From Kiritimatiellia bacterium (lineage in GTDB: Bacteria; Verrucomicrobiota; Kiritimatiellia; RFP12; UBA1067): a stretch of 64,000 nt of DNA. The DNA lies in NCBI GenBank assembly GCA_017427485.1, contig JAFRSR010000061.1:1-64000 (forward strand). The letters are read 5' to 3'. Shown here one piece after another: positions 1 through 64,000 of the stretch (the stretch's first letter is position 1; every line of letters starts with the position of its first letter). The notes below the pieces were generated by a model. It was given only the letters and a program-made list of their open reading frames with translations. It was not told the origin of the DNA and ran no database searches. Position numbers and translations under genes: made by a program.

Positions 1-1
1 C

Positions 2-301
2 GAGCGCCTGCGCGCCCTCCTGATGACGGCGCTCACCACGCTCCTCGGCACGCTCCCCATGATGATCGCCACGGGCGCGGGCGCCGCGAGCCGCAACCAC
101 CTGGGCACGACCGAGTTCTTCGGCATGCTCGCCTCCGTGGTGTTCGGCATCCTGCTCGTCCCCGGGCTCTACGCGCTCTTCCAGACCTGGCGCGAGCGGA
201 TCAAGCGGTTCTTCGGCTACCTGTCGGCGCGCGCGCGCCGCCGCAGAGACCTGAAGGCGAGAGAATCCGATCGATCTCACGCAGAGGAGCAGAGAGGCTG
301 A
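2..301 (+). CDS. RND multidrug efflux transporter, C-terminal end (partial)
   Basis: The frame is open from the window edge and ends at TGA 299-301, so only about 99 C-terminal residues are visible. The segment RLRALLMTALTTLLGTLP, then an ATGAGA stretch and the hydrophobic run GMLASVVFGILLVPGLYALF, match the last two transmembrane helices of the inner-membrane pump of AcrB/MexB-type (HAE1) systems. These pumps expel hydrophobic compounds by proton antiport with an adaptor and an outer membrane channel. A NodT-type channel lies downstream at 2512, interrupted by a GH16 gene. The last eight or so residues (SHAEEQRG) and the stop codon are encoded by the left arm of an inverted-repeat element at 277-361, so the native tail was probably different. 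Family assignment is firm; substrate is unknown. Confidence 0.85.
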   Translation, partial: ERLRALLMTALTTLLGTLPMMIATGAGAASRNHLGTTEFFGMLASVVFGILLVPGLYALFQTWRERIKRFFGYLSARARRRRDLKARESDRSHAEEQRG

Positions 302-361
302 GAGCACAGAGATGTTTTGTTCACACTCATTCTCCTCTGTGTTCTCCGCGCCTTCGCGTGA
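277..361. repeat. Imperfect inverted-repeat element between RND and GH16 genes
   Basis: The left arm starts TCACGCAGAGG at 277 and the right arm ends CCTTCGCGTGA at 361. The arms are imperfect reverse complements over roughly 30 bp, both rich in CAGAG/CTCTG. The element overlaps the RND stop codon and contains the ATG at 312 used by the next open frame. It resembles short non-autonomous palindromic repeats that occur dispersed in bacterial genomes; other copies cannot be checked here. Confidence 0.6.
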
Positions 362-2453
362 TAAAACGATATCACGATACTGCACGCCACTGCTTGTCGC
401 GATGGCGGCGCTGACGGCCGAGGCGCGGTTCGTCGATCCCGAGATCGAAAAGGCGCCGGTCGTCCTGGCGAAGCGGTCCTCCGTGCCCGGCAAGGCCGAT
501 TCGTTCCTGCCGCCCGGCAAGACGTGGCGGCTCGTCTGGCACGACGAGTTCGACGGCGCGGAGATCGACAAGACGAAGTGGATGTGCCGCGAAAGCTTCT
601 GGGGGCAGGACTTCCCCGCCTTCGCGCACGGTTTCGAGGGCGTGGAGATGACGGGCGAGACCGTGAAGCTCCACCTGCTGCGGAAAGGCGACGACTTCTG
701 CTCGCCGCATCTCCAGACCGGATCGCTCACCTACGACATCCCGAAGGACTCCTCCGGCTTCTGGCCGTTCGGCACGTACCGCAAGCCGCTCTTCATGAAG
801 TGCTACGGCTACTTTGAGATCCGCTGCCGCCTGCCGAAGAACCCCGGCTGGCACGCCGCGTTCTGGTTCCAGGCGCCGGGCATCGGCGCCACGCCCGACC
901 CCGCGATCTCCGGCGTGGAGACGGACGTCATGGAGAACTACGCCCAGCATACGGAAGGGAAGATCGTGGGAGGCAACGGCTGGAACGGCTACGGCAAAAA
1001 CTCCTGCTGGTTCGATCACTTCAAGTGGACGCATGAGGAGACGGCGGACGGCTGGCACAACTACGGTTGCGACTGGACGCCGGAAGGCTACACGTTCTAC
1101 TGCGACGGCAAGAAGGTGGGCGAGCAGAACTATCCCGTGTCGCACGTGGAAGAGTTCGTGCTCGTCTCCACCGAGCCGGGCGGCTACCGCAAGGCCGGCA
1201 GCGACGGCGGGCTCTCGGCCGGGCGCCGCACGTGGGGCAAGCCCGACGAACGCCTCTTCAAGGCCCAGCTGCCCGACTTCTTCGAGGTCGACTACGTGCG
1301 CGTGTACGACGCCGTGGAAATGCAGGAGTACGAGCTCAAGCGTCCTGACGTACAGGACGAGATGGCATGGGTCGAGAACGCCTGGAAGCGCGTGATGAAG
1401 GAGTTCTACAGCCCGAAGACGGGCGGCATCTACGTCTGCGCGCCGAAGGACGTGCAGCCGGCGCGCGATTTCCCGGGCGGGCTCCTCAAACCGGAGTTCG
1501 GCTACGGAAAGGGCCTCGAGGACTGTGCGATCAACGGCGGCACGGCGCTCTCCGGCCTCGTGGACGCCTACGCGATGACGAAGGGGCCCGCATACGCCGC
1601 CGACGCGGCGAAGATCGCGAAGGGGCTTCTCAACCTCGTCAACGCCCATCCGTACAAGGGGTTCGTGGCGCGCGGGCTGTGCGTGGAGGACGGGAAGTCC
1701 ATCTGCCGGCTCTCGTCGCGCGACCAGGTGACGCACTGGGTGCACGGCCTCTGGCGCTACTGGCGGTCGGGCCTCGTGCCCGAAGAGCTGAAGGGGCCGA
1801 TCCGCAAAGCGTTCGCCGACGTGGCGGGCCTGATGGAGCGCAACGTGACGGAGGCGAACGGCTGGAACTTCCTGCAGGCCGACGGCACGCCCGACCCGCG
1901 CGGCATCTGCAAGATGCGCGAGACGATGCCGCACGAGGCGGCGCGCCTCGCGATGGTCTACGCGGCGGCGGGGGAGATCACGGGCGACAAGAAGTGGACG
2001 AAGCTCTATCTCTCCCTGCGCGAGGAGGCGCTCGACGGCTCCTGCCGTCTGGGCAACCTGGCGGACAGGGACGTCGCCCGGTGGATGCCGAGCTACACGC
2101 TTCACCAGATGAACGCGTCGCTGGAGGTCCTGCTCGGCATCGAGAAGAGCGTGAAGTTCCGCGCGAAGATCATCAGCGCGATGGTCACGTGCGCGCGCAT
2201 CGCGCGCGAACGCGCCACGAGCATCAGGGGAAGCGACTCGCGGTGGCTCTGCGGGTGCGCGGAGGTGCACCTCGCGCAGCTGATGGTGCCGATCGACGCG
2301 TTCGAGCGGAGCGACTACCAGGAGGCGATTCTGGCGAACGCGATCGTCCACACGCCGGCGGACAAGGTCGGCGCGTGCCGCGCCGTCCATCTCTTCGCCG
2401 CGTACTGGCGGAGCAGGGTACGGTGGTTGGAGATCGAACGGCAAGGAGAATGA
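312..2453 (+). CDS. GH16 family glycoside hydrolase with C-terminal helical domain
   Basis: Predicted secreted endo-beta-glucanase-like enzyme. Residues about 70-340 form a GH16 jelly-roll. The active-site signature E-T-D-V-M-E is at residues 203-208 (nucleophile E203, assisting D205, acid/base E208), and the sheet-closing FFEVDYVRVYD follows. Residues about 350-713 are a separate, mostly helical region with repeated aromatic and Glu-rich helices, suggesting an (alpha/alpha) toroid-like domain of unknown role; I do not recognise its family. A signal-peptide-like stretch (YCTPLLVAMAALTAEA) sits at residues 22-38, preceded by residues encoded by the inverted repeat at 277-361. The real start is therefore uncertain: 312 lies in the repeat, and ATG 402 would remove most of the leader. 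Substrate could be beta-1,3/1,4-glucan, agar or carrageenan. Confidence 0.78.
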   Translation: MFCSHSFSSVFSAPSRDKTISRYCTPLLVAMAALTAEARFVDPEIEKAPVVLAKRSSVPGKADSFLPPGKTWRLVWHDEFDGAEIDKTKWMCRESFWGQDFPAFAHGFEGVEMTGETVKLHLLRKGDDFCSPHLQTGSLTYDIPKDSSGFWPFGTYRKPLFMKCYGYFEIRCRLPKNPGWHAAFWFQAPGIGATPDPAISGVETDVMENYAQHTEGKIVGGNGWNGYGKNSCWFDHFKWTHEETADGWHNYGCDWTPEGYTFYCDGKKVGEQNYPVSHVEEFVLVSTEPGGYRKAGSDGGLSAGRRTWGKPDERLFKAQLPDFFEVDYVRVYDAVEMQEYELKRPDVQDEMAWVENAWKRVMKEFYSPKTGGIYVCAPKDVQPARDFPGGLLKPEFGYGKGLEDCAINGGTALSGLVDAYAMTKGPAYAADAAKIAKGLLNLVNAHPYKGFVARGLCVEDGKSICRLSSRDQVTHWVHGLWRYWRSGLVPEELKGPIRKAFADVAGLMERNVTEANGWNFLQADGTPDPRGICKMRETMPHEAARLAMVYAAAGEITGDKKWTKLYLSLREEALDGSCRLGNLADRDVARWMPSYTLHQMNASLEVLLGIEKSVKFRAKIISAMVTCARIARERATSIRGSDSRWLCGCAEVHLAQLMVPIDAFERSDYQEAILANAIVHTPADKVGACRAVHLFAAYWRSRVRWLEIERQGE

Positions 2454-2476
2454 TCGTGGAGCGAACGAAAGTGTGT

Positions 2477-2482
2477 TATAAT
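2477..2482 (+). promoter_or_regulatory. -10 box for the outer membrane channel gene
   Basis: Perfect TATAAT 29 nt before the ATG at 2512. No good -35 hexamer is visible 16-18 bp upstream. A purine-rich ribosome site (GGAAGGAAAG) precedes the start. Confidence 0.5.
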
Positions 2483-2511
2483 AGCAATCCCGAACGGAAG
2501 GAAAGAAAAAC

Positions 2512-4014
2512 ATGAAGATGCCGAGATGTGCGAGACTGTTCCAGCTCGCGGGATGCACGCTTGCGCTGGGCGTGGCCGGATGCACGGGCTGGTGGGCCGT
2601 GGGGCCGGACTACAAGGAGCCCGAGATCCAGGCCGCCGACGTGCCGTTGCCGGACGCGGGATATCCGACGACGAACAAGACGGAGACCGGCGAATTCAAG
2701 GCGGCGGCGACGAACGAGGATCCGCGCGCCGAGATCGACGCCGGGTCCATCCGGGCCTGGTGGACGCAGTTCAACGACGACGTGCTGACGAACCTCGTCG
2801 AGACGGCGGTCTCCAACAACCTCTCCTTCCTCATGGCGCAGGAACGCCTCGTGCAGGCGCGCTGGGCGCTCGTGGGGTCGGCCGCCGCGTTCCTGCCGAG
2901 CGTCACAATGGACGGCACCTACGCGCGCTCCGGCGCGCACGGCTTCACGAGCTCGCGCGGCGGATCCGGCACGGCCTACCACGGCGACCACTGGAACAGC
3001 GGCTTCGACGCGTCGTGGGAGATCGACGTGTTCGGCGGCACGCGCCGCGCCTACGAGGCCGCGGAGGCTCAGCTCGACGCGACCGCCTACTCGCTCGCGG
3101 ACGCCTGGGTGTCGCTCACCGCGGAGATCGCGAGCACCTACGTGCAGCTCCGCACCGTGCAGGAGCGCCTCACCGTGGCGCGCGCGAACCTCAAGCTGCA
3201 GAGCGAGACGTACGAGATCCTCAAGTCGCGTCTCGACAGCGGCATCGGCGACGAGCTCGCCGTCAACCAGGCGAAGTACAACGTGGAGCAGACGCGCGCG
3301 TCCATCCCGAACCTCCTCTCGAGCGAGGAGCAGCTCATGAACGCGATCGCCATCCTCGCCGGCACGATGCCGGGCGTCCTCCACGACATGCTCCGGCCGC
3401 TGCCCGCGCGCGACTGGCTGATCGCGCCGCAGCGCGTCGCCGCCATTCCGCTCGACGCGATGCGCCACCGCCCGGACGTGCGCGCCGCCGAGCGTTCCCT
3501 TGCCGCGCAGGTCGCTTCTGTCGGCGTTGCCGAAGCCCAGCTCTTCCCGAAGTTCTACATCAACGGCTCCATTGGGCTCGACAGCATCGACGCCAACAAA
3601 TTCTTCCGGCGCGACGCCTTTATGGGCTCGATCGGACCCGCCTTCCGGTGGCCGCTCTTTCAGGGCGGGAACCTCGTCGCGGCCATGAAGCAGGCGGAGT
3701 CGAAGATGTCCGAGGCCGCGCTCAAGTACGAGCTCGCCGTGCAGACCGCCTACGGGGAGGCGCGCAACGCCTACAGTTCCTATACGCAGGAGTACCACCG
3801 CTACCAGTCCCTCCAAGGCGCCGTGAAGGCCGCGCAGGACGCGGTCAACATCTCGCAGGACCTTTACAAAAACGGTCTCGCGGACTTCAACAACGTGTTG
3901 GACGCGCAGCGTTCGCTGCTCACGTTGGAGGAGGCTCTTACCATCAGCCGCGGCAAAATTACGACCGATCTGATCTCCCTCTACAAGGCGCTCGGAGGAG
4001 GCATCGCGCTCTGA
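2512..4014 (+). CDS. RND efflux outer membrane lipoprotein channel, NodT/OprM family
   Basis: Outer membrane factor of a tripartite efflux pump, forming a trimeric channel through the outer membrane and periplasm. It has a lipoprotein signal peptide with lipobox VAGC (cysteine near residue 24), followed by the WWAVGPDYKEPE segment typical of the family (PDY.xP). Two TolC-like repeats follow: one with LSFLMAQERLVQARWALVGSAAAFLPS and one with RHRPDVRAAERSLAAQVASVGVAEAQLFPKF, the latter being the classic RPDV.AAE signature. The length of 500 aa is normal. It probably pairs with the RND protein ending at 301, although it has its own TATAAT box. The adaptor protein must lie outside the window. Confidence 0.93.
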   Translation: MKMPRCARLFQLAGCTLALGVAGCTGWWAVGPDYKEPEIQAADVPLPDAGYPTTNKTETGEFKAAATNEDPRAEIDAGSIRAWWTQFNDDVLTNLVETAVSNNLSFLMAQERLVQARWALVGSAAAFLPSVTMDGTYARSGAHGFTSSRGGSGTAYHGDHWNSGFDASWEIDVFGGTRRAYEAAEAQLDATAYSLADAWVSLTAEIASTYVQLRTVQERLTVARANLKLQSETYEILKSRLDSGIGDELAVNQAKYNVEQTRASIPNLLSSEEQLMNAIAILAGTMPGVLHDMLRPLPARDWLIAPQRVAAIPLDAMRHRPDVRAAERSLAAQVASVGVAEAQLFPKFYINGSIGLDSIDANKFFRRDAFMGSIGPAFRWPLFQGGNLVAAMKQAESKMSEAALKYELAVQTAYGEARNAYSSYTQEYHRYQSLQGAVKAAQDAVNISQDLYKNGLADFNNVLDAQRSLLTLEEALTISRGKITTDLISLYKALGGGIAL

Positions 4015-4052
4015 CCCGTTTGGGCGCCCGAAAATTTTTTCGCATTTTCCAG

Positions 4053-4081
4053 TTGCTTTACGGACGAAATTCCATTATTCT
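4053..4081 (+). promoter_or_regulatory. Candidate sigma70 promoter for coiled-coil protein
   Basis: TTGCTT at 4053-4058, a 17-bp spacer, then TATTCT at 4076-4081, in an AT-rich patch. The ATG at 4151 has the GAAAGAGAG ribosome site. Confidence 0.4.
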
Positions 4082-4150
4082 AATCAGCCGTGACGGCAAG
4101 GTCTCGTTCCTCGCCCTCCAGCAATCGGTCTGAAAGAGAGAAAAAAGAAA

Positions 4151-5296
4151 ATGAATAAGGCTGTACACGCACTCGTCTACGTGATTCTGGCTGTTGCCGG
4201 CGTCGCGCTGTATTTCGAGATGAAGCTGTTTGAGAAGAAGGAGCTGTTGACGGACAGCAACGAGCAGTTGCGGAAATGCATCGTCGACTTGTCGTCCTAC
4301 ATCGAGGCCGAGAACGCGCCTCAGGGGGCGGTCCTTGAGGCGAAGCAGGACGTCTCGCCGCGCGAGGCGCGCGAAGTGGACGATCCCGAAATGGTGAACC
4401 TCCTTGAGAAATACAATTCTCAGTACGAGGCGACCAACATCAAGTGCCTGGACTGGGGCAATGCGCAGTCCGCGCAGCTGCGTCGGCTCTACGCGCTGGA
4501 CGCGGAGGGGAACAAGCAGCCCGACCAGGCGAATCCGGGCAAGTTCATCATGGAGGGGAAGGACACGGCCGCCGAGCTGATCAAGCAGATCGTCGGGCGC
4601 GCGAAGTACCAGAAGGACACGCTCAAGGAAACGCGCAAAGAGCTGTCGGTCGTTCGCACGAAACTCCAGGAGCTCGTGGCCGACTACAACGAGTTGCCGA
4701 AGGAGATCCGTCTCAACAAGATCGAGATCGAGAAGAAAAACAAGGAGATCGAGACGCTGACGGCGGAGAAGACGAAGGTCGAGACCGATCTTGAGAATTC
4801 AAAGAAGGAAGTCGAAGACCTAAAGTCCGACGTCGCGTCTCTTAAGGATGAAGTCTCTGCCGCGAAAGACGAAACGGAGGCCGCGAAGGAGGATCTCGAG
4901 AAGTCGAAGAAGCTCGTTGAAACGCTTCTGAGTCGGCTTAAGAACCAGTCCAGCGGGCCTCGGCCCGTTACCGGCGGTCCCGTTGCCGGCGGAGGTCAGC
5001 TGACGAGCGGCGACAAGGGCAAGGTGGCGTCCGTCCAGAACGAGAAGCTGTTCGTGATCGTCCAGTTTGAGGATGCGGCGCTTGACGAGTTGATCGGTTC
5101 GGAGCGCAACGGCGCGTTGCCGCCGCATGAGATGCTGGTGGTCCGTCCCGCGAAGGGAGAAGGCGGCAAGGAGAGGATCGTCGGCAAAATCCGCCTGCGC
5201 CAGTGGACGCCCAAATCCAATCTCGTGGTAGCCGATATCCTGAAGGACTGGCAGCAGGAGCCCATTGAGAAGAACGATGTCATCCGTCCAGACTAA
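4151..5296 (+). CDS. Membrane-anchored coiled-coil protein
   Basis: 381 aa. An N-terminal membrane anchor (residues about 4-22, HALVYVILAVAGVALYF) is followed by a long charged region. Residues about 150-270 are a clear heptad coiled coil rich in Glu and Lys. A Pro/Gly linker comes at about 275-290, and then a compact C-terminal domain (residues about 295-380) with the pattern GKVASV..KLFVIVQF....MLVVRP....IVGKIRL....SNLVVADI. That last domain resembles a small beta domain seen in many PVC-group envelope proteins next to a short lipoprotein; here the lipoprotein gene follows and overlaps. Function is unknown. A periplasmic spacer or envelope scaffold is a reasonable inference from architecture only. 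Confidence 0.75.
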   Translation: MNKAVHALVYVILAVAGVALYFEMKLFEKKELLTDSNEQLRKCIVDLSSYIEAENAPQGAVLEAKQDVSPREAREVDDPEMVNLLEKYNSQYEATNIKCLDWGNAQSAQLRRLYALDAEGNKQPDQANPGKFIMEGKDTAAELIKQIVGRAKYQKDTLKETRKELSVVRTKLQELVADYNELPKEIRLNKIEIEKKNKEIETLTAEKTKVETDLENSKKEVEDLKSDVASLKDEVSAAKDETEAAKEDLEKSKKLVETLLSRLKNQSSGPRPVTGGPVAGGGQLTSGDKGKVASVQNEKLFVIVQFEDAALDELIGSERNGALPPHEMLVVRPAKGEGGKERIVGKIRLRQWTPKSNLVVADILKDWQQEPIEKNDVIRPD

Positions 5297-5450
5297 ATGG
5301 CTGTTGGCCTTGCTGGCCGCAATCATCCTGTTCTCCCTGACGGGGTGCATTGCGGACACTGCGGCCGATTCCGATCTGCCGTGGGCCACGAACCACTCCT
5401 GGGAGAGCCTCGGTCCCCTGCCGTCGCAGATGATCGACCGCTATGATTGA
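5277..5450 (+). CDS. Small lipoprotein
   Basis: 57 aa from ATG 5277; a TTG at 5265 would add four residues. The hydrophobic core LLALLAAIILFSL is followed by lipobox LTGC, giving a lipid-anchored mature peptide of about 33 residues with the sequence DLPWATNHSWESLGPLPSQM. It overlaps the end of the coiled-coil gene by 20 nt and the start of the RluA gene by 8 nt, so translation is probably coupled. The Trp/Pro-rich mature part looks like a family of tiny lipoproteins in PVC bacteria. Function unknown. Confidence 0.65.
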   Translation: MSSVQTKWLLALLAAIILFSLTGCIADTAADSDLPWATNHSWESLGPLPSQMIDRYD

Positions 5451-6372
5451 GGACGCGGCATTCATCGCGGAAACAGGCGGCATCCGGTTGGATGCCGCTT
5501 TGTTGTCCCGGTTCCCCTCGTCCACGCGCGCGTTCTGCCGCGCCGCATGCGCGGAAGGCGAGGTGTCTGTTGACGGCAAGCCTGCAACAAAGGGTCTGAA
5601 GTTGTGTGGCGGGGAGCGAATCCATGTCCGCCGTCTTGCCGAGGCGAGCGACAACCGCGTGGCGCCCAATGCCGCAGTCCAGGTACGGTGCCTGTTCGAG
5701 GACGAGGCTCTGCTTGCCTTCAACAAGCCTGCCGGACAGCCCGTGCAGCCGCTCACCTACCGCGAGACGGGCACGCTCATGAACGGCGTCGTCGCCCGTT
5801 GGCCCGGCGTGCGCGATGTCGGCGACCAGCCGCTCATGGCCGGCGCGCTGCATCGGATTGACGCCGACACGTCGGGGCTCGTCCTCGTTGCGCGCACGCC
5901 TGCCGCCTTCGACGCCCTTCGCGCGCAGTTCGCGTCGCAGACGGTCAAGAAGACCTATCTGGCGCTTGTCGAAGGTTCCGTGGCCGTCGGCGGGACGCTG
6001 GAGAACGACCTCGTCCACGATCCCACGCTCCCTTTTTGCCGCATGATTGACATACGGCGCGCGCGCGCCCGCGTGAAGGCGGCACCTCTCCATGCCGTCA
6101 CCCACTTCGCGCCAGTCTGCCGCACGTCCTGCGGCAACGAGGAGCGGACGCTCCTTGAAGTGACGATCTATACGGGCGTCACGCACCAGATCCGCGCCCA
6201 ACTTGCACTGGCCGGTCTGCACATCGTCAATGACCGCCTCTACGGTGCGTTTGCCGTGGAAGGGCAGAACGGGCATTGCCTCCACGCCCTTGCGGCGGCA
6301 TTCCGCCATCCCGTTTCGGGCGACGAGACGGAAATCCGCACGCAGTACCCGGATTGGGGGCTGATTCCATGA
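5443..6372 (+). CDS. RluA-family 23S/tRNA pseudouridine synthase
   Basis: 309 aa. Converts uridine to pseudouridine in structured RNA in the cytoplasm. Residues about 12-75 form an S4 RNA-binding domain (LDAALLSRF...VSVDGKPATKG). The catalytic motif is GALHRIDADTSGLVLVAR, where family members usually read HRLDxxTSG; the Asp after HRI is the catalytic residue. A C-terminal segment TGVTHQIRAQLALAGLHIVNDRLYG is the typical HQIRxH-like motif with Q in place of H. The start at 5443 overlaps the lipoprotein. The exact RNA target (RluA, RluC or RluD type) cannot be called. Confidence 0.9.
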   Translation: MIEDAAFIAETGGIRLDAALLSRFPSSTRAFCRAACAEGEVSVDGKPATKGLKLCGGERIHVRRLAEASDNRVAPNAAVQVRCLFEDEALLAFNKPAGQPVQPLTYRETGTLMNGVVARWPGVRDVGDQPLMAGALHRIDADTSGLVLVARTPAAFDALRAQFASQTVKKTYLALVEGSVAVGGTLENDLVHDPTLPFCRMIDIRRARARVKAAPLHAVTHFAPVCRTSCGNEERTLLEVTIYTGVTHQIRAQLALAGLHIVNDRLYGAFAVEGQNGHCLHALAAAFRHPVSGDETEIRTQYPDWGLIP

Positions 6373-6665
6373 GCGGGGCGCCCATCCCCGAGCTGTCTCT
6401 GCGCACTCCACCGCGCTATGGACGACGGGCCGTCTGGTCGGCGCTGGCCGCCCTCGCCCTCGTCGGACTGTCTTTTTGCATTGACGAGGCGGCGTCCAAC
6501 CAGCTGGCATCTTCCGAGATGCCGGCGCTCTGGGCGCGTTATTTCGCGGGGGTTGCCCTTTACTACGCCATTATCTGCGGCGTTCGGTGGTTCCGGGGGC
6601 GCCGCCGCGCGCGCGTTAATTCGCGTAAAGACCCCCCTTGTCAATCTTCCGCCGATATATTATAA
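6369..6665 (+). CDS. Small two-helix membrane protein
   Basis: 98 aa, starting at an ATG that overlaps the RluA stop (ATGA). Two hydrophobic helices are seen at residues about 18-36 (AVWSALAALALVGLSFCI) and 53-71 (ALWARYFAGVALYYAIICGV), followed by a basic tail. The stop codon lies inside the secDF -10 box. No family is recognised; translational coupling supports that it is real. Confidence 0.5.
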   Translation: MSGAPIPELSLRTPPRYGRRAVWSALAALALVGLSFCIDEAASNQLASSEMPALWARYFAGVALYYAIICGVRWFRGRRRARVNSRKDPPCQSSADIL

Positions 6666-6666
6666 T
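6638..6666 (+). promoter_or_regulatory. Strong sigma70 promoter for secDF
   Basis: TTGTCA at 6638-6643, exactly 17 bp, then TATAAT at 6661-6666, 38 nt before the secDF ATG. It is one of the best consensus matches in the window. Confidence 0.75.
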
Positions 6667-6704
6667 ATCCCTTCCGTTTTACAAGGACAAATGAGGTTCA
6701 AAGA

Positions 6705-9245
6705 ATGAGTTTCGATTCATCGATTCGTGGCAATGTGTGGAAATGGCTGGTTTTGCTGGCCGTTGCCATCTTCTCCATTTGCGTGACGACGCCGCTGGGC
6801 GAGAAGATCCGTCTGGGGCTTGACCTGAAGGGCGGCACGTCCTTCACGCTGGGCGTGGACGAGGAGGCCCTTCGTGAGTCCGTGATGGCCCAAGTTGAAA
6901 ACACGAACGACACGGCGGCCGTCGATGCCAAGGTGAAGGAGGCGCTGGCGGGCTGCGACGAGCGCATCGTCGAAGTGGTGCGCCGCCGCGTGGACGGCAT
7001 GGGGATGAACGAACCCGTCATCCAGGGCATGAAGGGTCACCGTCTCCTCGTGCAGTTGCCGGGCATCGACGACGTTACGCGCGCCGAGGCGAAGCGTTCC
7101 CTGCAGAGCGCCTCGTACCTTGAATTCCGCTTGACGCACCCGCGCAACCAGGAACTGGTCAACAAGCTGATGTCGTCCGGGAAGGTGCCGGAGGGCTACA
7201 CGCCCAGTTCGGCGGGAGAGGGCTTCAGCCGCGTGGCGAACTACGACGAAGTCGCGAAGAAGCCCGGCTACAAGACGCGCCTGAGTTCCTTCGGCCGTCC
7301 GCCGCAGGGCTATCTGTTCATGCTTGAAAAGTGGAAAGACGGCTCCTATCGGGCGAACTACGTGAGCCGTAAAACGGAATTGACGGGCGACGATCTCGTC
7401 TCGGCGCACGTAGACCGCGACCAAGTGGGGCGTCCCGTGGTGGCCTTCAAGCTCAACCGCAAGGGCGGCACCCTCATGCGCAAGCTCACGCGCAACTACA
7501 TCGCGCATGGCGCGAAGAACCCCTCCGACCGCGGGCGGGAGCTGGCGATCATCCTGGACGGCGCGCTGATTTCCGCCCCCGTCCTGCAAGGCGAAATTGA
7601 GACGAGCGGCCAGATCTCCGGCAGCTTCTCGGTGGCCGAGGCGCAGCAGCTCGCGAACGACCTCAATGCGGGCGCGCTGCCGGTGCCGCTTAAGCTGCTC
7701 GCCGAGGATTCCGTCTCGCCGACGGTGGGCGAAGACGCGAAGAAGGCCGGCATGATCGCGGCGGTGCTCGGGTTCTCGCTCGTCGCGCTGTTCATGTTCG
7801 TCTACTACTGGTATGCAGGCGCGATTGCGGACGTCGCGCTGCTGCTGGACATCGTCCTCCTCCCCGCCGCGCTCGTGATCGTGGCGAACGTTCTCGGCGT
7901 GTTCGCGAAGGACGCCTCGATGGGGGCGACCGGTTCGCTTCAGCTGCCCGTGCTCACGATGCCCGGCATCGCGGGCATCGTCCTCACCCTCGGCATGGCC
8001 GTGGACGCGAACGTGATCATCTTCGAGCGCATCCGCGAGGAGTTCGCCAACAAGGCCTCCGTCGCGACCGCGATCAAGAACGGCTACGGCCGCGCCTTCA
8101 CCGCGATTCTCGACTCGAACATCACGACGATCGTCACGGGCATCATCCTCTTCATCGTCGGCACGGGCCCCGTGCGCGGCTTTGCCATCACCCTTACGGC
8201 CGGCGTGGTCATCTCGATGTTCACGGCGGTCGTCATCACGCGCCTCGTGTTCGAGAAGACCTCGGATCCGGATTCGATGAAGCCCTTCAAGATGCTCAAC
8301 ATCTTCAAGAAGGTTCCGTCCATCGACTTCGTCAAGCTGGGCAGGTACTCGACGATCGCGTCGGTCGCGCTCGTGGTGCTCACCATCGCCATCTTCGGCA
8401 TCCGCGCGGCCGTGAAGCCCGAATCGGTGCTCGCCGTGGACCTCACGGGCGGCACCTCGATCGTGTTCGACGTCAAGGAAGGCCAGATGCCGGCCGTGGC
8501 CGACGTGCGCAAGACGTTGGATCCGTTCGACAACGCCACGGTTATCCAGACCCAGGGCGCCGGCAAGCTTCTCGTGAAGACCGGCTATTCGTCCGACAAC
8601 GCGAAGGCGAAGGGGGTCAAGGACGTCGCCGGGCACGTCACCGAGCTGTTGCAGAAGGCGTTCCCGGATGCCGGCATCGAGCGGCGCGACGCGAGCGAGG
8701 TCGGTTCGGTCGTGGGCGCGGACCTCAAGAAGTCCGGCACATGGGCCGTGATCCTCTCGCTCTGCGCGATCCTGATCTACGTCGCCTTCCGCTTCGAGTT
8801 CGGCTTCGGCCTGGGCGCCCTCGTGGCCCTCGCGCACGACGCGCTCATCTCGCTCGGCCTCTTCTCGCTCTGCGGACGGCAGGTCTCCCTGCTCGTCATC
8901 ACCGCGCTCCTCACGATCATCGGCTATTCGGTGAACGACACGATCGTCGTGTTCGACCGCATCCGCGAGGATCTGCGCCGGGACCAGAAGAGCACGTTCA
9001 AGGATCTCTGCAACCGCGCCCTCAACGAGTGCCTGAGCCGCACGGTGATCACCTCGATCACCACGTTCTTCGCGGTGCTTGCGCTCTTCGCGTTCGGCGA
9101 CGGCTCGATCTTCGACTTCGCACTGACGATGCTCATCGGCGTCATCGCGGGCACGTACTCGTCGGTGTTCATCGCCACGCCGATCATGATGTGGTTCTAC
9201 AAGGGCCGGCGCCCGAAGTTCACGGCCGAGGGTTCCGCGAAGTGA
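6705..9245 (+). CDS. secDF: Protein translocase subunit SecDF (fusion)
   Basis: 846 aa. Proton-driven membrane partner of SecYEG that pulls exported proteins into the periplasm. The SecD half starts with one transmembrane helix and RLGLDLKGGTSF, then the periplasmic P1 domain, then helices with GIAGIVLTLGMAVDANVIIFERIREEF near residue 430. The SecF half begins near residue 540 with its own helix and VLAVDLTGGTSIVFDV (about 575), ending with GYSVNDTIVVFDRIREDLRR (about 740) and the final helices. Both halves keep the GMAVDANV/SVNDTIVVFDRIRE signatures. SecD and SecF are separate proteins in many bacteria; fusion is common in PVC, Bacteroidota and Firmicutes. High export demand fits the many secreted hydrolases here. 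Confidence 0.96.
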   Translation: MSFDSSIRGNVWKWLVLLAVAIFSICVTTPLGEKIRLGLDLKGGTSFTLGVDEEALRESVMAQVENTNDTAAVDAKVKEALAGCDERIVEVVRRRVDGMGMNEPVIQGMKGHRLLVQLPGIDDVTRAEAKRSLQSASYLEFRLTHPRNQELVNKLMSSGKVPEGYTPSSAGEGFSRVANYDEVAKKPGYKTRLSSFGRPPQGYLFMLEKWKDGSYRANYVSRKTELTGDDLVSAHVDRDQVGRPVVAFKLNRKGGTLMRKLTRNYIAHGAKNPSDRGRELAIILDGALISAPVLQGEIETSGQISGSFSVAEAQQLANDLNAGALPVPLKLLAEDSVSPTVGEDAKKAGMIAAVLGFSLVALFMFVYYWYAGAIADVALLLDIVLLPAALVIVANVLGVFAKDASMGATGSLQLPVLTMPGIAGIVLTLGMAVDANVIIFERIREEFANKASVATAIKNGYGRAFTAILDSNITTIVTGIILFIVGTGPVRGFAITLTAGVVISMFTAVVITRLVFEKTSDPDSMKPFKMLNIFKKVPSIDFVKLGRYSTIASVALVVLTIAIFGIRAAVKPESVLAVDLTGGTSIVFDVKEGQMPAVADVRKTLDPFDNATVIQTQGAGKLLVKTGYSSDNAKAKGVKDVAGHVTELLQKAFPDAGIERRDASEVGSVVGADLKKSGTWAVILSLCAILIYVAFRFEFGFGLGALVALAHDALISLGLFSLCGRQVSLLVITALLTIIGYSVNDTIVVFDRIREDLRRDQKSTFKDLCNRALNECLSRTVITSITTFFAVLALFAFGDGSIFDFALTMLIGVIAGTYSSVFIATPIMMWFYKGRRPKFTAEGSAK

Positions 9246-9252
9246 TGTTGAT

Positions 9253-11046
9253 GTGGATGTCGCGGAGCACCAGACCGTCGGGGTCGTCGAACCCCGCGTG
9301 ACGACGCTGACGCTGCCGTCCGGGGGCTTTCGCCTCGAGGACGGCGGCACGCTCGCGCGGATTGACGTGGCGTGGGAATCGTGCGGCCGCGAGACGCCCG
9401 CGAACGACAACGTCGTCTTCATCTGCCACGCGCTCACGGGGGACGCGCATGTCGCAGGACGCCATGCCGGCGAGGAGTCCGCGAGCGGCTGGTGGGATTC
9501 CATCGTCGGTCCCGGCAAGGCCATCGACACGAACCGCTACCGCGTGGTCTGCGCAAACGTGCTCGGCGGCTGCAAGGGGACGACCGGCCCCTCTTCCATC
9601 AACCCGGCCACCGGCCGTCCCTACGGCTCGTCCTTTCCGCGATTCACGATCGGCGACACCGTGGAGGTCTACCGCGCGTTCCTGCGCGAGATCGGCGTCA
9701 CGCATCTCGCCGGACTGGTCGGCGGCAGCTTCGGCGGCATCCAGGTGATCGAGTGGATTACCGCCCATCCGGGTGAGGTGGACAAGGCGGTGATGATCGC
9801 CTCCGGCGCGGCCCTCAACGCGCAGGCGCTGGCCTTCGACATCGTGGGGCGCTACGCGATCACGCTCGACGACGGCTGGAAGGGCGGCGACTACTACGAC
9901 GGACCGGGGCCGCGCGTCGGCCTCGCGCAGGCGCGCCAGGTCGCGCACATCACCTACCTGTCCCTCGACCTTCTCAACAGGCGTTTCGGACGCAAGATCC
10001 AGGAGGACTGGCTCAAGCGCGGCAAGGAGTGGCTGGAGGAGCATGCCGCGCGCTTCGGCACCACGTTTGCAATCGAAAGCTATCTCGAGTACCAGGCGCG
10101 CAAGTTCCTCGCGCGCTTCGACGCCAATTCCTATCTCCAGATCACGCACGCGATGGACCGCTACGACGCGGCCGCGAAGTACGGTTCGCTCGACGAGGTG
10201 TGCCGGCGCATCACGTCGCGCCTCCTCCTCGTCTCCATCTCCGGCGACTGGCTCTTCTCCGAGGAGCAGAGTCGCGTGATCGCCTCGGGCATGCTGCGGC
10301 AGGGGAAGGACGTGGCCTACGCCCATCTCGACATCAAGGTCGGCCACGACGGCTTCCTTACGCACACGAAGGAGCTCGGCAAGCTGATGGGGGGCTTCTT
10401 CGGCACCGCCTCCCGCGAGATCTACCCCGAGAAGCGTGCGGCGCTCGCGTCGGTGATGGCGCTCGTGCCCGACGGCGCGCGCGTGCTCGACGTTGGTTGC
10501 GGCTCGGGTTCGCTCCTCCACCTCCTGCGCGACGAGAAGCACGTGCGCGGCACGGGCATCGAGATCGACGGCGACAAGATCGCGGCCGGCGTCGCGGACG
10601 GGCTCGACGTGCTCTTCGACGACGCGGACACCGGACTTGACCTTATCCCCGACGGCGCATACGACGTGGCCGTCCTCTCCGAGACGCTCCAGACCGTCAA
10701 GTACCCGCGCGAACTCCTCACGCGCCTCCTCAACAAGGCGGGCGAGGCCGTTGTCTCGTTCCCCAACTTCGCGTCCTACCGCATCCGCCTGCTCCTTCTC
10801 TTCCGCGGCCACCTGCCCGTCAACCCGCAACTGCCCTTCGAGTGGTACGACACGCCCAACATCCACATCGTGACGCTCAAGGACTTCCGGGCGCTCTGCG
10901 CGAAGAGCGGACTCGAGATCCGTGAGATACGCGCCGAATCGGACCACTTCCTCGGCCGCATTCTCTGCGCGCTCGGACTCAAAAACCTCGGTGCCTCGCG
11001 CGTGATTGCGCGCGTTGCCCGTGCAGAGGGGAAAGGGCGCGAGTGA
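9253..11046 (+). CDS. MetX-MetW fusion: homoserine O-acyltransferase with methionine biosynthesis protein MetW
   Basis: 597 aa from a GTG start seven bases after secDF. Residues about 1-375 are an alpha/beta hydrolase of the MetX family, which acylates homoserine in methionine synthesis. The nucleophile motif GGSFGG places Ser159; Asp332 is in SGDWLFS and His365 in VGHDGFL. Residues about 395-597 are MetW, a SAM-methyltransferase fold: VLDVGCGSGSL near 411, GIEIDGDKI, VLSETLQTVKYP, VSFPNFASYRIR and WYDTPNIHIVTLKDF, all family hallmarks. metX and metW are normally adjacent separate genes; here they are one polypeptide with a short linker. The acyl donor (acetyl or succinyl) cannot be told from sequence by eye. 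Confidence 0.9.
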   Translation: MDVAEHQTVGVVEPRVTTLTLPSGGFRLEDGGTLARIDVAWESCGRETPANDNVVFICHALTGDAHVAGRHAGEESASGWWDSIVGPGKAIDTNRYRVVCANVLGGCKGTTGPSSINPATGRPYGSSFPRFTIGDTVEVYRAFLREIGVTHLAGLVGGSFGGIQVIEWITAHPGEVDKAVMIASGAALNAQALAFDIVGRYAITLDDGWKGGDYYDGPGPRVGLAQARQVAHITYLSLDLLNRRFGRKIQEDWLKRGKEWLEEHAARFGTTFAIESYLEYQARKFLARFDANSYLQITHAMDRYDAAAKYGSLDEVCRRITSRLLLVSISGDWLFSEEQSRVIASGMLRQGKDVAYAHLDIKVGHDGFLTHTKELGKLMGGFFGTASREIYPEKRAALASVMALVPDGARVLDVGCGSGSLLHLLRDEKHVRGTGIEIDGDKIAAGVADGLDVLFDDADTGLDLIPDGAYDVAVLSETLQTVKYPRELLTRLLNKAGEAVVSFPNFASYRIRLLLLFRGHLPVNPQLPFEWYDTPNIHIVTLKDFRALCAKSGLEIREIRAESDHFLGRILCALGLKNLGASRVIARVARAEGKGRE

Positions 11047-11065
11047 CATTCTGGTGACATTCCGC

Positions 11066-11094
11066 TTGCGCGCGCGCAAATCTTTCGCTACAAT
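11066..11094 (+). promoter_or_regulatory. Promoter for the pilus ATPase operon
   Basis: TTGCGC at 11066-11071, a 17-bp spacer and TACAAT at 11089-11094. The ATG at 11109 is only 14 nt beyond the -10 box and has no Shine-Dalgarno, so the message would be nearly leaderless. Confidence 0.5.
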
Positions 11095-11108
11095 ACACGC
11101 CAACAGCC

Positions 11109-12779
11109 ATGACATCGAATGACGAATATGTGTTGCAGCTCCTGCGCGAAGCGGGATATGTGACGGCCGAACAGCTCGAAACCGCCTCAACGGCGATGCG
11201 CGAGGGCAACGAGACCACGCTTGACGTGCTCGTTGCCTCCGGCGTCGTGACGGAGGACGACGTGCTCGGCACGATCGCCGACCAGTTCGGCATCAAGTAC
11301 GTGAGCATCGACCCCGGCGCGATCGACGCCGAGGTGGCGAAGGAGATCTCGCCCGAGATCGCCCGCAAGTACGGCGTCGCGCCCGTGATGAAGGATGCGG
11401 ACACCGTGACCGTGGTCCTCTCCGACCCGATGGGGTACGATGCGATCGACTCGCTGCGGTACGTGCTGCAGGGGAAGGACGTGCAGGCCGTTCTCGCGCC
11501 GGCCGAAGAGGTCAAGGCCGTGATGGAGAAGCTCTATCCCACGGGCGGCGACCAGATCACGACGCGCGGCGACGACGAGTACGGCATGAACGAAGAGGGC
11601 GAGGGCTCCGGCGACGACGCCCCCGTCATCCGCCTCTGCTCGCTCATCCTCTCCAACGCGATCAAGATGAAGGCGTCCGACATCCACCTCGAGCCGATGG
11701 AGAAGGAGTTCCGCGTGCGTTACCGCATCGACGGCGCGCTCCGCAAGATGGACTCGCCGCCGAAGCGCCTGCAGGGCGCCATCCTCTCGCGCATCAAGAT
11801 CATGTCGAAGATCAAGATCTCCGAGAAGCGCATCCCGCAGGACGGCCGCATCCAGATCAACGTGGGCGGGCGCGACCTCGACCTCCGCGTCTCAACCGTG
11901 CCGACGAACCACGGCGAGTCGATCGTCATGCGTATTCTCGACAAGTCGAATCTCTCCCTCGGTCTGCCGCAGCTCGGCTTCCTCTCCGACGACCAGAGCA
12001 AGTTCGAGCGCCTCATCCACCTTTCCGACGGCGTGGTGCTCGTGACCGGGCCGACCGGTTCGGGCAAGACGACGACGCTGTACGCCTGCCTCGGGCAGAT
12101 CAACACGCCCGACAAGAAGATCATCACCGTGGAGGACCCGGTCGAATACCAGATGAGCGGCATCAACCAGGTGCAGGTGAACCGCGACGTGGGCCTTGAC
12201 TTCTCCGCCGCCCTGCGCTCCATCCTGCGTCAGGCTCCGAACATCGTGATGATCGGCGAAATCCGCGACTCGGAAACCGCCGACATCGCCATGGAGGCGG
12301 CGCTCACCGGCCACCTCGTGTTCTCCACTCTGCACACCAACGACGCGCCGAGCGCCGTGACGCGTCTGACGGATATGGGCGTGAAGCCCTTCCTCGTCGC
12401 GTCCGCCGTCCGCGCCGCGATGGCCCAGCGTCTCGTGCGCGCCATCTGCACGAACTGCAAGGAGTCGTACGTGCCCACGGAACGCGACATGAAGATGCTG
12501 GGCGCAATCGCCAAGACCGCCCCCGAGCGCATGTACGTCGGCCGCGGCTGCTCGAAGTGCAACGGCGGCTACAAGGGCCGCAAGGGCATCTTTGAAATCT
12601 TTGAAATCGACGACACCATCCAGCGTCTGATCTTCGACCACGCACCCTCCTCCGTGCTGCGCGAGCGCGCGCGGGAGATGGGCATGCGCACGCTGCGCGA
12701 AGACGGCATGCTCAAGGTCGCCTCCGGCATGACCTCCCTGAAGGAGGTTCTCCAGGCCACCATGGGCGACGCGGACTAA
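11109..12779 (+). CDS. pilB: Type IV pilus/type II secretion assembly ATPase PilB/GspE
   Basis: 556 aa. Hexameric cytoplasmic ATPase that powers pilin polymerisation or pseudopilus extension. Residues about 1-140 are an MshEN-type N-terminal domain (LLREAGYVTAEQLETA ... VLVASGVVTEDDVLGTIADQFG), a fold that in relatives binds c-di-GMP. The ATPase core has Walker A GPTGSGKTTTLY, the Asp-box TVEDPVEYQ, Walker B IGEIRDSETADIA and the His-box HLVFSTLHTNDA. A zinc motif follows (CTNCKE ... GCSKCNGGYKGRKG). First gene of a tight three-gene run with PilT and a second PilB. No pilin, PilC or PilM-Q genes are in the window. Confidence 0.93.
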   Translation: MTSNDEYVLQLLREAGYVTAEQLETASTAMREGNETTLDVLVASGVVTEDDVLGTIADQFGIKYVSIDPGAIDAEVAKEISPEIARKYGVAPVMKDADTVTVVLSDPMGYDAIDSLRYVLQGKDVQAVLAPAEEVKAVMEKLYPTGGDQITTRGDDEYGMNEEGEGSGDDAPVIRLCSLILSNAIKMKASDIHLEPMEKEFRVRYRIDGALRKMDSPPKRLQGAILSRIKIMSKIKISEKRIPQDGRIQINVGGRDLDLRVSTVPTNHGESIVMRILDKSNLSLGLPQLGFLSDDQSKFERLIHLSDGVVLVTGPTGSGKTTTLYACLGQINTPDKKIITVEDPVEYQMSGINQVQVNRDVGLDFSAALRSILRQAPNIVMIGEIRDSETADIAMEAALTGHLVFSTLHTNDAPSAVTRLTDMGVKPFLVASAVRAAMAQRLVRAICTNCKESYVPTERDMKMLGAIAKTAPERMYVGRGCSKCNGGYKGRKGIFEIFEIDDTIQRLIFDHAPSSVLRERAREMGMRTLREDGMLKVASGMTSLKEVLQATMGDAD

Positions 12780-12802
12780 GCATAAGCAAAAGGAGAGAGA
12801 AC

Positions 12803-13897
12803 ATGGCTACCGAAATCACGATGAGAGACCTGTTGCAGGCGACAATCGACGAAGGCGCGAGCGACCTGCACGTGCGCGCGTTCATGCCGCCCGAGCTCCG
12901 CGTCCACGGCGAGCTCGTCGCCATCGCCGACGAGTCGTTCACGGAGGAGGACACGTTCAACCTCTGCCACGAGATGATGACCCCCGAGCAGATTGCCGAG
13001 GTCGAGAAGAACGGCGGCGCCGACTTCGCGCTCGCGCACGAGGACGGCACGCGCTTCCGCGTGTCCGTGTTCAAGGAACGCAAGCGCTGGGGCAGCGTGC
13101 TCCGCATGATTCCCTCCACGCTTCTCACCCTTGAGCAGATCGGCCTTCCCCAGACGGTGAAGGAGCTCCTCTTCAAGCCGCGCGGCCTCATCCTCGTGAC
13201 CGGCCCGACCGGCTCCGGAAAGTCCACCACCCTCGCCTCGATGATCGACATCATCAACCGCGAGCGCGGCGTGCACATCATCACGATCGAGGACCCGATC
13301 GAATTCTACCACACATCCCGCAAGTCGCTCGTCACGCAGCGCGAGGTCGGCGCGGACGTGCCGAGCTTCGCCGAGGCCATCCGCCGCGCCCTCCGCCAGG
13401 ACCCCGACGTGATCCTCGTGGGCGAAATGCGCGACCTCGAGACGATCGGCGCGGCCATCACCGCCGCCGAAACGGGCCACCTCGTGTTCGGCACGCTCCA
13501 CACCACCGGCGCGGCCGAGACGATCGACCGTATCGTGGACGCCTTCCCCACCGACCAGCAGGAGCAGGTGCGCACGCAGCTCTCCGTGGGCCTGCAGGCC
13601 GTGATCTCGCAGATCCTCCTGCCGAAGCTCGACGCGAACGGCGAGGTGCACGGCCGCATCGCCGCGTTCGAGATCATGCTCGCCACGCCCTCCATCCGCA
13701 GCCGCATCCGCGACAACAAGACCTTCCAGATCCGCTCCGACATCCAGACCGGCGCGAAGTACGGCATGGTCACGCTCGACGCCTGCCTGCTGGAGCACTA
13801 CAAGAAGGGGCTCATCTCCTACGACGAGCTCATCACCAAGAGCCAGGATCCCGACACCATCGTCGCCAAGCTCAAGGAAGAAATGGGGCGCCGCTAA
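12803..13897 (+). CDS. pilT: Type IV pilus retraction ATPase PilT
   Basis: 364 aa, normal length. Hexameric ATPase that depolymerises pili for twitching or uptake. N-terminal domain LLQATIDEGASDLHVRAFMPPELRVHGEL; Walker A GPTGSGKSTTLAS; Asp-box TIEDPIEFYH; Walker B LVGEMRDLETIGAAI; His-box HLVFGTLHTTGAAETIDRIVD. The usual AIRNLIRE segment is changed to SIRSRIRDNKTFQI, and the C-terminus keeps GMVTLDACLLEHYKKGLISYDE. A good ribosome site (AAAGGAGAGAG) precedes ATG 12803. Its stop codon abuts the start of the next ATPase with no gap, so the three genes are surely one operon. Confidence 0.94.
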   Translation: MATEITMRDLLQATIDEGASDLHVRAFMPPELRVHGELVAIADESFTEEDTFNLCHEMMTPEQIAEVEKNGGADFALAHEDGTRFRVSVFKERKRWGSVLRMIPSTLLTLEQIGLPQTVKELLFKPRGLILVTGPTGSGKSTTLASMIDIINRERGVHIITIEDPIEFYHTSRKSLVTQREVGADVPSFAEAIRRALRQDPDVILVGEMRDLETIGAAITAAETGHLVFGTLHTTGAAETIDRIVDAFPTDQQEQVRTQLSVGLQAVISQILLPKLDANGEVHGRIAAFEIMLATPSIRSRIRDNKTFQIRSDIQTGAKYGMVTLDACLLEHYKKGLISYDELITKSQDPDTIVAKLKEEMGRR

Positions 13898-15598
13898 ATG
13901 TCAGAGGCATTCGATCCGCTTCTCGACCTCCTCGTCAAGAACGGCGTCCTCGACCAGGACGGCGTGGAGACGATCCGCGAGGAACAGCGCAACGCGGCCG
14001 GCAAGACCGTGCGCGAGATCGTCGTGGACGGCGGCTACATCGACGAGGACAGCCTCCTCGGCATGATGGCCGCCTACCAAGGCTGCGAGGTCATCGACCT
14101 CGCGAACACGGAACTGACCGACGACGTAGTGAACGCCATCCCCGCCTCCATCGCCCGCATGTACAACGTGCTGTGCGTGGCCGTGGATGACACGTCCGTC
14201 ACCCTCGCCACATCCAACCTCGTCGACCCCCGCGTCTCAGACGAGGTGACGTTTGCCCTCTCCAAGGAGGTGCGCTTCGTCATGGCGCGCGAGAAGGACC
14301 TCAACGACCGCATCGCGCAGCACTACGGCGACTCTTCCGAATCTGTCGCCGACATGCTCAAGTCCCTCGGCGAGGGCATGGACGCCGACGAGTCCCTGAA
14401 GGGCGACCCGAACGACGTCGCCGCGCTCGACGCCGCCGCGAACTCCAACGCCGTCGTCAAGTTCGTGAACATGATTCTCTACCAGGGCGTCGTGGACCGC
14501 GCGGCCGACATCCATATCGAGCCGTTCGAGAAAGACTTCAAGATCCGCTACCGCGTGGACGGCGCGCTCTACGAGGTGAAGGCCCCGGACGTCTCCATGG
14601 CGCCCGCCATCATCTCGCGCGTCAAGATCATGGCGAACCTCAACATCGCCGAGCGCCGCGTCCCGCAGGACGGCCGCATCGCGATCACCGTCGCGGGCCG
14701 CCCCGTCGACCTCCGCGTGTCGTGCCTGCCCACGACGCACGGCGAGTCCGTGGTTATGCGTATTCTCGATCAGAGCGCCACGTCCCTCGACCTCGAGAAC
14801 GTGGGTCTCGCCGAAGACGTCTACGAACAGCTCACGATCGACATCGAGAAGCCGAACGGCATCATCGTGGTGACCGGCCCGACCGGCTCCGGGAAGACCA
14901 CGACGCTCTACTCCGTCCTCCGCCGCATCAACTCGATCGAGTCCAAGCTTCTCACCGCCGAGGAACCTGTCGAATACGACGTGGACGGCATCGTGCAAGT
15001 GCCGATCAACCACGAAGTCGGCAACACCTTCCCGAAGGTGCTCCGCGCCTTCCTGCGTCAGGACCCCGACATCATGCTGATCGGCGAGATCCGCGACCTC
15101 GAGACCGCCGAAGTGGCCATCCAGGCCGCCCTTACGGGCCACCTCGTGTTCTCCACCCTCCACACGAACGACGCCGCCGGCGCCGTGATGCGTTTCGTGG
15201 ACATGAACGTGGCCCCGTACATGGTGGCCTCCACCCTCGAGGCCGTGCTCGGCCAGCGACTCCTCCGCACCTGCTGCCGCGAGTGCAAGACCGCCTACGA
15301 GCCGGACGACGAGACGCTCGACCGCATCAACCTGACGCGGGACGAGATCGGCGGACGCCCGTTCTACTTTGGCAAGGGCTGCAAGACCTGCAACGGCACC
15401 GGCTACAAGGGCCGCAAGGCGATCTTCGAGTACCTGCGCGTGACGAACCCGATCCGCGAGCTCATCAACGCACGTTCGCCGACCCTCATCATCCGCGAGA
15501 AGGCCCGCGAACTCGGCATGCGCACCATGCGCGAGGACGGCGTCCGATCCATCCTCGACGGCTATACGACGGTCGACGAAGTTCTTCGCTACACCTGA
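13898..15598 (+). CDS. Second PilB/GspE-type assembly ATPase
   Basis: 566 aa, starting immediately after the pilT stop. Same architecture as the protein at 11109: an N-terminal MshEN-like domain (DLLVKNGVLDQDGVETIREEQ ... GYIDEDSLLGMMAAYQG), Walker A GPTGSGKTTTLYS, Asp-box TAEEPVEYD, Walker B IGEIRDLETAEVAI, and a zinc motif (CCRECKTAYEP ... GCKTCNGTGYKGRKAIFEYL). The two PilB-like proteins are clearly homologous but diverged, so this is an old duplication, perhaps serving a type II secretion system while the other serves pili, or both acting in one machine. No substrate genes here decide it. Confidence 0.92.
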   Translation: MSEAFDPLLDLLVKNGVLDQDGVETIREEQRNAAGKTVREIVVDGGYIDEDSLLGMMAAYQGCEVIDLANTELTDDVVNAIPASIARMYNVLCVAVDDTSVTLATSNLVDPRVSDEVTFALSKEVRFVMAREKDLNDRIAQHYGDSSESVADMLKSLGEGMDADESLKGDPNDVAALDAAANSNAVVKFVNMILYQGVVDRAADIHIEPFEKDFKIRYRVDGALYEVKAPDVSMAPAIISRVKIMANLNIAERRVPQDGRIAITVAGRPVDLRVSCLPTTHGESVVMRILDQSATSLDLENVGLAEDVYEQLTIDIEKPNGIIVVTGPTGSGKTTTLYSVLRRINSIESKLLTAEEPVEYDVDGIVQVPINHEVGNTFPKVLRAFLRQDPDIMLIGEIRDLETAEVAIQAALTGHLVFSTLHTNDAAGAVMRFVDMNVAPYMVASTLEAVLGQRLLRTCCRECKTAYEPDDETLDRINLTRDEIGGRPFYFGKGCKTCNGTGYKGRKAIFEYLRVTNPIRELINARSPTLIIREKARELGMRTMREDGVRSILDGYTTVDEVLRYT

Positions 15599-15646
15599 TT
15601 TTTTTGGTAAACTGTCTGCGTCGTTCAACCCAGACAGAGGAAACCA

Positions 15647-17782
15647 ATGAAGACGAAACACGTTGTCGCACTGGCCGCGTGCGCCCTTGGCGCGTGCGCG
15701 CTTTCCGCCGGCGAGGATCTCGCCCGCCACGTTGACCCGTTCATCGGCACGAAGGGCACCGCGCACTGCTACCCCAACGCGACCACGCCGTTCGGCCTCG
15801 TCCAGCCCGGTCCGGCCTCCGGCACCGGCGAATGGGCCTACACGGGCGGATACCAGTTCGAGGATCCGAAGCTCTACGGCTTCCACCAGACCGCCATCAG
15901 CGGCACGGGGTGCTGCGACCTCGGCGACCTGCTCGTCCAGCCGTTCACCGGTCCCGCCGTGCGTACCGATCACTACCAGTTCGCAAAGTCTGCGGAGAAG
16001 GCGTCGCCCGGGTCCTACACCGTGACATATCCAGAGACCGCCATCACGACGGAAGTCACCGCCGCGCCACACGTCGCGTTCTACCGCTTCACGTTCGCGA
16101 TGGGTGGCCCCGCCCACGTGCTGCTCGACCTCCAGTGGGGCGTCGTCGGCAGGAACGGCCTGACCGCGCACGTCCTCGCGAGCGAAATCGACTTCCCCGA
16201 CGACCGCACCGTCACGGGGCACAACGAGAACTCCCACTGGGTGCGGCGCGACTGGTACTACGCGATCGCGTTCGACCACGCCGTGAAGGCGCGCACGAAG
16301 CTCGCCTCGCGCGACAAGCGCGAGAAGGGGACGCGCTGGGTGCTTGACTTCGATGTGCAGCCCGGGGAGACGATTCTCATGAAGGTCGCCCTCTCGTCGC
16401 AGTCCGTCGCCGGCGCGCAGGCGAACCTCGCCGCCGAGGTTCCCGGCTGGGACTTCGATGCCGTCCGCGCCCGCGCCCGCGCGCAGTGGAACGACCTCTT
16501 TGCCCGTGCGCAGGCATCGGGCACCGACGAGCAGAAGAAGACGTTCTACACGTCGTTCTACCACCTCTGCATCTCGCCGAACAACATCTCCGACGCCGGC
16601 GCCCCGCGCGACTTCGGCACGCTCTCGCTCTGGGACACCTTCCGCGCCGCCCACCCGCTCTACACGATCCTCTGTCCCGAACTTGTGCCCGAGTTCGTCA
16701 CCTCGATGATGACCGACTACCGCAAGAACGGCTTCCTGTCGATCTGGACGCTCTGGGACAAGGACAACCAATGCATGATCGGCACGCACTCCGTGCCCGT
16801 GCTCGTGGACGCCTACCTCAAGGGCTTCCCCGCCGACTGGGAGGCCGTCTATGCCGCCATCCGCGACACGCTCCGCAACCGCCACCCGAACCGCCGCAAG
16901 GAGAACTGGGACCTCCTCGACCAGTACGGTTACTACCCCTTCGACAAGATCAAGGGCGAAAGCGTCTCGCGCACGCTCGAATGCGCCTACGACGACTGGT
17001 GCGCCGCGCAGATGGCCGCGAAGCTCGGCAAGGCGGACGACGCAGCGTTCTTCGCGAAGCGCGCGCAGAACTGGAAGAACGTGTTCGACCCCTCCACCGG
17101 CTTCGTGCGCGGACGCGACACGCAGGGCAAGTGGCGCGACCCGTTCGACCCGTTCCGCCTCGGCCACGGCGCCGGCACCGCGAACGACTTCACCGAGGGC
17201 AACGCCTTCCAGTATTCGTGGCATGTGATGCAGGACCCCGACGGACTCGTCGCCGCATACGGCGGACGAGACAAGTTCGTCGCCAAGCTCGACTCCCTCT
17301 TCACCGCGCCTGACAAGGTGGAGGGCGCGGGACTCGTCCTCGACGTGACCGGCCTCATCGGACAGTACGTGCACGGCAACGAGCCGAGCCACCACGTGAT
17401 CTACTTCTACCCGCTCGTGGGCGAGCCCGACAAGGCGGCAGATCGCATTCGTGAAGTGTGCGACAAGTTCTACCGCAATGCGCCCGACGGTCTCGCGGGC
17501 AACGACGACTGCGGGCAGATGAGCGCGTGGTACATCTTCAGCGCGATGGGCTTCTATCCCTTCAACCCCTGCGGCGGCGAGTATGTGATCGGCGCCCCGC
17601 AACTCCCCCGAATCACCCTCAATCTGGGAGAGGCGAGCTTCACCATCATCGCCAACAACCTCTCCACCGCGAACAAACGCGTGAAGTCCGTCACGCTCAA
17701 CGGCAAGCCCCTCGCACGCCCCGTCATCCGCCACGCGGATATCCTCGCAGGCGGCACGCTCGTGTTCGAGATGGGGGAGTGA
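15647..17782 (+). CDS. GH92 family alpha-mannosidase
   Basis: 711 aa with a Sec signal peptide cut after ALSAG. GH92 enzymes are calcium-dependent exo-alpha-mannosidases, mostly acting on host or fungal N-glycans. Signatures include DPFIGTKGTAHCYPNATTPFGL, the GFHQTAISGTGCCDLGD loop, GFLSIWTLWDKDNQ, GNEPSHHVIYFY (general acid Glu) and NDDCGQMSAWYIFSAMGFYP (catalytic-base Asp pair), then the C-terminal beta domain. Length is close to the family norm. GAGGAAACC precedes the ATG. Close to a pectate-lyase-like secreted protein, suggesting a glycan-use cluster. Mannosidic linkage specificity (1,2; 1,3; 1,6) is not predictable here. Confidence 0.93.
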   Translation: MKTKHVVALAACALGACALSAGEDLARHVDPFIGTKGTAHCYPNATTPFGLVQPGPASGTGEWAYTGGYQFEDPKLYGFHQTAISGTGCCDLGDLLVQPFTGPAVRTDHYQFAKSAEKASPGSYTVTYPETAITTEVTAAPHVAFYRFTFAMGGPAHVLLDLQWGVVGRNGLTAHVLASEIDFPDDRTVTGHNENSHWVRRDWYYAIAFDHAVKARTKLASRDKREKGTRWVLDFDVQPGETILMKVALSSQSVAGAQANLAAEVPGWDFDAVRARARAQWNDLFARAQASGTDEQKKTFYTSFYHLCISPNNISDAGAPRDFGTLSLWDTFRAAHPLYTILCPELVPEFVTSMMTDYRKNGFLSIWTLWDKDNQCMIGTHSVPVLVDAYLKGFPADWEAVYAAIRDTLRNRHPNRRKENWDLLDQYGYYPFDKIKGESVSRTLECAYDDWCAAQMAAKLGKADDAAFFAKRAQNWKNVFDPSTGFVRGRDTQGKWRDPFDPFRLGHGAGTANDFTEGNAFQYSWHVMQDPDGLVAAYGGRDKFVAKLDSLFTAPDKVEGAGLVLDVTGLIGQYVHGNEPSHHVIYFYPLVGEPDKAADRIREVCDKFYRNAPDGLAGNDDCGQMSAWYIFSAMGFYPFNPCGGEYVIGAPQLPRITLNLGEASFTIIANNLSTANKRVKSVTLNGKPLARPVIRHADILAGGTLVFEMGE

Positions 17783-17901
17783 TGCCTGCCTATTGCGAGC
17801 CATTTTGCCGTTACTGCGCCATGTTTGGAACCGGATAGCCTCATTTTGGCCTTATCCGAAGCCAAAACACCTAAGAAATGGGGTACTTTGGCGGGGAATA
17901 A

Positions 17902-18082
17902 GTTTTTTAGCCGCAAAGAACAGAAAGAAGGGATGTCATTATTGATTAGACACGCTACCCGATGTGGCAAGGGCGCCCTCGCCCTTGCAGCAAGGCCGAG
18001 GCGGCCTTGCCACATCGTACACGCATGGTTTTGCAACTGCCTCTACACTTTGCGACCTTTGCGTTCTTTGCGGCAAAAAAAC
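17902..18082. mobile_element. MITE-like element with 20-bp terminal inverted repeats
   Basis: The ends at 17902-17921 and 18063-18082 are reverse complements of each other over 20 bases with one mismatch (core GCCGCAAAGAAC). The 181-bp interior holds two back-to-back perfect hairpins: GCAAGGGCG/CGCCCTTGC at 17968-17989 and GCAAGGCCG/CGGCCTTGC at 17989-18010, themselves framed by GATGTGG/CCACATC. No transposase is encoded and no target duplication is obvious. It fills most of the 340-bp gap between the GH92 gene and the beta-helix gene and ends about 40 bp before the latter, so it may supply its promoter. Confidence 0.7.
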
Positions 18083-18124
18083 TAGAAACCAACTGAGACG
18101 ATTAGGTTAAAAATGAGGTCTACC

Positions 18125-20935
18125 ATGTACATGAAGAGAACATTGACCGGTATCCGATCTGGCATCGCGCTCTTTTCCCTTGTGGCCACGGGTGCATTCG
18201 CGGGCATAAAGGGCGTCGTGTCTGTTCAGACCGCCAACCCGACCTGGGAGGTAGTTGTGGCGGACGACGTGATGGATCCGCCCGCCGCGGGCGTGGACGC
18301 CGCATCCGAAATCCAGCGGCGCCTCGACGCGATCGGCGCGACAGGCGGCGGCACGTTGTTCCTCAAGGCCGGCACCTACCGCCTCGCCTCGCCGATCGTG
18401 CTGCCGATCAACACGTGCCTCAAGGGCGACTATTCCGCGTCCGCGCCCGGGAAGTCCACCGTCCTCGCGATCGTCGCGGGGCGCGGCGACGAGAACGGCG
18501 AGCCGGCCTTCCGCATGGGAACGTCCAGCGCGCTGCAGGGACTCGTCTTCCACTACCCCGACCAAACGCTTGACACGCCGACGCCCTACCCGTGGACCGT
18601 GCGCGCGAAGATGAAGCCGCGTCGCGCGCCCGACCACCAGACGATCCGCGACTGCACGTTCGTGAACGCCTGGCAGGCGGTCGCAATCGGTCCGGAGCCG
18701 AACGAGCTGCACACGTTCCGCGACGTGCGCATCTGTGCGCTCAAGACGGGGTTCGCGGTGGATTCCACCACGGACATCGGCCGCGTGATCGACGTGGAGG
18801 TGAGTCCGCGCGTGTGGTCCGCGAGCGGCCTCCCCGGCGCGCCGGACGAGCGGCGTCTGCGCGACTGGCTGAAAGCGCACGACACCCTTGGCGCGTGGTA
18901 CGGACGGAGCGACTGGGAATACGTGTGGCGGCTGAAGGTGGACGGCTACCGCACGGGCTGCCGGTTCACGCAGGGGAAGCGCGGGACCTCCAACGCCGTG
19001 ATGGACGAAAGCGTCTTCACGGACTGCGCCACGGGCCTGGAGGTGGACCGCGTGAACGGCGTGGGCCTCGCGGTGTACGACACGCGCTTCGACCGTTGCG
19101 CGCAAAGCTCGCTCATGATGACGAACTTCGCGACGGTCGTGCAGTTCCTCGCGTGCGACTTCGGCGGCCAGCCGCCCGTGAACAAGGGCAAGTCGCTGTC
19201 CAACATCATCGTCAAGGACGGCAACGGCGAGCCGGTGCGGCACGAGCCGATGGCCTGGCCGCGTCCTGCGTCCGACCGCCTCGTGGTCGCAACGGACTTC
19301 GGCCTTTCGACGAACGCGGACGACAACGCGGCGGCGCTCCAACGGGCGCTCGACGCGGCGAAGGATGGCGGTACCGTGTACGTGCCGGCGGGGATGTATT
19401 CGTTCAAGGGGCCGGTGACCGTGCCGACGGGCGTGGAGCTGCGCGGCTCCTCGGCCGCGCCGCACCACACGGCCGCAGGCGGCAGCGTGCTGCTCGTCCG
19501 CTACGGAAAGGGCGACGAGAACGGCGCGCCGTTCATCTCGCTCGCGCCGAAATCGGGCCTGCGCGGCGTCTTGGTGTGGTATCCCGAGAATCCAATCTAC
19601 GACCCGGAGCCGTACCCGTGGACGGTGCGGTCGCTCGGCGAGGACACGTGGCTCGCGGACGTGTGCATCGCGAACGCCTGGCGCGGCGCGGACTTCGCGA
19701 CGCATCCCTCGGGCGGACACCGCATCGCGTATCTCTCCGGCGTCGCGTGGCAGAAGATGCTCGTCGTGGGCAACTCGTCGCGCCGGGGCTGGGTGGAAGA
19801 GACGCTCTTCAATCCGCACTACTCCCAGCGGCTGGCGTTCAACCTGCCGCACGTCAACGGGAAGCCACCGGCGGAATGTCCGGCGGGCGGCCAAAACATC
19901 CCCGTGCAGAGCTGGAACATGCGTCGCCGCCTGGAGGCGCACGTGTTTACCGACTGCGCGGACGAGCGTATCCGCGGCACGTTCGTGTTCGCCGCAAAGG
20001 ACGGCATGGCGTTTCGCGGGAAGAACCGCGCGACGGTGGTGATGCACGGTGCCGACACGATCGCGCGCGGCGTGGAGCTGGAGCAGGACGAGGGCAGCCG
20101 CGTGGACGCGGCGCTCGTGCAGGTGACGCCGTACGAGACCGCCTCTGGCAAGGAAAGCGCGGGCTTCCACTTCGCGCTGGGCGACAAGGGCACGGCCGTG
20201 TTCCGCGCGAGCCAGCTGTGGGTGCCGAAGCCGAGCGTGATCGCGGAGGGGAAAGGGCTGGGCGTATTCGAGATGGCGAACTCGCTCTCGGGGCCGATCA
20301 TCGCGCGGACGGGGCGTCTGGAGCTGGAGGATTTTCGTTTTTCGTCCAGCCTCGAGGAATGCATTCTGAAGGAACCTGCGGCAAAGGTGCGCGCCGTGCG
20401 GACGGGCGAGTTCCCGATGCCGGAATCGCTCTTGTCGAAGGTGCCGCCGGTGGACGTGACGATCGACTGCGAGGCGAATCGTCCGATCGAGAACACGGTT
20501 GCGCGTTGGGGGGGAGTGCGCGGGCAGGGCGACTGGTGCTGCCGGGTGGAGGGCGGCGAGCTGCTGTTCCGCGCGGAGCTGAAGGATCCGAAGTACGCGT
20601 TCGTCTACGCCGACATCTGGAAGGGCGAGAGTCCCGTGTGGCCGACGACGCGCCTCAAGTACCGCATGAAGCCGGCGGACGAGAAATCAGCCGGCACGGT
20701 CACGCTGGACCTGGCGTTCTCGGACAAGACGCAGGCGCGCATCCTGCGCGGTTTGCCGGTCGGGAAGCGCCTGCCGCCTGGCGAATGGACCGACGTTTCG
20801 ATCCCCCTGCGCCATTACACGGGCAAGACGATCATCAGCATCATGGTGCGCGCCGACCGCCGCTTCGCGCCCGGCACGTACGAGGCGCGCCTTGACGACA
20901 TCCGCATCGTCACGCCTCCTCAGAATCGTCCATAG
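18125..20935 (+). CDS. Secreted pectate-lyase-like right-handed beta-helix protein
   Basis: 936 aa from ATG 18125, chosen because GAGG sits six bases upstream; ATG 18113 and 18131 are alternatives. A signal peptide ends near TGAFAG. Two tandem pectate-lyase-superfamily units are visible: one from about residue 25 (DAASEIQRRLDAIGATGGGTLFLKAGTYRL) and one from about 390 (NADDNAAALQRALDAAKDGGTVYVPAGMYSFKG). Each is followed by many short beta-helix coils and a shared YPWTVR segment. The C-terminal 150 residues look like a carbohydrate-binding jelly roll (GEWTDVSIPLRHYTGKTIISIMVRADRRF). Probably a polysaccharide lyase or GH28-like enzyme; catalytic residues are not identifiable by eye. Confidence 0.75.
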   Translation: MYMKRTLTGIRSGIALFSLVATGAFAGIKGVVSVQTANPTWEVVVADDVMDPPAAGVDAASEIQRRLDAIGATGGGTLFLKAGTYRLASPIVLPINTCLKGDYSASAPGKSTVLAIVAGRGDENGEPAFRMGTSSALQGLVFHYPDQTLDTPTPYPWTVRAKMKPRRAPDHQTIRDCTFVNAWQAVAIGPEPNELHTFRDVRICALKTGFAVDSTTDIGRVIDVEVSPRVWSASGLPGAPDERRLRDWLKAHDTLGAWYGRSDWEYVWRLKVDGYRTGCRFTQGKRGTSNAVMDESVFTDCATGLEVDRVNGVGLAVYDTRFDRCAQSSLMMTNFATVVQFLACDFGGQPPVNKGKSLSNIIVKDGNGEPVRHEPMAWPRPASDRLVVATDFGLSTNADDNAAALQRALDAAKDGGTVYVPAGMYSFKGPVTVPTGVELRGSSAAPHHTAAGGSVLLVRYGKGDENGAPFISLAPKSGLRGVLVWYPENPIYDPEPYPWTVRSLGEDTWLADVCIANAWRGADFATHPSGGHRIAYLSGVAWQKMLVVGNSSRRGWVEETLFNPHYSQRLAFNLPHVNGKPPAECPAGGQNIPVQSWNMRRRLEAHVFTDCADERIRGTFVFAAKDGMAFRGKNRATVVMHGADTIARGVELEQDEGSRVDAALVQVTPYETASGKESAGFHFALGDKGTAVFRASQLWVPKPSVIAEGKGLGVFEMANSLSGPIIARTGRLELEDFRFSSSLEECILKEPAAKVRAVRTGEFPMPESLLSKVPPVDVTIDCEANRPIENTVARWGGVRGQGDWCCRVEGGELLFRAELKDPKYAFVYADIWKGESPVWPTTRLKYRMKPADEKSAGTVTLDLAFSDKTQARILRGLPVGKRLPPGEWTDVSIPLRHYTGKTIISIMVRADRRFAPGTYEARLDDIRIVTPPQNRP

Positions 20936-21130
20936 ACCGTAGTTGACTGCACACCGCAAACGAAAATCCTCTGCCGCAGGGTGGGGGATTTTTGGTATAC
21001 TTTGGGTGCTTTCGGGGCGCGGGTGCGCGGCGGGAGCTAACCAGGGCGGGGGAGAAATCCCGCTCAGGCGAATCAGGTATTTTGCGCTGACACGCAAACG
21101 ACGTTCGAGCGAAACTTGGCGGTTTCAATC

Positions 21131-21153
21131 GTACGAAAGTACGAATGTACGAA
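21131..21153 (+). repeat. Three direct GTACGAA repeats upstream of promoter
   Basis: GTACGAA occurs three times in a row with an 8-bp period, ending seven bases before the -35 box of the promoter at 21160. The position suits activator or regulator sites, but the short period may also be chance. Confidence 0.4.
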
Positions 21154-21159
21154 CGGAGT

Positions 21160-21189
21160 TTGACAGGGTTGCGCAGGCGGTTTTATACC
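21160..21189 (+). promoter_or_regulatory. Sigma70 promoter upstream of the restriction-modification gene
   Basis: Perfect TTGACA at 21160-21165, an 18-bp spacer, then TATACC at 21184-21189. The coding start at 21406 is about 210 nt downstream, so the transcript has a long leader that includes the two palindromes. Confidence 0.6.
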
Positions 21190-21329
21190 GTCTTGCGTGT
21201 CCTTGTCTTCTCTTTCGTACATGGGCACGCCAAGGCCTCGCTTGAGGGAGATAGACGAGGCACGCATTTTTTGTAGTCTCGCACATTCTCCCAACCGTCT
21301 CCTTCGTGGCGGCACACGATGCCGCAGTG

Positions 21330-21388
21330 GTAGGGCGCGGACTCCGGCCGCGCTGCCAAACCGGTAGGGCGGTCGCCCCGCGACCGCC
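21330..21388. repeat. Two tandem GTAGGGCG palindromes
   Basis: Both copies start GTAGGGCG. The first forms GCGCGG/CCGCGC (21335-21340 with 21348-21353), the second GGCGGTCGC/GCGACCGCC (21368-21376 with 21380-21388). A third member lies inverted inside the downstream gene at 23649-23674. They could also act as a hairpin just before the ribosome site at about 21396. Confidence 0.6.
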
Positions 21389-21405
21389 GCAACGAAGGAG
21401 AGCGA

Positions 21406-24033
21406 ATGATGCGCACGACGACAAGCAGAACACCGTGTCCCACGGCAGACGTCTTCTATCCTCCCGCCATCCTGGAGGAGGAGCTGAAGAACAGGGTCGC
21501 CGCCGACTGGTTCGGCGCATTCGACTGTTCGCGCATTCTCGGGAAGGTCGATTTCTGCGCGGCGGTCGCCGCAACCGACCTCCCGTTGTGCGACGCCGAG
21601 TCCGTCGTGTGGGCAGAGGCGAAGCGAGGCGCGGACGCGCCGCTCGACTTCGCGCTCGTCCAGCTCATCCTCACCATCGGCAAGGAACGAACTTTCGACC
21701 GGCACCTTCCCCCCAAGTACCTTGCCGCCTTCAACGCCGCGCGGATCGCGTTCATTCCCTATTCGGAGGTGGTGGAGACGTTCTACCAGAACGACTTCAA
21801 CTGGAACGTCGCGCCGTCCGACCACGAGACGCGCGAGTTCGGCGATCTCTACCAGCGCGTCATCCGCATCCTTGAATCCGCCACACTCGAATTCGACTTC
21901 GCGAAGGACGAGTCGGAGCTCCGCAGCTTCATCAAGGCGAACCTCCACGCGGGAGGGCCACACTCCAGCGCGGCCGTTCAAATCACCAAGAACAACTTCA
22001 CCCACATCTACCAGCGCTGGCGCGAGACGGTGATGCCCACGATCCTCATGCCGGACTGGGTCGCCGCCAAGAAGAACGGCATCATCGACGCGGACTTCTT
22101 CCTCGCCGATATCTTCTCGTCCGACAACGCCGCCGTGACCGACCGCCTCAACGTCCTCCTGATGAACGACCACTACCGCCAGGCGCGGGGCTCGGACGCG
22201 CTTGGTTTCCAGCTCTTCTCAGAAATCTCGTTCTCTGACGGGCAGAAGGCGCACTGCATCTTCTGGAACCGCTACAAGCGCCCGCCGCGAAAGGAATACT
22301 GGAACTACATTGTCAACAGGCGTGACCTCCTCGTGCCGCAGGACGTTCGCGAGCGGAAAGGCTCCTTCTTCACGCCGCAGAAATGGGTCTCACTCTCGCA
22401 GGACTACCTCGCCGCCGTCCTTGGCGAGAACTGGCAGGACGACCACTATGTGTGGGACTGCTGTTGCGGCACGGGCAACCTTGAGGTGGGCCTCACGAAC
22501 AAGTACAACGTGTGGGTGTCCACCCTCGACCAGCAGGACGTCGACGTAATTCACCAGCGCATCAAGCTCGGCGCGAACCTCCTTGACTCACACGTGTTCC
22601 AGTTCGACTTTTTGAACGACTCCTTCGACAAGCTACCGCCGGGGCTGAAAGAAATCATCGACGATCCCGAGAAACGCAAGCGCCTCGTCATCTACATCAA
22701 CCCGCCGTACGCGGAGGCGGGGGACGCCAAGCAACGTTCTGGTACGGGTATGAACAAGACGGACGTTTCGGTAACCCATGCCACCTACAATCGCTATCTT
22801 GAGAAGATTGGCATTGCCGGACGTGAGCTTTTTGCGCAGTTTCTTATGCGCATCCACGGCGAGATTCCGAGCTGTGCCATTGGACATTTTTCTACGCTTA
22901 AACACCTGATGGCACCCAACTTCAAGGCGTTCCGTCGGGCGTTTCACGCATCGCTTGAGAAGTGCTTCGTCGTTCCCGCAGACACCTTCGACAACGTGAA
23001 TGGAGCCTTTCCCATTGGCTTCTTCGTGTGGCGACTTTCTGATGAAGTGGCGAAAGCGCCGCTTCCCCGAGAAGGGGCACATCCTCGGGGAAGCGACACG
23101 CTTGTCGCTTCATCCGCAGATGCCATCTTCACCTCCACTAGGGCGGACGTGTACGATCGCAAGGGCGAGTTCATAGGTACGAAGGCGATCCTTTCCTATG
23201 ACAACGAGCGTTCCATCAACGACTGGCTCATTGAAACGCGCAAGCGACCTTCACGTTTGAAATTGGGGTTCCTGTCGGCGCGTTCACATGATGTGCAGCA
23301 CATTCTCGACATTTATTTCAAGGCCGACAAGGCGCTCATCAAATCCGCACGCGGGTCGTGGATAACCGACGCGAATCTCGCAGAGGCTGCGGTGTACGTG
23401 GCCGTCTGCCACAGTATTGAAGCGGATTGGCTGAACGACCGAGACCAGTTCCTTTTCCCAGACGATGGTTGGCGGAATGACCTCGTGTTCCAGGCGGATT
23501 GCCTTGCATACACGCTCTTTTCAAATGCGAATTACATCAGATCCGCAGACGGCATCAACCACTGGATTCCGTTTACGGAGGAAGATGTGGGGGCGAAGGA
23601 TTCCTTCAAGAGCCACTTCATGAGCGATTGGCTGGCGGGGCGTGGAACGGCGCGCTCGGCGAGCGCGCCCTACCAGAGGGAACTTGATTTTACCGGGATA
23701 GCCGGGACGGACGAGACGACTGGGATACGAGACGAGTCCCAGAAGTCCCCGTTGTTCCAGATGTCCCAACAAGCCCGCACCGTCCTCGACGCAGGACGCG
23801 AACTGTGGCGCTACTACCACGCCCAGCCGAGCGCCAATCCAAACGCTTCGTACTACGACATTCGGCTTCACTTCCAAGGGACAACGACCGATGCGAAGGG
23901 CAAGGTGAAGATGAACTCCGAAAGCTCCGATGCGACATACACCGCTCTTCTCGCAAATCTACGCGCCGCAATGAAGAACCTCGCAAAGCGCATTGAGCCG
24001 AAGATATACGAGTACGGATTCCTTAGGCGCTGA
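21406..24033 (+). CDS. Type IIG-like restriction-modification enzyme (PD-(D/E)xK plus N6-adenine methyltransferase)
   Basis: 875 aa, preceded by GAAGGAGAG. The N-terminal third contains D49 (GKVDF) and E71-A-K73 (WAEAKRG), spaced like a PD-(D/E)xK nuclease site. The middle is an adenine methyltransferase: GSFFTPQKWV, motif I WDCCCGTGNLEVGL near 351, motif IV NPPY at 432-435, and GAFPIGFFVWRL. The remaining 250 residues are probably target recognition. A single chain with cleavage and methylation fits type IIG, which recognises short DNA sites and cuts nearby; no separate methylase or specificity subunit is present. Two palindromic repeats (23061-23111 and 23649-23669) lie in frame. If the nuclease residues are misjudged, it is an orphan methyltransferase. 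Confidence 0.8.
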   Translation: MMRTTTSRTPCPTADVFYPPAILEEELKNRVAADWFGAFDCSRILGKVDFCAAVAATDLPLCDAESVVWAEAKRGADAPLDFALVQLILTIGKERTFDRHLPPKYLAAFNAARIAFIPYSEVVETFYQNDFNWNVAPSDHETREFGDLYQRVIRILESATLEFDFAKDESELRSFIKANLHAGGPHSSAAVQITKNNFTHIYQRWRETVMPTILMPDWVAAKKNGIIDADFFLADIFSSDNAAVTDRLNVLLMNDHYRQARGSDALGFQLFSEISFSDGQKAHCIFWNRYKRPPRKEYWNYIVNRRDLLVPQDVRERKGSFFTPQKWVSLSQDYLAAVLGENWQDDHYVWDCCCGTGNLEVGLTNKYNVWVSTLDQQDVDVIHQRIKLGANLLDSHVFQFDFLNDSFDKLPPGLKEIIDDPEKRKRLVIYINPPYAEAGDAKQRSGTGMNKTDVSVTHATYNRYLEKIGIAGRELFAQFLMRIHGEIPSCAIGHFSTLKHLMAPNFKAFRRAFHASLEKCFVVPADTFDNVNGAFPIGFFVWRLSDEVAKAPLPREGAHPRGSDTLVASSADAIFTSTRADVYDRKGEFIGTKAILSYDNERSINDWLIETRKRPSRLKLGFLSARSHDVQHILDIYFKADKALIKSARGSWITDANLAEAAVYVAVCHSIEADWLNDRDQFLFPDDGWRNDLVFQADCLAYTLFSNANYIRSADGINHWIPFTEEDVGAKDSFKSHFMSDWLAGRGTARSASAPYQRELDFTGIAGTDETTGIRDESQKSPLFQMSQQARTVLDAGRELWRYYHAQPSANPNASYYDIRLHFQGTTTDAKGKVKMNSESSDATYTALLANLRAAMKNLAKRIEPKIYEYGFLRR
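23061..23111. repeat. Palindromic repeat inside the restriction-modification gene
   Basis: GCTTCCCCGAG (23061-23071) pairs with CTCGGGGAAGC (23084-23094), and the overlapping GAAGCGACA (23090-23098) pairs with TGTCGCTTC (23103-23111). The CTCGGGGAAGCGACAC core recurs at 24332-24345 in the gene at 24223. The repeat is read in frame and encodes a Pro/Arg/Ser-rich stretch. Confidence 0.6.
23649..23674 (-). repeat. GTAGGGCG-family palindrome inside the restriction-modification gene
   Basis: GGCGCGCTC (23649-23657) pairs with GAGCGCGCC (23661-23669). Read on the minus strand it begins GGTAGGGCG, the same lead-in as the two copies at 21330-21388. It encodes Ala/Arg/Ser-rich residues between more conserved parts of the protein. 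Confidence 0.5.
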
Positions 24034-24089
24034 AAGTGAAAACAACGATGTCACACATGAATCCAAAGTTTTTGATATACTGAAGCAAA

Positions 24090-24218
24090 ATGAAACGACA
24101 GCTCCTCATAGTTGTTTGTGTTGCCACATCGGCGGCGTTTGCCCTGCCGCCGGTACGGCCCGTGTTACCGTCGGTGGAGCATGTCGACACCGAGGCCGTC
24201 ACCATCTTGATGAGGTGA
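24090..24218 (+). CDS. 42-residue secreted peptide
   Basis: ATG 24090 to TGA 24218. The N-terminus MKRQLLIVVCVATSAAFA is a textbook signal peptide, leaving about 24 mature residues rich in Pro and Val and ending TILMR. TATACT (24076-24081) lies eight bases before the ATG and there is no Shine-Dalgarno, so the message is probably leaderless. Its stop is four bases before the ATG of the next gene, whose GAGG ribosome site lies inside this frame, implying coupled translation. Function unknown; a secreted partner of the next protein or a coupling leader peptide are both possible. Confidence 0.55.
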   Translation: MKRQLLIVVCVATSAAFALPPVRPVLPSVEHVDTEAVTILMR

Positions 24219-24222
24219 TGCC

Positions 24223-33002: not shown

Positions 33003-34160
33003 ATGTTGCTTGAACATGCCCATGTGATCTCGCCGGGCGTCGACCTGCCGGACGCCTCCGTGCGCGTGTGCGACGGGCGCATCGCCACCATCGGACGCGA
33101 CCTCGCGCCGGAGCCCGGCGAGGAGACGGTGGACCTGCACGGGCAGTATCTTGCGCCGGGATTCATCGACATCCACACCCACGGGCGGAGCGGGCATGAT
33201 TTCTGCGACCTGACGGACGAGGCGTTCGACGTGATGGGGCGCGACCGCCTGGCGGACGGCGTGACGGGCTTTCTCGCGACGGGGTTGACGCGTCCCGAGA
33301 GCGACCTCGCCGAGATGTGCCGCTGCGCGGAACGCTACAAGGCGAAAGGCGGGGGCGCGACGTGCCTGGGCGTGCATCTGGAGGGTCCGTTCTTCAATCC
33401 AGAGATGGCGGGGGCGCAGAATCCGGCCTTTCTGAAGGACCCCGACATCGAATTCGTCGAGCGCCTGCACGCGCTATCACCCGTGCGGAAGGTCTCGTTC
33501 GCGCCCGAGTTGCCGGGCGCGGAGGAGTTCGTGCGCGGACTCGTCCGGCTGGGCATTGTCGCCTCGGGCGGACACTCCGCCGCCGACTACGACACCTTCG
33601 AGCGCGCGCGCGCCGCCGGCATGACGCACCTCACCCACTTCTGCAACGCGATGATGCCGATCCACCACCTGCGTCCGTCGATGGTCACGGGCGGCCTGCT
33701 GGCGGACGACGTGTATGTAGAGATGATCTGCGACGGCGTGCACCTCTCCGACCCGATGATTCGCCTCATCGCGAAGGCGAAGGGGCCGGACCGCATGATG
33801 CTCATCACCGATTCGATGAGCGCGGCGGGGTGTCCGGACGGCATCTACTCGCTCGGCGGGCTGCGCGTGCGCGTGGCGGACGGCTGTGCACGCCTCGCGG
33901 ACGTGCCGTACGATCCGAAGGCGGTCGTCTCCAACGTCGCTGGCTCGGTCGCGCGCTTCGACGCCTGCTTCCGACGCTACGTGCGCGTGACGGGCCTGCC
34001 GCTCGCCGAGGCCGTCAAGGCCGCGGGCTGGAACCAATGCGCGTCGCTCGGCATCCCCGACCGCGGGAAAATCGAGCCGGGCTTCATGGCCGACCTCGTC
34101 GTGCTGGACGACGATCTCCATCCCATCGCCACCTACGTGAACGGAGTCCCAGACAGGTGA
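33003..34160 (+). CDS. nagA: N-acetylglucosamine-6-phosphate deacetylase
   Basis: 385 aa from ATG 33003, chosen because GCGGAGGAGACG lies directly upstream; the longer frame from TTG 32973 overlaps the MFS gene. Removes acetate from GlcNAc-6-phosphate to give glucosamine-6-phosphate. Amidohydrolase fold with FIDIHTHGRSG, HLEGPFF (metal-binding Glu), SGGHSAA and THFCNAM (metal His residues), and ITDSM (catalytic Asp). The length fits the family. Last gene of the probable aldolase-phosphoesterase-transporter-NagA operon; NagB is not in the window. Confidence 0.92.
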   Translation: MLLEHAHVISPGVDLPDASVRVCDGRIATIGRDLAPEPGEETVDLHGQYLAPGFIDIHTHGRSGHDFCDLTDEAFDVMGRDRLADGVTGFLATGLTRPESDLAEMCRCAERYKAKGGGATCLGVHLEGPFFNPEMAGAQNPAFLKDPDIEFVERLHALSPVRKVSFAPELPGAEEFVRGLVRLGIVASGGHSAADYDTFERARAAGMTHLTHFCNAMMPIHHLRPSMVTGGLLADDVYVEMICDGVHLSDPMIRLIAKAKGPDRMMLITDSMSAAGCPDGIYSLGGLRVRVADGCARLADVPYDPKAVVSNVAGSVARFDACFRRYVRVTGLPLAEAVKAAGWNQCASLGIPDRGKIEPGFMADLVVLDDDLHPIATYVNGVPDR

Positions 34161-34216
34161 AACTGAGGCGCCAGATTTCCGATTATTCCGAAACAACCCA
34201 AAAAGGACAAAGTGAA

Positions 34217-35338
34217 ATGAGCAAGTTAAAGTACATATTGGCCGTCAGTCTCATGTCTGCGTCGGTTTGCTGCTGCGCGCAGGGTCTTCCGTGGATGACG
34301 CCCAAGACCGCGCCGGCGGCGGCAAAAGGCGATGCCGGGATGCAGCGTCTGGAAGGGGTGCTGATCGAGCGTCTTGACGGGCAGTCGTTCGAAAAGAAGG
34401 ACATAAACGGCACGAAGACGCACATGGCGATCTTGCCGACGCCCCCGGGCGTCAATGCGAACGTGAACGTCATTCTGGACGCCCAGTACGGCACCTCGTT
34501 GCCATCCATGGAAGAATACGCCCAGCAGACGAAAGAGGGATACAAGTCGATGTTTAAATGCGACGTCACGATTAAGGAGCAGAGTGACGACACCATGGTA
34601 TTCTCCGCATCCAACAATCAGTTCGCTTTTTTTGTCAAGGTCATAAGGGATGTCGGAAACAACCGGTTCATCGTCGTCACGGGGACGATCGCCGACCAGG
34701 GCGGCGGAGCGAACGCGCAGTCCGAGCTGAAGGGCATCGCAGGCAAGATCGAGCGTTGCGTGCGAAGCGCGCGAAAGGAAGGATGCGGCACGGGTGGTAC
34801 GGGAGCGGTCATGGGCTCGGTCATGGGCATGGGGACGGTCACTGGCGCGGTCACGCCGGCTCCCCAGCCGACGACGAGCAATCCGGCAAATGACTCCATG
34901 CAGGACTTGGACTGGGTCCGGATCGAGCGCTTTGACGGACAGCCTTTTGAAAAGAAGAGCGAAAACGCCACGGCGATGTACTATGCGAAACTGGGGGCTT
35001 CCGCTGGCCTGGAGGCGGCCGTACTCATCCTCCTTGACACCCAGCACGGCAGCTCGTTGCCCACCATGGAGCAGTATGCCCAGGCCTCGAAAAAGGAATT
35101 TGAACAGAAGGGGCTTGAAACGAAGATCAAGGAACAAGACGACGCGAGCTTGATCATCACCGCTTCCAACAACGAGGGAGCTATGTTTATCAAGGCCCTC
35201 AGAGACGTCGGTAACAGTCGGTTTGTCATCGTCATGGGAACGATTGCCGTCGGGAACGGTGGAACGAACGATTCGTCCGAGTTGAAGAGCGTTGCAGGGA
35301 AGGTCAAGCGCTGCGTGCGCAGCGCCCGCTTGAAATAG
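34217..35338 (+). CDS. Secreted protein with two tandem copies of one domain
   Basis: 373 aa from ATG 34217 (AAAAAGGACAAAG upstream). Signal peptide LKYILAVSLMSASVCCCAQ. Residues about 48-190 and 238-373 are two copies of the same roughly 135-residue unit: RLEGVLIERLDGQSFEKK versus DLDWVRIERFDGQPFEKK, DAQYGTSLPSMEEYAQ versus DTQHGSSLPTMEQYAQ, SASNNQFAFFVKVIRDVGN versus TASNNEGAMFIKALRDVGN, GKIERCVRSAR versus GKVKRCVRSAR. A flexible Gly/Met/Thr/Pro linker joins them. No family recognised. GAAAGGTATT-free context gives no clue to function; it may be a separate transcription unit. Confidence 0.72.
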   Translation: MSKLKYILAVSLMSASVCCCAQGLPWMTPKTAPAAAKGDAGMQRLEGVLIERLDGQSFEKKDINGTKTHMAILPTPPGVNANVNVILDAQYGTSLPSMEEYAQQTKEGYKSMFKCDVTIKEQSDDTMVFSASNNQFAFFVKVIRDVGNNRFIVVTGTIADQGGGANAQSELKGIAGKIERCVRSARKEGCGTGGTGAVMGSVMGMGTVTGAVTPAPQPTTSNPANDSMQDLDWVRIERFDGQPFEKKSENATAMYYAKLGASAGLEAAVLILLDTQHGSSLPTMEQYAQASKKEFEQKGLETKIKEQDDASLIITASNNEGAMFIKALRDVGNSRFVIVMGTIAVGNGGTNDSSELKSVAGKVKRCVRSARLK

Positions 35339-35345
35339 GCCGGCT

Positions 35346-36401
35346 TTACTTGTCGATTGCGGGGTGCCACTCGCTGCGCTTGATGAGGTCGCGCATGACC
35401 TTCGGATCAGCGTCGCGGTTGCTGAGGATCATCAGATCCGGCGAAGAATCGAGCCACGAATAGTCGAAGCGCGTGGGGCGAGTGACTTTCTCGCCCGGCG
35501 CGAAGGGGTTCTCCACGGTATCGTCAGGGGGTATGCAGTATTTGCGGACATAGTCGTCTCTCTTCAACGTCGCGGCGTCTGTTTTGGACAGTTCCTCCTC
35601 CCAGATCTCCTGGTATGCCTGCCGTGTCATGGTTTTCCCCGTCGCCAGCACAGTCACGATGCGTTCATTCGCCGCTTTCCACATCAAGTTCTCGAACGCG
35701 CGGGCGAACATCCGCCCGCCCGTGCTCGCGGCGAGGGGCAGCTGGCCCTTCGGCGCGACCAAAAGCTTTGTGTCGAAATCGTGAGTTGCTCCTATCAGGT
35801 GCGCCTTTGACGAAGAAAGCTTGAAGACTCGAAGCGCGGTCGTGAACTCGCATCTCGCCTCACAGGGTACCCCCAGGTAGGTGCAGTCGAAGAAGCACTC
35901 CACCTTGAACGCACGCTTGATCTGGGACATGCGGTCGGTGGCAAAGACGGTCTGGATGAGGTTGCGCGTCTTTTCGGGGATGTAGTCCGAGAACCTGCCG
36001 CCCTTCGCCACGAACCCCTCAAGACCTGGAACGACGACGGACGAATTGATCTTCTCCGCGGCATGTCGCGCCATCGCGTCGGCGTCCTGGTAGATCTGCG
36101 GAATCTCCTTTAATGCCCACGGGGCGTTGGAAACGGGGGACGTGTCCTGCACGATCATGCGCTTCTCGGGGTTGAAGAGGATCGTGCTTCTCACGAAGAA
36201 ATTGCCGTTCGTGAAGGGGTAGTTCATCCCGCCCATGCCCGTCCATCCCGGTTCCAGCGCATAGCACGCCGCGGGCGCCTTCAGCAGCGGATCGCAGAGG
36301 ACGAACCGCTTTGCCTTGTCTCCGCCCTCGCCCGTCGGCGCCGCGAACGCGGCGGCGACGACGAAAACCGCCATTGCGAATGTCGACCTTTTCACCGTCA
36401 T
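35346..36401 (-). CDS. Secreted protein of unknown function
   Basis: 351 aa and the only clear minus-strand gene. Signal peptide FAMAVFVVAAAFAAP at the start. The mature part has two Cys pairs (VLCDPLLKAPAACYA; CFFDCTYLGVPCEARC), no transmembrane helix and no motif I recognise. It converges with the gene ending at 35338, seven bases away, with no obvious terminator between. Its own promoter lies at 36448-36476. The Glu/Arg-rich C-terminal third looks globular. Confidence 0.72.
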   Translation of the reverse strand: MTVKRSTFAMAVFVVAAAFAAPTGEGGDKAKRFVLCDPLLKAPAACYALEPGWTGMGGMNYPFTNGNFFVRSTILFNPEKRMIVQDTSPVSNAPWALKEIPQIYQDADAMARHAAEKINSSVVVPGLEGFVAKGGRFSDYIPEKTRNLIQTVFATDRMSQIKRAFKVECFFDCTYLGVPCEARCEFTTALRVFKLSSSKAHLIGATHDFDTKLLVAPKGQLPLAASTGGRMFARAFENLMWKAANERIVTVLATGKTMTRQAYQEIWEEELSKTDAATLKRDDYVRKYCIPPDDTVENPFAPGEKVTRPTRFDYSWLDSSPDLMILSNRDADPKVMRDLIKRSEWHPAIDK

Positions 36402-36447
36402 ACCTCTTCTCCTGTTGTTTTCCGCCCTTCTCCGGGCCGATGCGGCT

Positions 36448-36476
36448 AGTATACCACACCGCGAAGCCGCTGTGAA
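36448..36476 (-). promoter_or_regulatory. Promoter of the minus-strand secreted protein
   Basis: Read on the minus strand: TTCACA (36476-36471), 17-bp spacer, TATACT (36453-36448), about 47 bp before the ATG at 36401. A ribosome site AGGAGAAGAGG precedes the start. Confidence 0.6.
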
Positions 36477-36497
36477 CCTCCCCTTGGGGAAACAATC

Positions 36498-36533
36498 TTA
36501 CCCTTGCCTAACAAGGGGGTAATGTGAGATAAT
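36498..36533 (+). promoter_or_regulatory. Hydrogenase operon promoter with overlapping inverted repeat
   Basis: TTGCCT at 36504-36509, 18-bp spacer, GATAAT at 36528-36533. An inverted repeat, TTACCCTTG / CAAGGGGGTAA, at 36498-36522 covers the -35 box and half the spacer, the classic position for a repressor site. It is not a Rex-type TTGTGA..TCACAA site, so the regulator is unknown. Confidence 0.5.
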
Positions 36534-36585
36534 CTTGTCCTATCCGAACAGGAGAAGATTTCATCCAGAATAAGGAAGAGGAAAC

Positions 36586-37065
36586 ATGAGCAAAGAGCTA
36601 GAGAAGATGACGCCTGAACTGCGGGCGTTCATCGAGGAATGGAAGGCCAAGCCGGGCAACCTGATCATGGTGCTGCACCGCGTGCAGCAGACCTACGGCT
36701 ACATTCCCCGCGAGATCGCCATCGAGACGAGTGAGATACTGGACGTGCCGCTGGCCAAGATTTACGGCGTGATCACGTTCTACAACTTCTTCCGTCTGCA
36801 GAAGGCCGGCAAGTACAACATCCAGGTGTGCCTCGGCACGGCCTGCTACCTGCGCGGCGGCGACGACGTGCTCAAGGAGTTCGAGAAGCAGCTGGGCGTG
36901 GGCCTCAACGCGACCACCCCGGACGGGATGTTCTCCGTGGAGGCGGTACGCTGCCTCGGCTGCTGCGGCCTCGCGCCGGTGGCGGTCGTGAACGGCGAGG
37001 TCCACGGCAAGCTCTCGACGAAGGACGTCGAGAACATCATCGCGAAGTACTGTGCTGAAGGCTGA
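36586..37065 (+). CDS. hndA: NuoE/HndA-like [2Fe-2S] hydrogenase subunit
   Basis: 159 aa. Thioredoxin-like ferredoxin subunit that passes electrons between the flavin subunit and the catalytic subunit. The four cluster cysteines are in CLGTAC and CLGCCG, and the N-terminal helical hairpin (LIMVLHRVQQTYGYIPREIAIETSEILDVPLAKIYGVITFYNFF) is diagnostic of the NuoE family. First gene of a four-gene hydrogenase operon; AGGAAGAGGAAAC precedes the start. HydC is an alternative name. Confidence 0.93.
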   Translation: MSKELEKMTPELRAFIEEWKAKPGNLIMVLHRVQQTYGYIPREIAIETSEILDVPLAKIYGVITFYNFFRLQKAGKYNIQVCLGTACYLRGGDDVLKEFEKQLGVGLNATTPDGMFSVEAVRCLGCCGLAPVAVVNGEVHGKLSTKDVENIIAKYCAEG

Positions 37066-37078
37066 AAGGAAAAAGAAA

Positions 37079-37474
37079 ATGGCTAAGCTTACATTGGCAG
37101 ACCTGCGCAAGATGCGCGAAGAGAAGCAGCAGGCGATGGAAATGCGCGACGCGTCCAACAAGGACGTGCAGGTGATCGTGGGCATGGGCACGTGCGGCAT
37201 CGCCGCCGGCGCCAAGGACACGTTCACGGCGCTCGTGAATTCGATCAACGAGAAGGGACTCACGAATGTCCTCATCCGCCAGACGGGCTGCATGGGCCTG
37301 TGCCACTCGGAGCCGACCGTGGAGGTCGTCGTGCCGGGCATGCCCACGGTGATCTACGGCAACGTGGATGCGGCGACGGCGAAGGACGTGGTCGAGAAGC
37401 ACATCGTCGGCCACCAGCTGATCGACGACAAGATCCTCGACCGTCCCAGCATCGACATCATTAAGAATGGTTAA
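37079..37474 (+). CDS. hndB: HndB-like thioredoxin-fold ferredoxin subunit
   Basis: 131 aa from ATG 37079 (GAAAGGAAAAAG upstream), 13 bases after the first subunit. The N-terminal helix LTLADLRKMREEKQ and the fold VIVGMGTCGIAAGA ... GCMGLCHSEPTVEV match HndB of NADP-reducing hydrogenases, a small [2Fe-2S] protein. Cysteines are at GTCG and GCMGLC; the fourth ligand of a standard cluster is not evident in this stretch. An array of 8-bp repeats starts on its stop codon. Confidence 0.87.
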   Translation: MAKLTLADLRKMREEKQQAMEMRDASNKDVQVIVGMGTCGIAAGAKDTFTALVNSINEKGLTNVLIRQTGCMGLCHSEPTVEVVVPGMPTVIYGNVDAATAKDVVEKHIVGHQLIDDKILDRPSIDIIKNG

Positions 37475-37620
37475 GTAGTTAGGCGGTTGGGTAGTTAGGT
37501 GGTTAGGTAGTTAGGTGGTTGGGTAGTTAGATTGTTGGAGAGAACAAGGTAACGACAGACTGTGAGACCAAAAACTACCGAACCACCAAACCACCAAACC
37601 ACCGAACTACCAAACTACCG
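37474..37620 (+). repeat. Two complementary arrays of 8-bp repeats in the hydrogenase operon
   Basis: Eight tandem units of consensus GGTRGTTR run from 37474 to 37537; some outer ones are degenerate. After a 35-base spacer, six units of consensus AACYACCR run from 37573 to 37620. The second array is the reverse complement of the first, so the leader RNA can form a stem of about 50 bp. It fills the gap between hndB and the NuoF-like gene, ending near the AAGGAG ribosome site of the latter. Confidence 0.85.
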
Positions 37621-37639
37621 AACTTAACAAGGAGCAAAC

Positions 37640-39427
37640 ATGGCATACGAATCATACGTTCTTGTGTGCGGCGGCACGGCGTGCTGCTCGAGCGGCGGCT
37701 CGGCCGTCGTGGAGGCGTTCAAGAAGGAGCTTGAGGCGGCGGGCCTCAAGGACAAGGTGCAGGTGGTCGTGACGGGCTGCCTCGGGTTCTGCGAGCAGGG
37801 CCCGATCGTGAAGATCCTCCCGCAGGGCACGTTCTACGTGCAGGTGAAGGCCGAGGACGTGAAGGAGATCGTCGCGGAGCACCTCGTGAAGGGCCGCGTC
37901 GTGCAGCGTCTCTGCTACGACCCCGCGCAGGCGAAGAAGCTCGTCGCGGAGGCGAACATCCCGTTCTACCAGAAGCAGTACCGCATCGTGCTGCGCAACT
38001 GCGGCATCATCGATCCGGAGAAGATCGAGGACTACATCGCGCGCGACGGCTACAAGGCCATCGAGAAGGTGCTCTTCGAGATGACGCCGGAGCAGGTGGT
38101 GGAGGAGATCCTGAAGTCCGGCCTGCGCGGTCGCGGCGGCGCGGGCTTCCCCACCGGCATGAAGTGGAAGTTCGCCCAACAGCAGCCGAAGGGCCAGAAG
38201 TACATGGTGTGCAACGCGGACGAGGGCGACCCCGGCGCGTACATGGACCGCTCCACGCTGGAAGGCGATCCCCACTCCATCCTCGAGGCCATGACGATCG
38301 CGGGCTACGCGATCGGCGCCTCGAAGGGCTTCATCTACATCCGCGCGGAATACCCGCTCGCCATCGAGCGACTCCAGATCGCCATCAAGCAGGCGCATGA
38401 GCTGGGCCTCCTCGGCGACGACATCCTCGGCAGCGGCTTCTCGTTCGACATCGAGCTCCGCTTCGGCGCGGGCGCGTTCGTGTGTGGCGAGGAAACCGCC
38501 CTCCTGCAGTCGATCGAGGGCAACCGCGGCATGCCGAGGCCGCGTCCGCCGTTTCCGGCCGTGAAGGGTCTCTGGGAGCGTCCCACCGTCATCAACAACG
38601 TCGAGACGCTCGCGAACATCCCCGTCATCATCAACAAGGGCGCCGACTGGTTCAACAAGATCGGCACCGCGACGACGAAGGGCACGAAGGTGTTCGCGCT
38701 CACGGGCAAGGTGAACAACTCTGGCCTCATCGAGGTGCCGATGGGCACCACCCTCCGCGAGATCATCTTCGACATCGGCGGCGGCATCCGCGGCGGCCAC
38801 CAGTTCAAGGCGGCCCAGACGGGCGGTCCTTCCGGCGGCATCATCCCGCCCCAGTTCCTCGACACGCCGATCGACTACGAGTCGCTCGCGAAGATCGGCT
38901 CGATCATGGGTTCGGGCGGCCTGATCGTCATGGACGAGACGGACTGCGTGGTGGACGTGGCGCGGTTCTACCTCGACTTCACGGTCGACGAGAGCTGCGG
39001 CAAGTGCGCGCCGTGCCGCATCGGCGGGCGCAAGCTCCTCAACTACCTCAACAAGATCACCGACGGACGCGGCACCGAGCAGGACATCAAGGACATGGAG
39101 TCCATCTGCGACGCGATGAACAAGGCGTCGCTCTGCGGCCTCGGCCAGACGGCCTCCAATCCGGTTCGCTCCACGCTCCGCTACTTCATGGACGAGTACA
39201 TGGAGCACATCAAGGACAAGAAGTGCCGCGCCGGCAAGTGCTCGAAGCTCATCCAGTACAAGATCGACCCGGCCAAGTGCAAGGGCTGCACGCTCTGCGC
39301 GCGCAAGTGCCCGGCGAACGCGATCACGGGCACGGTGAAGCAGCCGCACGTGATCGATCAGGCGAAGTGCATCAAGTGCGGCCAGTGCGAGCAGAACTGC
39401 AAGTTCGGCGCGATCAGCCACGGGTGA
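37640..39427 (+). CDS. hndC: NuoF/HndC-like flavin and NAD(P)H-binding hydrogenase subunit
   Basis: 595 aa. Holds FMN, the NAD(P)H site and Fe-S clusters, and is the bifurcating core of HydABC-type hydrogenases. Residues about 1-110 are a thioredoxin-like ferredoxin (CGGTACCSSGG ... GCLGFCEQGP). Then the NuoF core: GLRGRGGAGFPTGMKW (NAD site), NADEGDPGAYMDR (FMN site), ERPTVINNVETLANIP, and the [4Fe-4S] motif ESCGKCAPCRIG with a downstream cysteine. The C-terminus has two [4Fe-4S] ferredoxin motifs (CKGCTLCARKCP and CIKCGQCEQNC). The architecture is that of electron-bifurcating HydB/HndC. Confidence 0.95.
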   Translation: MAYESYVLVCGGTACCSSGGSAVVEAFKKELEAAGLKDKVQVVVTGCLGFCEQGPIVKILPQGTFYVQVKAEDVKEIVAEHLVKGRVVQRLCYDPAQAKKLVAEANIPFYQKQYRIVLRNCGIIDPEKIEDYIARDGYKAIEKVLFEMTPEQVVEEILKSGLRGRGGAGFPTGMKWKFAQQQPKGQKYMVCNADEGDPGAYMDRSTLEGDPHSILEAMTIAGYAIGASKGFIYIRAEYPLAIERLQIAIKQAHELGLLGDDILGSGFSFDIELRFGAGAFVCGEETALLQSIEGNRGMPRPRPPFPAVKGLWERPTVINNVETLANIPVIINKGADWFNKIGTATTKGTKVFALTGKVNNSGLIEVPMGTTLREIIFDIGGGIRGGHQFKAAQTGGPSGGIIPPQFLDTPIDYESLAKIGSIMGSGGLIVMDETDCVVDVARFYLDFTVDESCGKCAPCRIGGRKLLNYLNKITDGRGTEQDIKDMESICDAMNKASLCGLGQTASNPVRSTLRYFMDEYMEHIKDKKCRAGKCSKLIQYKIDPAKCKGCTLCARKCPANAITGTVKQPHVIDQAKCIKCGQCEQNCKFGAISHG

Positions 39428-39454
39428 TTAGTGGAAGGAAAGGAATAGCTTATC

Positions 39455-41272
39455 ATGGAAAACACCGAACTTATTTCCCTTGAAATCAACGGCAAGACCG
39501 TTGAGGTTCCGAAGGGCACCTCGATCCTCAACGCGGCGAAGGCCGCGCACATCAAGATCCCCACGCTCTGCTACCATCCGGACCTCCGGGCGGGCGCGAG
39601 CTGCGGCATCTGCGTGGTGCGCCAGCTCGTCCCGAGCCGCAACCCCGCCGACAACGGCAAGCTCGTCCCCTCGCCGAAGCTCCTCCGCGCGTGCTGCACG
39701 GAGGCGACGGCCGGCATGCACATCGTCACGCACGACCCGGACATCGTCCAGGTGCGCAAGACCGTGCTCGAGCTCATCCTCGCGAACCACCCGAACGACT
39801 GCCTCCAGTGCCCGCGCTCCGGTTCCTGCGAACTGCAGGCCATCGCGGCCGACTTCGGCATCCGCGAGAACCCGTTCCCGAAGGAGGTGATCCACCACGA
39901 GCCCGACACGTCGACGCCGTCGATCGTCCTCTACCCGGACAAGTGCATCAAGTGCGGCCGCTGCGCGGAAGTCTGCCAGGAGATGCAGAACGTGTGGGCG
40001 CTCGAGTTCATCGGCCGCGGCGAGAAGACCGTGATGCAGCCCGCCGCCGGCGTGCCGCTCGCGGAGTCGCCCTGCATCAAGTGCGGCCAGTGCTCCGCGC
40101 ACTGCCCCGTCGGCGCGATCTACGAGAACGACGAGACGGCCAAGGTGTGGGCCGCCCTGCGCGACCCGGAGAAGACCTGCCTCGTGCAGATCGCCCCGGC
40201 CGTGCGCGTGGCGCTCGGCGAGGCGTTCGGCCTCGAGCCCGGCGCGCTCACCACGGGCAAGATCTACGCGGCCCTGCGCATGATCGGCTTCGACAAGGTG
40301 TTCGACACGAACTTCTCCGCCGACGTCACGATCATGGAGGAGGGCACGGAGTTCATCAAGCGCTTCACCGAGGGCGGCACGCTGCCGCTGCTCACGAGCT
40401 GCTGCCCGGCGTGGACCGACTGGATGGAGAAGTACGCCCCCGACTTCACGGAGAACTTCTCCTCCGCCAAGTCCCCGCAGCAGATGCTCTCCGCGCTCTG
40501 CAAGAGCTATTGGGCCGAGAAGAACGGCGTGGACCACACGAAGATCCACGTGACCTCGATCATGCCCTGCACGGCGAAGAAGTACGAGATCAGCCGCGAC
40601 GAGAACATGTCCGCCACCGGCACGCAGGACACGGACGTGGTGCTCACCACGCGCGAGCTCGCCCGCATGATCAAGGCGGCCGGCATCGACTTCAACGACC
40701 TCCCCGAGGAGAAGGCCGACGACCTGCTCGGCGCCTACACGGGCGCGGGCACGATCTTCGGCGTGACGGGCGGCGTGATGGAGGCGGCCCTCCGCACCGC
40801 CTACTGCCTGATCACCGGCGAGGCGCAGCCCCCGAGCATCGACTTCAAGGAGGTGCGCGGCATGGAGGGCGTGAAGACGGCCACCATCGACATCAAGGGC
40901 ACGAAGGTGAACATCGCCGTCGCGCACCAGATGGGCAACGTGGAGAAGATCATCAACGAGATCCGCGAAGACCGCAAGAACGGCGTCAAGCCGCGCTACG
41001 ACTTCATCGAGGTGATGGCGTGCCGCGGCGGCTGCATCGGCGGCGGCGGCCAGCCCTGCCTCGCGACGGACGCGGTCCGCGCGAAACGCACGGCCGGCAT
41101 CTACACGGACGACGAGAAGTCGACGCTCCGCATGTCGCACCTCAACCCCGAGGTCACGGCCCTCTACAAGGACTACCTTGACGGCAAGACCGGCGCGCAG
41201 GGCGGCGAGAAGGCTCACCACCTCCTCCACACGAAGTACCACAAGCGCGACGTCTACCACTTCGAGGCCTAA
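39455..41272 (+). CDS. hndD: [FeFe] hydrogenase catalytic subunit (HndD/HydA)
   Basis: 605 aa. Reduces protons to H2, or the reverse. An N-terminal NuoG-like [2Fe-2S] domain (CYHPDLRAGASCGICVV) is followed by a His/Cys cluster domain (ANHPNDCLQCPRSGSCELQ) and two [4Fe-4S] motifs (CIKCGRCAEVCQ and CIKCGQCSAHCP). H-cluster motifs are L1 TSCCPAW near residue 313, L2 MPCTAKKYE near 369, and L3 MACRGGCIGGGGQP near 521. The CCPAW variant fits trimeric, group A3-type bifurcating enzymes. Electrons come from NADH and ferredoxin through the NuoE/NuoF partners. A strong terminator follows. Confidence 0.96.
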   Translation: MENTELISLEINGKTVEVPKGTSILNAAKAAHIKIPTLCYHPDLRAGASCGICVVRQLVPSRNPADNGKLVPSPKLLRACCTEATAGMHIVTHDPDIVQVRKTVLELILANHPNDCLQCPRSGSCELQAIAADFGIRENPFPKEVIHHEPDTSTPSIVLYPDKCIKCGRCAEVCQEMQNVWALEFIGRGEKTVMQPAAGVPLAESPCIKCGQCSAHCPVGAIYENDETAKVWAALRDPEKTCLVQIAPAVRVALGEAFGLEPGALTTGKIYAALRMIGFDKVFDTNFSADVTIMEEGTEFIKRFTEGGTLPLLTSCCPAWTDWMEKYAPDFTENFSSAKSPQQMLSALCKSYWAEKNGVDHTKIHVTSIMPCTAKKYEISRDENMSATGTQDTDVVLTTRELARMIKAAGIDFNDLPEEKADDLLGAYTGAGTIFGVTGGVMEAALRTAYCLITGEAQPPSIDFKEVRGMEGVKTATIDIKGTKVNIAVAHQMGNVEKIINEIREDRKNGVKPRYDFIEVMACRGGCIGGGGQPCLATDAVRAKRTAGIYTDDEKSTLRMSHLNPEVTALYKDYLDGKTGAQGGEKAHHLLHTKYHKRDVYHFEA

Positions 41273-41298
41273 TCCCCGAAGCCAACAACGCGATACGA

Positions 41299-41330
41299 AA
41301 ACCCCGCCGGTTTCGGCGGGGTTCTTGTTG
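41299..41330 (+). terminator. Rho-independent terminator of the hydrogenase operon
   Basis: AACCCCGCC pairs with GGCGGGGTT across a GGTTTC loop, followed by a T-rich tract (TTCTTGTTGT). It lies 27 bp after the hydrogenase stop codon. Confidence 0.9.
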
Positions 41331-41339
41331 TATTTGCAC

Positions 41340-41369
41340 TTGCGGGAGGGCGGGGCGTTGTGTTAAAAT
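41340..41369 (+). promoter_or_regulatory. Promoter for the frameshifted secreted esterase-like gene
   Basis: TTGCGG at 41340-41345, 18-bp spacer, TAAAAT at 41364-41369, ahead of the ATG at 41411, which has an AGGAAGAAAGG ribosome site. Confidence 0.5.
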
Positions 41370-41410
41370 GACGGCAATTCCACAACGCTTGAACAGGAAG
41401 AAAGGCTGAG

Positions 41411-41908
41411 ATGAAGGAAAACCAATCCGTTTTTCCCCATGGGGCATGCCGTTTCGCGGTTGCTGCCGCGCTGTGCGCCGTGACGCTGGGCGCGTTCGCT
41501 GGTCGGGCGTTCTACATTTCACCCACCAGCCAGGGAACGTTGCCGACCGGCTGGAACAAGTGTCCGTTCGTCATCTCGAAAAGTCAGCCCAAGATGTTCA
41601 CGGGGCTGGTCGACAGCGAGGGGAACGCCACCGACGTCAATCTGTTCCTCATGATCCCCGCCACCGCCAACTATGGCAACTCGACCCAGCCATTCACGGG
41701 TGATGCGGCGGAGTTCGAACCGATGCGTGCCGTCGTCAACAATCAGTCCGTCTGCTCCACCGATCCGAAGGTCGCCGCCCTTGGACTCGCGGAGTCTTGC
41801 ATCCGCGCACGGTTCGAGGGACTCGACCCGACGAAGCTCTATGCGTTTACGTTCGCCGCCCGCGCATCAACGGGAACACCAATGAGCTGTCCGCCCGCTA
41901 CACCGTGA
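41411..41908 (+). CDS. Secreted SGNH-hydrolase-like protein, 5' part before a frameshift
   Basis: 165 codons with a signal peptide (FAVAAALCAVTLGAFAG). The sequence follows a repeat pattern, FTGDAAEFEPMR ... LDPTKLYAFTFAARA, that continues in another frame from about 41870, as shown by equivalent repeats further on (LYPNCTYSFTFVASRADNDPTKIYTTKYTVTGANSG). A single-base loss within GCCCGCGCATCAACG near 41865-41872 explains it. The last 13 residues in this frame (STGTPMSCPPATP) are probably not native. See the next entry for the remainder. Confidence 0.7.
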   Translation: MKENQSVFPHGACRFAVAAALCAVTLGAFAGRAFYISPTSQGTLPTGWNKCPFVISKSQPKMFTGLVDSEGNATDVNLFLMIPATANYGNSTQPFTGDAAEFEPMRAVVNNQSVCSTDPKVAALGLAESCIRARFEGLDPTKLYAFTFAARASTGTPMSCPPATP

Positions 41909-44325
41909 ATGGTGCCAACTCCGGCGCGATCGTCATGAACGCCTACAACTGCACGGACCGCGTGGCGCGCCTTCCCGGCATCGCGCCGTTGCCGGACGGG
42001 TCAATCGAGTTCTCCGTCGAGGCGGCGGAATCCAACACGTACTGGAAGCGTTTCGGGTACCTTACCGGCTTGAAGCTGGAGGAAATGGAGGACTTCGGCG
42101 CTGAGGATATCTACATCGACGCCAGGACCGCGCCCGTCTCGCCGTCCTGGACGTGGAACACCGTGCCGATGCAATCAAAAGGCTCCTATAGAGGCCTTTT
42201 GGACCGCAACGGAAACCAGACGCGCGTTGGAATTGATGTGGCGGCGGCGTCGGGTGGCGGGAACGGCAACGCTACGCTTGAACTGACGGGCGATGCGGGC
42301 GAGTTTAAGGACGCCCGCGCGGGCAGCAACGCGCAGGTGTACTTCAACAAGTCGAGCCACGGACGGGCAACCGTCTCAGGTCTCTACCCGAACTGTACTT
42401 ATTCCTTCACGTTCGTCGCCTCGCGGGCGGACAACGACCCGACGAAGATCTACACCACGAAGTACACCGTCACCGGCGCGAACAGCGGCTCCAGCACGCT
42501 GGACGCGCGAAACAACGCGACGAACGTGGCTCGTGTCAGTGGTATCAGTCCAAGCGAGCGTGGAGAGGCGGTCATCGACATCGATCCCGGCGACGACTGC
42601 AACGTCAGCTGGTTCTATATCGCCGCATTTAAGATCTCGCGCGAGACGAAGTTCGCGTCCGACATGCGCGTAATGACGGTCGATGCGACGTCCGGCGGCG
42701 GCGTGTCGGCCACGGTGGACGGCGTGGCGACGAACACAACTTGCTACCTGCCGGCGGACAAGACGCTCGTCGTCACCGCCACGCCGGACGCGGGCTACCG
42801 TTTCGTCGGCTGGACATCCTCCTTCACGAATGCGACCGTGACAACCAATCCGTTCTCCATCTCCGCCGCGCAGTCTGCAACATGGACGGCGGTCTTCGAG
42901 CAGGATTCCGCATATGTGCGCAAGACGGCGTACATCGACGCCCATGACACGCCGGCGAACGACGGGAAGACATGGAACCTCTTCAGCGACGCGAAATATG
43001 GCTGGAATCAGATGCAAGGTCCACTTGTGGCGAGTGACGGTTCAACTTCCGCCGTGGCGCTCCGTACTGTCCTTCCGTTCGGTCTCCGCAGCACGGACAG
43101 CGCCAAACCAGTCAACAACGACGCCACCGCGTCCGGCGTCACCTTCACGGGCGACGCGGCCGAGTTCGAGGCGGCGCGCCGCGGCAACAAAAGCCTGTAC
43201 ATTCAGATCTCCGGTTCGGGTGCAATAAACAATGTCACCAATCGAGGCGTAGTCGCATACGATGTCATCGGCCTGAAGCCGGGTCGTCCATACACCTTCC
43301 GGTTCGCGGCGGCGCGCACCGGCAGCGGCCCGCGCGAGGGCCTGTATCGGGCCATCGGACAGAACCGCGTGACGGCCAGCCTCGAACCGATGGGCAACTC
43401 CACCCAGGTGGCGAAGGTGGCGGACGTGTTGCCGGACGAAAACGGCACGATACGCCTTGAGATGCTGTCCGGCCCGAACAACGCCATCGGCGCGCGGTTT
43501 GTGTACCTGACCGCATTCTCCATCGAAGGCGACCTCTCCGACGCGGGTGGAAGGCACATCCTGTGGTTCGGCAACAGCTTCAGCAACGGCGGCGACATCC
43601 CCAAGAGGGTGGCGAACCTCGCCGAGCTCGCCGGCTACGCGCGGCCCGTGATCGTCAACACTTCGGTGAACGGGCAGAACCTCGCGTACCACATCGGGCA
43701 GGTGATGAACAATCCGTCCGCGAACATCGAGGCGGACGAGATCATGTACCAGTCGTCCGGCAACTGGGACGACGTGGTGATCCAAGGCTACAGCACGGAG
43801 GCGACGAGCGCCTACTCCATACCCCCTGCGGAGGGTTTCATCCCGAACGCCACGAATCTCTACGCGCTCGTGCGCAACTCGGCGAAGGGCGGCGGCGTGC
43901 GTGGCGTCCTGTATCAGACATGGGCACGCGCGACCGGCCACGAGTTCTACCCGGACACCTTTGCTTCGCCAGACGCCATGCAGAACGAGATCGTCCCGAA
44001 CTATGCCCGTGTTGCCGACCTGATACGGACGGAATGGGGGAACGGCGCCGTCGTGACGGCTCCGGTTGGCGCGGCGTTCCGGTACGCGCAGTTCTCGCCG
44101 GACTTCTACTCGGCCGATCTCTACCACGCAGGTGGCAGATACGGCTACGAATTGGTGGCGATGGTGCTGTTCAACGCGATCTACGGTGCGTTCATCGAGG
44201 AGAAGACGACCTACACCGAGGTCTTGGCGGCCGGTGCGACCGAGCTTTCCGAATCCGAGTGGAACCGCCTCGCTCGCTACGCGCATAACGTGTTCACCCA
44301 CGGCTGCACGGTCATCTTCCGCTGA
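41797..44325 (+). CDS. Secreted SGNH-hydrolase-like protein, 3' part after a frameshift
   Basis: The frame is open from 41797, but homology begins near 41870 (INGNTNELSARYTVNGANSG). At least three beta-rich repeats of about 150 residues follow, sharing FTGDAAEFE and YTFRFAAAR-like segments. Between them is an InlB/Flg_new-type repeat (VDGVATNTTCYLPADKTLVVTATPDAGYRFVGWTS). The last 250 residues resemble an SGNH hydrolase (HILWFGNSFSNGGDIPK ... DLYHAGGRYGYELVAMVLFNAIYG), with Ser in GNS and the Asp/His pair in DLYH. It ends HGCTVIFR, one of four proteins with this type of tail. Whether the frameshift is a real mutation, programmed, or a sequencing error cannot be decided here. Confidence 0.75.
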   Translation: MHPRTVRGTRPDEALCVYVRRPRINGNTNELSARYTVNGANSGAIVMNAYNCTDRVARLPGIAPLPDGSIEFSVEAAESNTYWKRFGYLTGLKLEEMEDFGAEDIYIDARTAPVSPSWTWNTVPMQSKGSYRGLLDRNGNQTRVGIDVAAASGGGNGNATLELTGDAGEFKDARAGSNAQVYFNKSSHGRATVSGLYPNCTYSFTFVASRADNDPTKIYTTKYTVTGANSGSSTLDARNNATNVARVSGISPSERGEAVIDIDPGDDCNVSWFYIAAFKISRETKFASDMRVMTVDATSGGGVSATVDGVATNTTCYLPADKTLVVTATPDAGYRFVGWTSSFTNATVTTNPFSISAAQSATWTAVFEQDSAYVRKTAYIDAHDTPANDGKTWNLFSDAKYGWNQMQGPLVASDGSTSAVALRTVLPFGLRSTDSAKPVNNDATASGVTFTGDAAEFEAARRGNKSLYIQISGSGAINNVTNRGVVAYDVIGLKPGRPYTFRFAAARTGSGPREGLYRAIGQNRVTASLEPMGNSTQVAKVADVLPDENGTIRLEMLSGPNNAIGARFVYLTAFSIEGDLSDAGGRHILWFGNSFSNGGDIPKRVANLAELAGYARPVIVNTSVNGQNLAYHIGQVMNNPSANIEADEIMYQSSGNWDDVVIQGYSTEATSAYSIPPAEGFIPNATNLYALVRNSAKGGGVRGVLYQTWARATGHEFYPDTFASPDAMQNEIVPNYARVADLIRTEWGNGAVVTAPVGAAFRYAQFSPDFYSADLYHAGGRYGYELVAMVLFNAIYGAFIEEKTTYTEVLAAGATELSESEWNRLARYAHNVFTHGCTVIFR

Positions 44326-44416
44326 CGAGTCCTTGGAGCGGCGCGGGGCGTGCCGCAAATGTTTTCGCCGCTGTGACGATGGGATGATCCACGGCCACGA
44401 GAAGAAAGACATAATG

Positions 44417-44512
44417 TGTCAGTTATAACTTACACCAATGTGCATTGTTGATATCATGTCGGTTATAACTGACATAATCCACATTCTCGGCTTGCGTGTC
44501 AGTTATAACTTA
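44417..44512. promoter_or_regulatory. Three palindromic operators spaced 40 bp apart
   Basis: The palindrome GTCAGTTATAACTGAC or close variants occur three times, with TTATAA centred between 44425/44426, 44465/44466 and 44505/44506. The outer copies read TGTCAGTTATAACTTA, the middle GTCGGTTATAACTGACAT. The last lies between the -35 and -10 boxes of the downstream ATPase promoter. Confidence 0.75.
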
Positions 44513-44521
44513 TGCTATAAT
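44492..44521 (+). promoter_or_regulatory. Promoter of the AAA ATPase gene
   Basis: TTGCGT at 44492-44497, 18-bp spacer filled by an operator palindrome, TATAAT at 44516-44521. The ATG at 44545 has an ACGGAGGTAG ribosome site. Confidence 0.7.
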
Positions 44522-44544
44522 GCGCGCGGTACGGAGGTAGGCAG

Positions 44545-45801
44545 ATGGTCAACCGAGAGCTTTATCTTAGAAAAGTGCGTCCATTTATTGGAACAGATGT
44601 CGTTAAGGTCATCACCGGGATGCGGCGCAGCGGAAAATCGGTCCTTTTGGAGCTGATTCAGGAAGAATTGCGCGAACGCAATCCTGAGGTTCGGATTTTC
44701 TCGGTCAATCTTGATGATGATGAAAACAAGAGATTCCTCGCGAAGGGCGTTCTTTACGAATATGTAAACAAATTGCTTCAAGAAGCCGGAAACGAGATGG
44801 TCTATCTCTTTCTTGATGAAATCCATGATGTCGAGGAATGGGAAACGGCAGTCAACTCCCTTCGAATGCGCAAGAACGCCGACATCTACATCACGGGCTC
44901 AAACTCAAAGCTTCTTTCCGGGGAACTTGCGACCTACCTTACGGGGCGGTATGTCGAGATCAAGATGACGCCTTTCTCCTTTGCGGAGTTCATTGAAGCC
45001 GCGAAACCGATATTCCCGGAAGAAGACAGAAGCCAGCTCTTCAATCGCTATCTTGTGACGGGCGGGATCCCGTTTCTTGCAAAAGTCCGCTATGACGAGG
45101 AGGCGTCACGCGCCTATCTCCACGATCTTTACGGGGCGATTCTCCTCAAGGACGTGGTGCGGCGCAAGCAGATCCGCGACGTTGACTTGCTGGATCGCGT
45201 CGTTCGTTTCGTCATGACGGAATGCGGGCATACGTTCTCGGCACGGCGGATCGTAAACTTCCTCAAGGGCGAACGGCGCGAGACGTCTGTTGAGACGGTC
45301 CTCAACTACCTCACGGCCTGCGAGGAGGCGTTCTTGATCGCGCGCGTTCCACGTCAGGATCTGGTCGGCAAGCGCATTCTGGCGGTGGACGAGAAATACT
45401 ATGTGACGGATACGGGCCTGCGGAACACGGTCGTCAGGGGGAATTTCCGTCGTGACGTCGACCAGCTTCTGGAGAATGTCGTCTATTTCGAGTTCCTGCG
45501 ACGAGGCTATGATGTCACGATCGGCCGTACGCGCGAGAAAGAGGTCGATTTCGTCTGCGACCGGGGCAACGAACGTCTCTATGTACAGGTCGCGTTCACG
45601 CTCGGATCGGAAGACACACGCGAACGGGAGTACGGCGCGTTGGAGCAGATCAAGACGACCGACGCGAAACTGCTCCTGACGATGGATCGCCTCGACATGA
45701 GCGACGGCACGATTCGTCATTGCTACATTCCCGATTACCTCGTTTCCAACGGCGTCGTCTCGCCGTCGAACTTGTCTGTACAAGGAGAGCGCAAACAATG
45801 A
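44545..45801 (+). CDS. AAA ATPase of the AAA_14/DUF4143 family
   Basis: 418 aa. Walker A GMRRSGKS near residue 26, Walker B YLFLDEIHD near 90 and a sensor ITGSNSKLLSG. A middle winged-helix-like part (RYLVTGGIPFLAKV ... LLKDVVRRKQIRD) leads to the DUF4143 C-terminal domain with nuclease-like EVDFVCDRG...LYVQVAF, where the usual E-x-K is replaced by QVA. Such ATPases occur in many copies in Bacteroidota, archaea and PVC genomes and their role is unsettled; a defence or toxin-like role has been suggested for relatives. Three operators upstream imply tight, probably self-linked repression. Its TGA overlaps the next ATG. Confidence 0.88.
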   Translation: MVNRELYLRKVRPFIGTDVVKVITGMRRSGKSVLLELIQEELRERNPEVRIFSVNLDDDENKRFLAKGVLYEYVNKLLQEAGNEMVYLFLDEIHDVEEWETAVNSLRMRKNADIYITGSNSKLLSGELATYLTGRYVEIKMTPFSFAEFIEAAKPIFPEEDRSQLFNRYLVTGGIPFLAKVRYDEEASRAYLHDLYGAILLKDVVRRKQIRDVDLLDRVVRFVMTECGHTFSARRIVNFLKGERRETSVETVLNYLTACEEAFLIARVPRQDLVGKRILAVDEKYYVTDTGLRNTVVRGNFRRDVDQLLENVVYFEFLRRGYDVTIGRTREKEVDFVCDRGNERLYVQVAFTLGSEDTREREYGALEQIKTTDAKLLLTMDRLDMSDGTIRHCYIPDYLVSNGVVSPSNLSVQGERKQ

Positions 45802-47141
45802 AAAGAATCATGATAGGTATCTGTGCGGCGGTATGCGCCGCGTGGGCGTTCGCCGCCGAGGTGAAGGTGGACTTCGCGACCGAGACCGGCCCCGTCAAGC
45901 CGGTGAACGGCGTGGGGCAGCCGCCGATGCTGGGATTCGGGAACGACCGCCTGTTCCACTATCTCACCGAGGCGGGCATCCCGTTTTCGCGTCTGCACGA
46001 CACGGGCGGGGCCTTCGGCAAGAACGTCTACGTGGACATCCCGAACATCTTCCGCGACTTCGACGCGGACGAAAACGACCCGAAGAACTACGACTTCGCG
46101 TTCACGGACGACCTCATGGCCAAGCTCGACAAGGCCGGCGTGCGGCCGTACTTCCGCCTCGGCGTGACGATCGAGAACGGCGCCGCCCGTCGGGCCTACC
46201 GCATCTTTCCACCGAAGGACTACGCGAAGTGGGCGCGCATCTGCGAGCACGTGATGGCGCATTACGTGGAGGGCTGGGCCAACGGGCCGCGCGTGAAGGT
46301 CTCGCACTGGGAAATCTGGAACGAGGCCGACTTCCATCCCCAGGAGAAGCTCAACCAGATGTGGCAGGGGCCGTTCGAGGAGTTCATCCGCCTCTACATC
46401 ACGGCGGCCTCGCACCTGAAGGCGCGCTTCCCGCAGGAGAAGATCGGCGGCTTCGGGAGCTGCGGGTTCTACCACGCGGCCACGGGCGACACGCGCGACC
46501 AGGCCATCCACCACATGAAGTGCATCGAGGCGTTCTTCTCCGCCGTGAAACGCGCGCATGCGCCGCTCGACTTCTTCTCGTACCACAGCTACGCGGGCGT
46601 GGAGGCCACGATGAAGCACGCGCGCGTCGCCCGCGAATATGCAGACAAGTACGGCTTCGCGGGGATCGAGCTTTCGCTCAACGAATGGCTGCCGAATCCG
46701 CGACACGAGAAGCTCGGCTCGGCGCAGCAGGCGGCCGAGATCGCGGCCGAGATGATCGGCTTCCAGAACGGCCCCGTCGATTCCGCGTGCATCTACGATG
46801 CGCGGTGCGGCATCGGCAACTACTCGCCGCTCTTCAACGTGCTCACCTACAAGCCGCACAAGGCGTACTGGGCGTTCATGGCGTTCAACGAGCTGCGCAA
46901 GGCGGGGACGGCCGTCAAGGCGACTTCAGGCGATCCGCATGTATGGGCGGCCGCCGCGAAGGGGACCGCCGGCCGCGTCGTGATGGTCGCGAACGACAGC
47001 GACAGGGAGATTCCGCTCGCCCTCGACCTCGGCGGCGGCGTGCCGTCCGCCTGCCGCATCGTGGACGACACGCGCACGTGGGAGAACATCCCGCTCCCCG
47101 CCGCGCTTCCGCCGTATTCCATCCTCCTCGTCAGCCTGTGA
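45798..47141 (+). CDS. Secreted GH39-like glycoside hydrolase
   Basis: 447 aa from ATG 45798, overlapping the ATPase stop (ATGA). Signal peptide GICAAVCAAWAFA. A (beta/alpha)8 barrel of clan GH-A: the acid/base Glu176 is in SHWEIWNEADF and the nucleophile Glu296 in ELSLNEWLP, with a short C-terminal beta domain ending PYSILLVSL. GH39 members are beta-xylosidases or alpha-iduronidases; related clan families cannot be excluded. The overlap suggests translational coupling to the ATPase, which is odd functionally and may be an accident of insertion. Confidence 0.8.
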   Translation: MKRIMIGICAAVCAAWAFAAEVKVDFATETGPVKPVNGVGQPPMLGFGNDRLFHYLTEAGIPFSRLHDTGGAFGKNVYVDIPNIFRDFDADENDPKNYDFAFTDDLMAKLDKAGVRPYFRLGVTIENGAARRAYRIFPPKDYAKWARICEHVMAHYVEGWANGPRVKVSHWEIWNEADFHPQEKLNQMWQGPFEEFIRLYITAASHLKARFPQEKIGGFGSCGFYHAATGDTRDQAIHHMKCIEAFFSAVKRAHAPLDFFSYHSYAGVEATMKHARVAREYADKYGFAGIELSLNEWLPNPRHEKLGSAQQAAEIAAEMIGFQNGPVDSACIYDARCGIGNYSPLFNVLTYKPHKAYWAFMAFNELRKAGTAVKATSGDPHVWAAAAKGTAGRVVMVANDSDREIPLALDLGGGVPSACRIVDDTRTWENIPLPAALPPYSILLVSL

Positions 47142-47188
47142 TCTACAGGGGATACGGGAGTGTGATATACCCCCAAGTCATTTTGCCG

Positions 47189-47218
47189 TGGACATTCCGC
47201 AGGGTGGTGTGTTATACT
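47189..47218 (+). promoter_or_regulatory. Duplicated promoter, copy 1 (leaderless)
   Basis: TGGACA at 47189-47194, 18-bp spacer, TATACT at 47213-47218, then nine bases to ATG 47228. No Shine-Dalgarno is present. The whole 60-bp block, from CATTTTGCCGTGGACATTCCG on, is repeated at 54389-54437. Confidence 0.7.
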
Positions 47219-47227
47219 CCCGGCACA

Positions 47228-50089
47228 ATGAAAACAAGAAAGACACTGTCAGCCTGGTGCGCGGTGGCGCTTTGCCTGACGGCCGTAACGGCAGTCGGCG
47301 CGGAGCGGACGTTGAGCGCGGACGGCACGACGCTGACGTTCGACGTCCCCGCCGACGTCGTGTACACGAACACCGTGCCCATCGAGACGACCGTGACGAA
47401 CATCGTCAAGATCGGCGGCGGCGAGGCGTGCTTCGTGCCGCAGACGAACAACGTCTACACGGGCGGCATCCTGATCCGCGAAGGCTTCCTCTCCGGCCTC
47501 CAGCGCTCCTTCGGCAAGCCCGCGGCCATCACGGTCGAGAGCGACCCCGCGACCGGCGTGGGCGGCGCGATCGTGTTCCTCGACCTCCTCCCGGGAAATC
47601 TCACCACCACGCAGTCCCCGTTCTGGAACACGAAGTGGCACGTCTCCGGCGCCGGCCCCGACGGCACGGGGGCGATCCAGCGTCCCGTCACGCACTGCGA
47701 CCACGTCGTCAACGGCCTCATGAAGGAGATCTGGCTGGACGGCGACACCACGATCAACTGCGGCTCGCGGTGGGGGTTCGCGAGCACGACGCTGTACATG
47801 AACAACCACAAGCTGACGCTGACCGCATCGCGCACCACGTGGCCCGGCAGCGCCACCAAGCACATGGACGCTTACTCGCGCATTTTCCAATTCGCGCGGG
47901 GCGGAAATCTGGCAATCAAAGATCCGGGCGAGGTGTTCGTGACGGGGAACTGCCGCTTGTTGATAGAAGCCGGCAGCAAGGTAACCGACGCGGCCGGATC
48001 GAACGGCAGCGTCTCGAACATGCTGGTGACGATCAACACCAACTGCCAGCTGCGCATCTTTTCCCAGGGCGAATCGGCCGCGCCGACGTTCCGCACGCAT
48101 TTTCTCCACAACAGCGCGTTTAACGTGAACGGCGGCGGGCACTACAAGGGCCGCATCACGCTCGAGGGACCGACGTTCACGCTTGAAAAGTACAGCGACA
48201 ACTCGCACGGCTATCTCTACGGCGGGGTGACGGGACCGGCCCGCATGAAGCATGAGAACTTTGCCCATTACGATTTTCTCGACAGCGGCACGAACTACGT
48301 GAACGGCATCCTGCAGACGAGCGCCGGCGCGTTGAACTTTCGCAACAACACGACGTTCTACGTGACGAACGCGTTTTTCATCGGGCGGAGTTCCCTGTCC
48401 GAGCCGGCAGTGGTGAACGTGACCGGCAACGCGCGGCTCCCCACCTGCGCCGGCATGCGCGTGAATACCGCGGATCGGCGGCTGTACGTGGGACCGTCGA
48501 GCGCCACCGACGTGTCGAGTTACGGCATCCTGCGCATCGGCGACAACGCCGTGGTGTCGAACCAGGTCATGATCGGCTTCTACGGGCGCGGCGCGGTCTA
48601 CCTCTCGGGGAACGGCGAGCTCGACTTCTGCGACGGCTACTCGAACAACAACGGCTTCATCACCGGCAACCAGAGCACGAGCGGCACGCGCGCGTACGGC
48701 TACCTGGGGATGCGGGGCGGAATCGCCCGTCAGGACTTGTGGTTCAACATCGGCGGCGGCGGCAACACGCGCGCGTTCGTGGTGCAGCGCGGCGGCCGCT
48801 TCGAGCACAACGGCTACGGCGAACCCGTCCGCTTCGGCTTCAGCGGATGGAGCCACAACGCCTACGCCCAGCTGGGCGGAACGTCCACGTGGAAGAACTA
48901 CGCCGCGCTTGGCTTCGCCAACTATACGCCCATTTGCGCGAACACCGTCGGGTCGCTCACCGTCGCGGGCGAGGGGACGCTGATGGACATGTCGCCGTCC
49001 ATCGGTTCGACGTTCCCTGGCATCCTCTGCAACGCGAACACGAACGCCACCGCGGCGAACTCGGCCAACATCAACGTGAACGACGGCGGCACGCTGTACG
49101 TGCCGCGGATCCGCCGCGGGCAGATCACGGGAGGCGGGCAGTCCCCGGCGTGGGCGTCGATCACGAACCTCATCGCGGCCGGCTCGCAGTACTACCTCAA
49201 CTTCAACGGCGGCATCCTCAAGACGGCGCAGGCGGGCGAGTTCTTCGGCTCCTCTGCCACCGACTCGATCCGCGAGCTCACGCGCGTGACCGTCTACGAG
49301 AAGGGCGCGACGATCGACACGGACGGTAAGGACGTCACCTGGCGCATGGCGATCGAGAAACCGTACGGCCTCGGCATCCAGTCCGTCCAGCTGCCCGCCG
49401 AGGTGCTGGCCACGACGGCGACGAACATCTTCATCGGGCCGACGCGTCCGGGAGTGGACGGCCTTTCCAAGCACGGCCGCACGACGGACCTGCTGCTCGA
49501 CTTCGACGACGTGACGCGCCGCGTGACGAACGTGATCGTGAACGCGCGCGGGTTCGGCTTCACGTCGGCGCCCGCCGTCCTGTTCGAGAAGGGCGAAGTG
49601 AACGGGACATGGTGGACCTGCACGCCCACGATGGTGGACTTCGACGACCCCTCCTTCGCGCACGGCGGCCTCACGAAGCGCGGCGCGGGCACGCTCACGC
49701 TCACGCGCGCCAACACCTACGGCGGCGCGACGCGCCTGGAGGGCGGCACGCTCGCGTTCACGCACGCGGACGGCCTGCCGGGCGGCGCGGTGGAGTTCCC
49801 CGCGGCGGCGTTGATGGCGTCGAACGGCACCACGCCGCTTCTCACGGCGGTGCGCTACACGGGCGGCGCGTTGCGCGTCACGGAGGCGGATGCGCTCGAC
49901 GTCGAGACGTGGCGTGGCATGAAGAAGGTCGCCACGTTCGACCAGCCGCTCGCGGCCCTGCCGTCCGTGGCGTTCGTGAACGCGGATGGCACGGCGGCGG
50001 ATCCGCAGGCCTGGGTGTTCAACCTCGCCGACGGCGGAAAGTCGATCACGTTCGGCTACGCGCGCGGCACGGTCCTCTTCTTGAGATAG
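47228..50089 (+). CDS. Secreted autotransporter-associated beta-strand repeat protein
   Basis: 953 aa from ATG 47228. Signal peptide LSAWCAVALCLTAVTAVGA. The long body is beta-helix-like, Gly/Asn/Thr-rich, with few charged helices. Near residues 815-850 sits a canonical PATR unit (FAHGGLTKRGAGTLTLTRANTYGGATRLEGGTLAF), the repeat found in large secreted proteins of PVC bacteria and in autotransporters. No beta-barrel domain is present, so it is not a classic type V protein. It ends ARGTVLFLR at the stop codon, part of the shared tail pattern. Role unknown; adhesion or substrate binding are guesses. The open frame extends upstream over the GH39 gene but that part is a shadow. Confidence 0.8.
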   Translation: MKTRKTLSAWCAVALCLTAVTAVGAERTLSADGTTLTFDVPADVVYTNTVPIETTVTNIVKIGGGEACFVPQTNNVYTGGILIREGFLSGLQRSFGKPAAITVESDPATGVGGAIVFLDLLPGNLTTTQSPFWNTKWHVSGAGPDGTGAIQRPVTHCDHVVNGLMKEIWLDGDTTINCGSRWGFASTTLYMNNHKLTLTASRTTWPGSATKHMDAYSRIFQFARGGNLAIKDPGEVFVTGNCRLLIEAGSKVTDAAGSNGSVSNMLVTINTNCQLRIFSQGESAAPTFRTHFLHNSAFNVNGGGHYKGRITLEGPTFTLEKYSDNSHGYLYGGVTGPARMKHENFAHYDFLDSGTNYVNGILQTSAGALNFRNNTTFYVTNAFFIGRSSLSEPAVVNVTGNARLPTCAGMRVNTADRRLYVGPSSATDVSSYGILRIGDNAVVSNQVMIGFYGRGAVYLSGNGELDFCDGYSNNNGFITGNQSTSGTRAYGYLGMRGGIARQDLWFNIGGGGNTRAFVVQRGGRFEHNGYGEPVRFGFSGWSHNAYAQLGGTSTWKNYAALGFANYTPICANTVGSLTVAGEGTLMDMSPSIGSTFPGILCNANTNATAANSANINVNDGGTLYVPRIRRGQITGGGQSPAWASITNLIAAGSQYYLNFNGGILKTAQAGEFFGSSATDSIRELTRVTVYEKGATIDTDGKDVTWRMAIEKPYGLGIQSVQLPAEVLATTATNIFIGPTRPGVDGLSKHGRTTDLLLDFDDVTRRVTNVIVNARGFGFTSAPAVLFEKGEVNGTWWTCTPTMVDFDDPSFAHGGLTKRGAGTLTLTRANTYGGATRLEGGTLAFTHADGLPGGAVEFPAAALMASNGTTPLLTAVRYTGGALRVTEADALDVETWRGMKKVATFDQPLAALPSVAFVNADGTAADPQAWVFNLADGGKSITFGYARGTVLFLR

Positions 50090-50121
50090 TGCTCTCGGCT
50101 TAAACAGAAAGGATAAACAGA

Positions 50122-51984
50122 ATGAGACAGTTTACATGGCTTTGGACGATGGGCGCAGCGGCGCTTTGCCTGGCGGTGACCGCGTATGGCGACGTCTACG
50201 ACGACGCCATCTTCTGGTTCCGGGGCGGCACGAACGTGACGGCGAACGGACGCACCGCCGTCAAGGGCGACCTCTTCGACTCGATCCACGCCAACGATCC
50301 CTCGCACAAGAACCATACGGCATCGATCTGGGGCTATGAGGACTGCCGCGTTCTGCGCTACGAGGACGTGCAGTTCCCCTGCAACCGCGACGACCGCAAG
50401 TCCGTGCCGGTGCTGCATCTCTCATGCAAGACGAACACGGCCGTCGTGGGCGGCGTGACCACGAACATGCTGTTCATGCCGGCGGCGGACGCGAGTTTCC
50501 TCAATGGGCAGATCACGAACGTCTATACGATGGTGGCGCGCCTGCGCTACAATCTGGGCGTCACCACGAACAGCAACGCATGGCTGGCGCGTCTCGGATA
50601 CGGCGGCAAAACCGGAGGAATCCTCTTTGGTTTCATGCATGAGTCTGGCATCACCGACAACATCCATCCGGCCATCTACTGCCCTGGCACCAACACGTCG
50701 GCACACACCTCGCAGCTGAACGAATTCCGGTTCAGGAACCTGCGGATCCCGACGAACGGCTGGTTCGACGTGAGCTTGGTGGTGTCGGGCGGCGTCGTTC
50801 GCGTCGGAATCGCCCGTCCCACGACCATGTACTCGCGAAACGTCATCGAATTCCAGACTATTACCGGCACTAATCTGCCTGACGGCGACAAGTTGTCCCG
50901 TCCTTCGACGACTGCGAGCAGCTGGCGTTTCTTCTGCGAGAACGCAAACACCGGTTACGTCGAGCAGCCTTGGGGAGCTGCCACGAGGACGTCATTCCTG
51001 GGAAGCGTGCAGCAGATCGCGATCTGGAAGCGGGCGTTGTCGGACGACGAGGTGCACAAGGCGTGGGGCTGGCCCCACGAGAAGGTGTTCAAGGTCGGCC
51101 TTGAGAACGGCGCCTCGAACGAGTTCGGTTCCAATGTCGCGCCCGCTGCGCAGACGATCAACGCCTACGGTCCGCTGGGCGAGAAGTCGCCCAACATCCC
51201 GCCGGGCGGCACGTGGACCGTGACGTTCTTCGGCGCGACGAACGAGGTGGGCCTCGCGCAGCTCCTGACGCTCACGGCCACGGCCGGCTCCGCCGTCGGC
51301 ACGATCTCCGCCTCGGTGAACGGGACGAGCGTGGGTTCGCAGACCATTCAGCCAGGGCGGACGGCCACCTGGTACGTGCCGGGTACGGCGTTCAAGAAGG
51401 GGCCGAACAACACGCTCACGCTCACGCGCACGGGCGGCAGCGGGAATGTCGTCGTGGATTCATTGTCCATTGGCGGCTCGTGGCAGATCGGCATAGAGGG
51501 GCAGGACTGGAGCGACATGTCGAGTGAGGGTTACGTGCCGAGAGCCCCCGTTACCTCGACCTTCGACATTTCGCGCAAGCACTGGGCACAGGCGGCGAAT
51601 CCCAATGGGTGGACGTCGAACCGGACGTTCCGTGTCTGGCTTCCGGAAAACGTGGCGGCGAACTACCCGATGGAATTTGACCTCCGTTCGGCCTATTATT
51701 TCAACGGTTCGTCGCCGACCAACTACTTCATGGAGGTGTTCGTCAACGGACAGTTGCGCAATGCCATTCGCGATGACACCGGTGTCGTCTCGAACCGCGT
51801 CTCCATCACACCCTCCCACAAGCTCTACCGCATTCCCTTCGAGCCGGGCGAGCTGCGGGCAGGCTGGAACGAGATTCTGCTTCACGGCCACGCGCGGCCG
51901 ACGGGCGGCTACTTCATGTTCGACTACTACCGCTTCCAGCTGACGGGCAACCGCAAGAACGGCACAATGCTCATCGTCCGCTGA
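50122..51984 (+). CDS. Secreted LamG-like protein with C-terminal beta domains
   Basis: 620 aa, AAGGATAAAC upstream. Signal peptide WLWTMGAAALCLAVTAYG. Residues about 30-330 are a concanavalin-A-like lectin/glucanase (LamG) fold: DDAIFWFRGG, YTMVARLRY, NGWFDVSLVV, FLGSVQQIAIWKRALSDDEVHKAW. Residues about 340-620 form one or two jelly rolls resembling the CBM-like and GBD domains of rhamnogalacturonan lyases (FRVWLPENVAANYPMEFDLRSAYYF ... FEPGELRAGWNEILLHGHARPTGGYFMFDYYRFQ). No catalytic site is identifiable. It ends NGTMLIVR. Follows the beta-strand repeat gene by 32 bp and precedes GH3 by 24 bp, so probably one transcript. Confidence 0.75.
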   Translation: MRQFTWLWTMGAAALCLAVTAYGDVYDDAIFWFRGGTNVTANGRTAVKGDLFDSIHANDPSHKNHTASIWGYEDCRVLRYEDVQFPCNRDDRKSVPVLHLSCKTNTAVVGGVTTNMLFMPAADASFLNGQITNVYTMVARLRYNLGVTTNSNAWLARLGYGGKTGGILFGFMHESGITDNIHPAIYCPGTNTSAHTSQLNEFRFRNLRIPTNGWFDVSLVVSGGVVRVGIARPTTMYSRNVIEFQTITGTNLPDGDKLSRPSTTASSWRFFCENANTGYVEQPWGAATRTSFLGSVQQIAIWKRALSDDEVHKAWGWPHEKVFKVGLENGASNEFGSNVAPAAQTINAYGPLGEKSPNIPPGGTWTVTFFGATNEVGLAQLLTLTATAGSAVGTISASVNGTSVGSQTIQPGRTATWYVPGTAFKKGPNNTLTLTRTGGSGNVVVDSLSIGGSWQIGIEGQDWSDMSSEGYVPRAPVTSTFDISRKHWAQAANPNGWTSNRTFRVWLPENVAANYPMEFDLRSAYYFNGSSPTNYFMEVFVNGQLRNAIRDDTGVVSNRVSITPSHKLYRIPFEPGELRAGWNEILLHGHARPTGGYFMFDYYRFQLTGNRKNGTMLIVR

Positions 51985-52008
51985 CCGCGCTCGTTTCGAG
52001 AATTTGCC

Positions 52009-54372
52009 ATGAAAAAGTCTTCGTTTGCGGCAATCACCATTGTGCTGGCGCTGGGCGTCTGCACGCTCTTCGCGCGCGACGCCCGGTTCGCCGACGCCCC
52101 GTACATGAATCCGCGTCTCTCGACCGAGGAGCGGATGAACGACCTCATCTCGAAGATGGAGATGCGCGAGAAGGTGGCGGTGCTTTGCACCACGGCGGGC
52201 TTCAAGATGTACGAAATCCGCGACGGCGAGGTGTATGTCACCAAAAAACTCGAGGAGCTGTACGCGAAGTTCCCGGGGTGCGGGCTGGGGAGCTTCTTCC
52301 GCGCCGACTGGTACTCTGGACGGAACTGGAAGACGGGGCTCCACCCCGACATGCTCATCAAGGCGTACAACGTCCTGCAGCGCTTCGCCGTGGAGAAGAC
52401 GCGCCTGGGCATCCCCCTCGTCCTCGGCGGCTCCCAGATGCTCGGCGAGACGACCATCCCCAGCGGCGTGGGCATCGCCTCGACGTGGGACGTGGACCTC
52501 GCACGCGAGGCGGCGCGCATGAACGTGCGCGAGCGGCGCACGTTCACGCAGAGCTTCGGGGTGGGGTTCCCGCAGGGGACGCTCGCCCTCGACCCGCGCT
52601 GGAGCCGCGTGGAGCAGACGTACGGCGAAGACCCGTTCCTCGCGGCCGAGTTCGTCTATGCGCGGTGCGCGGGGTCGCGCGACCTGGGAGGCGCGTCGTC
52701 GCTCGAGAGCTTCATCTGCCACGGCATGGGCGAGGGCGGACACATGTCCACACCCGTCCACGTGGGCATGAACGAGCTCCTGAACGTGCACATGCGTCCG
52801 TTCGAGTACGCGATCAAGGGCGGATGCAACCAGTTCATGACGAGCTACAACCTGGTGGACGGCATCCCGGCGCTCCTGCGCGGCGACCTCGTGAACGGAT
52901 TCGTCCGCGGGAAGCTCGGCTACAAGGGGACGTTCATCGCGGACGCCGGGGCAATCGGCGCGCTGTGCTGGCAGGGGTTCGCGCGGGACCTGGGCGAGGC
53001 CGCCGCGCTGGCCATCAAGTCCGGAAACGACCTCTGTTGCTGGGAGGCGGAGACGTACCTTGACGGACTCTCGCAGGCCATCGCGAGGGGGCTCATCACG
53101 GAAGAGGACATCAACGTCTCGGTTCGGCGCGTCCTGCGCCGGCGCTTCGACGAGGGACTGTTCGAGCACCCGTTCATCGACCCCGAGGCGCGCGCGCGGA
53201 AGTTCGGCCGTCCCGAAGACGTGATCGGCTGCGCGGCGCACCGCGCGGTGGCCCTGGAGATGGCGCGCAAGTCCATGACGCTCCTCGAGAACAAGGGCGG
53301 CGTGCTGCCCCTCGACCTCGGCCGCGTGAAGCGCATCGCGGTGATCGGGCCGAACGCCGACAAGCCCGAGAACCAGATCGGCGACTACACGGCGCCGCAG
53401 CGTCCCGGCCAGACCATCACGCCGCGCCTCGCCTTCGAGAAGCTCGCCCGCGAACGCGGCTTCGAGGTGGAGTACGCCCTCGGCTGCAAGATCCGCTCGC
53501 TCAACAGGTCCGGCTTCCCCGCCGCGCTCGACGCCGCGCGCCGCGCCGACGCCGTGGTCATCTGCCTCGGCAGCAGCTCCGTGCCCGACCACGCCCTCTC
53601 GCAGAACGAGGCCGGCACCGCGATCTGCACGCGCATCCACAAGGATACGGAATTGGACAAGGACTGCGGCGAGGGCTTCGACCGCGCGCACCTGCGCCTC
53701 AACGGCCTCCAGCTCGAGCTGCTCCGCGAGGTGAAGGCGCTCGGCAAGCCCGTGGTTGTGGTCCTCATCACCGGACGTCCGCTCGTCCTTGAGGATGTCG
53801 CCGCGGCGTCTGACGCGATCCTTCTCGCCTGGTACCCTGGCACGGAGGGCGGCACCGCGATCGCCGAGACCATCCTCGGCCTCAACAATCCCGGCGGCAA
53901 ACTTCCGATCTCCTTCCCGCGCACCGAGGGCGCGATACCGTGCTTCTACCACGCGCTGCGCGACAGGGGCAACTACGTGGACTGCGAAGGCGGCGCGGCG
54001 TATCCCTTCGGCTTCGGTCTTTCGTATACGTCCTTCTCCATCTCGAAGCCCGTGCTCGACGGTGCGAAAGTCACGGTGAAGGTGACGAATACGGGTTCGC
54101 GCAGGGGCGACGAGGTGGTGCAGATGTATATCCGCGACATGATCTTCTCGGTGGCGCGTCCGCTCTGGGAGCTGCGCGGCTTCAAACGCGTGACGCTCGA
54201 TCCGGGGGAGAGCGCGACGGTTTCGTTCGAGCTCGGGGAGAAGGAGCTTGGCTTCTGGAACCGCGAAGGACGGTTCGTTGTCGAACCGGGCGATTTCAAG
54301 GTGGCGGTGTGGAACGGCTTCTCGCCGGGCGCCCTGGCGCGGAACTCCGTCACCTACAAGTTCGGCAAGTGA
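52009..54372 (+). CDS. GH3 family beta-glucosidase/beta-xylosidase
   Basis: 787 aa with signal peptide FAAITIVLALGVCTLFA, so periplasmic or secreted. N-terminal (beta/alpha)8 domain with the nucleophile Asp312 in GTFIADAGAIGAL (family pattern SDxG/DxGA), then the alpha/beta sandwich (residues about 400-620, VKRIAVIGPNADKPENQIGDYTAPQ ... VVLITGRPLVLEDVAAASDAILLAWYPGTEGGTAIAETILG). The fibronectin III-like tail is at about 670-787 (YPFGFGLSYTSFSIS ... SFELGEKELGFWN). Substrate: beta-linked glucose or xylose oligomers. Neighbouring GH39- and GH99-like genes suggest combined glycan attack. Confidence 0.92.
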   Translation: MKKSSFAAITIVLALGVCTLFARDARFADAPYMNPRLSTEERMNDLISKMEMREKVAVLCTTAGFKMYEIRDGEVYVTKKLEELYAKFPGCGLGSFFRADWYSGRNWKTGLHPDMLIKAYNVLQRFAVEKTRLGIPLVLGGSQMLGETTIPSGVGIASTWDVDLAREAARMNVRERRTFTQSFGVGFPQGTLALDPRWSRVEQTYGEDPFLAAEFVYARCAGSRDLGGASSLESFICHGMGEGGHMSTPVHVGMNELLNVHMRPFEYAIKGGCNQFMTSYNLVDGIPALLRGDLVNGFVRGKLGYKGTFIADAGAIGALCWQGFARDLGEAAALAIKSGNDLCCWEAETYLDGLSQAIARGLITEEDINVSVRRVLRRRFDEGLFEHPFIDPEARARKFGRPEDVIGCAAHRAVALEMARKSMTLLENKGGVLPLDLGRVKRIAVIGPNADKPENQIGDYTAPQRPGQTITPRLAFEKLARERGFEVEYALGCKIRSLNRSGFPAALDAARRADAVVICLGSSSVPDHALSQNEAGTAICTRIHKDTELDKDCGEGFDRAHLRLNGLQLELLREVKALGKPVVVVLITGRPLVLEDVAAASDAILLAWYPGTEGGTAIAETILGLNNPGGKLPISFPRTEGAIPCFYHALRDRGNYVDCEGGAAYPFGFGLSYTSFSISKPVLDGAKVTVKVTNTGSRRGDEVVQMYIRDMIFSVARPLWELRGFKRVTLDPGESATVSFELGEKELGFWNREGRFVVEPGDFKVAVWNGFSPGALARNSVTYKFGK

Positions 54373-54398
54373 AGAACCTGTGTGCCACCATTTTGCCG

Positions 54399-54428
54399 TG
54401 GACATTCCGGAGGGGGGCGTGGTATACT
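54399..54428 (+). promoter_or_regulatory. Duplicated promoter, copy 2 (leaderless)
   Basis: TGGACA at 54399-54404, 18-bp spacer, TATACT at 54423-54428, nine bases, ATG 54438. It matches copy 1 at 47189-47218 in both boxes and spacing, and most of the surrounding block. No Shine-Dalgarno. Confidence 0.7.
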
Positions 54429-54437
54429 TCCGGCGAA

Positions 54438-55619
54438 ATGAAAACACGAAAGATACTGTCAGCGATGGCCGTGGCGCTTGGCGCGACGGCGATGTTCGGC
54501 GCCGCGCAGGCAAGCGGCGGTTCGGGTTCCTACGACGTGGCCGCGTTCGTCTGGCCGGCCTACCACCCCGAGCCGAGGTGGGCGGAGCTGGGGATCTTCA
54601 AGGCGGGCAAGGGCGAATGGCAGAACGTGTGGGAGGCCGTCCCGAAATGGGAAGGGCACCGCCAGCCGCTCAAACCTCTCTGGGGGTACGAGAACGAAGC
54701 CGATCCGAAGGTCGCGGCCAAGAAGATCGACGCGGCGGTTGCGCACGGGGTCAACGTGTTCATCTATGACTGGTACTGGTACGGCGGGCATCCGTTCCTC
54801 GAGGACGCGCTCGACAAGGGATTCCTGGGCGCGCCGAACAACGGGAAGATGAAGTTCTTCATCATGTGGGCGAACCATGACGTAAACAATGGCTGGGACA
54901 ACACCGTTGCGGAAAAGAGCTACACGGACTTCATCTGGCGCGGTACGGTGTCTATGGACGAGTTCCGCGCGCTCGTGTCGCGCTGGATAAACCTCTACTT
55001 CAAACGACCGAACTACTATCGCATCCAGGGGAAGCCCGTGCTGATGGTCTACGACGTCCCCAACTTCGTCAAGGGCCTCGGCGGCGTGGAGAACGCGGCG
55101 GAGGCCGTCAGGTACCTCCGCACGGCCTGCGCCGACGCCGGGCTGGGCGGCGCGCACTTCATGGCGTGCGACTACGGCCTCAAGCCGAACGTGGCGAAGG
55201 CGGTCGGGATTGATTCGGCGACGATCTACAATCTCGTCCACTGGGCGAGTCCGAAGGGCAACCCCGACTACGCCGTCTGGGCGAAGGCAGCCGCGAGGCG
55301 CTTCGACGTCGCCTTGAACGAACTGAAGCCCGCCGCCTTCTTCGCCCATGCGTCGGTTGGCTGGGACCAGAATCCCCGCTACCCGCCCGGAAAGGCCGTG
55401 CCGACGGTCCTCAATTCGACGCCCGCCAAGTTCGAGGTCGCGCTTCGTCGGGCGAAGGACTGGACCGACCGCAATGTGCCGCCTGGCCTGCCGAAGCTCG
55501 TCACAATCAATTCGTGGAACGAGTGGACGGAAGGCTCGTACCTTGAACCCGACCAGCACTTCGGCTTCGGGTACCTGGAGGCAATCCGCCGGGTATTCCT
55601 TCCTGAAACCACCAAATAA
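54438..55619 (+). CDS. Secreted GH99-like (WbsX-type) glycan-active protein
   Basis: 393 aa from ATG 54438; signal peptide ILSAMAVALGATAMFGAAQA, nearly identical at its start to that of the 47228 protein (MKTRKxLSA). A barrel of the WbsX/GH99-like type: VAAFVWPAYHPEPRW at the start, HGVNVFIYDWYWYGG, GKPVLMVYD and the C-terminal NSWNEWTEGSYLEPD, which is the family hallmark. GH99 enzymes are endo-alpha-mannosidases; WbsX relatives are often annotated as glycosyltransferase-associated. With GH92 upstream, mannan or N-glycan work is plausible. Confidence 0.87.
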   Translation: MKTRKILSAMAVALGATAMFGAAQASGGSGSYDVAAFVWPAYHPEPRWAELGIFKAGKGEWQNVWEAVPKWEGHRQPLKPLWGYENEADPKVAAKKIDAAVAHGVNVFIYDWYWYGGHPFLEDALDKGFLGAPNNGKMKFFIMWANHDVNNGWDNTVAEKSYTDFIWRGTVSMDEFRALVSRWINLYFKRPNYYRIQGKPVLMVYDVPNFVKGLGGVENAAEAVRYLRTACADAGLGGAHFMACDYGLKPNVAKAVGIDSATIYNLVHWASPKGNPDYAVWAKAAARRFDVALNELKPAAFFAHASVGWDQNPRYPPGKAVPTVLNSTPAKFEVALRRAKDWTDRNVPPGLPKLVTINSWNEWTEGSYLEPDQHFGFGYLEAIRRVFLPETTK

Positions 55620-55629
55620 TTTTAAGATT

Positions 55630-55655
55630 ATATTTGGCCCCAAGTGCCAAAATAT
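55630..55655. promoter_or_regulatory. Inverted repeat upstream of the second AAA ATPase
   Basis: ATATTTGGC (55630-55638) and GCCAAAATAT (55646-55655) are near-perfect reverse complements. A plausible TTGGCC-N18-TAACAT promoter (55634-55663) overlaps it. Likely a repressor site, in line with the operators upstream of the ATPase at 44545, although the sequence differs. Confidence 0.45.
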
Positions 55656-55691
55656 GATAACATAGGGCCATGTTGAAAAGGAGAAATCAGG

Positions 55692-57119
55692 ATGGTCGGT
55701 AGGCTTAAGGAGACAGCTTCTTTAAAGGAAGCTGCAGAAAAAAACCATGCGCAGTTGATTGCGGTATACGGCCGTCGCCGTGTCGGCAAAACGTTTCTTG
55801 TCCGCGAGACGTTTTCGGATGTTTTTTTCTTTCAGCATACCGGCATACACGACGTACCCATGTCGGGACAGCTTGCAGCGTTCCGTGACTCGCTCCTTGA
55901 GGCTGGCGCTCGGAACGTGCCTGAACTGGCGGACTGGCGCGAGGCGTTCAACGAACTCAAGCGATTTGTTAAGGCAGGTGGTAGCGGGAAGAAAATACTG
56001 TTCATCGACGAGATACCGTGGATGGACACTCCGAAATCACGTTTTGTGCAGTGGTTCGAGGCGTTCTGGAACGGCTGGGCCTCGGCGCGCAAGGATATTG
56101 TCCTTGTCGTGTGCGGATCTGCGGCATCATGGCTGGTGAAAAAGTTCTTCCGTAGTCGCGGTGGCCTCTATGACCGGGTTGCGGAGCGGATACACCTTCA
56201 GCCGTTTACTCTCCATGAGTGTCGGGAGTACTGTCGTAGCGAAGGCTTGAGTTTTTCCGATCTTGACATTGCGGAGCTGTATATGGTTTTTGGTGGTGTC
56301 CCGTACTACTGGAGCATGCTCAAGAGAGGGGAAAGTGTGGCGCAATGTCTGGACAGACTTCTCTTCTCGCGCGAGGGAAAGCTCAGGAACGAATTCCGCG
56401 ACGTGTTCGGGTCTTTGTTCGGGGAAAGCGCGTCATACGAGACGATCGTGAGGGCCTTGGCGTCCGTGAAGAGCGGCATTTCGCGCGATGCGCTTCTAGG
56501 TGCGTGCGGAATGGTTAAGGGCGGAAACGCAACGCGCTACCTCTCGGATCTAGAGGCCTGCGGATTTATCAGGAAGTTTACGGCATTCGGGAGACGAACG
56601 AGAGACTCGCTTTACCAGCTGATCGACAACTTCTCGCTCTTTCACTTGAAGTTTGTTGATGGCGAGTCGAATCCCGATGAGCAGTTCTGGCAGCACTCCG
56701 CCAATCAACCATCCGTCAACGCCTGGCGCGGTCTCGCGTTTGAACGGATATGTCTTCAGCATATCGCGCAGATTAAGGAAGCGATCGGTGTAGGGGGAGT
56801 ACTGACGCGCGTCTTCGCCTGGCGCCACGCGCCAGACGAGAACTGTCCAGAAGGGGCGCAGATTGACCTGCTGATTGAGCGTGCGGACAGGGTGGTCAAC
56901 GTATGCGAGATCAAGTTCACGCAGAAACCGTATCTCATCACGAAGGAATACAATGAGCGGTTGTACCGAAAGGTCGCCGTGTTCGCGTCAGCAACGAAGA
57001 CCCGTCTCGCGCCGCACCTCACGATGATCACGACCTACGGAATCTCGCGGAGCGGATACCTTGGCGCCGTACAGTCCGAGGTCACGCTCGCAGACCTGTT
57101 CCGCGACGTCAGGCGGTAA
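55692..57119 (+). CDS. Archaeal-type AAA ATPase with C-terminal nuclease-like domain
   Basis: 475 aa, AAAAGGAGAAATC upstream. Walker A AVYGRRRVGKTFLVRE near residue 28, Walker B ILFIDEIPWMD near 100, sensor VVCGSAASWLVKKFF, then RIHLQPFTLHECREY and a winged-helix region. The C-terminus has QIDLLIERADRVVNVCEIKFT, an intact D...E-x-K PD-(D/E)xK nuclease signature (DUF234-like). It is of the ArchATPase type and only distantly related to the 44545 protein. Function of the family is unknown. Lower GC than the surrounding genes, which suggests independent acquisition. Confidence 0.87.
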   Translation: MVGRLKETASLKEAAEKNHAQLIAVYGRRRVGKTFLVRETFSDVFFFQHTGIHDVPMSGQLAAFRDSLLEAGARNVPELADWREAFNELKRFVKAGGSGKKILFIDEIPWMDTPKSRFVQWFEAFWNGWASARKDIVLVVCGSAASWLVKKFFRSRGGLYDRVAERIHLQPFTLHECREYCRSEGLSFSDLDIAELYMVFGGVPYYWSMLKRGESVAQCLDRLLFSREGKLRNEFRDVFGSLFGESASYETIVRALASVKSGISRDALLGACGMVKGGNATRYLSDLEACGFIRKFTAFGRRTRDSLYQLIDNFSLFHLKFVDGESNPDEQFWQHSANQPSVNAWRGLAFERICLQHIAQIKEAIGVGGVLTRVFAWRHAPDENCPEGAQIDLLIERADRVVNVCEIKFTQKPYLITKEYNERLYRKVAVFASATKTRLAPHLTMITTYGISRSGYLGAVQSEVTLADLFRDVRR

Positions 57120-57124
57120 TAGGA

Positions 57125-57221
57125 GTAGGGTCCGCGCCACCCTACGGGAACGGCCGTGCTTGTTATGATGGTATTGGGAGCCGCCATCTTGGCGGCTCAC
57201 TGCGATAACAGGCATCTTGCC
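57125..57221. repeat. Cluster of palindromes
   Basis: GTAGGGT/ACCCTAC (57125-57131 with 57139-57145), GAGCCGCCA/TGGCGGCTC (57178-57198) and GGCA-TCT-TGCC (57211-57221). The first resembles the GTAGGG lead-in of the family in the 21-24 kb region. No gene is present between 57120 and 57351. Confidence 0.5.
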
Positions 57222-57246
57222 CGTTCTCCTTGTTTCTCGTCTATCC

Positions 57247-57275
57247 TTCCAAAAAGGGCAGGATTGTGGTATGAT
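57247..57275 (+). promoter_or_regulatory. Promoter of the second beta-strand repeat protein
   Basis: TTCCAA at 57247-57252, 17-bp spacer, TATGAT at 57270-57275. A GC-rich hairpin, GCGCGCCGC/GCGGTGCGCGC (57309-57333), stands just before the AGAAGG ribosome site of the gene at 57352. Confidence 0.45.
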
Positions 57276-57351
57276 ATCCACACATACGATTGCAACTAGG
57301 TGAAGTCTGCGCGCCGCGCAAGCGGTGCGCGCCGAGAAGAAGGCGAACAGG

Positions 57352-59976
57352 ATGAAGAGAGAAACGTTGGTGAAAGGCGTTAGCGCCACATATTGCTGGA
57401 TGGCTTTGATGGCTGGATTTATCTGTCTGTCCGTTGAAGCATACGAAACGGCGATTACCGACACGACCGGCTACGTCGTGCTGAGCGCCACGGACAATCC
57501 AGGCATATCCTCTCTCATCAACGGGAACAACTTCCCCGGCGGCGCGCCGGTGGCGGGAAAGGACTATCTTGTCAATGCCGCACGGACGATCCGCACGCCG
57601 GAAAGCGGCAGTCCGTTCACGTTCAAGGGCGATTCGCTGACGCTCGACGGCGGCGCCTCGCTTGCGCTGAAGTGTCCGGGCAGCACGACGACGATCAGCG
57701 ACCTGCGCATCTACAACGCGCGCATCGGCCAGGCCGACGGAAACTGCTACAAGACGCTGGCCGGGAACCTGACGGTGTTCGGTACGCCCGCTGCGCCGTC
57801 CCTCCTCGAAGGTTCGGGCGACAACGGCAACCGCATTCTCGACATCACGGCCAAGATCAACGGTGCGAGCGGCACCTGTCTGCAGGCCGCGCACACTGCC
57901 GCCGCGGACAAGAACGGCTGCGAGTTCATTGTCCGCCCCCGCTCCAACAACAGCAGCACGTTCATGGGTACGTTCGAGGTCGTGGGGAACAACGTCAACG
58001 CGGCCGTGCCGGACATGAGTTACTTCGGCTCGTCCTGCTCGGTGACCCTGCGCAACGGCGGCGGTCTGCTGGGGTATGGCTCAACCGGGATGACCGTCAA
58101 CGGGAAGACGGTCATAGTGGAGAACGGCGGCCGTATGGGATCCTTCGACAAGAACGGCACGGCGATCACGTTCACCGGTGGCTCGACCATATCGGGCACG
58201 GGCACGCTGCTCATCCGCAACTCGACGGTCGGCGGGACATGGAAAGGCCCGATCGCCATGAACGACGTGACGGTCTCGGGGCTCGACGGCATTGTCGTCA
58301 CGAACAACGCCGCGCTCGTGGTCGGCGGCGGCTACAGGGGCGCGGCCATCCCCATCGTCGTGAGGTCCGGCGGCACGTTGCGCGGGGACGGCGCGGGGCA
58401 GACGGGCGCGGTCACGCTCGAAGATGGCGCCACGCTGGCCTTCACGCCGTCGTCCGGCGCGCTCGTCATCAACGGCGCGCTTGCCACGACGGCTGCTGAC
58501 GGCAAGATACACGTCGACATCGCGTCGCAGGACGTCACCACGCTGGCGGCGACCAATGCCTACCGTCTCATGACGTCGACGAACCTCGGCGCGGCGGGCG
58601 CGACGTTGTCCGACTTCGTCCTGACGGCGAACGCGGCGGCGGCTCCTGTCCGAGAGGTGGCCACGAACGGCACGCTCTCCATCGAGGTGGAGAACGGCAC
58701 GAACTACCTTCTCTACACGTTGCCGCGGAAGATCGTGTACTTTCAGGGAACCGATGCCGGGGGAACCGGCACCGGAGGATCTTCCTTCCAGACGACGGGG
58801 CGCTGGAGTGACAAGACGCTTCCGCACGCCGACGCAGATTATTTCGTCGTCAACGGATCGACGCTCCGCGCGCTGGACGGATCTACGGCGACCTTCAACG
58901 GCCATTCGCTGTCCGTCCTGTCCGGCGGCGCGTTCTTCGTTCAGGGGGCGACGGTGACGGTGGGAGACCTGCGGCTCTACGGCGGTTCGTATGTCAGCGC
59001 GACGCGTCCAAAGAACAACGCCGTCGCCGGCAACATTTCCGTCCACGGGTCGGCCAGCGATCCCGCCTATTTCCGGATCGAGGTGAACAAAGGGCCAAGC
59101 GAACCGACCCGCCCTCTGACTCTTCAGGCGCCCGTTTCCGGCAGCGGCTCCATGCGTTTCATCTACGCGCCCGGACACGTCAACGACGCCTACACGCCAG
59201 ACCCGGCCTATCCCGGCCTCTTCAACATGCGCGGCGACAACGCGGGCTTCACGGGCGAATGGCAGCTCTGGCACTTCGCGATCCAGGGGACGTTCACGAG
59301 CGCGGCAAACGTCGGCTCGGCCTCGGCGATCGTGTTCAACAGCAACGCGGTGTTCCGCGCGCAGGGCGCCTCGTTCGCGATTCCCGCCGCCACGCGCATC
59401 GTCGTGGACACCAAGGGGAGCAACTCGGCGAACACGCTCCAGACCAACGGCGGCTCGTTCCTCGTCGACGACGGCCAGACGCTGACCGTCAACGGCCCGG
59501 TGTCCGGCGCGGGCATCCTGCGCAAGATCGGGGCGGGGACGCTGCGCCTCACGGCGGCGGCCAACGCGTTCTCGGGCACGGCGTCTTCGCAGGCCGGCAC
59601 GATGCTGGTGGACGGCGCGCTGACGAACGCGGCGGCCAACGCGAAGTCCGGCGCGTTCATTGGCGGCGTCGGCAAGGTCAAGACGCTGACGATTGAGGAC
59701 GGCGCGGGTCTCGCGGTTGCGGCCGCCCAGGCGACGCCGCTTGAGGCCGGGACGCTGACGGTCAACGGTGCCGTGACGGTGCGCCTCGACTCCGCGTCCG
59801 ACTTCAGCGGCGGGCGGGTGGCGCTCGTGAAGGTCGGGACGCTCTCCGGCACGCTCACAAAGGCGAACAAGGCCACGATCTGCGTGGGCGGCCAGATGAT
59901 CGCCAACGGATCCCTCTCGCTCTCCAACGGCATCCTCTATGCCCTGCGGGGCGGTACGACGGTCCTTGTCAGGTGA
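57352..59976 (+). CDS. Secreted autotransporter-associated beta-strand repeat protein
   Basis: 874 aa from ATG 57352; the upstream in-frame start at 57325 would spoil the signal peptide (YCWMALMAGFICLSVEA). Two related halves are visible: each begins with a recurring SLTLDGG/SLSVLSGGAFFVQG and LRIYNARIG/LRLYGGSYV, then a segment with PAAPSLLEG/SDPAYFRIE. Later PATR-type strands appear (GAGILRKIGAGTLRLTAAANAFSGTASSQAGTMLVDG near 720-755). It has no catalytic motif and no barrel domain and ends GGTTVLVR. Probably a surface or secreted structural protein, as for the one at 47228, with which it shares style but little sequence. Confidence 0.78.
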   Translation: MKRETLVKGVSATYCWMALMAGFICLSVEAYETAITDTTGYVVLSATDNPGISSLINGNNFPGGAPVAGKDYLVNAARTIRTPESGSPFTFKGDSLTLDGGASLALKCPGSTTTISDLRIYNARIGQADGNCYKTLAGNLTVFGTPAAPSLLEGSGDNGNRILDITAKINGASGTCLQAAHTAAADKNGCEFIVRPRSNNSSTFMGTFEVVGNNVNAAVPDMSYFGSSCSVTLRNGGGLLGYGSTGMTVNGKTVIVENGGRMGSFDKNGTAITFTGGSTISGTGTLLIRNSTVGGTWKGPIAMNDVTVSGLDGIVVTNNAALVVGGGYRGAAIPIVVRSGGTLRGDGAGQTGAVTLEDGATLAFTPSSGALVINGALATTAADGKIHVDIASQDVTTLAATNAYRLMTSTNLGAAGATLSDFVLTANAAAAPVREVATNGTLSIEVENGTNYLLYTLPRKIVYFQGTDAGGTGTGGSSFQTTGRWSDKTLPHADADYFVVNGSTLRALDGSTATFNGHSLSVLSGGAFFVQGATVTVGDLRLYGGSYVSATRPKNNAVAGNISVHGSASDPAYFRIEVNKGPSEPTRPLTLQAPVSGSGSMRFIYAPGHVNDAYTPDPAYPGLFNMRGDNAGFTGEWQLWHFAIQGTFTSAANVGSASAIVFNSNAVFRAQGASFAIPAATRIVVDTKGSNSANTLQTNGGSFLVDDGQTLTVNGPVSGAGILRKIGAGTLRLTAAANAFSGTASSQAGTMLVDGALTNAAANAKSGAFIGGVGKVKTLTIEDGAGLAVAAAQATPLEAGTLTVNGAVTVRLDSASDFSGGRVALVKVGTLSGTLTKANKATICVGGQMIANGSLSLSNGILYALRGGTTVLVR

Positions 59977-60002
59977 TTAATGAGTAAAAGTAAACGGTTG
60001 CT

Positions 60003-61412
60003 ATGGACATTTCACGAAAGAGCTTTCTGCTTGGATCGGTGGCGGCGTCTGCGGCGCCGCGCGTGCACGCCGCGGCGGCGGGGCAACGGCCCCCGACGTT
60101 CGCGGAGCCGGCGCGGGACATCCCCGTGGACGACTGGGCGGACGTCATCGTGGTGGGCGGCGGCCCGGCTGGTGTGTCGGCGGCCGTGTCGGCCGCGAGG
60201 GCGGGCGCGAAGGTGCGTCTCTTCGAGCTGCAGGGGTGCCTTGGCGGCGTGTGGACGGCCGGCCTCCTCACCTACATCTTCGACTTCAACAAGTCCGAGA
60301 TCGGCTGGGAGATCATCCGCCGTCTCGACGCCTACGGCGCGCGCGCGGTCGACCGTCCCGACGCGGAGGGGATGAAGCGGTACAGGGACGGCCTCGACAA
60401 GGACTGGGTCTACGCGCCCGAGTACATGAAGGCCGTGTGCGAGGACATGTGCGCCGAGGCGGGCGTACGCGTGACGCTGCACTGTCCGGTGGTGGCGGCC
60501 TACCGCGACGCGGGCGGACGGAACATCGCGACCGTCGTCACCGAGTCGAAGAGCGGACGGCAGGCCTGGCGGGCGCGGACGTTCGTCGACTGTTCGGGCG
60601 ACGGCGACCTGGGCGCGCAGGCGGGCTGCGGGTTCGACCTCGGGTTCGGTCCGGAGGGCTGGGGCCAGCCGGCCACCCTCAATGCGCTCGTGGTGGTGGA
60701 CGACGGCGACGCCGTGGCGGCGGGCGACTTCGTCTCGAACGAACCGGCGATGTGGACGCAGGCGCTGAACCCCGAGACGGGGAAACCCTCCAGCCACCAC
60801 ATCGTGGCGAGCCACAAGCTCAAGGCCGAGCTGCGGCGCGCGGGCCTCGAGCCCAGCTACGGCGACCCGACGCTCTTCCGGTTCCACCGCAACCTCTTCT
60901 GCTTCATGGCGAACCACGAGTACAAGCTGCGCATCGACGACGCGCAGGCGGTTTCGGACGCCACGGTACGCGCGCGCAAGGAGATCCTCGCGCTCGCCGC
61001 CGGCCTCGCGAAGCTGGGCGGTCCGTGGAAGGGGTTCCGCGTGGCGGCCACCGCCGAGCAGATCGGCCACCGCGACGCGCGGCGCATCCACGGGCGCTAC
61101 ACCGTGACGCGCGACGACGTGACGGCCGGCGCGACGTTCCCCGACGCCGTCACGACCTCCCGCTTCGGCATCGACATCCACGGGCTCGACAGGAAGTCCA
61201 ACAACGTGCGGGCGGCGGGACAGAACCACGGTGTGAAGTTCCGTCCGTTCCAGATCCCCCTCCGCGCGTGTCGCGCGCGCGATGTGGACAATCTCTACAT
61301 GGCCGGGCGCTGCATCTCGGGCGACTTCTACGCCCACGCCAGCTACCGCGTGACCGGCAGCTCCGTGGCGATCGGCGAAGCCGTCGGCAAGGCCGCCGCC
61401 CGCGCCTTGTAG
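60003..61412 (+). CDS. Exported FAD-dependent oxidoreductase
   Basis: 469 aa. Leader ISRKSFLLGSVAASAAPRVHA is a twin-arginine-like signal with Lys in place of the second Arg. The FAD-binding Rossmann motif VIVVGGGPAGVSAAVSAARAG is at about 49-69, ELQGCLGGVWTAGLLTYI and DCSGDGDLGAQAGCGFD are typical of the FAD_oxidored family, and the C-terminus has NLYMAGRCISGDFYAHASYRVTGSS for flavin binding. Such proteins are abundant in PVC glycan-degrading bacteria and their substrate is unknown. Short gap (26 bp) after the repeat protein; no strong own promoter. Confidence 0.85.
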   Translation: MDISRKSFLLGSVAASAAPRVHAAAAGQRPPTFAEPARDIPVDDWADVIVVGGGPAGVSAAVSAARAGAKVRLFELQGCLGGVWTAGLLTYIFDFNKSEIGWEIIRRLDAYGARAVDRPDAEGMKRYRDGLDKDWVYAPEYMKAVCEDMCAEAGVRVTLHCPVVAAYRDAGGRNIATVVTESKSGRQAWRARTFVDCSGDGDLGAQAGCGFDLGFGPEGWGQPATLNALVVVDDGDAVAAGDFVSNEPAMWTQALNPETGKPSSHHIVASHKLKAELRRAGLEPSYGDPTLFRFHRNLFCFMANHEYKLRIDDAQAVSDATVRARKEILALAAGLAKLGGPWKGFRVAATAEQIGHRDARRIHGRYTVTRDDVTAGATFPDAVTTSRFGIDIHGLDRKSNNVRAAGQNHGVKFRPFQIPLRACRARDVDNLYMAGRCISGDFYAHASYRVTGSSVAIGEAVGKAAARAL

Positions 61413-61423
61413 CGCGCGAGGGC

Positions 61424-61452
61424 TAGCCAAGACGGCGGAGAAATGATATAGT
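61424..61452 (+). promoter_or_regulatory. Promoter of the second phosphoesterase gene
   Basis: TAGCCA at 61424-61429, 17-bp spacer, TATAGT at 61447-61452. Start at 61480 with ACAGGAGACAG. Confidence 0.4.
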
Positions 61453-61479
61453 AGACCGAAATCCAAACAGGAGACAGAC

Positions 61480-62916
61480 ATGAACATTTCTCGAAAGAAC
61501 TTTCTCATCGGCTCGATGGCGGTGGCGGCGGCGGGCGCGCGGCGGATGTTCGCGGCGCCGGCCGGCACGGTGTGCGGCACGCCGCGCCTCAAGGTGGCGG
61601 TGATGAGCGACATCCACGTGCGCGACGAGGCCACGCAGAAGGTCTTCATCAAGGCGCTCGAATGGTACCGCGCGCAGGGCGTGGACGCCGTGCTCGTGGC
61701 GGGCGACATGGCCGACCACGGGCTCGTGTTCCAGCTCCAGCTCGTGGCGGACGCCTGGTTCAAGGTCTTTCCCGAGAACAAGACGCCGGACGGGCGCCCC
61801 GTGACGCAGCTCCTGCAGTACGGCAACCACGACGTGGCCAACTGGAAGGAGAAGGATTTCAAGACTCCGGAGGAACGCGCCGCCAAGATGATCAAGTTCG
61901 ACCCGAAGAGGCGCTGGGAGGAGGCGTTCAAGGAGGCCTACACGCCCGTCTTCGCCAAGAAGGTCGAGAAGCCGAACGGGTGCTACACGTTCATCGGCGC
62001 GCACTGGCCGGGCATCGGCGGCTTGGGCGATTGGCTCAAGGCGCACGGCAAGGAACTCGATCCGGCGTTGCCGTTCTTTTACTTCCAGCACTCGCATCCG
62101 AAGGACACGTGCTACGGGCCGTGGGCGTGGGGACACGACGACGGCGCGTCCACGAAGGCGCTCACGCCGTTCCCGAACGCAATCGCGCTCTCGGGCCACT
62201 CGCACTACACGCTCACGGACGAGCGGACCGTGTGGCAGGGCGCGTTCACGTCTATCGGCACGAGCTCGCTCTCCTACACGTCGCTCGACTACAACTACCG
62301 CGAGAACGCCGGCCCCAACAACTACGGGCACGTGCCGAAGCGCACGCGGCAGATGGATCGCCTGAACACGCAGGAGGGCAAGCAGGGGATGCTGTTCACG
62401 GTCTGCGACGACCACATCCGCATCCAGCGGCGCGAGTTCGTGTACGACCAGACGCTGGGCGACGACTGGATCCTGCCGGTCGGCAAGGCGGCCGAGCGGC
62501 CGTTCGTCTACGCGAAGCGGATTCCCGTGCGCACGGCGCCGGAGTTCCCGCAGGGGGCGTCCGTGAAGGTGGCGCTTCTGCCGCCGAAGGCGGAGAAGGG
62601 CAAGCCCGCGCCCAAGGATCCGACGCACGTGGGGGTGACGTTCCCGGCCGCCGAGACGCGCAGCAAATGCCGCGTGTTCGAGTACGAGGTGCAGGCCGTG
62701 GTGGTGGAGGACGACGTGGAGATGGTGGCGTGCACGCGGCGCGCGATCGCGCCGGACTTCCACGTGCCGGCGTCGAAGGCCGGCCGGCCGGGGGCGTGCG
62801 CGTTCGCGCTCGCCGACCTGCCGAAGGGCGTCCACCTCCGCTTCGACGTGCGTCCGATCGAGTGCTTCGGCAAGAAGGGCGCGCCCATCCATTCCGACGG
62901 CGCGTTCGTGGCGTGA
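61480..62916 (+). CDS. Tat-type exported calcineurin-like metallophosphoesterase (paralogue)
   Basis: 478 aa. Leader ISRKNFLIGSMAVAAAG, the same type as the oxidoreductase just upstream (ISRKSFLLGS). Metal motifs MSDIHVRD, AGDMADHG, YGNHDVAN and SGHSHYTL follow the order seen in the 30198 protein, and both share WFKVFPE/N and FTSIG/VG segments, so they are paralogues. The beta-rich C-terminal domain is kept. A Lys/Pro linker (KAEKGKPAPKDPTHV) sits before it. Likely acts in the periplasm on a phosphorylated or sulfo-type glycan, or a phosphodiester. Confidence 0.87.
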   Translation: MNISRKNFLIGSMAVAAAGARRMFAAPAGTVCGTPRLKVAVMSDIHVRDEATQKVFIKALEWYRAQGVDAVLVAGDMADHGLVFQLQLVADAWFKVFPENKTPDGRPVTQLLQYGNHDVANWKEKDFKTPEERAAKMIKFDPKRRWEEAFKEAYTPVFAKKVEKPNGCYTFIGAHWPGIGGLGDWLKAHGKELDPALPFFYFQHSHPKDTCYGPWAWGHDDGASTKALTPFPNAIALSGHSHYTLTDERTVWQGAFTSIGTSSLSYTSLDYNYRENAGPNNYGHVPKRTRQMDRLNTQEGKQGMLFTVCDDHIRIQRREFVYDQTLGDDWILPVGKAAERPFVYAKRIPVRTAPEFPQGASVKVALLPPKAEKGKPAPKDPTHVGVTFPAAETRSKCRVFEYEVQAVVVEDDVEMVACTRRAIAPDFHVPASKAGRPGACAFALADLPKGVHLRFDVRPIECFGKKGAPIHSDGAFVA

Positions 62917-62920
62917 ACGC

Positions 62921-62949
62921 TTGCCGAACCTGCGGGGATGTGGTACGAT
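62921..62949 (+). promoter_or_regulatory. Promoter of the last gene
   Basis: TTGCCG at 62921-62926, 17-bp spacer, TACGAT at 62944-62949; a strong AAAGGAGGG ribosome site lies before ATG 62996. Confidence 0.5.
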
Positions 62950-62995
62950 AAGCGCCAAGCCAGCATGGGTGGAATAACTCAAAGGAGGGTTGAAA

Positions 62996-64000
62996 ATGCC
63001 AAAACGGACAAAAGCGGCCATCGGACAGGTGGGGAAGTTATCCCTTTGGGGCATTGTGATGTTTGCAATGGCGGGGAGCGTTTCGGCCAAGACGGTTGCG
63101 CTCTGGCCGCTGAACGTGAACAAGGACGGATCGCTCGATGGCCGTTGCGCCATCCACCCGGCCAACGACTTGACGTATTCGACGACGGCCACGAAGGAGC
63201 GTTCGGGCACGGCATGGTCGGTGCCGCCAAATCCCGATCCCGGCATGCATGTTTTCACGCCCTACGACATCGGCGCGGTCTCCGCCCCGAGCGGCAATTT
63301 CCCGCTCGCCAAGGGAACATCGGCCACTCCCGCCCTGTTCAATGCGCTCAGCTGCACGAACGACTTCACGGTGGAGGGCTGGATTCGACTGGACGCCTTG
63401 CCGGCCGTGGGATCGTACATCTCGCTCTTCGAGTCCAGGGTCGGGGGTAATCAGATATTCTGGACCATCCGCCTACAGCGAAAGGACTCCGCCGACAACT
63501 ACGTCTACACCTTCGAGTGCTACTGGCGCGGCAACTCGTTGGAGGGAGCGCCAGGCGGTGACAGCACGCTCTACACGATCGGCGGTGACGCATCCGCCTA
63601 CCTTGGGCAATGGCATCATGTCGCGCTCATGCGTTTCGTTGAAGGATCCTACACGAAGCTGGCGATGTACGTGGACGGGGTGCGTCTCGCCGCCCCCGTC
63701 TCCGTGTCCAAGCTCAGCATGCTGAACTCGGAGAGCTTTGAGGTGTACCTTGGCGGCCGCAGCAACATGGGAACCGCCGCCGCGCTCAACTACTGGCGCG
63801 TCTCGGACGTGGCGCTCGACCCTTCTGAATTCCTCAACGCCTCTGGAACGGGCGGTCAGGCGTATAATCTGCCCGTGGGGAGGGAGACCGTTGCCTATTG
63901 GCCGTTGCGCAAGCAGGCCGACGGGACGATCGACTGCCGGGACTATGCCGGCACGGCCGACCTCTCGTCGGGTTTCTGCGACAATGCCGTCTACTTTTAC
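62996..64000 (+). CDS. Secreted LamG-repeat protein (partial, runs off the window)
   Basis: Open from ATG 62996 to the last base, 335 codons, no stop reached. Signal peptide SLWGIVMFAMAGSVSA. A LamG/concanavalin-like unit is clear: KTVALWPLNVNKDGSLDGRCAIHPANDL, FTVEGWIRLDALP, GQWHHVALMRF, LAMYVDGVRL, YLGGRSNMG and YWRVSDVALDPSEF. A second copy starts at about residue 296 (ETVAYWPLRKQADGTIDCRDYAGTADL). Such repeats bind carbohydrate or occur in large surface proteins. Whether it ends in the x-G-T-x-x-x-x-R tail cannot be seen. Confidence 0.8.
   Translation, partial: MPKRTKAAIGQVGKLSLWGIVMFAMAGSVSAKTVALWPLNVNKDGSLDGRCAIHPANDLTYSTTATKERSGTAWSVPPNPDPGMHVFTPYDIGAVSAPSGNFPLAKGTSATPALFNALSCTNDFTVEGWIRLDALPAVGSYISLFESRVGGNQIFWTIRLQRKDSADNYVYTFECYWRGNSLEGAPGGDSTLYTIGGDASAYLGQWHHVALMRFVEGSYTKLAMYVDGVRLAAPVSVSKLSMLNSESFEVYLGGRSNMGTAAALNYWRVSDVALDPSEFLNASGTGGQAYNLPVGRETVAYWPLRKQADGTIDCRDYAGTADLSSGFCDNAVYFY

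Follow-up and report, generated by a model that had tools for sequence, protein, structure and literature searches.

Four window genes share a C-terminal end

The window, meaning the whole 64,000-nucleotide stretch of DNA analysed, carries four forward-strand genes whose products end in closely similar peptides. The first (41411..44325) is a frameshifted gene encoding a DUF4886 domain of the SGNH type and an InlB B-repeat (Pfam PF16227 and PF18998); its end, read in the gene's second frame, is ...HGCTVIFR*, which places the tag GCTVIFR-stop at 44302..44325. The second (47228..50089) encodes a beta-strand repeat PATR protein with a signal peptide (PF12951/TIGR02601) that ends ...RGTVLFLR* (GTVLFLR-stop, 50066..50089). 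The third (50122..51984) combines a signal peptide, a LamG-like region (PF13385, a weak match below cut-off) and a carbohydrate-binding-like C-terminal domain (PF14683), and ends ...NGTMLIVR* (GTMLIVR-stop, 51961..51984). The fourth (57352..59976) is a PATR-like protein with a signal peptide (PF12951 below cut-off) that ends ...GGTTVLVR* (GTTVLVR-stop, 59953..59976). Genes 2, 3 and 4 each occupy one single frame and show a signal peptide by eye.

A sequence-only reading of this DNA had described the four ends as a shared octapeptide. All four are present in the sequence and they do have an end in common, but the conserved unit is seven residues, G-T/C-h-h-h-h-R (h, hydrophobic), and the first residue of the octapeptide varies. 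The basic residue said to precede each octapeptide is found in two of the four proteins (the preceding residues are T, A, K and R). Nor is 41411-44325 a single open frame: its signal-peptide part lies at 41411-41908 and the remainder in a different frame, with stops between, so that in the assembly no open frame holds both signal peptide and tag. The statement that the glycoside hydrolases of the window lack the tag was borne out, as the other window ORFs listed, including those named as glycoside hydrolases, end differently.

Elsewhere in the data, pattern match L027 (contig C220) also terminates a short fragment, which seems to be off-frame; this and the split gene at 41411-44325 may reflect assembly errors or real decay. 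Genes that by eye resemble AAA ATPases lie between the tagged genes (44545-45801 and 55692-57119), and AAA ATPase-like families, again recognised by eye, are repeatedly found beside other tagged genes of the host. Directly upstream of the tagged cluster, at 36586-41272, are genes that by eye resemble subunits of an NADH-linked [FeFe]-hydrogenase.

The heptapeptide is an exact C-terminal motif

The window's genome (6.3 Mb in 446 contigs, 90% complete, 7% contamination) was searched with a DNA pattern for G-T-four hydrophobics-R-stop, GGNACNNTNVTNNTNNTNCGNTRR, whose last codon also admits TGG. It gave 46 matches compared with 0 for the reversed pattern, which excludes chance genome-wide. True stop codons (TGA, TAG, TAA) end all 46 matches, and at 28 of the 30 host loci read the match terminates an open frame 266 or more codons long. 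The 46 matches are all distinct in DNA and encode 35 different peptides, and the 3' flanks of 30 compared loci have a mean identity of 26%, with at least one near-identical pair; distinct matches with dissimilar flanks point to selection or conservation at the protein level. On the same two grounds, we rejected the tag as a repeated DNA element.

Spelling and placement were assessed in a protein sample drawn from the window and 60 further stretches (40 picked for holding matches and 20 from contigs C1-C21 except C15), together 866 kb with 480 predicted proteins that have a stop according to our own gene caller. The exact end G[TC][ILMVFTA]hhhR occurs on 55 of the 480. All 55 strict matches terminate in R, and the same motif closed by any of the other 19 residues was absent from the 480 proteins. 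Likewise, there were no cases of the motif placed 1-8 residues before the C-terminus, and there was one internal occurrence in 237,923 residues. Looser spelling raised the number of tagged proteins in the sample to 67; in 66 of these ends (one short fragment was omitted from the residue table), G stands at -7 in 64, T at -6 in 55, I at -3 in 42 and F at -2 in 36, and the terminal residue is R in 64 and K in 2. Two residues before the G, at -9, proline is commonest (24 of 66). The 20 stretches that were not picked for tags (201 kb) yielded one tag-like end, GTLLYIR, and zero strict ones, so the tag density of the picked stretches is inflated and is not that of the genome.

Tagged proteins mostly have predicted signal peptides and differ in their C-terminal domains

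Signal peptides were called by a strict home-made rule in proteins with assessable N-termini. The rule was satisfied by 40 of 50 tagged and 124 of 370 untagged proteins (p 5e-10), and among proteins of at least 500 residues by 38 of 47 tagged and 60 of 114 untagged (p 0.0008); a looser rule gave 44 of 50 and 182 of 381. Seven of the ten tagged misses of the strict rule show a signal peptide by eye. The three tagged genes without one, in L062, in L067 and the window's frameshifted gene, resemble fragments lacking the start region. The sequence-only reading had raised the possibility that the pattern is as frequent on cytoplasmic proteins, and these counts argue instead for its enrichment on signal-peptide proteins. 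Conversely, 60 of the 106 large signal-peptide proteins of the sample have no tag.

When the 120 residues upstream of the tag were compared, the 67 proteins fell into 30 groups (BLAST single linkage, E 0.01). Full-length comparison placed 50 of them in one group, with 13 groups in total (E 0.001), and the carriers are thus partly one repeat-rich superfamily, though their C-terminal regions differ. Domain scanning with NCBIfam and Pfam covered the last 600 or fewer residues of 65 tagged proteins, two short fragments being excluded. It found PATR in 14, Laminin_G_3 in 9, the T5SS/PEP-CTERM-associated repeat in 2, and choice-of-anchor Q, DUF4886 and a beta-arabinobiosidase model in 1 each, the last indicating that an enzyme-like protein can carry the tag. 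At the thresholds used, none of the 65 carriers matched a sorting-signal model in these libraries, and no library model covers the tag itself. At the level of predicted proteins, these results demonstrate that large, mostly beta-rich proteins with putative Sec signal peptides have G-[T/M/C]-h-h-h-h-[R, rarely K] as their exact terminus.

Outer-membrane proteins also end in a C-terminal strand-like peptide, the beta-signal, whose C-terminal aromatic residue closes the beta-barrel. The G-x-x-x-x-F spacing of porin C-termini equals that of the tag, and with F at -2 in 36 of 66 ends and a strand-like hydrophobic character, the tag could be a beta-signal with an extra Arg, read by BamA or another Omp85 protein. 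We regard this as quite unlikely. The tag ends in Arg (R 64, K 2 of 66) and not in an aromatic residue, zero strict tags end in F, and no barrel family was listed among the 65 carriers scanned. Furthermore, a BamA-type barrel recognised by eye in the same genome (L065 11299-13668) ends ...FSIGYDF, with a terminal aromatic residue.

The tag is retained in homologues of the 50122 protein

Homologues of the protein encoded at 50122 occur in 34 of 115 genomes of the order. We read 30 homologue loci, one of which is the query, two of which run off, and 27 of which have an end. Apart from the query, each of the 27 intact ends is still tag-like, even at about 23% identity. Loss from close orthologues, which the sequence-only reading had held out as a possible finding for the four proteins, is therefore not what we observe for this one of the four. 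The 27 ends are mostly short and hydrophobic and occupy the corresponding position; their last residue is R or K in 20 and Q, Y, N or H in 7, and position -7 is G in 23 and A or P in the other four. The closest homologue (75% identity) ends GTMLIIR where the query has GTMLIVR. Named relatives of this protein come from metagenome-assembled genomes, several of them labelled as rumen and gut Kiritimatiellae or Verrucomicrobia, and the window's own organism probably belongs with these.

In several of these homologues a proline run (PPP to PPPPPP) joins the conserved ...FDYxRFE region to the tag, and in an alignment of 17 sequences the linker is variable in length and the tag glycine invariant. The AlphaFold model of the 50122 protein is poor (mean pLDDT 49); residues 607-620, which include the tag, score below 50 and lie past the last long strand, in weak agreement with a tag positioned outside the fold.

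Capping a solenoid and binding a PDZ domain are both possible roles of a hydrophobic C-terminus, and the tag might accordingly serve as a structural cap or mark its carrier for degradation by a PDZ protease. Both the variable and sometimes proline-rich linkers and the exactness of the Arg-stop speak against such a role, as do the signal-peptide bias and the presence of one tag on carbohydrate-binding, DUF4886, LamG and choice-of-anchor proteins. We judge it very improbable.

The tag is concentrated in the Kiritimatiellae

The DNA pattern was counted in 288 genomes of the phylum, the counts including a few TGG endings. In the window's own family, f1, 11 of 14 genomes have a match and the richest have 46, 35, 10 and 9. 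Families f3 and f4 of the same order reach 9 and 8, and other families of the class are also matched, foremost f15 (G110, 25 matches). Tagged gene ends were verified by reading in G110, G259, G201, G192, G230 and G195, and also in G216, G145, G212, G183, G203 and G253. In G192, two of the five matches are identical ends in the same place on two contigs and may be one gene. Pattern hits off called gene ends (G118, G093, G157, G189, G174, G098) were not counted as tags, and hits in G285 (3 stretches), G133 and one G192 stretch, where few or no genes were called, were not counted as verified. Outside the class, 24 matches compared with 18 for the backward pattern represent the background level.

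Family f2, also of the same order, has 0 matches in 10 genomes; genes of f2 genome G062 were called with a seeded codon model. Two f2 proteins (L202 14561-17407, and L288) end PAKPGFRLLLR and PAPGYRLMLR, for which the backward control gave 0 in 425 kb. This family, otherwise rich in PEP-CTERM, may, judging from these two ends, use a variant spelling of the tag. In L184, L187, L192, L137 and L274, the body of the tag is kept and a terminal Y, N, E or Q replaces R (GTLIRVY, GSVLLLN, GTLLIIE, GTLIKIQ), which suggests that the last residue may be read lineage-specifically.

The tag and PEP-CTERM

PEP-CTERM proteins, sorted by exosortase (EpsH, XrtA), resemble the tagged proteins in that a short C-terminal signal is borne by many diverse signal-peptide proteins of a diderm and occupies the same place on PATR proteins. 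PEP-CTERM hits per genome number 7-33 in the eight f2 genomes searched, 115 in G015 and 102 in G023, compared with 0-10 in the 16 genomes with at least two tags; the 33 genomes without a tag match span 0 to 115, with low counts in many. Across 51 genomes, tag and PEP-CTERM counts are anticorrelated (rho -0.41, p 0.003, not corrected for phylogeny). The host genome has 10 PEP-CTERM hits, one of which on inspection is a full-length signal on a short protein, VPEPSSGLLLLIGGAMLALRRRR; our own scan of the 480-protein host sample found none.

PATR protein ends were collected from 27 mostly tag-poor genomes, where 11 of 30 loci have an intact end in the longest frame. All five intact ends from f6 and f8, two sister families that use PEP-CTERM (G007, G015 twice, G020 and G157), carry PEP-CTERM. 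The PATR end in G139 is HPGTLIKIQ. Family f2 contributes five ends: that of G017 is tag-like, and the other four resemble neither signal, one of them apparently having been read in the wrong frame. For choice-of-anchor Q proteins, 16 of 30 loci are intact: four are tag-like (G000, G110, G192 and G139), none has PEP-CTERM and 12 have neither, so that the argument from anchor position is carried by a few PATR proteins. Comparison of these ends suggests that the tag occupies the position of a sorting signal in relatives, most clearly, if in few cases, for PATR.

These observations raise the question of whether the tag is a shortened PEP-CTERM signal, in which P-x-G-T, a hydrophobic run and Arg derive from PEPGT, helix and RRR and are still processed by exosortase. 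Exosortase was found in 49 of 50 class genomes, among them tagged genomes, such as G192 and G110, in which PEP-CTERM hits number 0 or 1; one tagged end of 67 has PEP directly before the tag (QPEPGMTLIVR), and the proline preference at -9 noted above is in the same direction. However, exosortase is equally present in untagged genomes and so does not discriminate, and ordinary PEP-CTERM persists in the host genome, both signals thus being found in one genome. The proline register is also unlike (P-x-G-T rather than PEP-G-T). PEP-CTERM has a near-invariant Pro-Glu-Pro motif, together with a strongly hydrophobic 14-residue stretch (a transmembrane helix) and a basic cluster (PMC1569441). By contrast, the tag usually has no PEP motif, has a single Arg in place of the basic cluster and has no transmembrane helix, and four hydrophobic residues could not span a membrane. 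Descent from PEP-CTERM with continued exosortase processing is, in our view, unlikely.

Candidate partner families do not track the tag

None of five candidate partner families (SprA, exosortase, C25, FadL and GspD) tracks the tag. SprA/Sov was matched in 0 of 107 class genomes by family search, and the control genomes gave no match either. Peptidase C25 (the gingipain/PorU family) is found in 25 of 50 genomes, with no match in tagged G107, G136, G195 and G282. The FadL/PorV-type barrel is found in 35 of 50; the tag-rich G110 and the tagged G230 and G209 gave no match. GspD-type secretins have some match in 50 of 50 genomes and one above cut-off in 31. By eye, no partner (membrane protein or protease) was recognised beside tagged genes in the host's 40 largest neighbour clusters, which were inspected as unannotated heads, or beside the rare tags of other genomes. 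Thus the co-occurring processing enzyme that the sequence-only reading had looked forward to was not identified among the families searched, exosortase and C25 included, or in the neighbourhoods viewed by eye.

These searches bear on a possible type IX origin, in which the tag would be a reduced signal equivalent to the last motif of the T9SS C-terminal domain. Type IX domains (types A, B and C) are like the tag in sorting Sec substrates by their C-terminus without a membrane helix, and they end, as the tag does, in a hydrophobic strand and a basic residue at the very C-terminus. Motif E of the domain is reported to regulate the interaction with PorV, and the same source describes the domain as conserved, confined to Bacteroidota and made up of several motifs within roughly the last 100 residues (PMC10202324). 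The tag, in contrast, is about 7 residues long and has no common upstream domain, as the 30 BLAST groups illustrate. The restriction to Bacteroidota and the lack of SprA/Sov matches, weakened as the latter is by the equally unmatched controls, count against a type IX origin. So do the absence of the T9SS sorting domain from all 65 carriers in NCBIfam and Pfam and of a FadL/PorV-type barrel match from tag-rich G110. We consider such an origin highly improbable.

A candidate C-terminal sorting signal

The tag has the general traits of C-terminal sorting signals: enrichment on signal-peptide proteins, attachment to different C-terminal domains and placement at the extreme C-terminus. GlyGly-CTERM, the substrate signal of rhombosortase, consists of a signature motif, a transmembrane helix and a basic tail. 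MYXO-CTERM combines a motif with a transmembrane helix and an arginine-rich tail, and is the target of an intramembrane protease, myxosortase (PMC11980579). Both are lineage-wide C-terminal tags on dozens of surface proteins, as the heptapeptide would be, yet they differ from it in having a helix and, for MYXO-CTERM, an arginine-rich cluster, and LPXTG likewise has a transmembrane helix that the heptapeptide lacks. In short, the tag resembles a C-terminal sorting signal and lacks defining features of each known one compared. The sequence-only reading, which had proposed a C-terminal export or anchoring signal on exported proteins, distinct from LPXTG, PEP-CTERM and canonical type IX, gains support on both points, from the signal-peptide enrichment and the retention in 50122 homologues on the one hand and from the missing helix and T9SS domain on the other; these results do not distinguish export from anchoring. 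Searches of open-access PMC papers turned up no description of such a tag.

Drawing on these comparisons of predicted proteins, we think it likely that the heptapeptide is a carrier-family-independent C-terminal sorting signal of the Kiritimatiellae ('GT-CTERM'), without a transmembrane helix, which operates beside exosortase/PEP-CTERM and presumably delivers its carriers to the surface. Carriers would first be exported by Sec. In the periplasm, a putative receptor would then capture the free C-terminal peptide, probably by beta-strand addition and with specific recognition of the terminal Arg/carboxylate, and route the carrier through or onto the outer membrane. Such a mechanism would constitute a second route of surface display, to which adhesin-like and carbohydrate-binding-like proteins have largely passed, leaving exosortase to handle a few short PEP-CTERM proteins. 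Two things lead us to favour strand addition and surface display: the carriers are proteins with adhesin-like repeats or with lectin and carbohydrate-binding domains, and the tag exchanges with PEP-CTERM. There is perhaps an even chance that this amounts to a separate surface-sorting pathway of the Kiritimatiellae, one that reads a free-ended, helix-less heptapeptide with its own receptor, differs from sortases, intramembrane sorting proteases and type IX secretion, and has replaced PEP-CTERM as the chief path taken by large surface proteins.

If correct, this reading would mean that many surface proteins of a lineage from gut and rumen, represented in our data solely by metagenome-assembled genomes, share one uniform label. 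Co-occurrence with the tag could then point to a new sorting machine, just as EpsH/exosortase was traced through PEP-CTERM (PMC1569441). A short signal that has neither helix nor folded domain would in addition be a compact tag for protein display on diderm cells.

Two further observations concern unusual genes. At L047 ~9200-9436, and also in L030, a 78-residue protein with a signal peptide by eye ends in the tag (...TSIGTLIMFR) with little between; the gene may have lost its interior, or the protein may be a genuine mini-substrate. Several class genomes (for example G216:C118, G285:C81, G059:C32, G139:C34 and G177:C14) have, beside an ordinary exosortase, frames of ~1,350-1,400 aa that contain an exosortase domain and may be fusion proteins.
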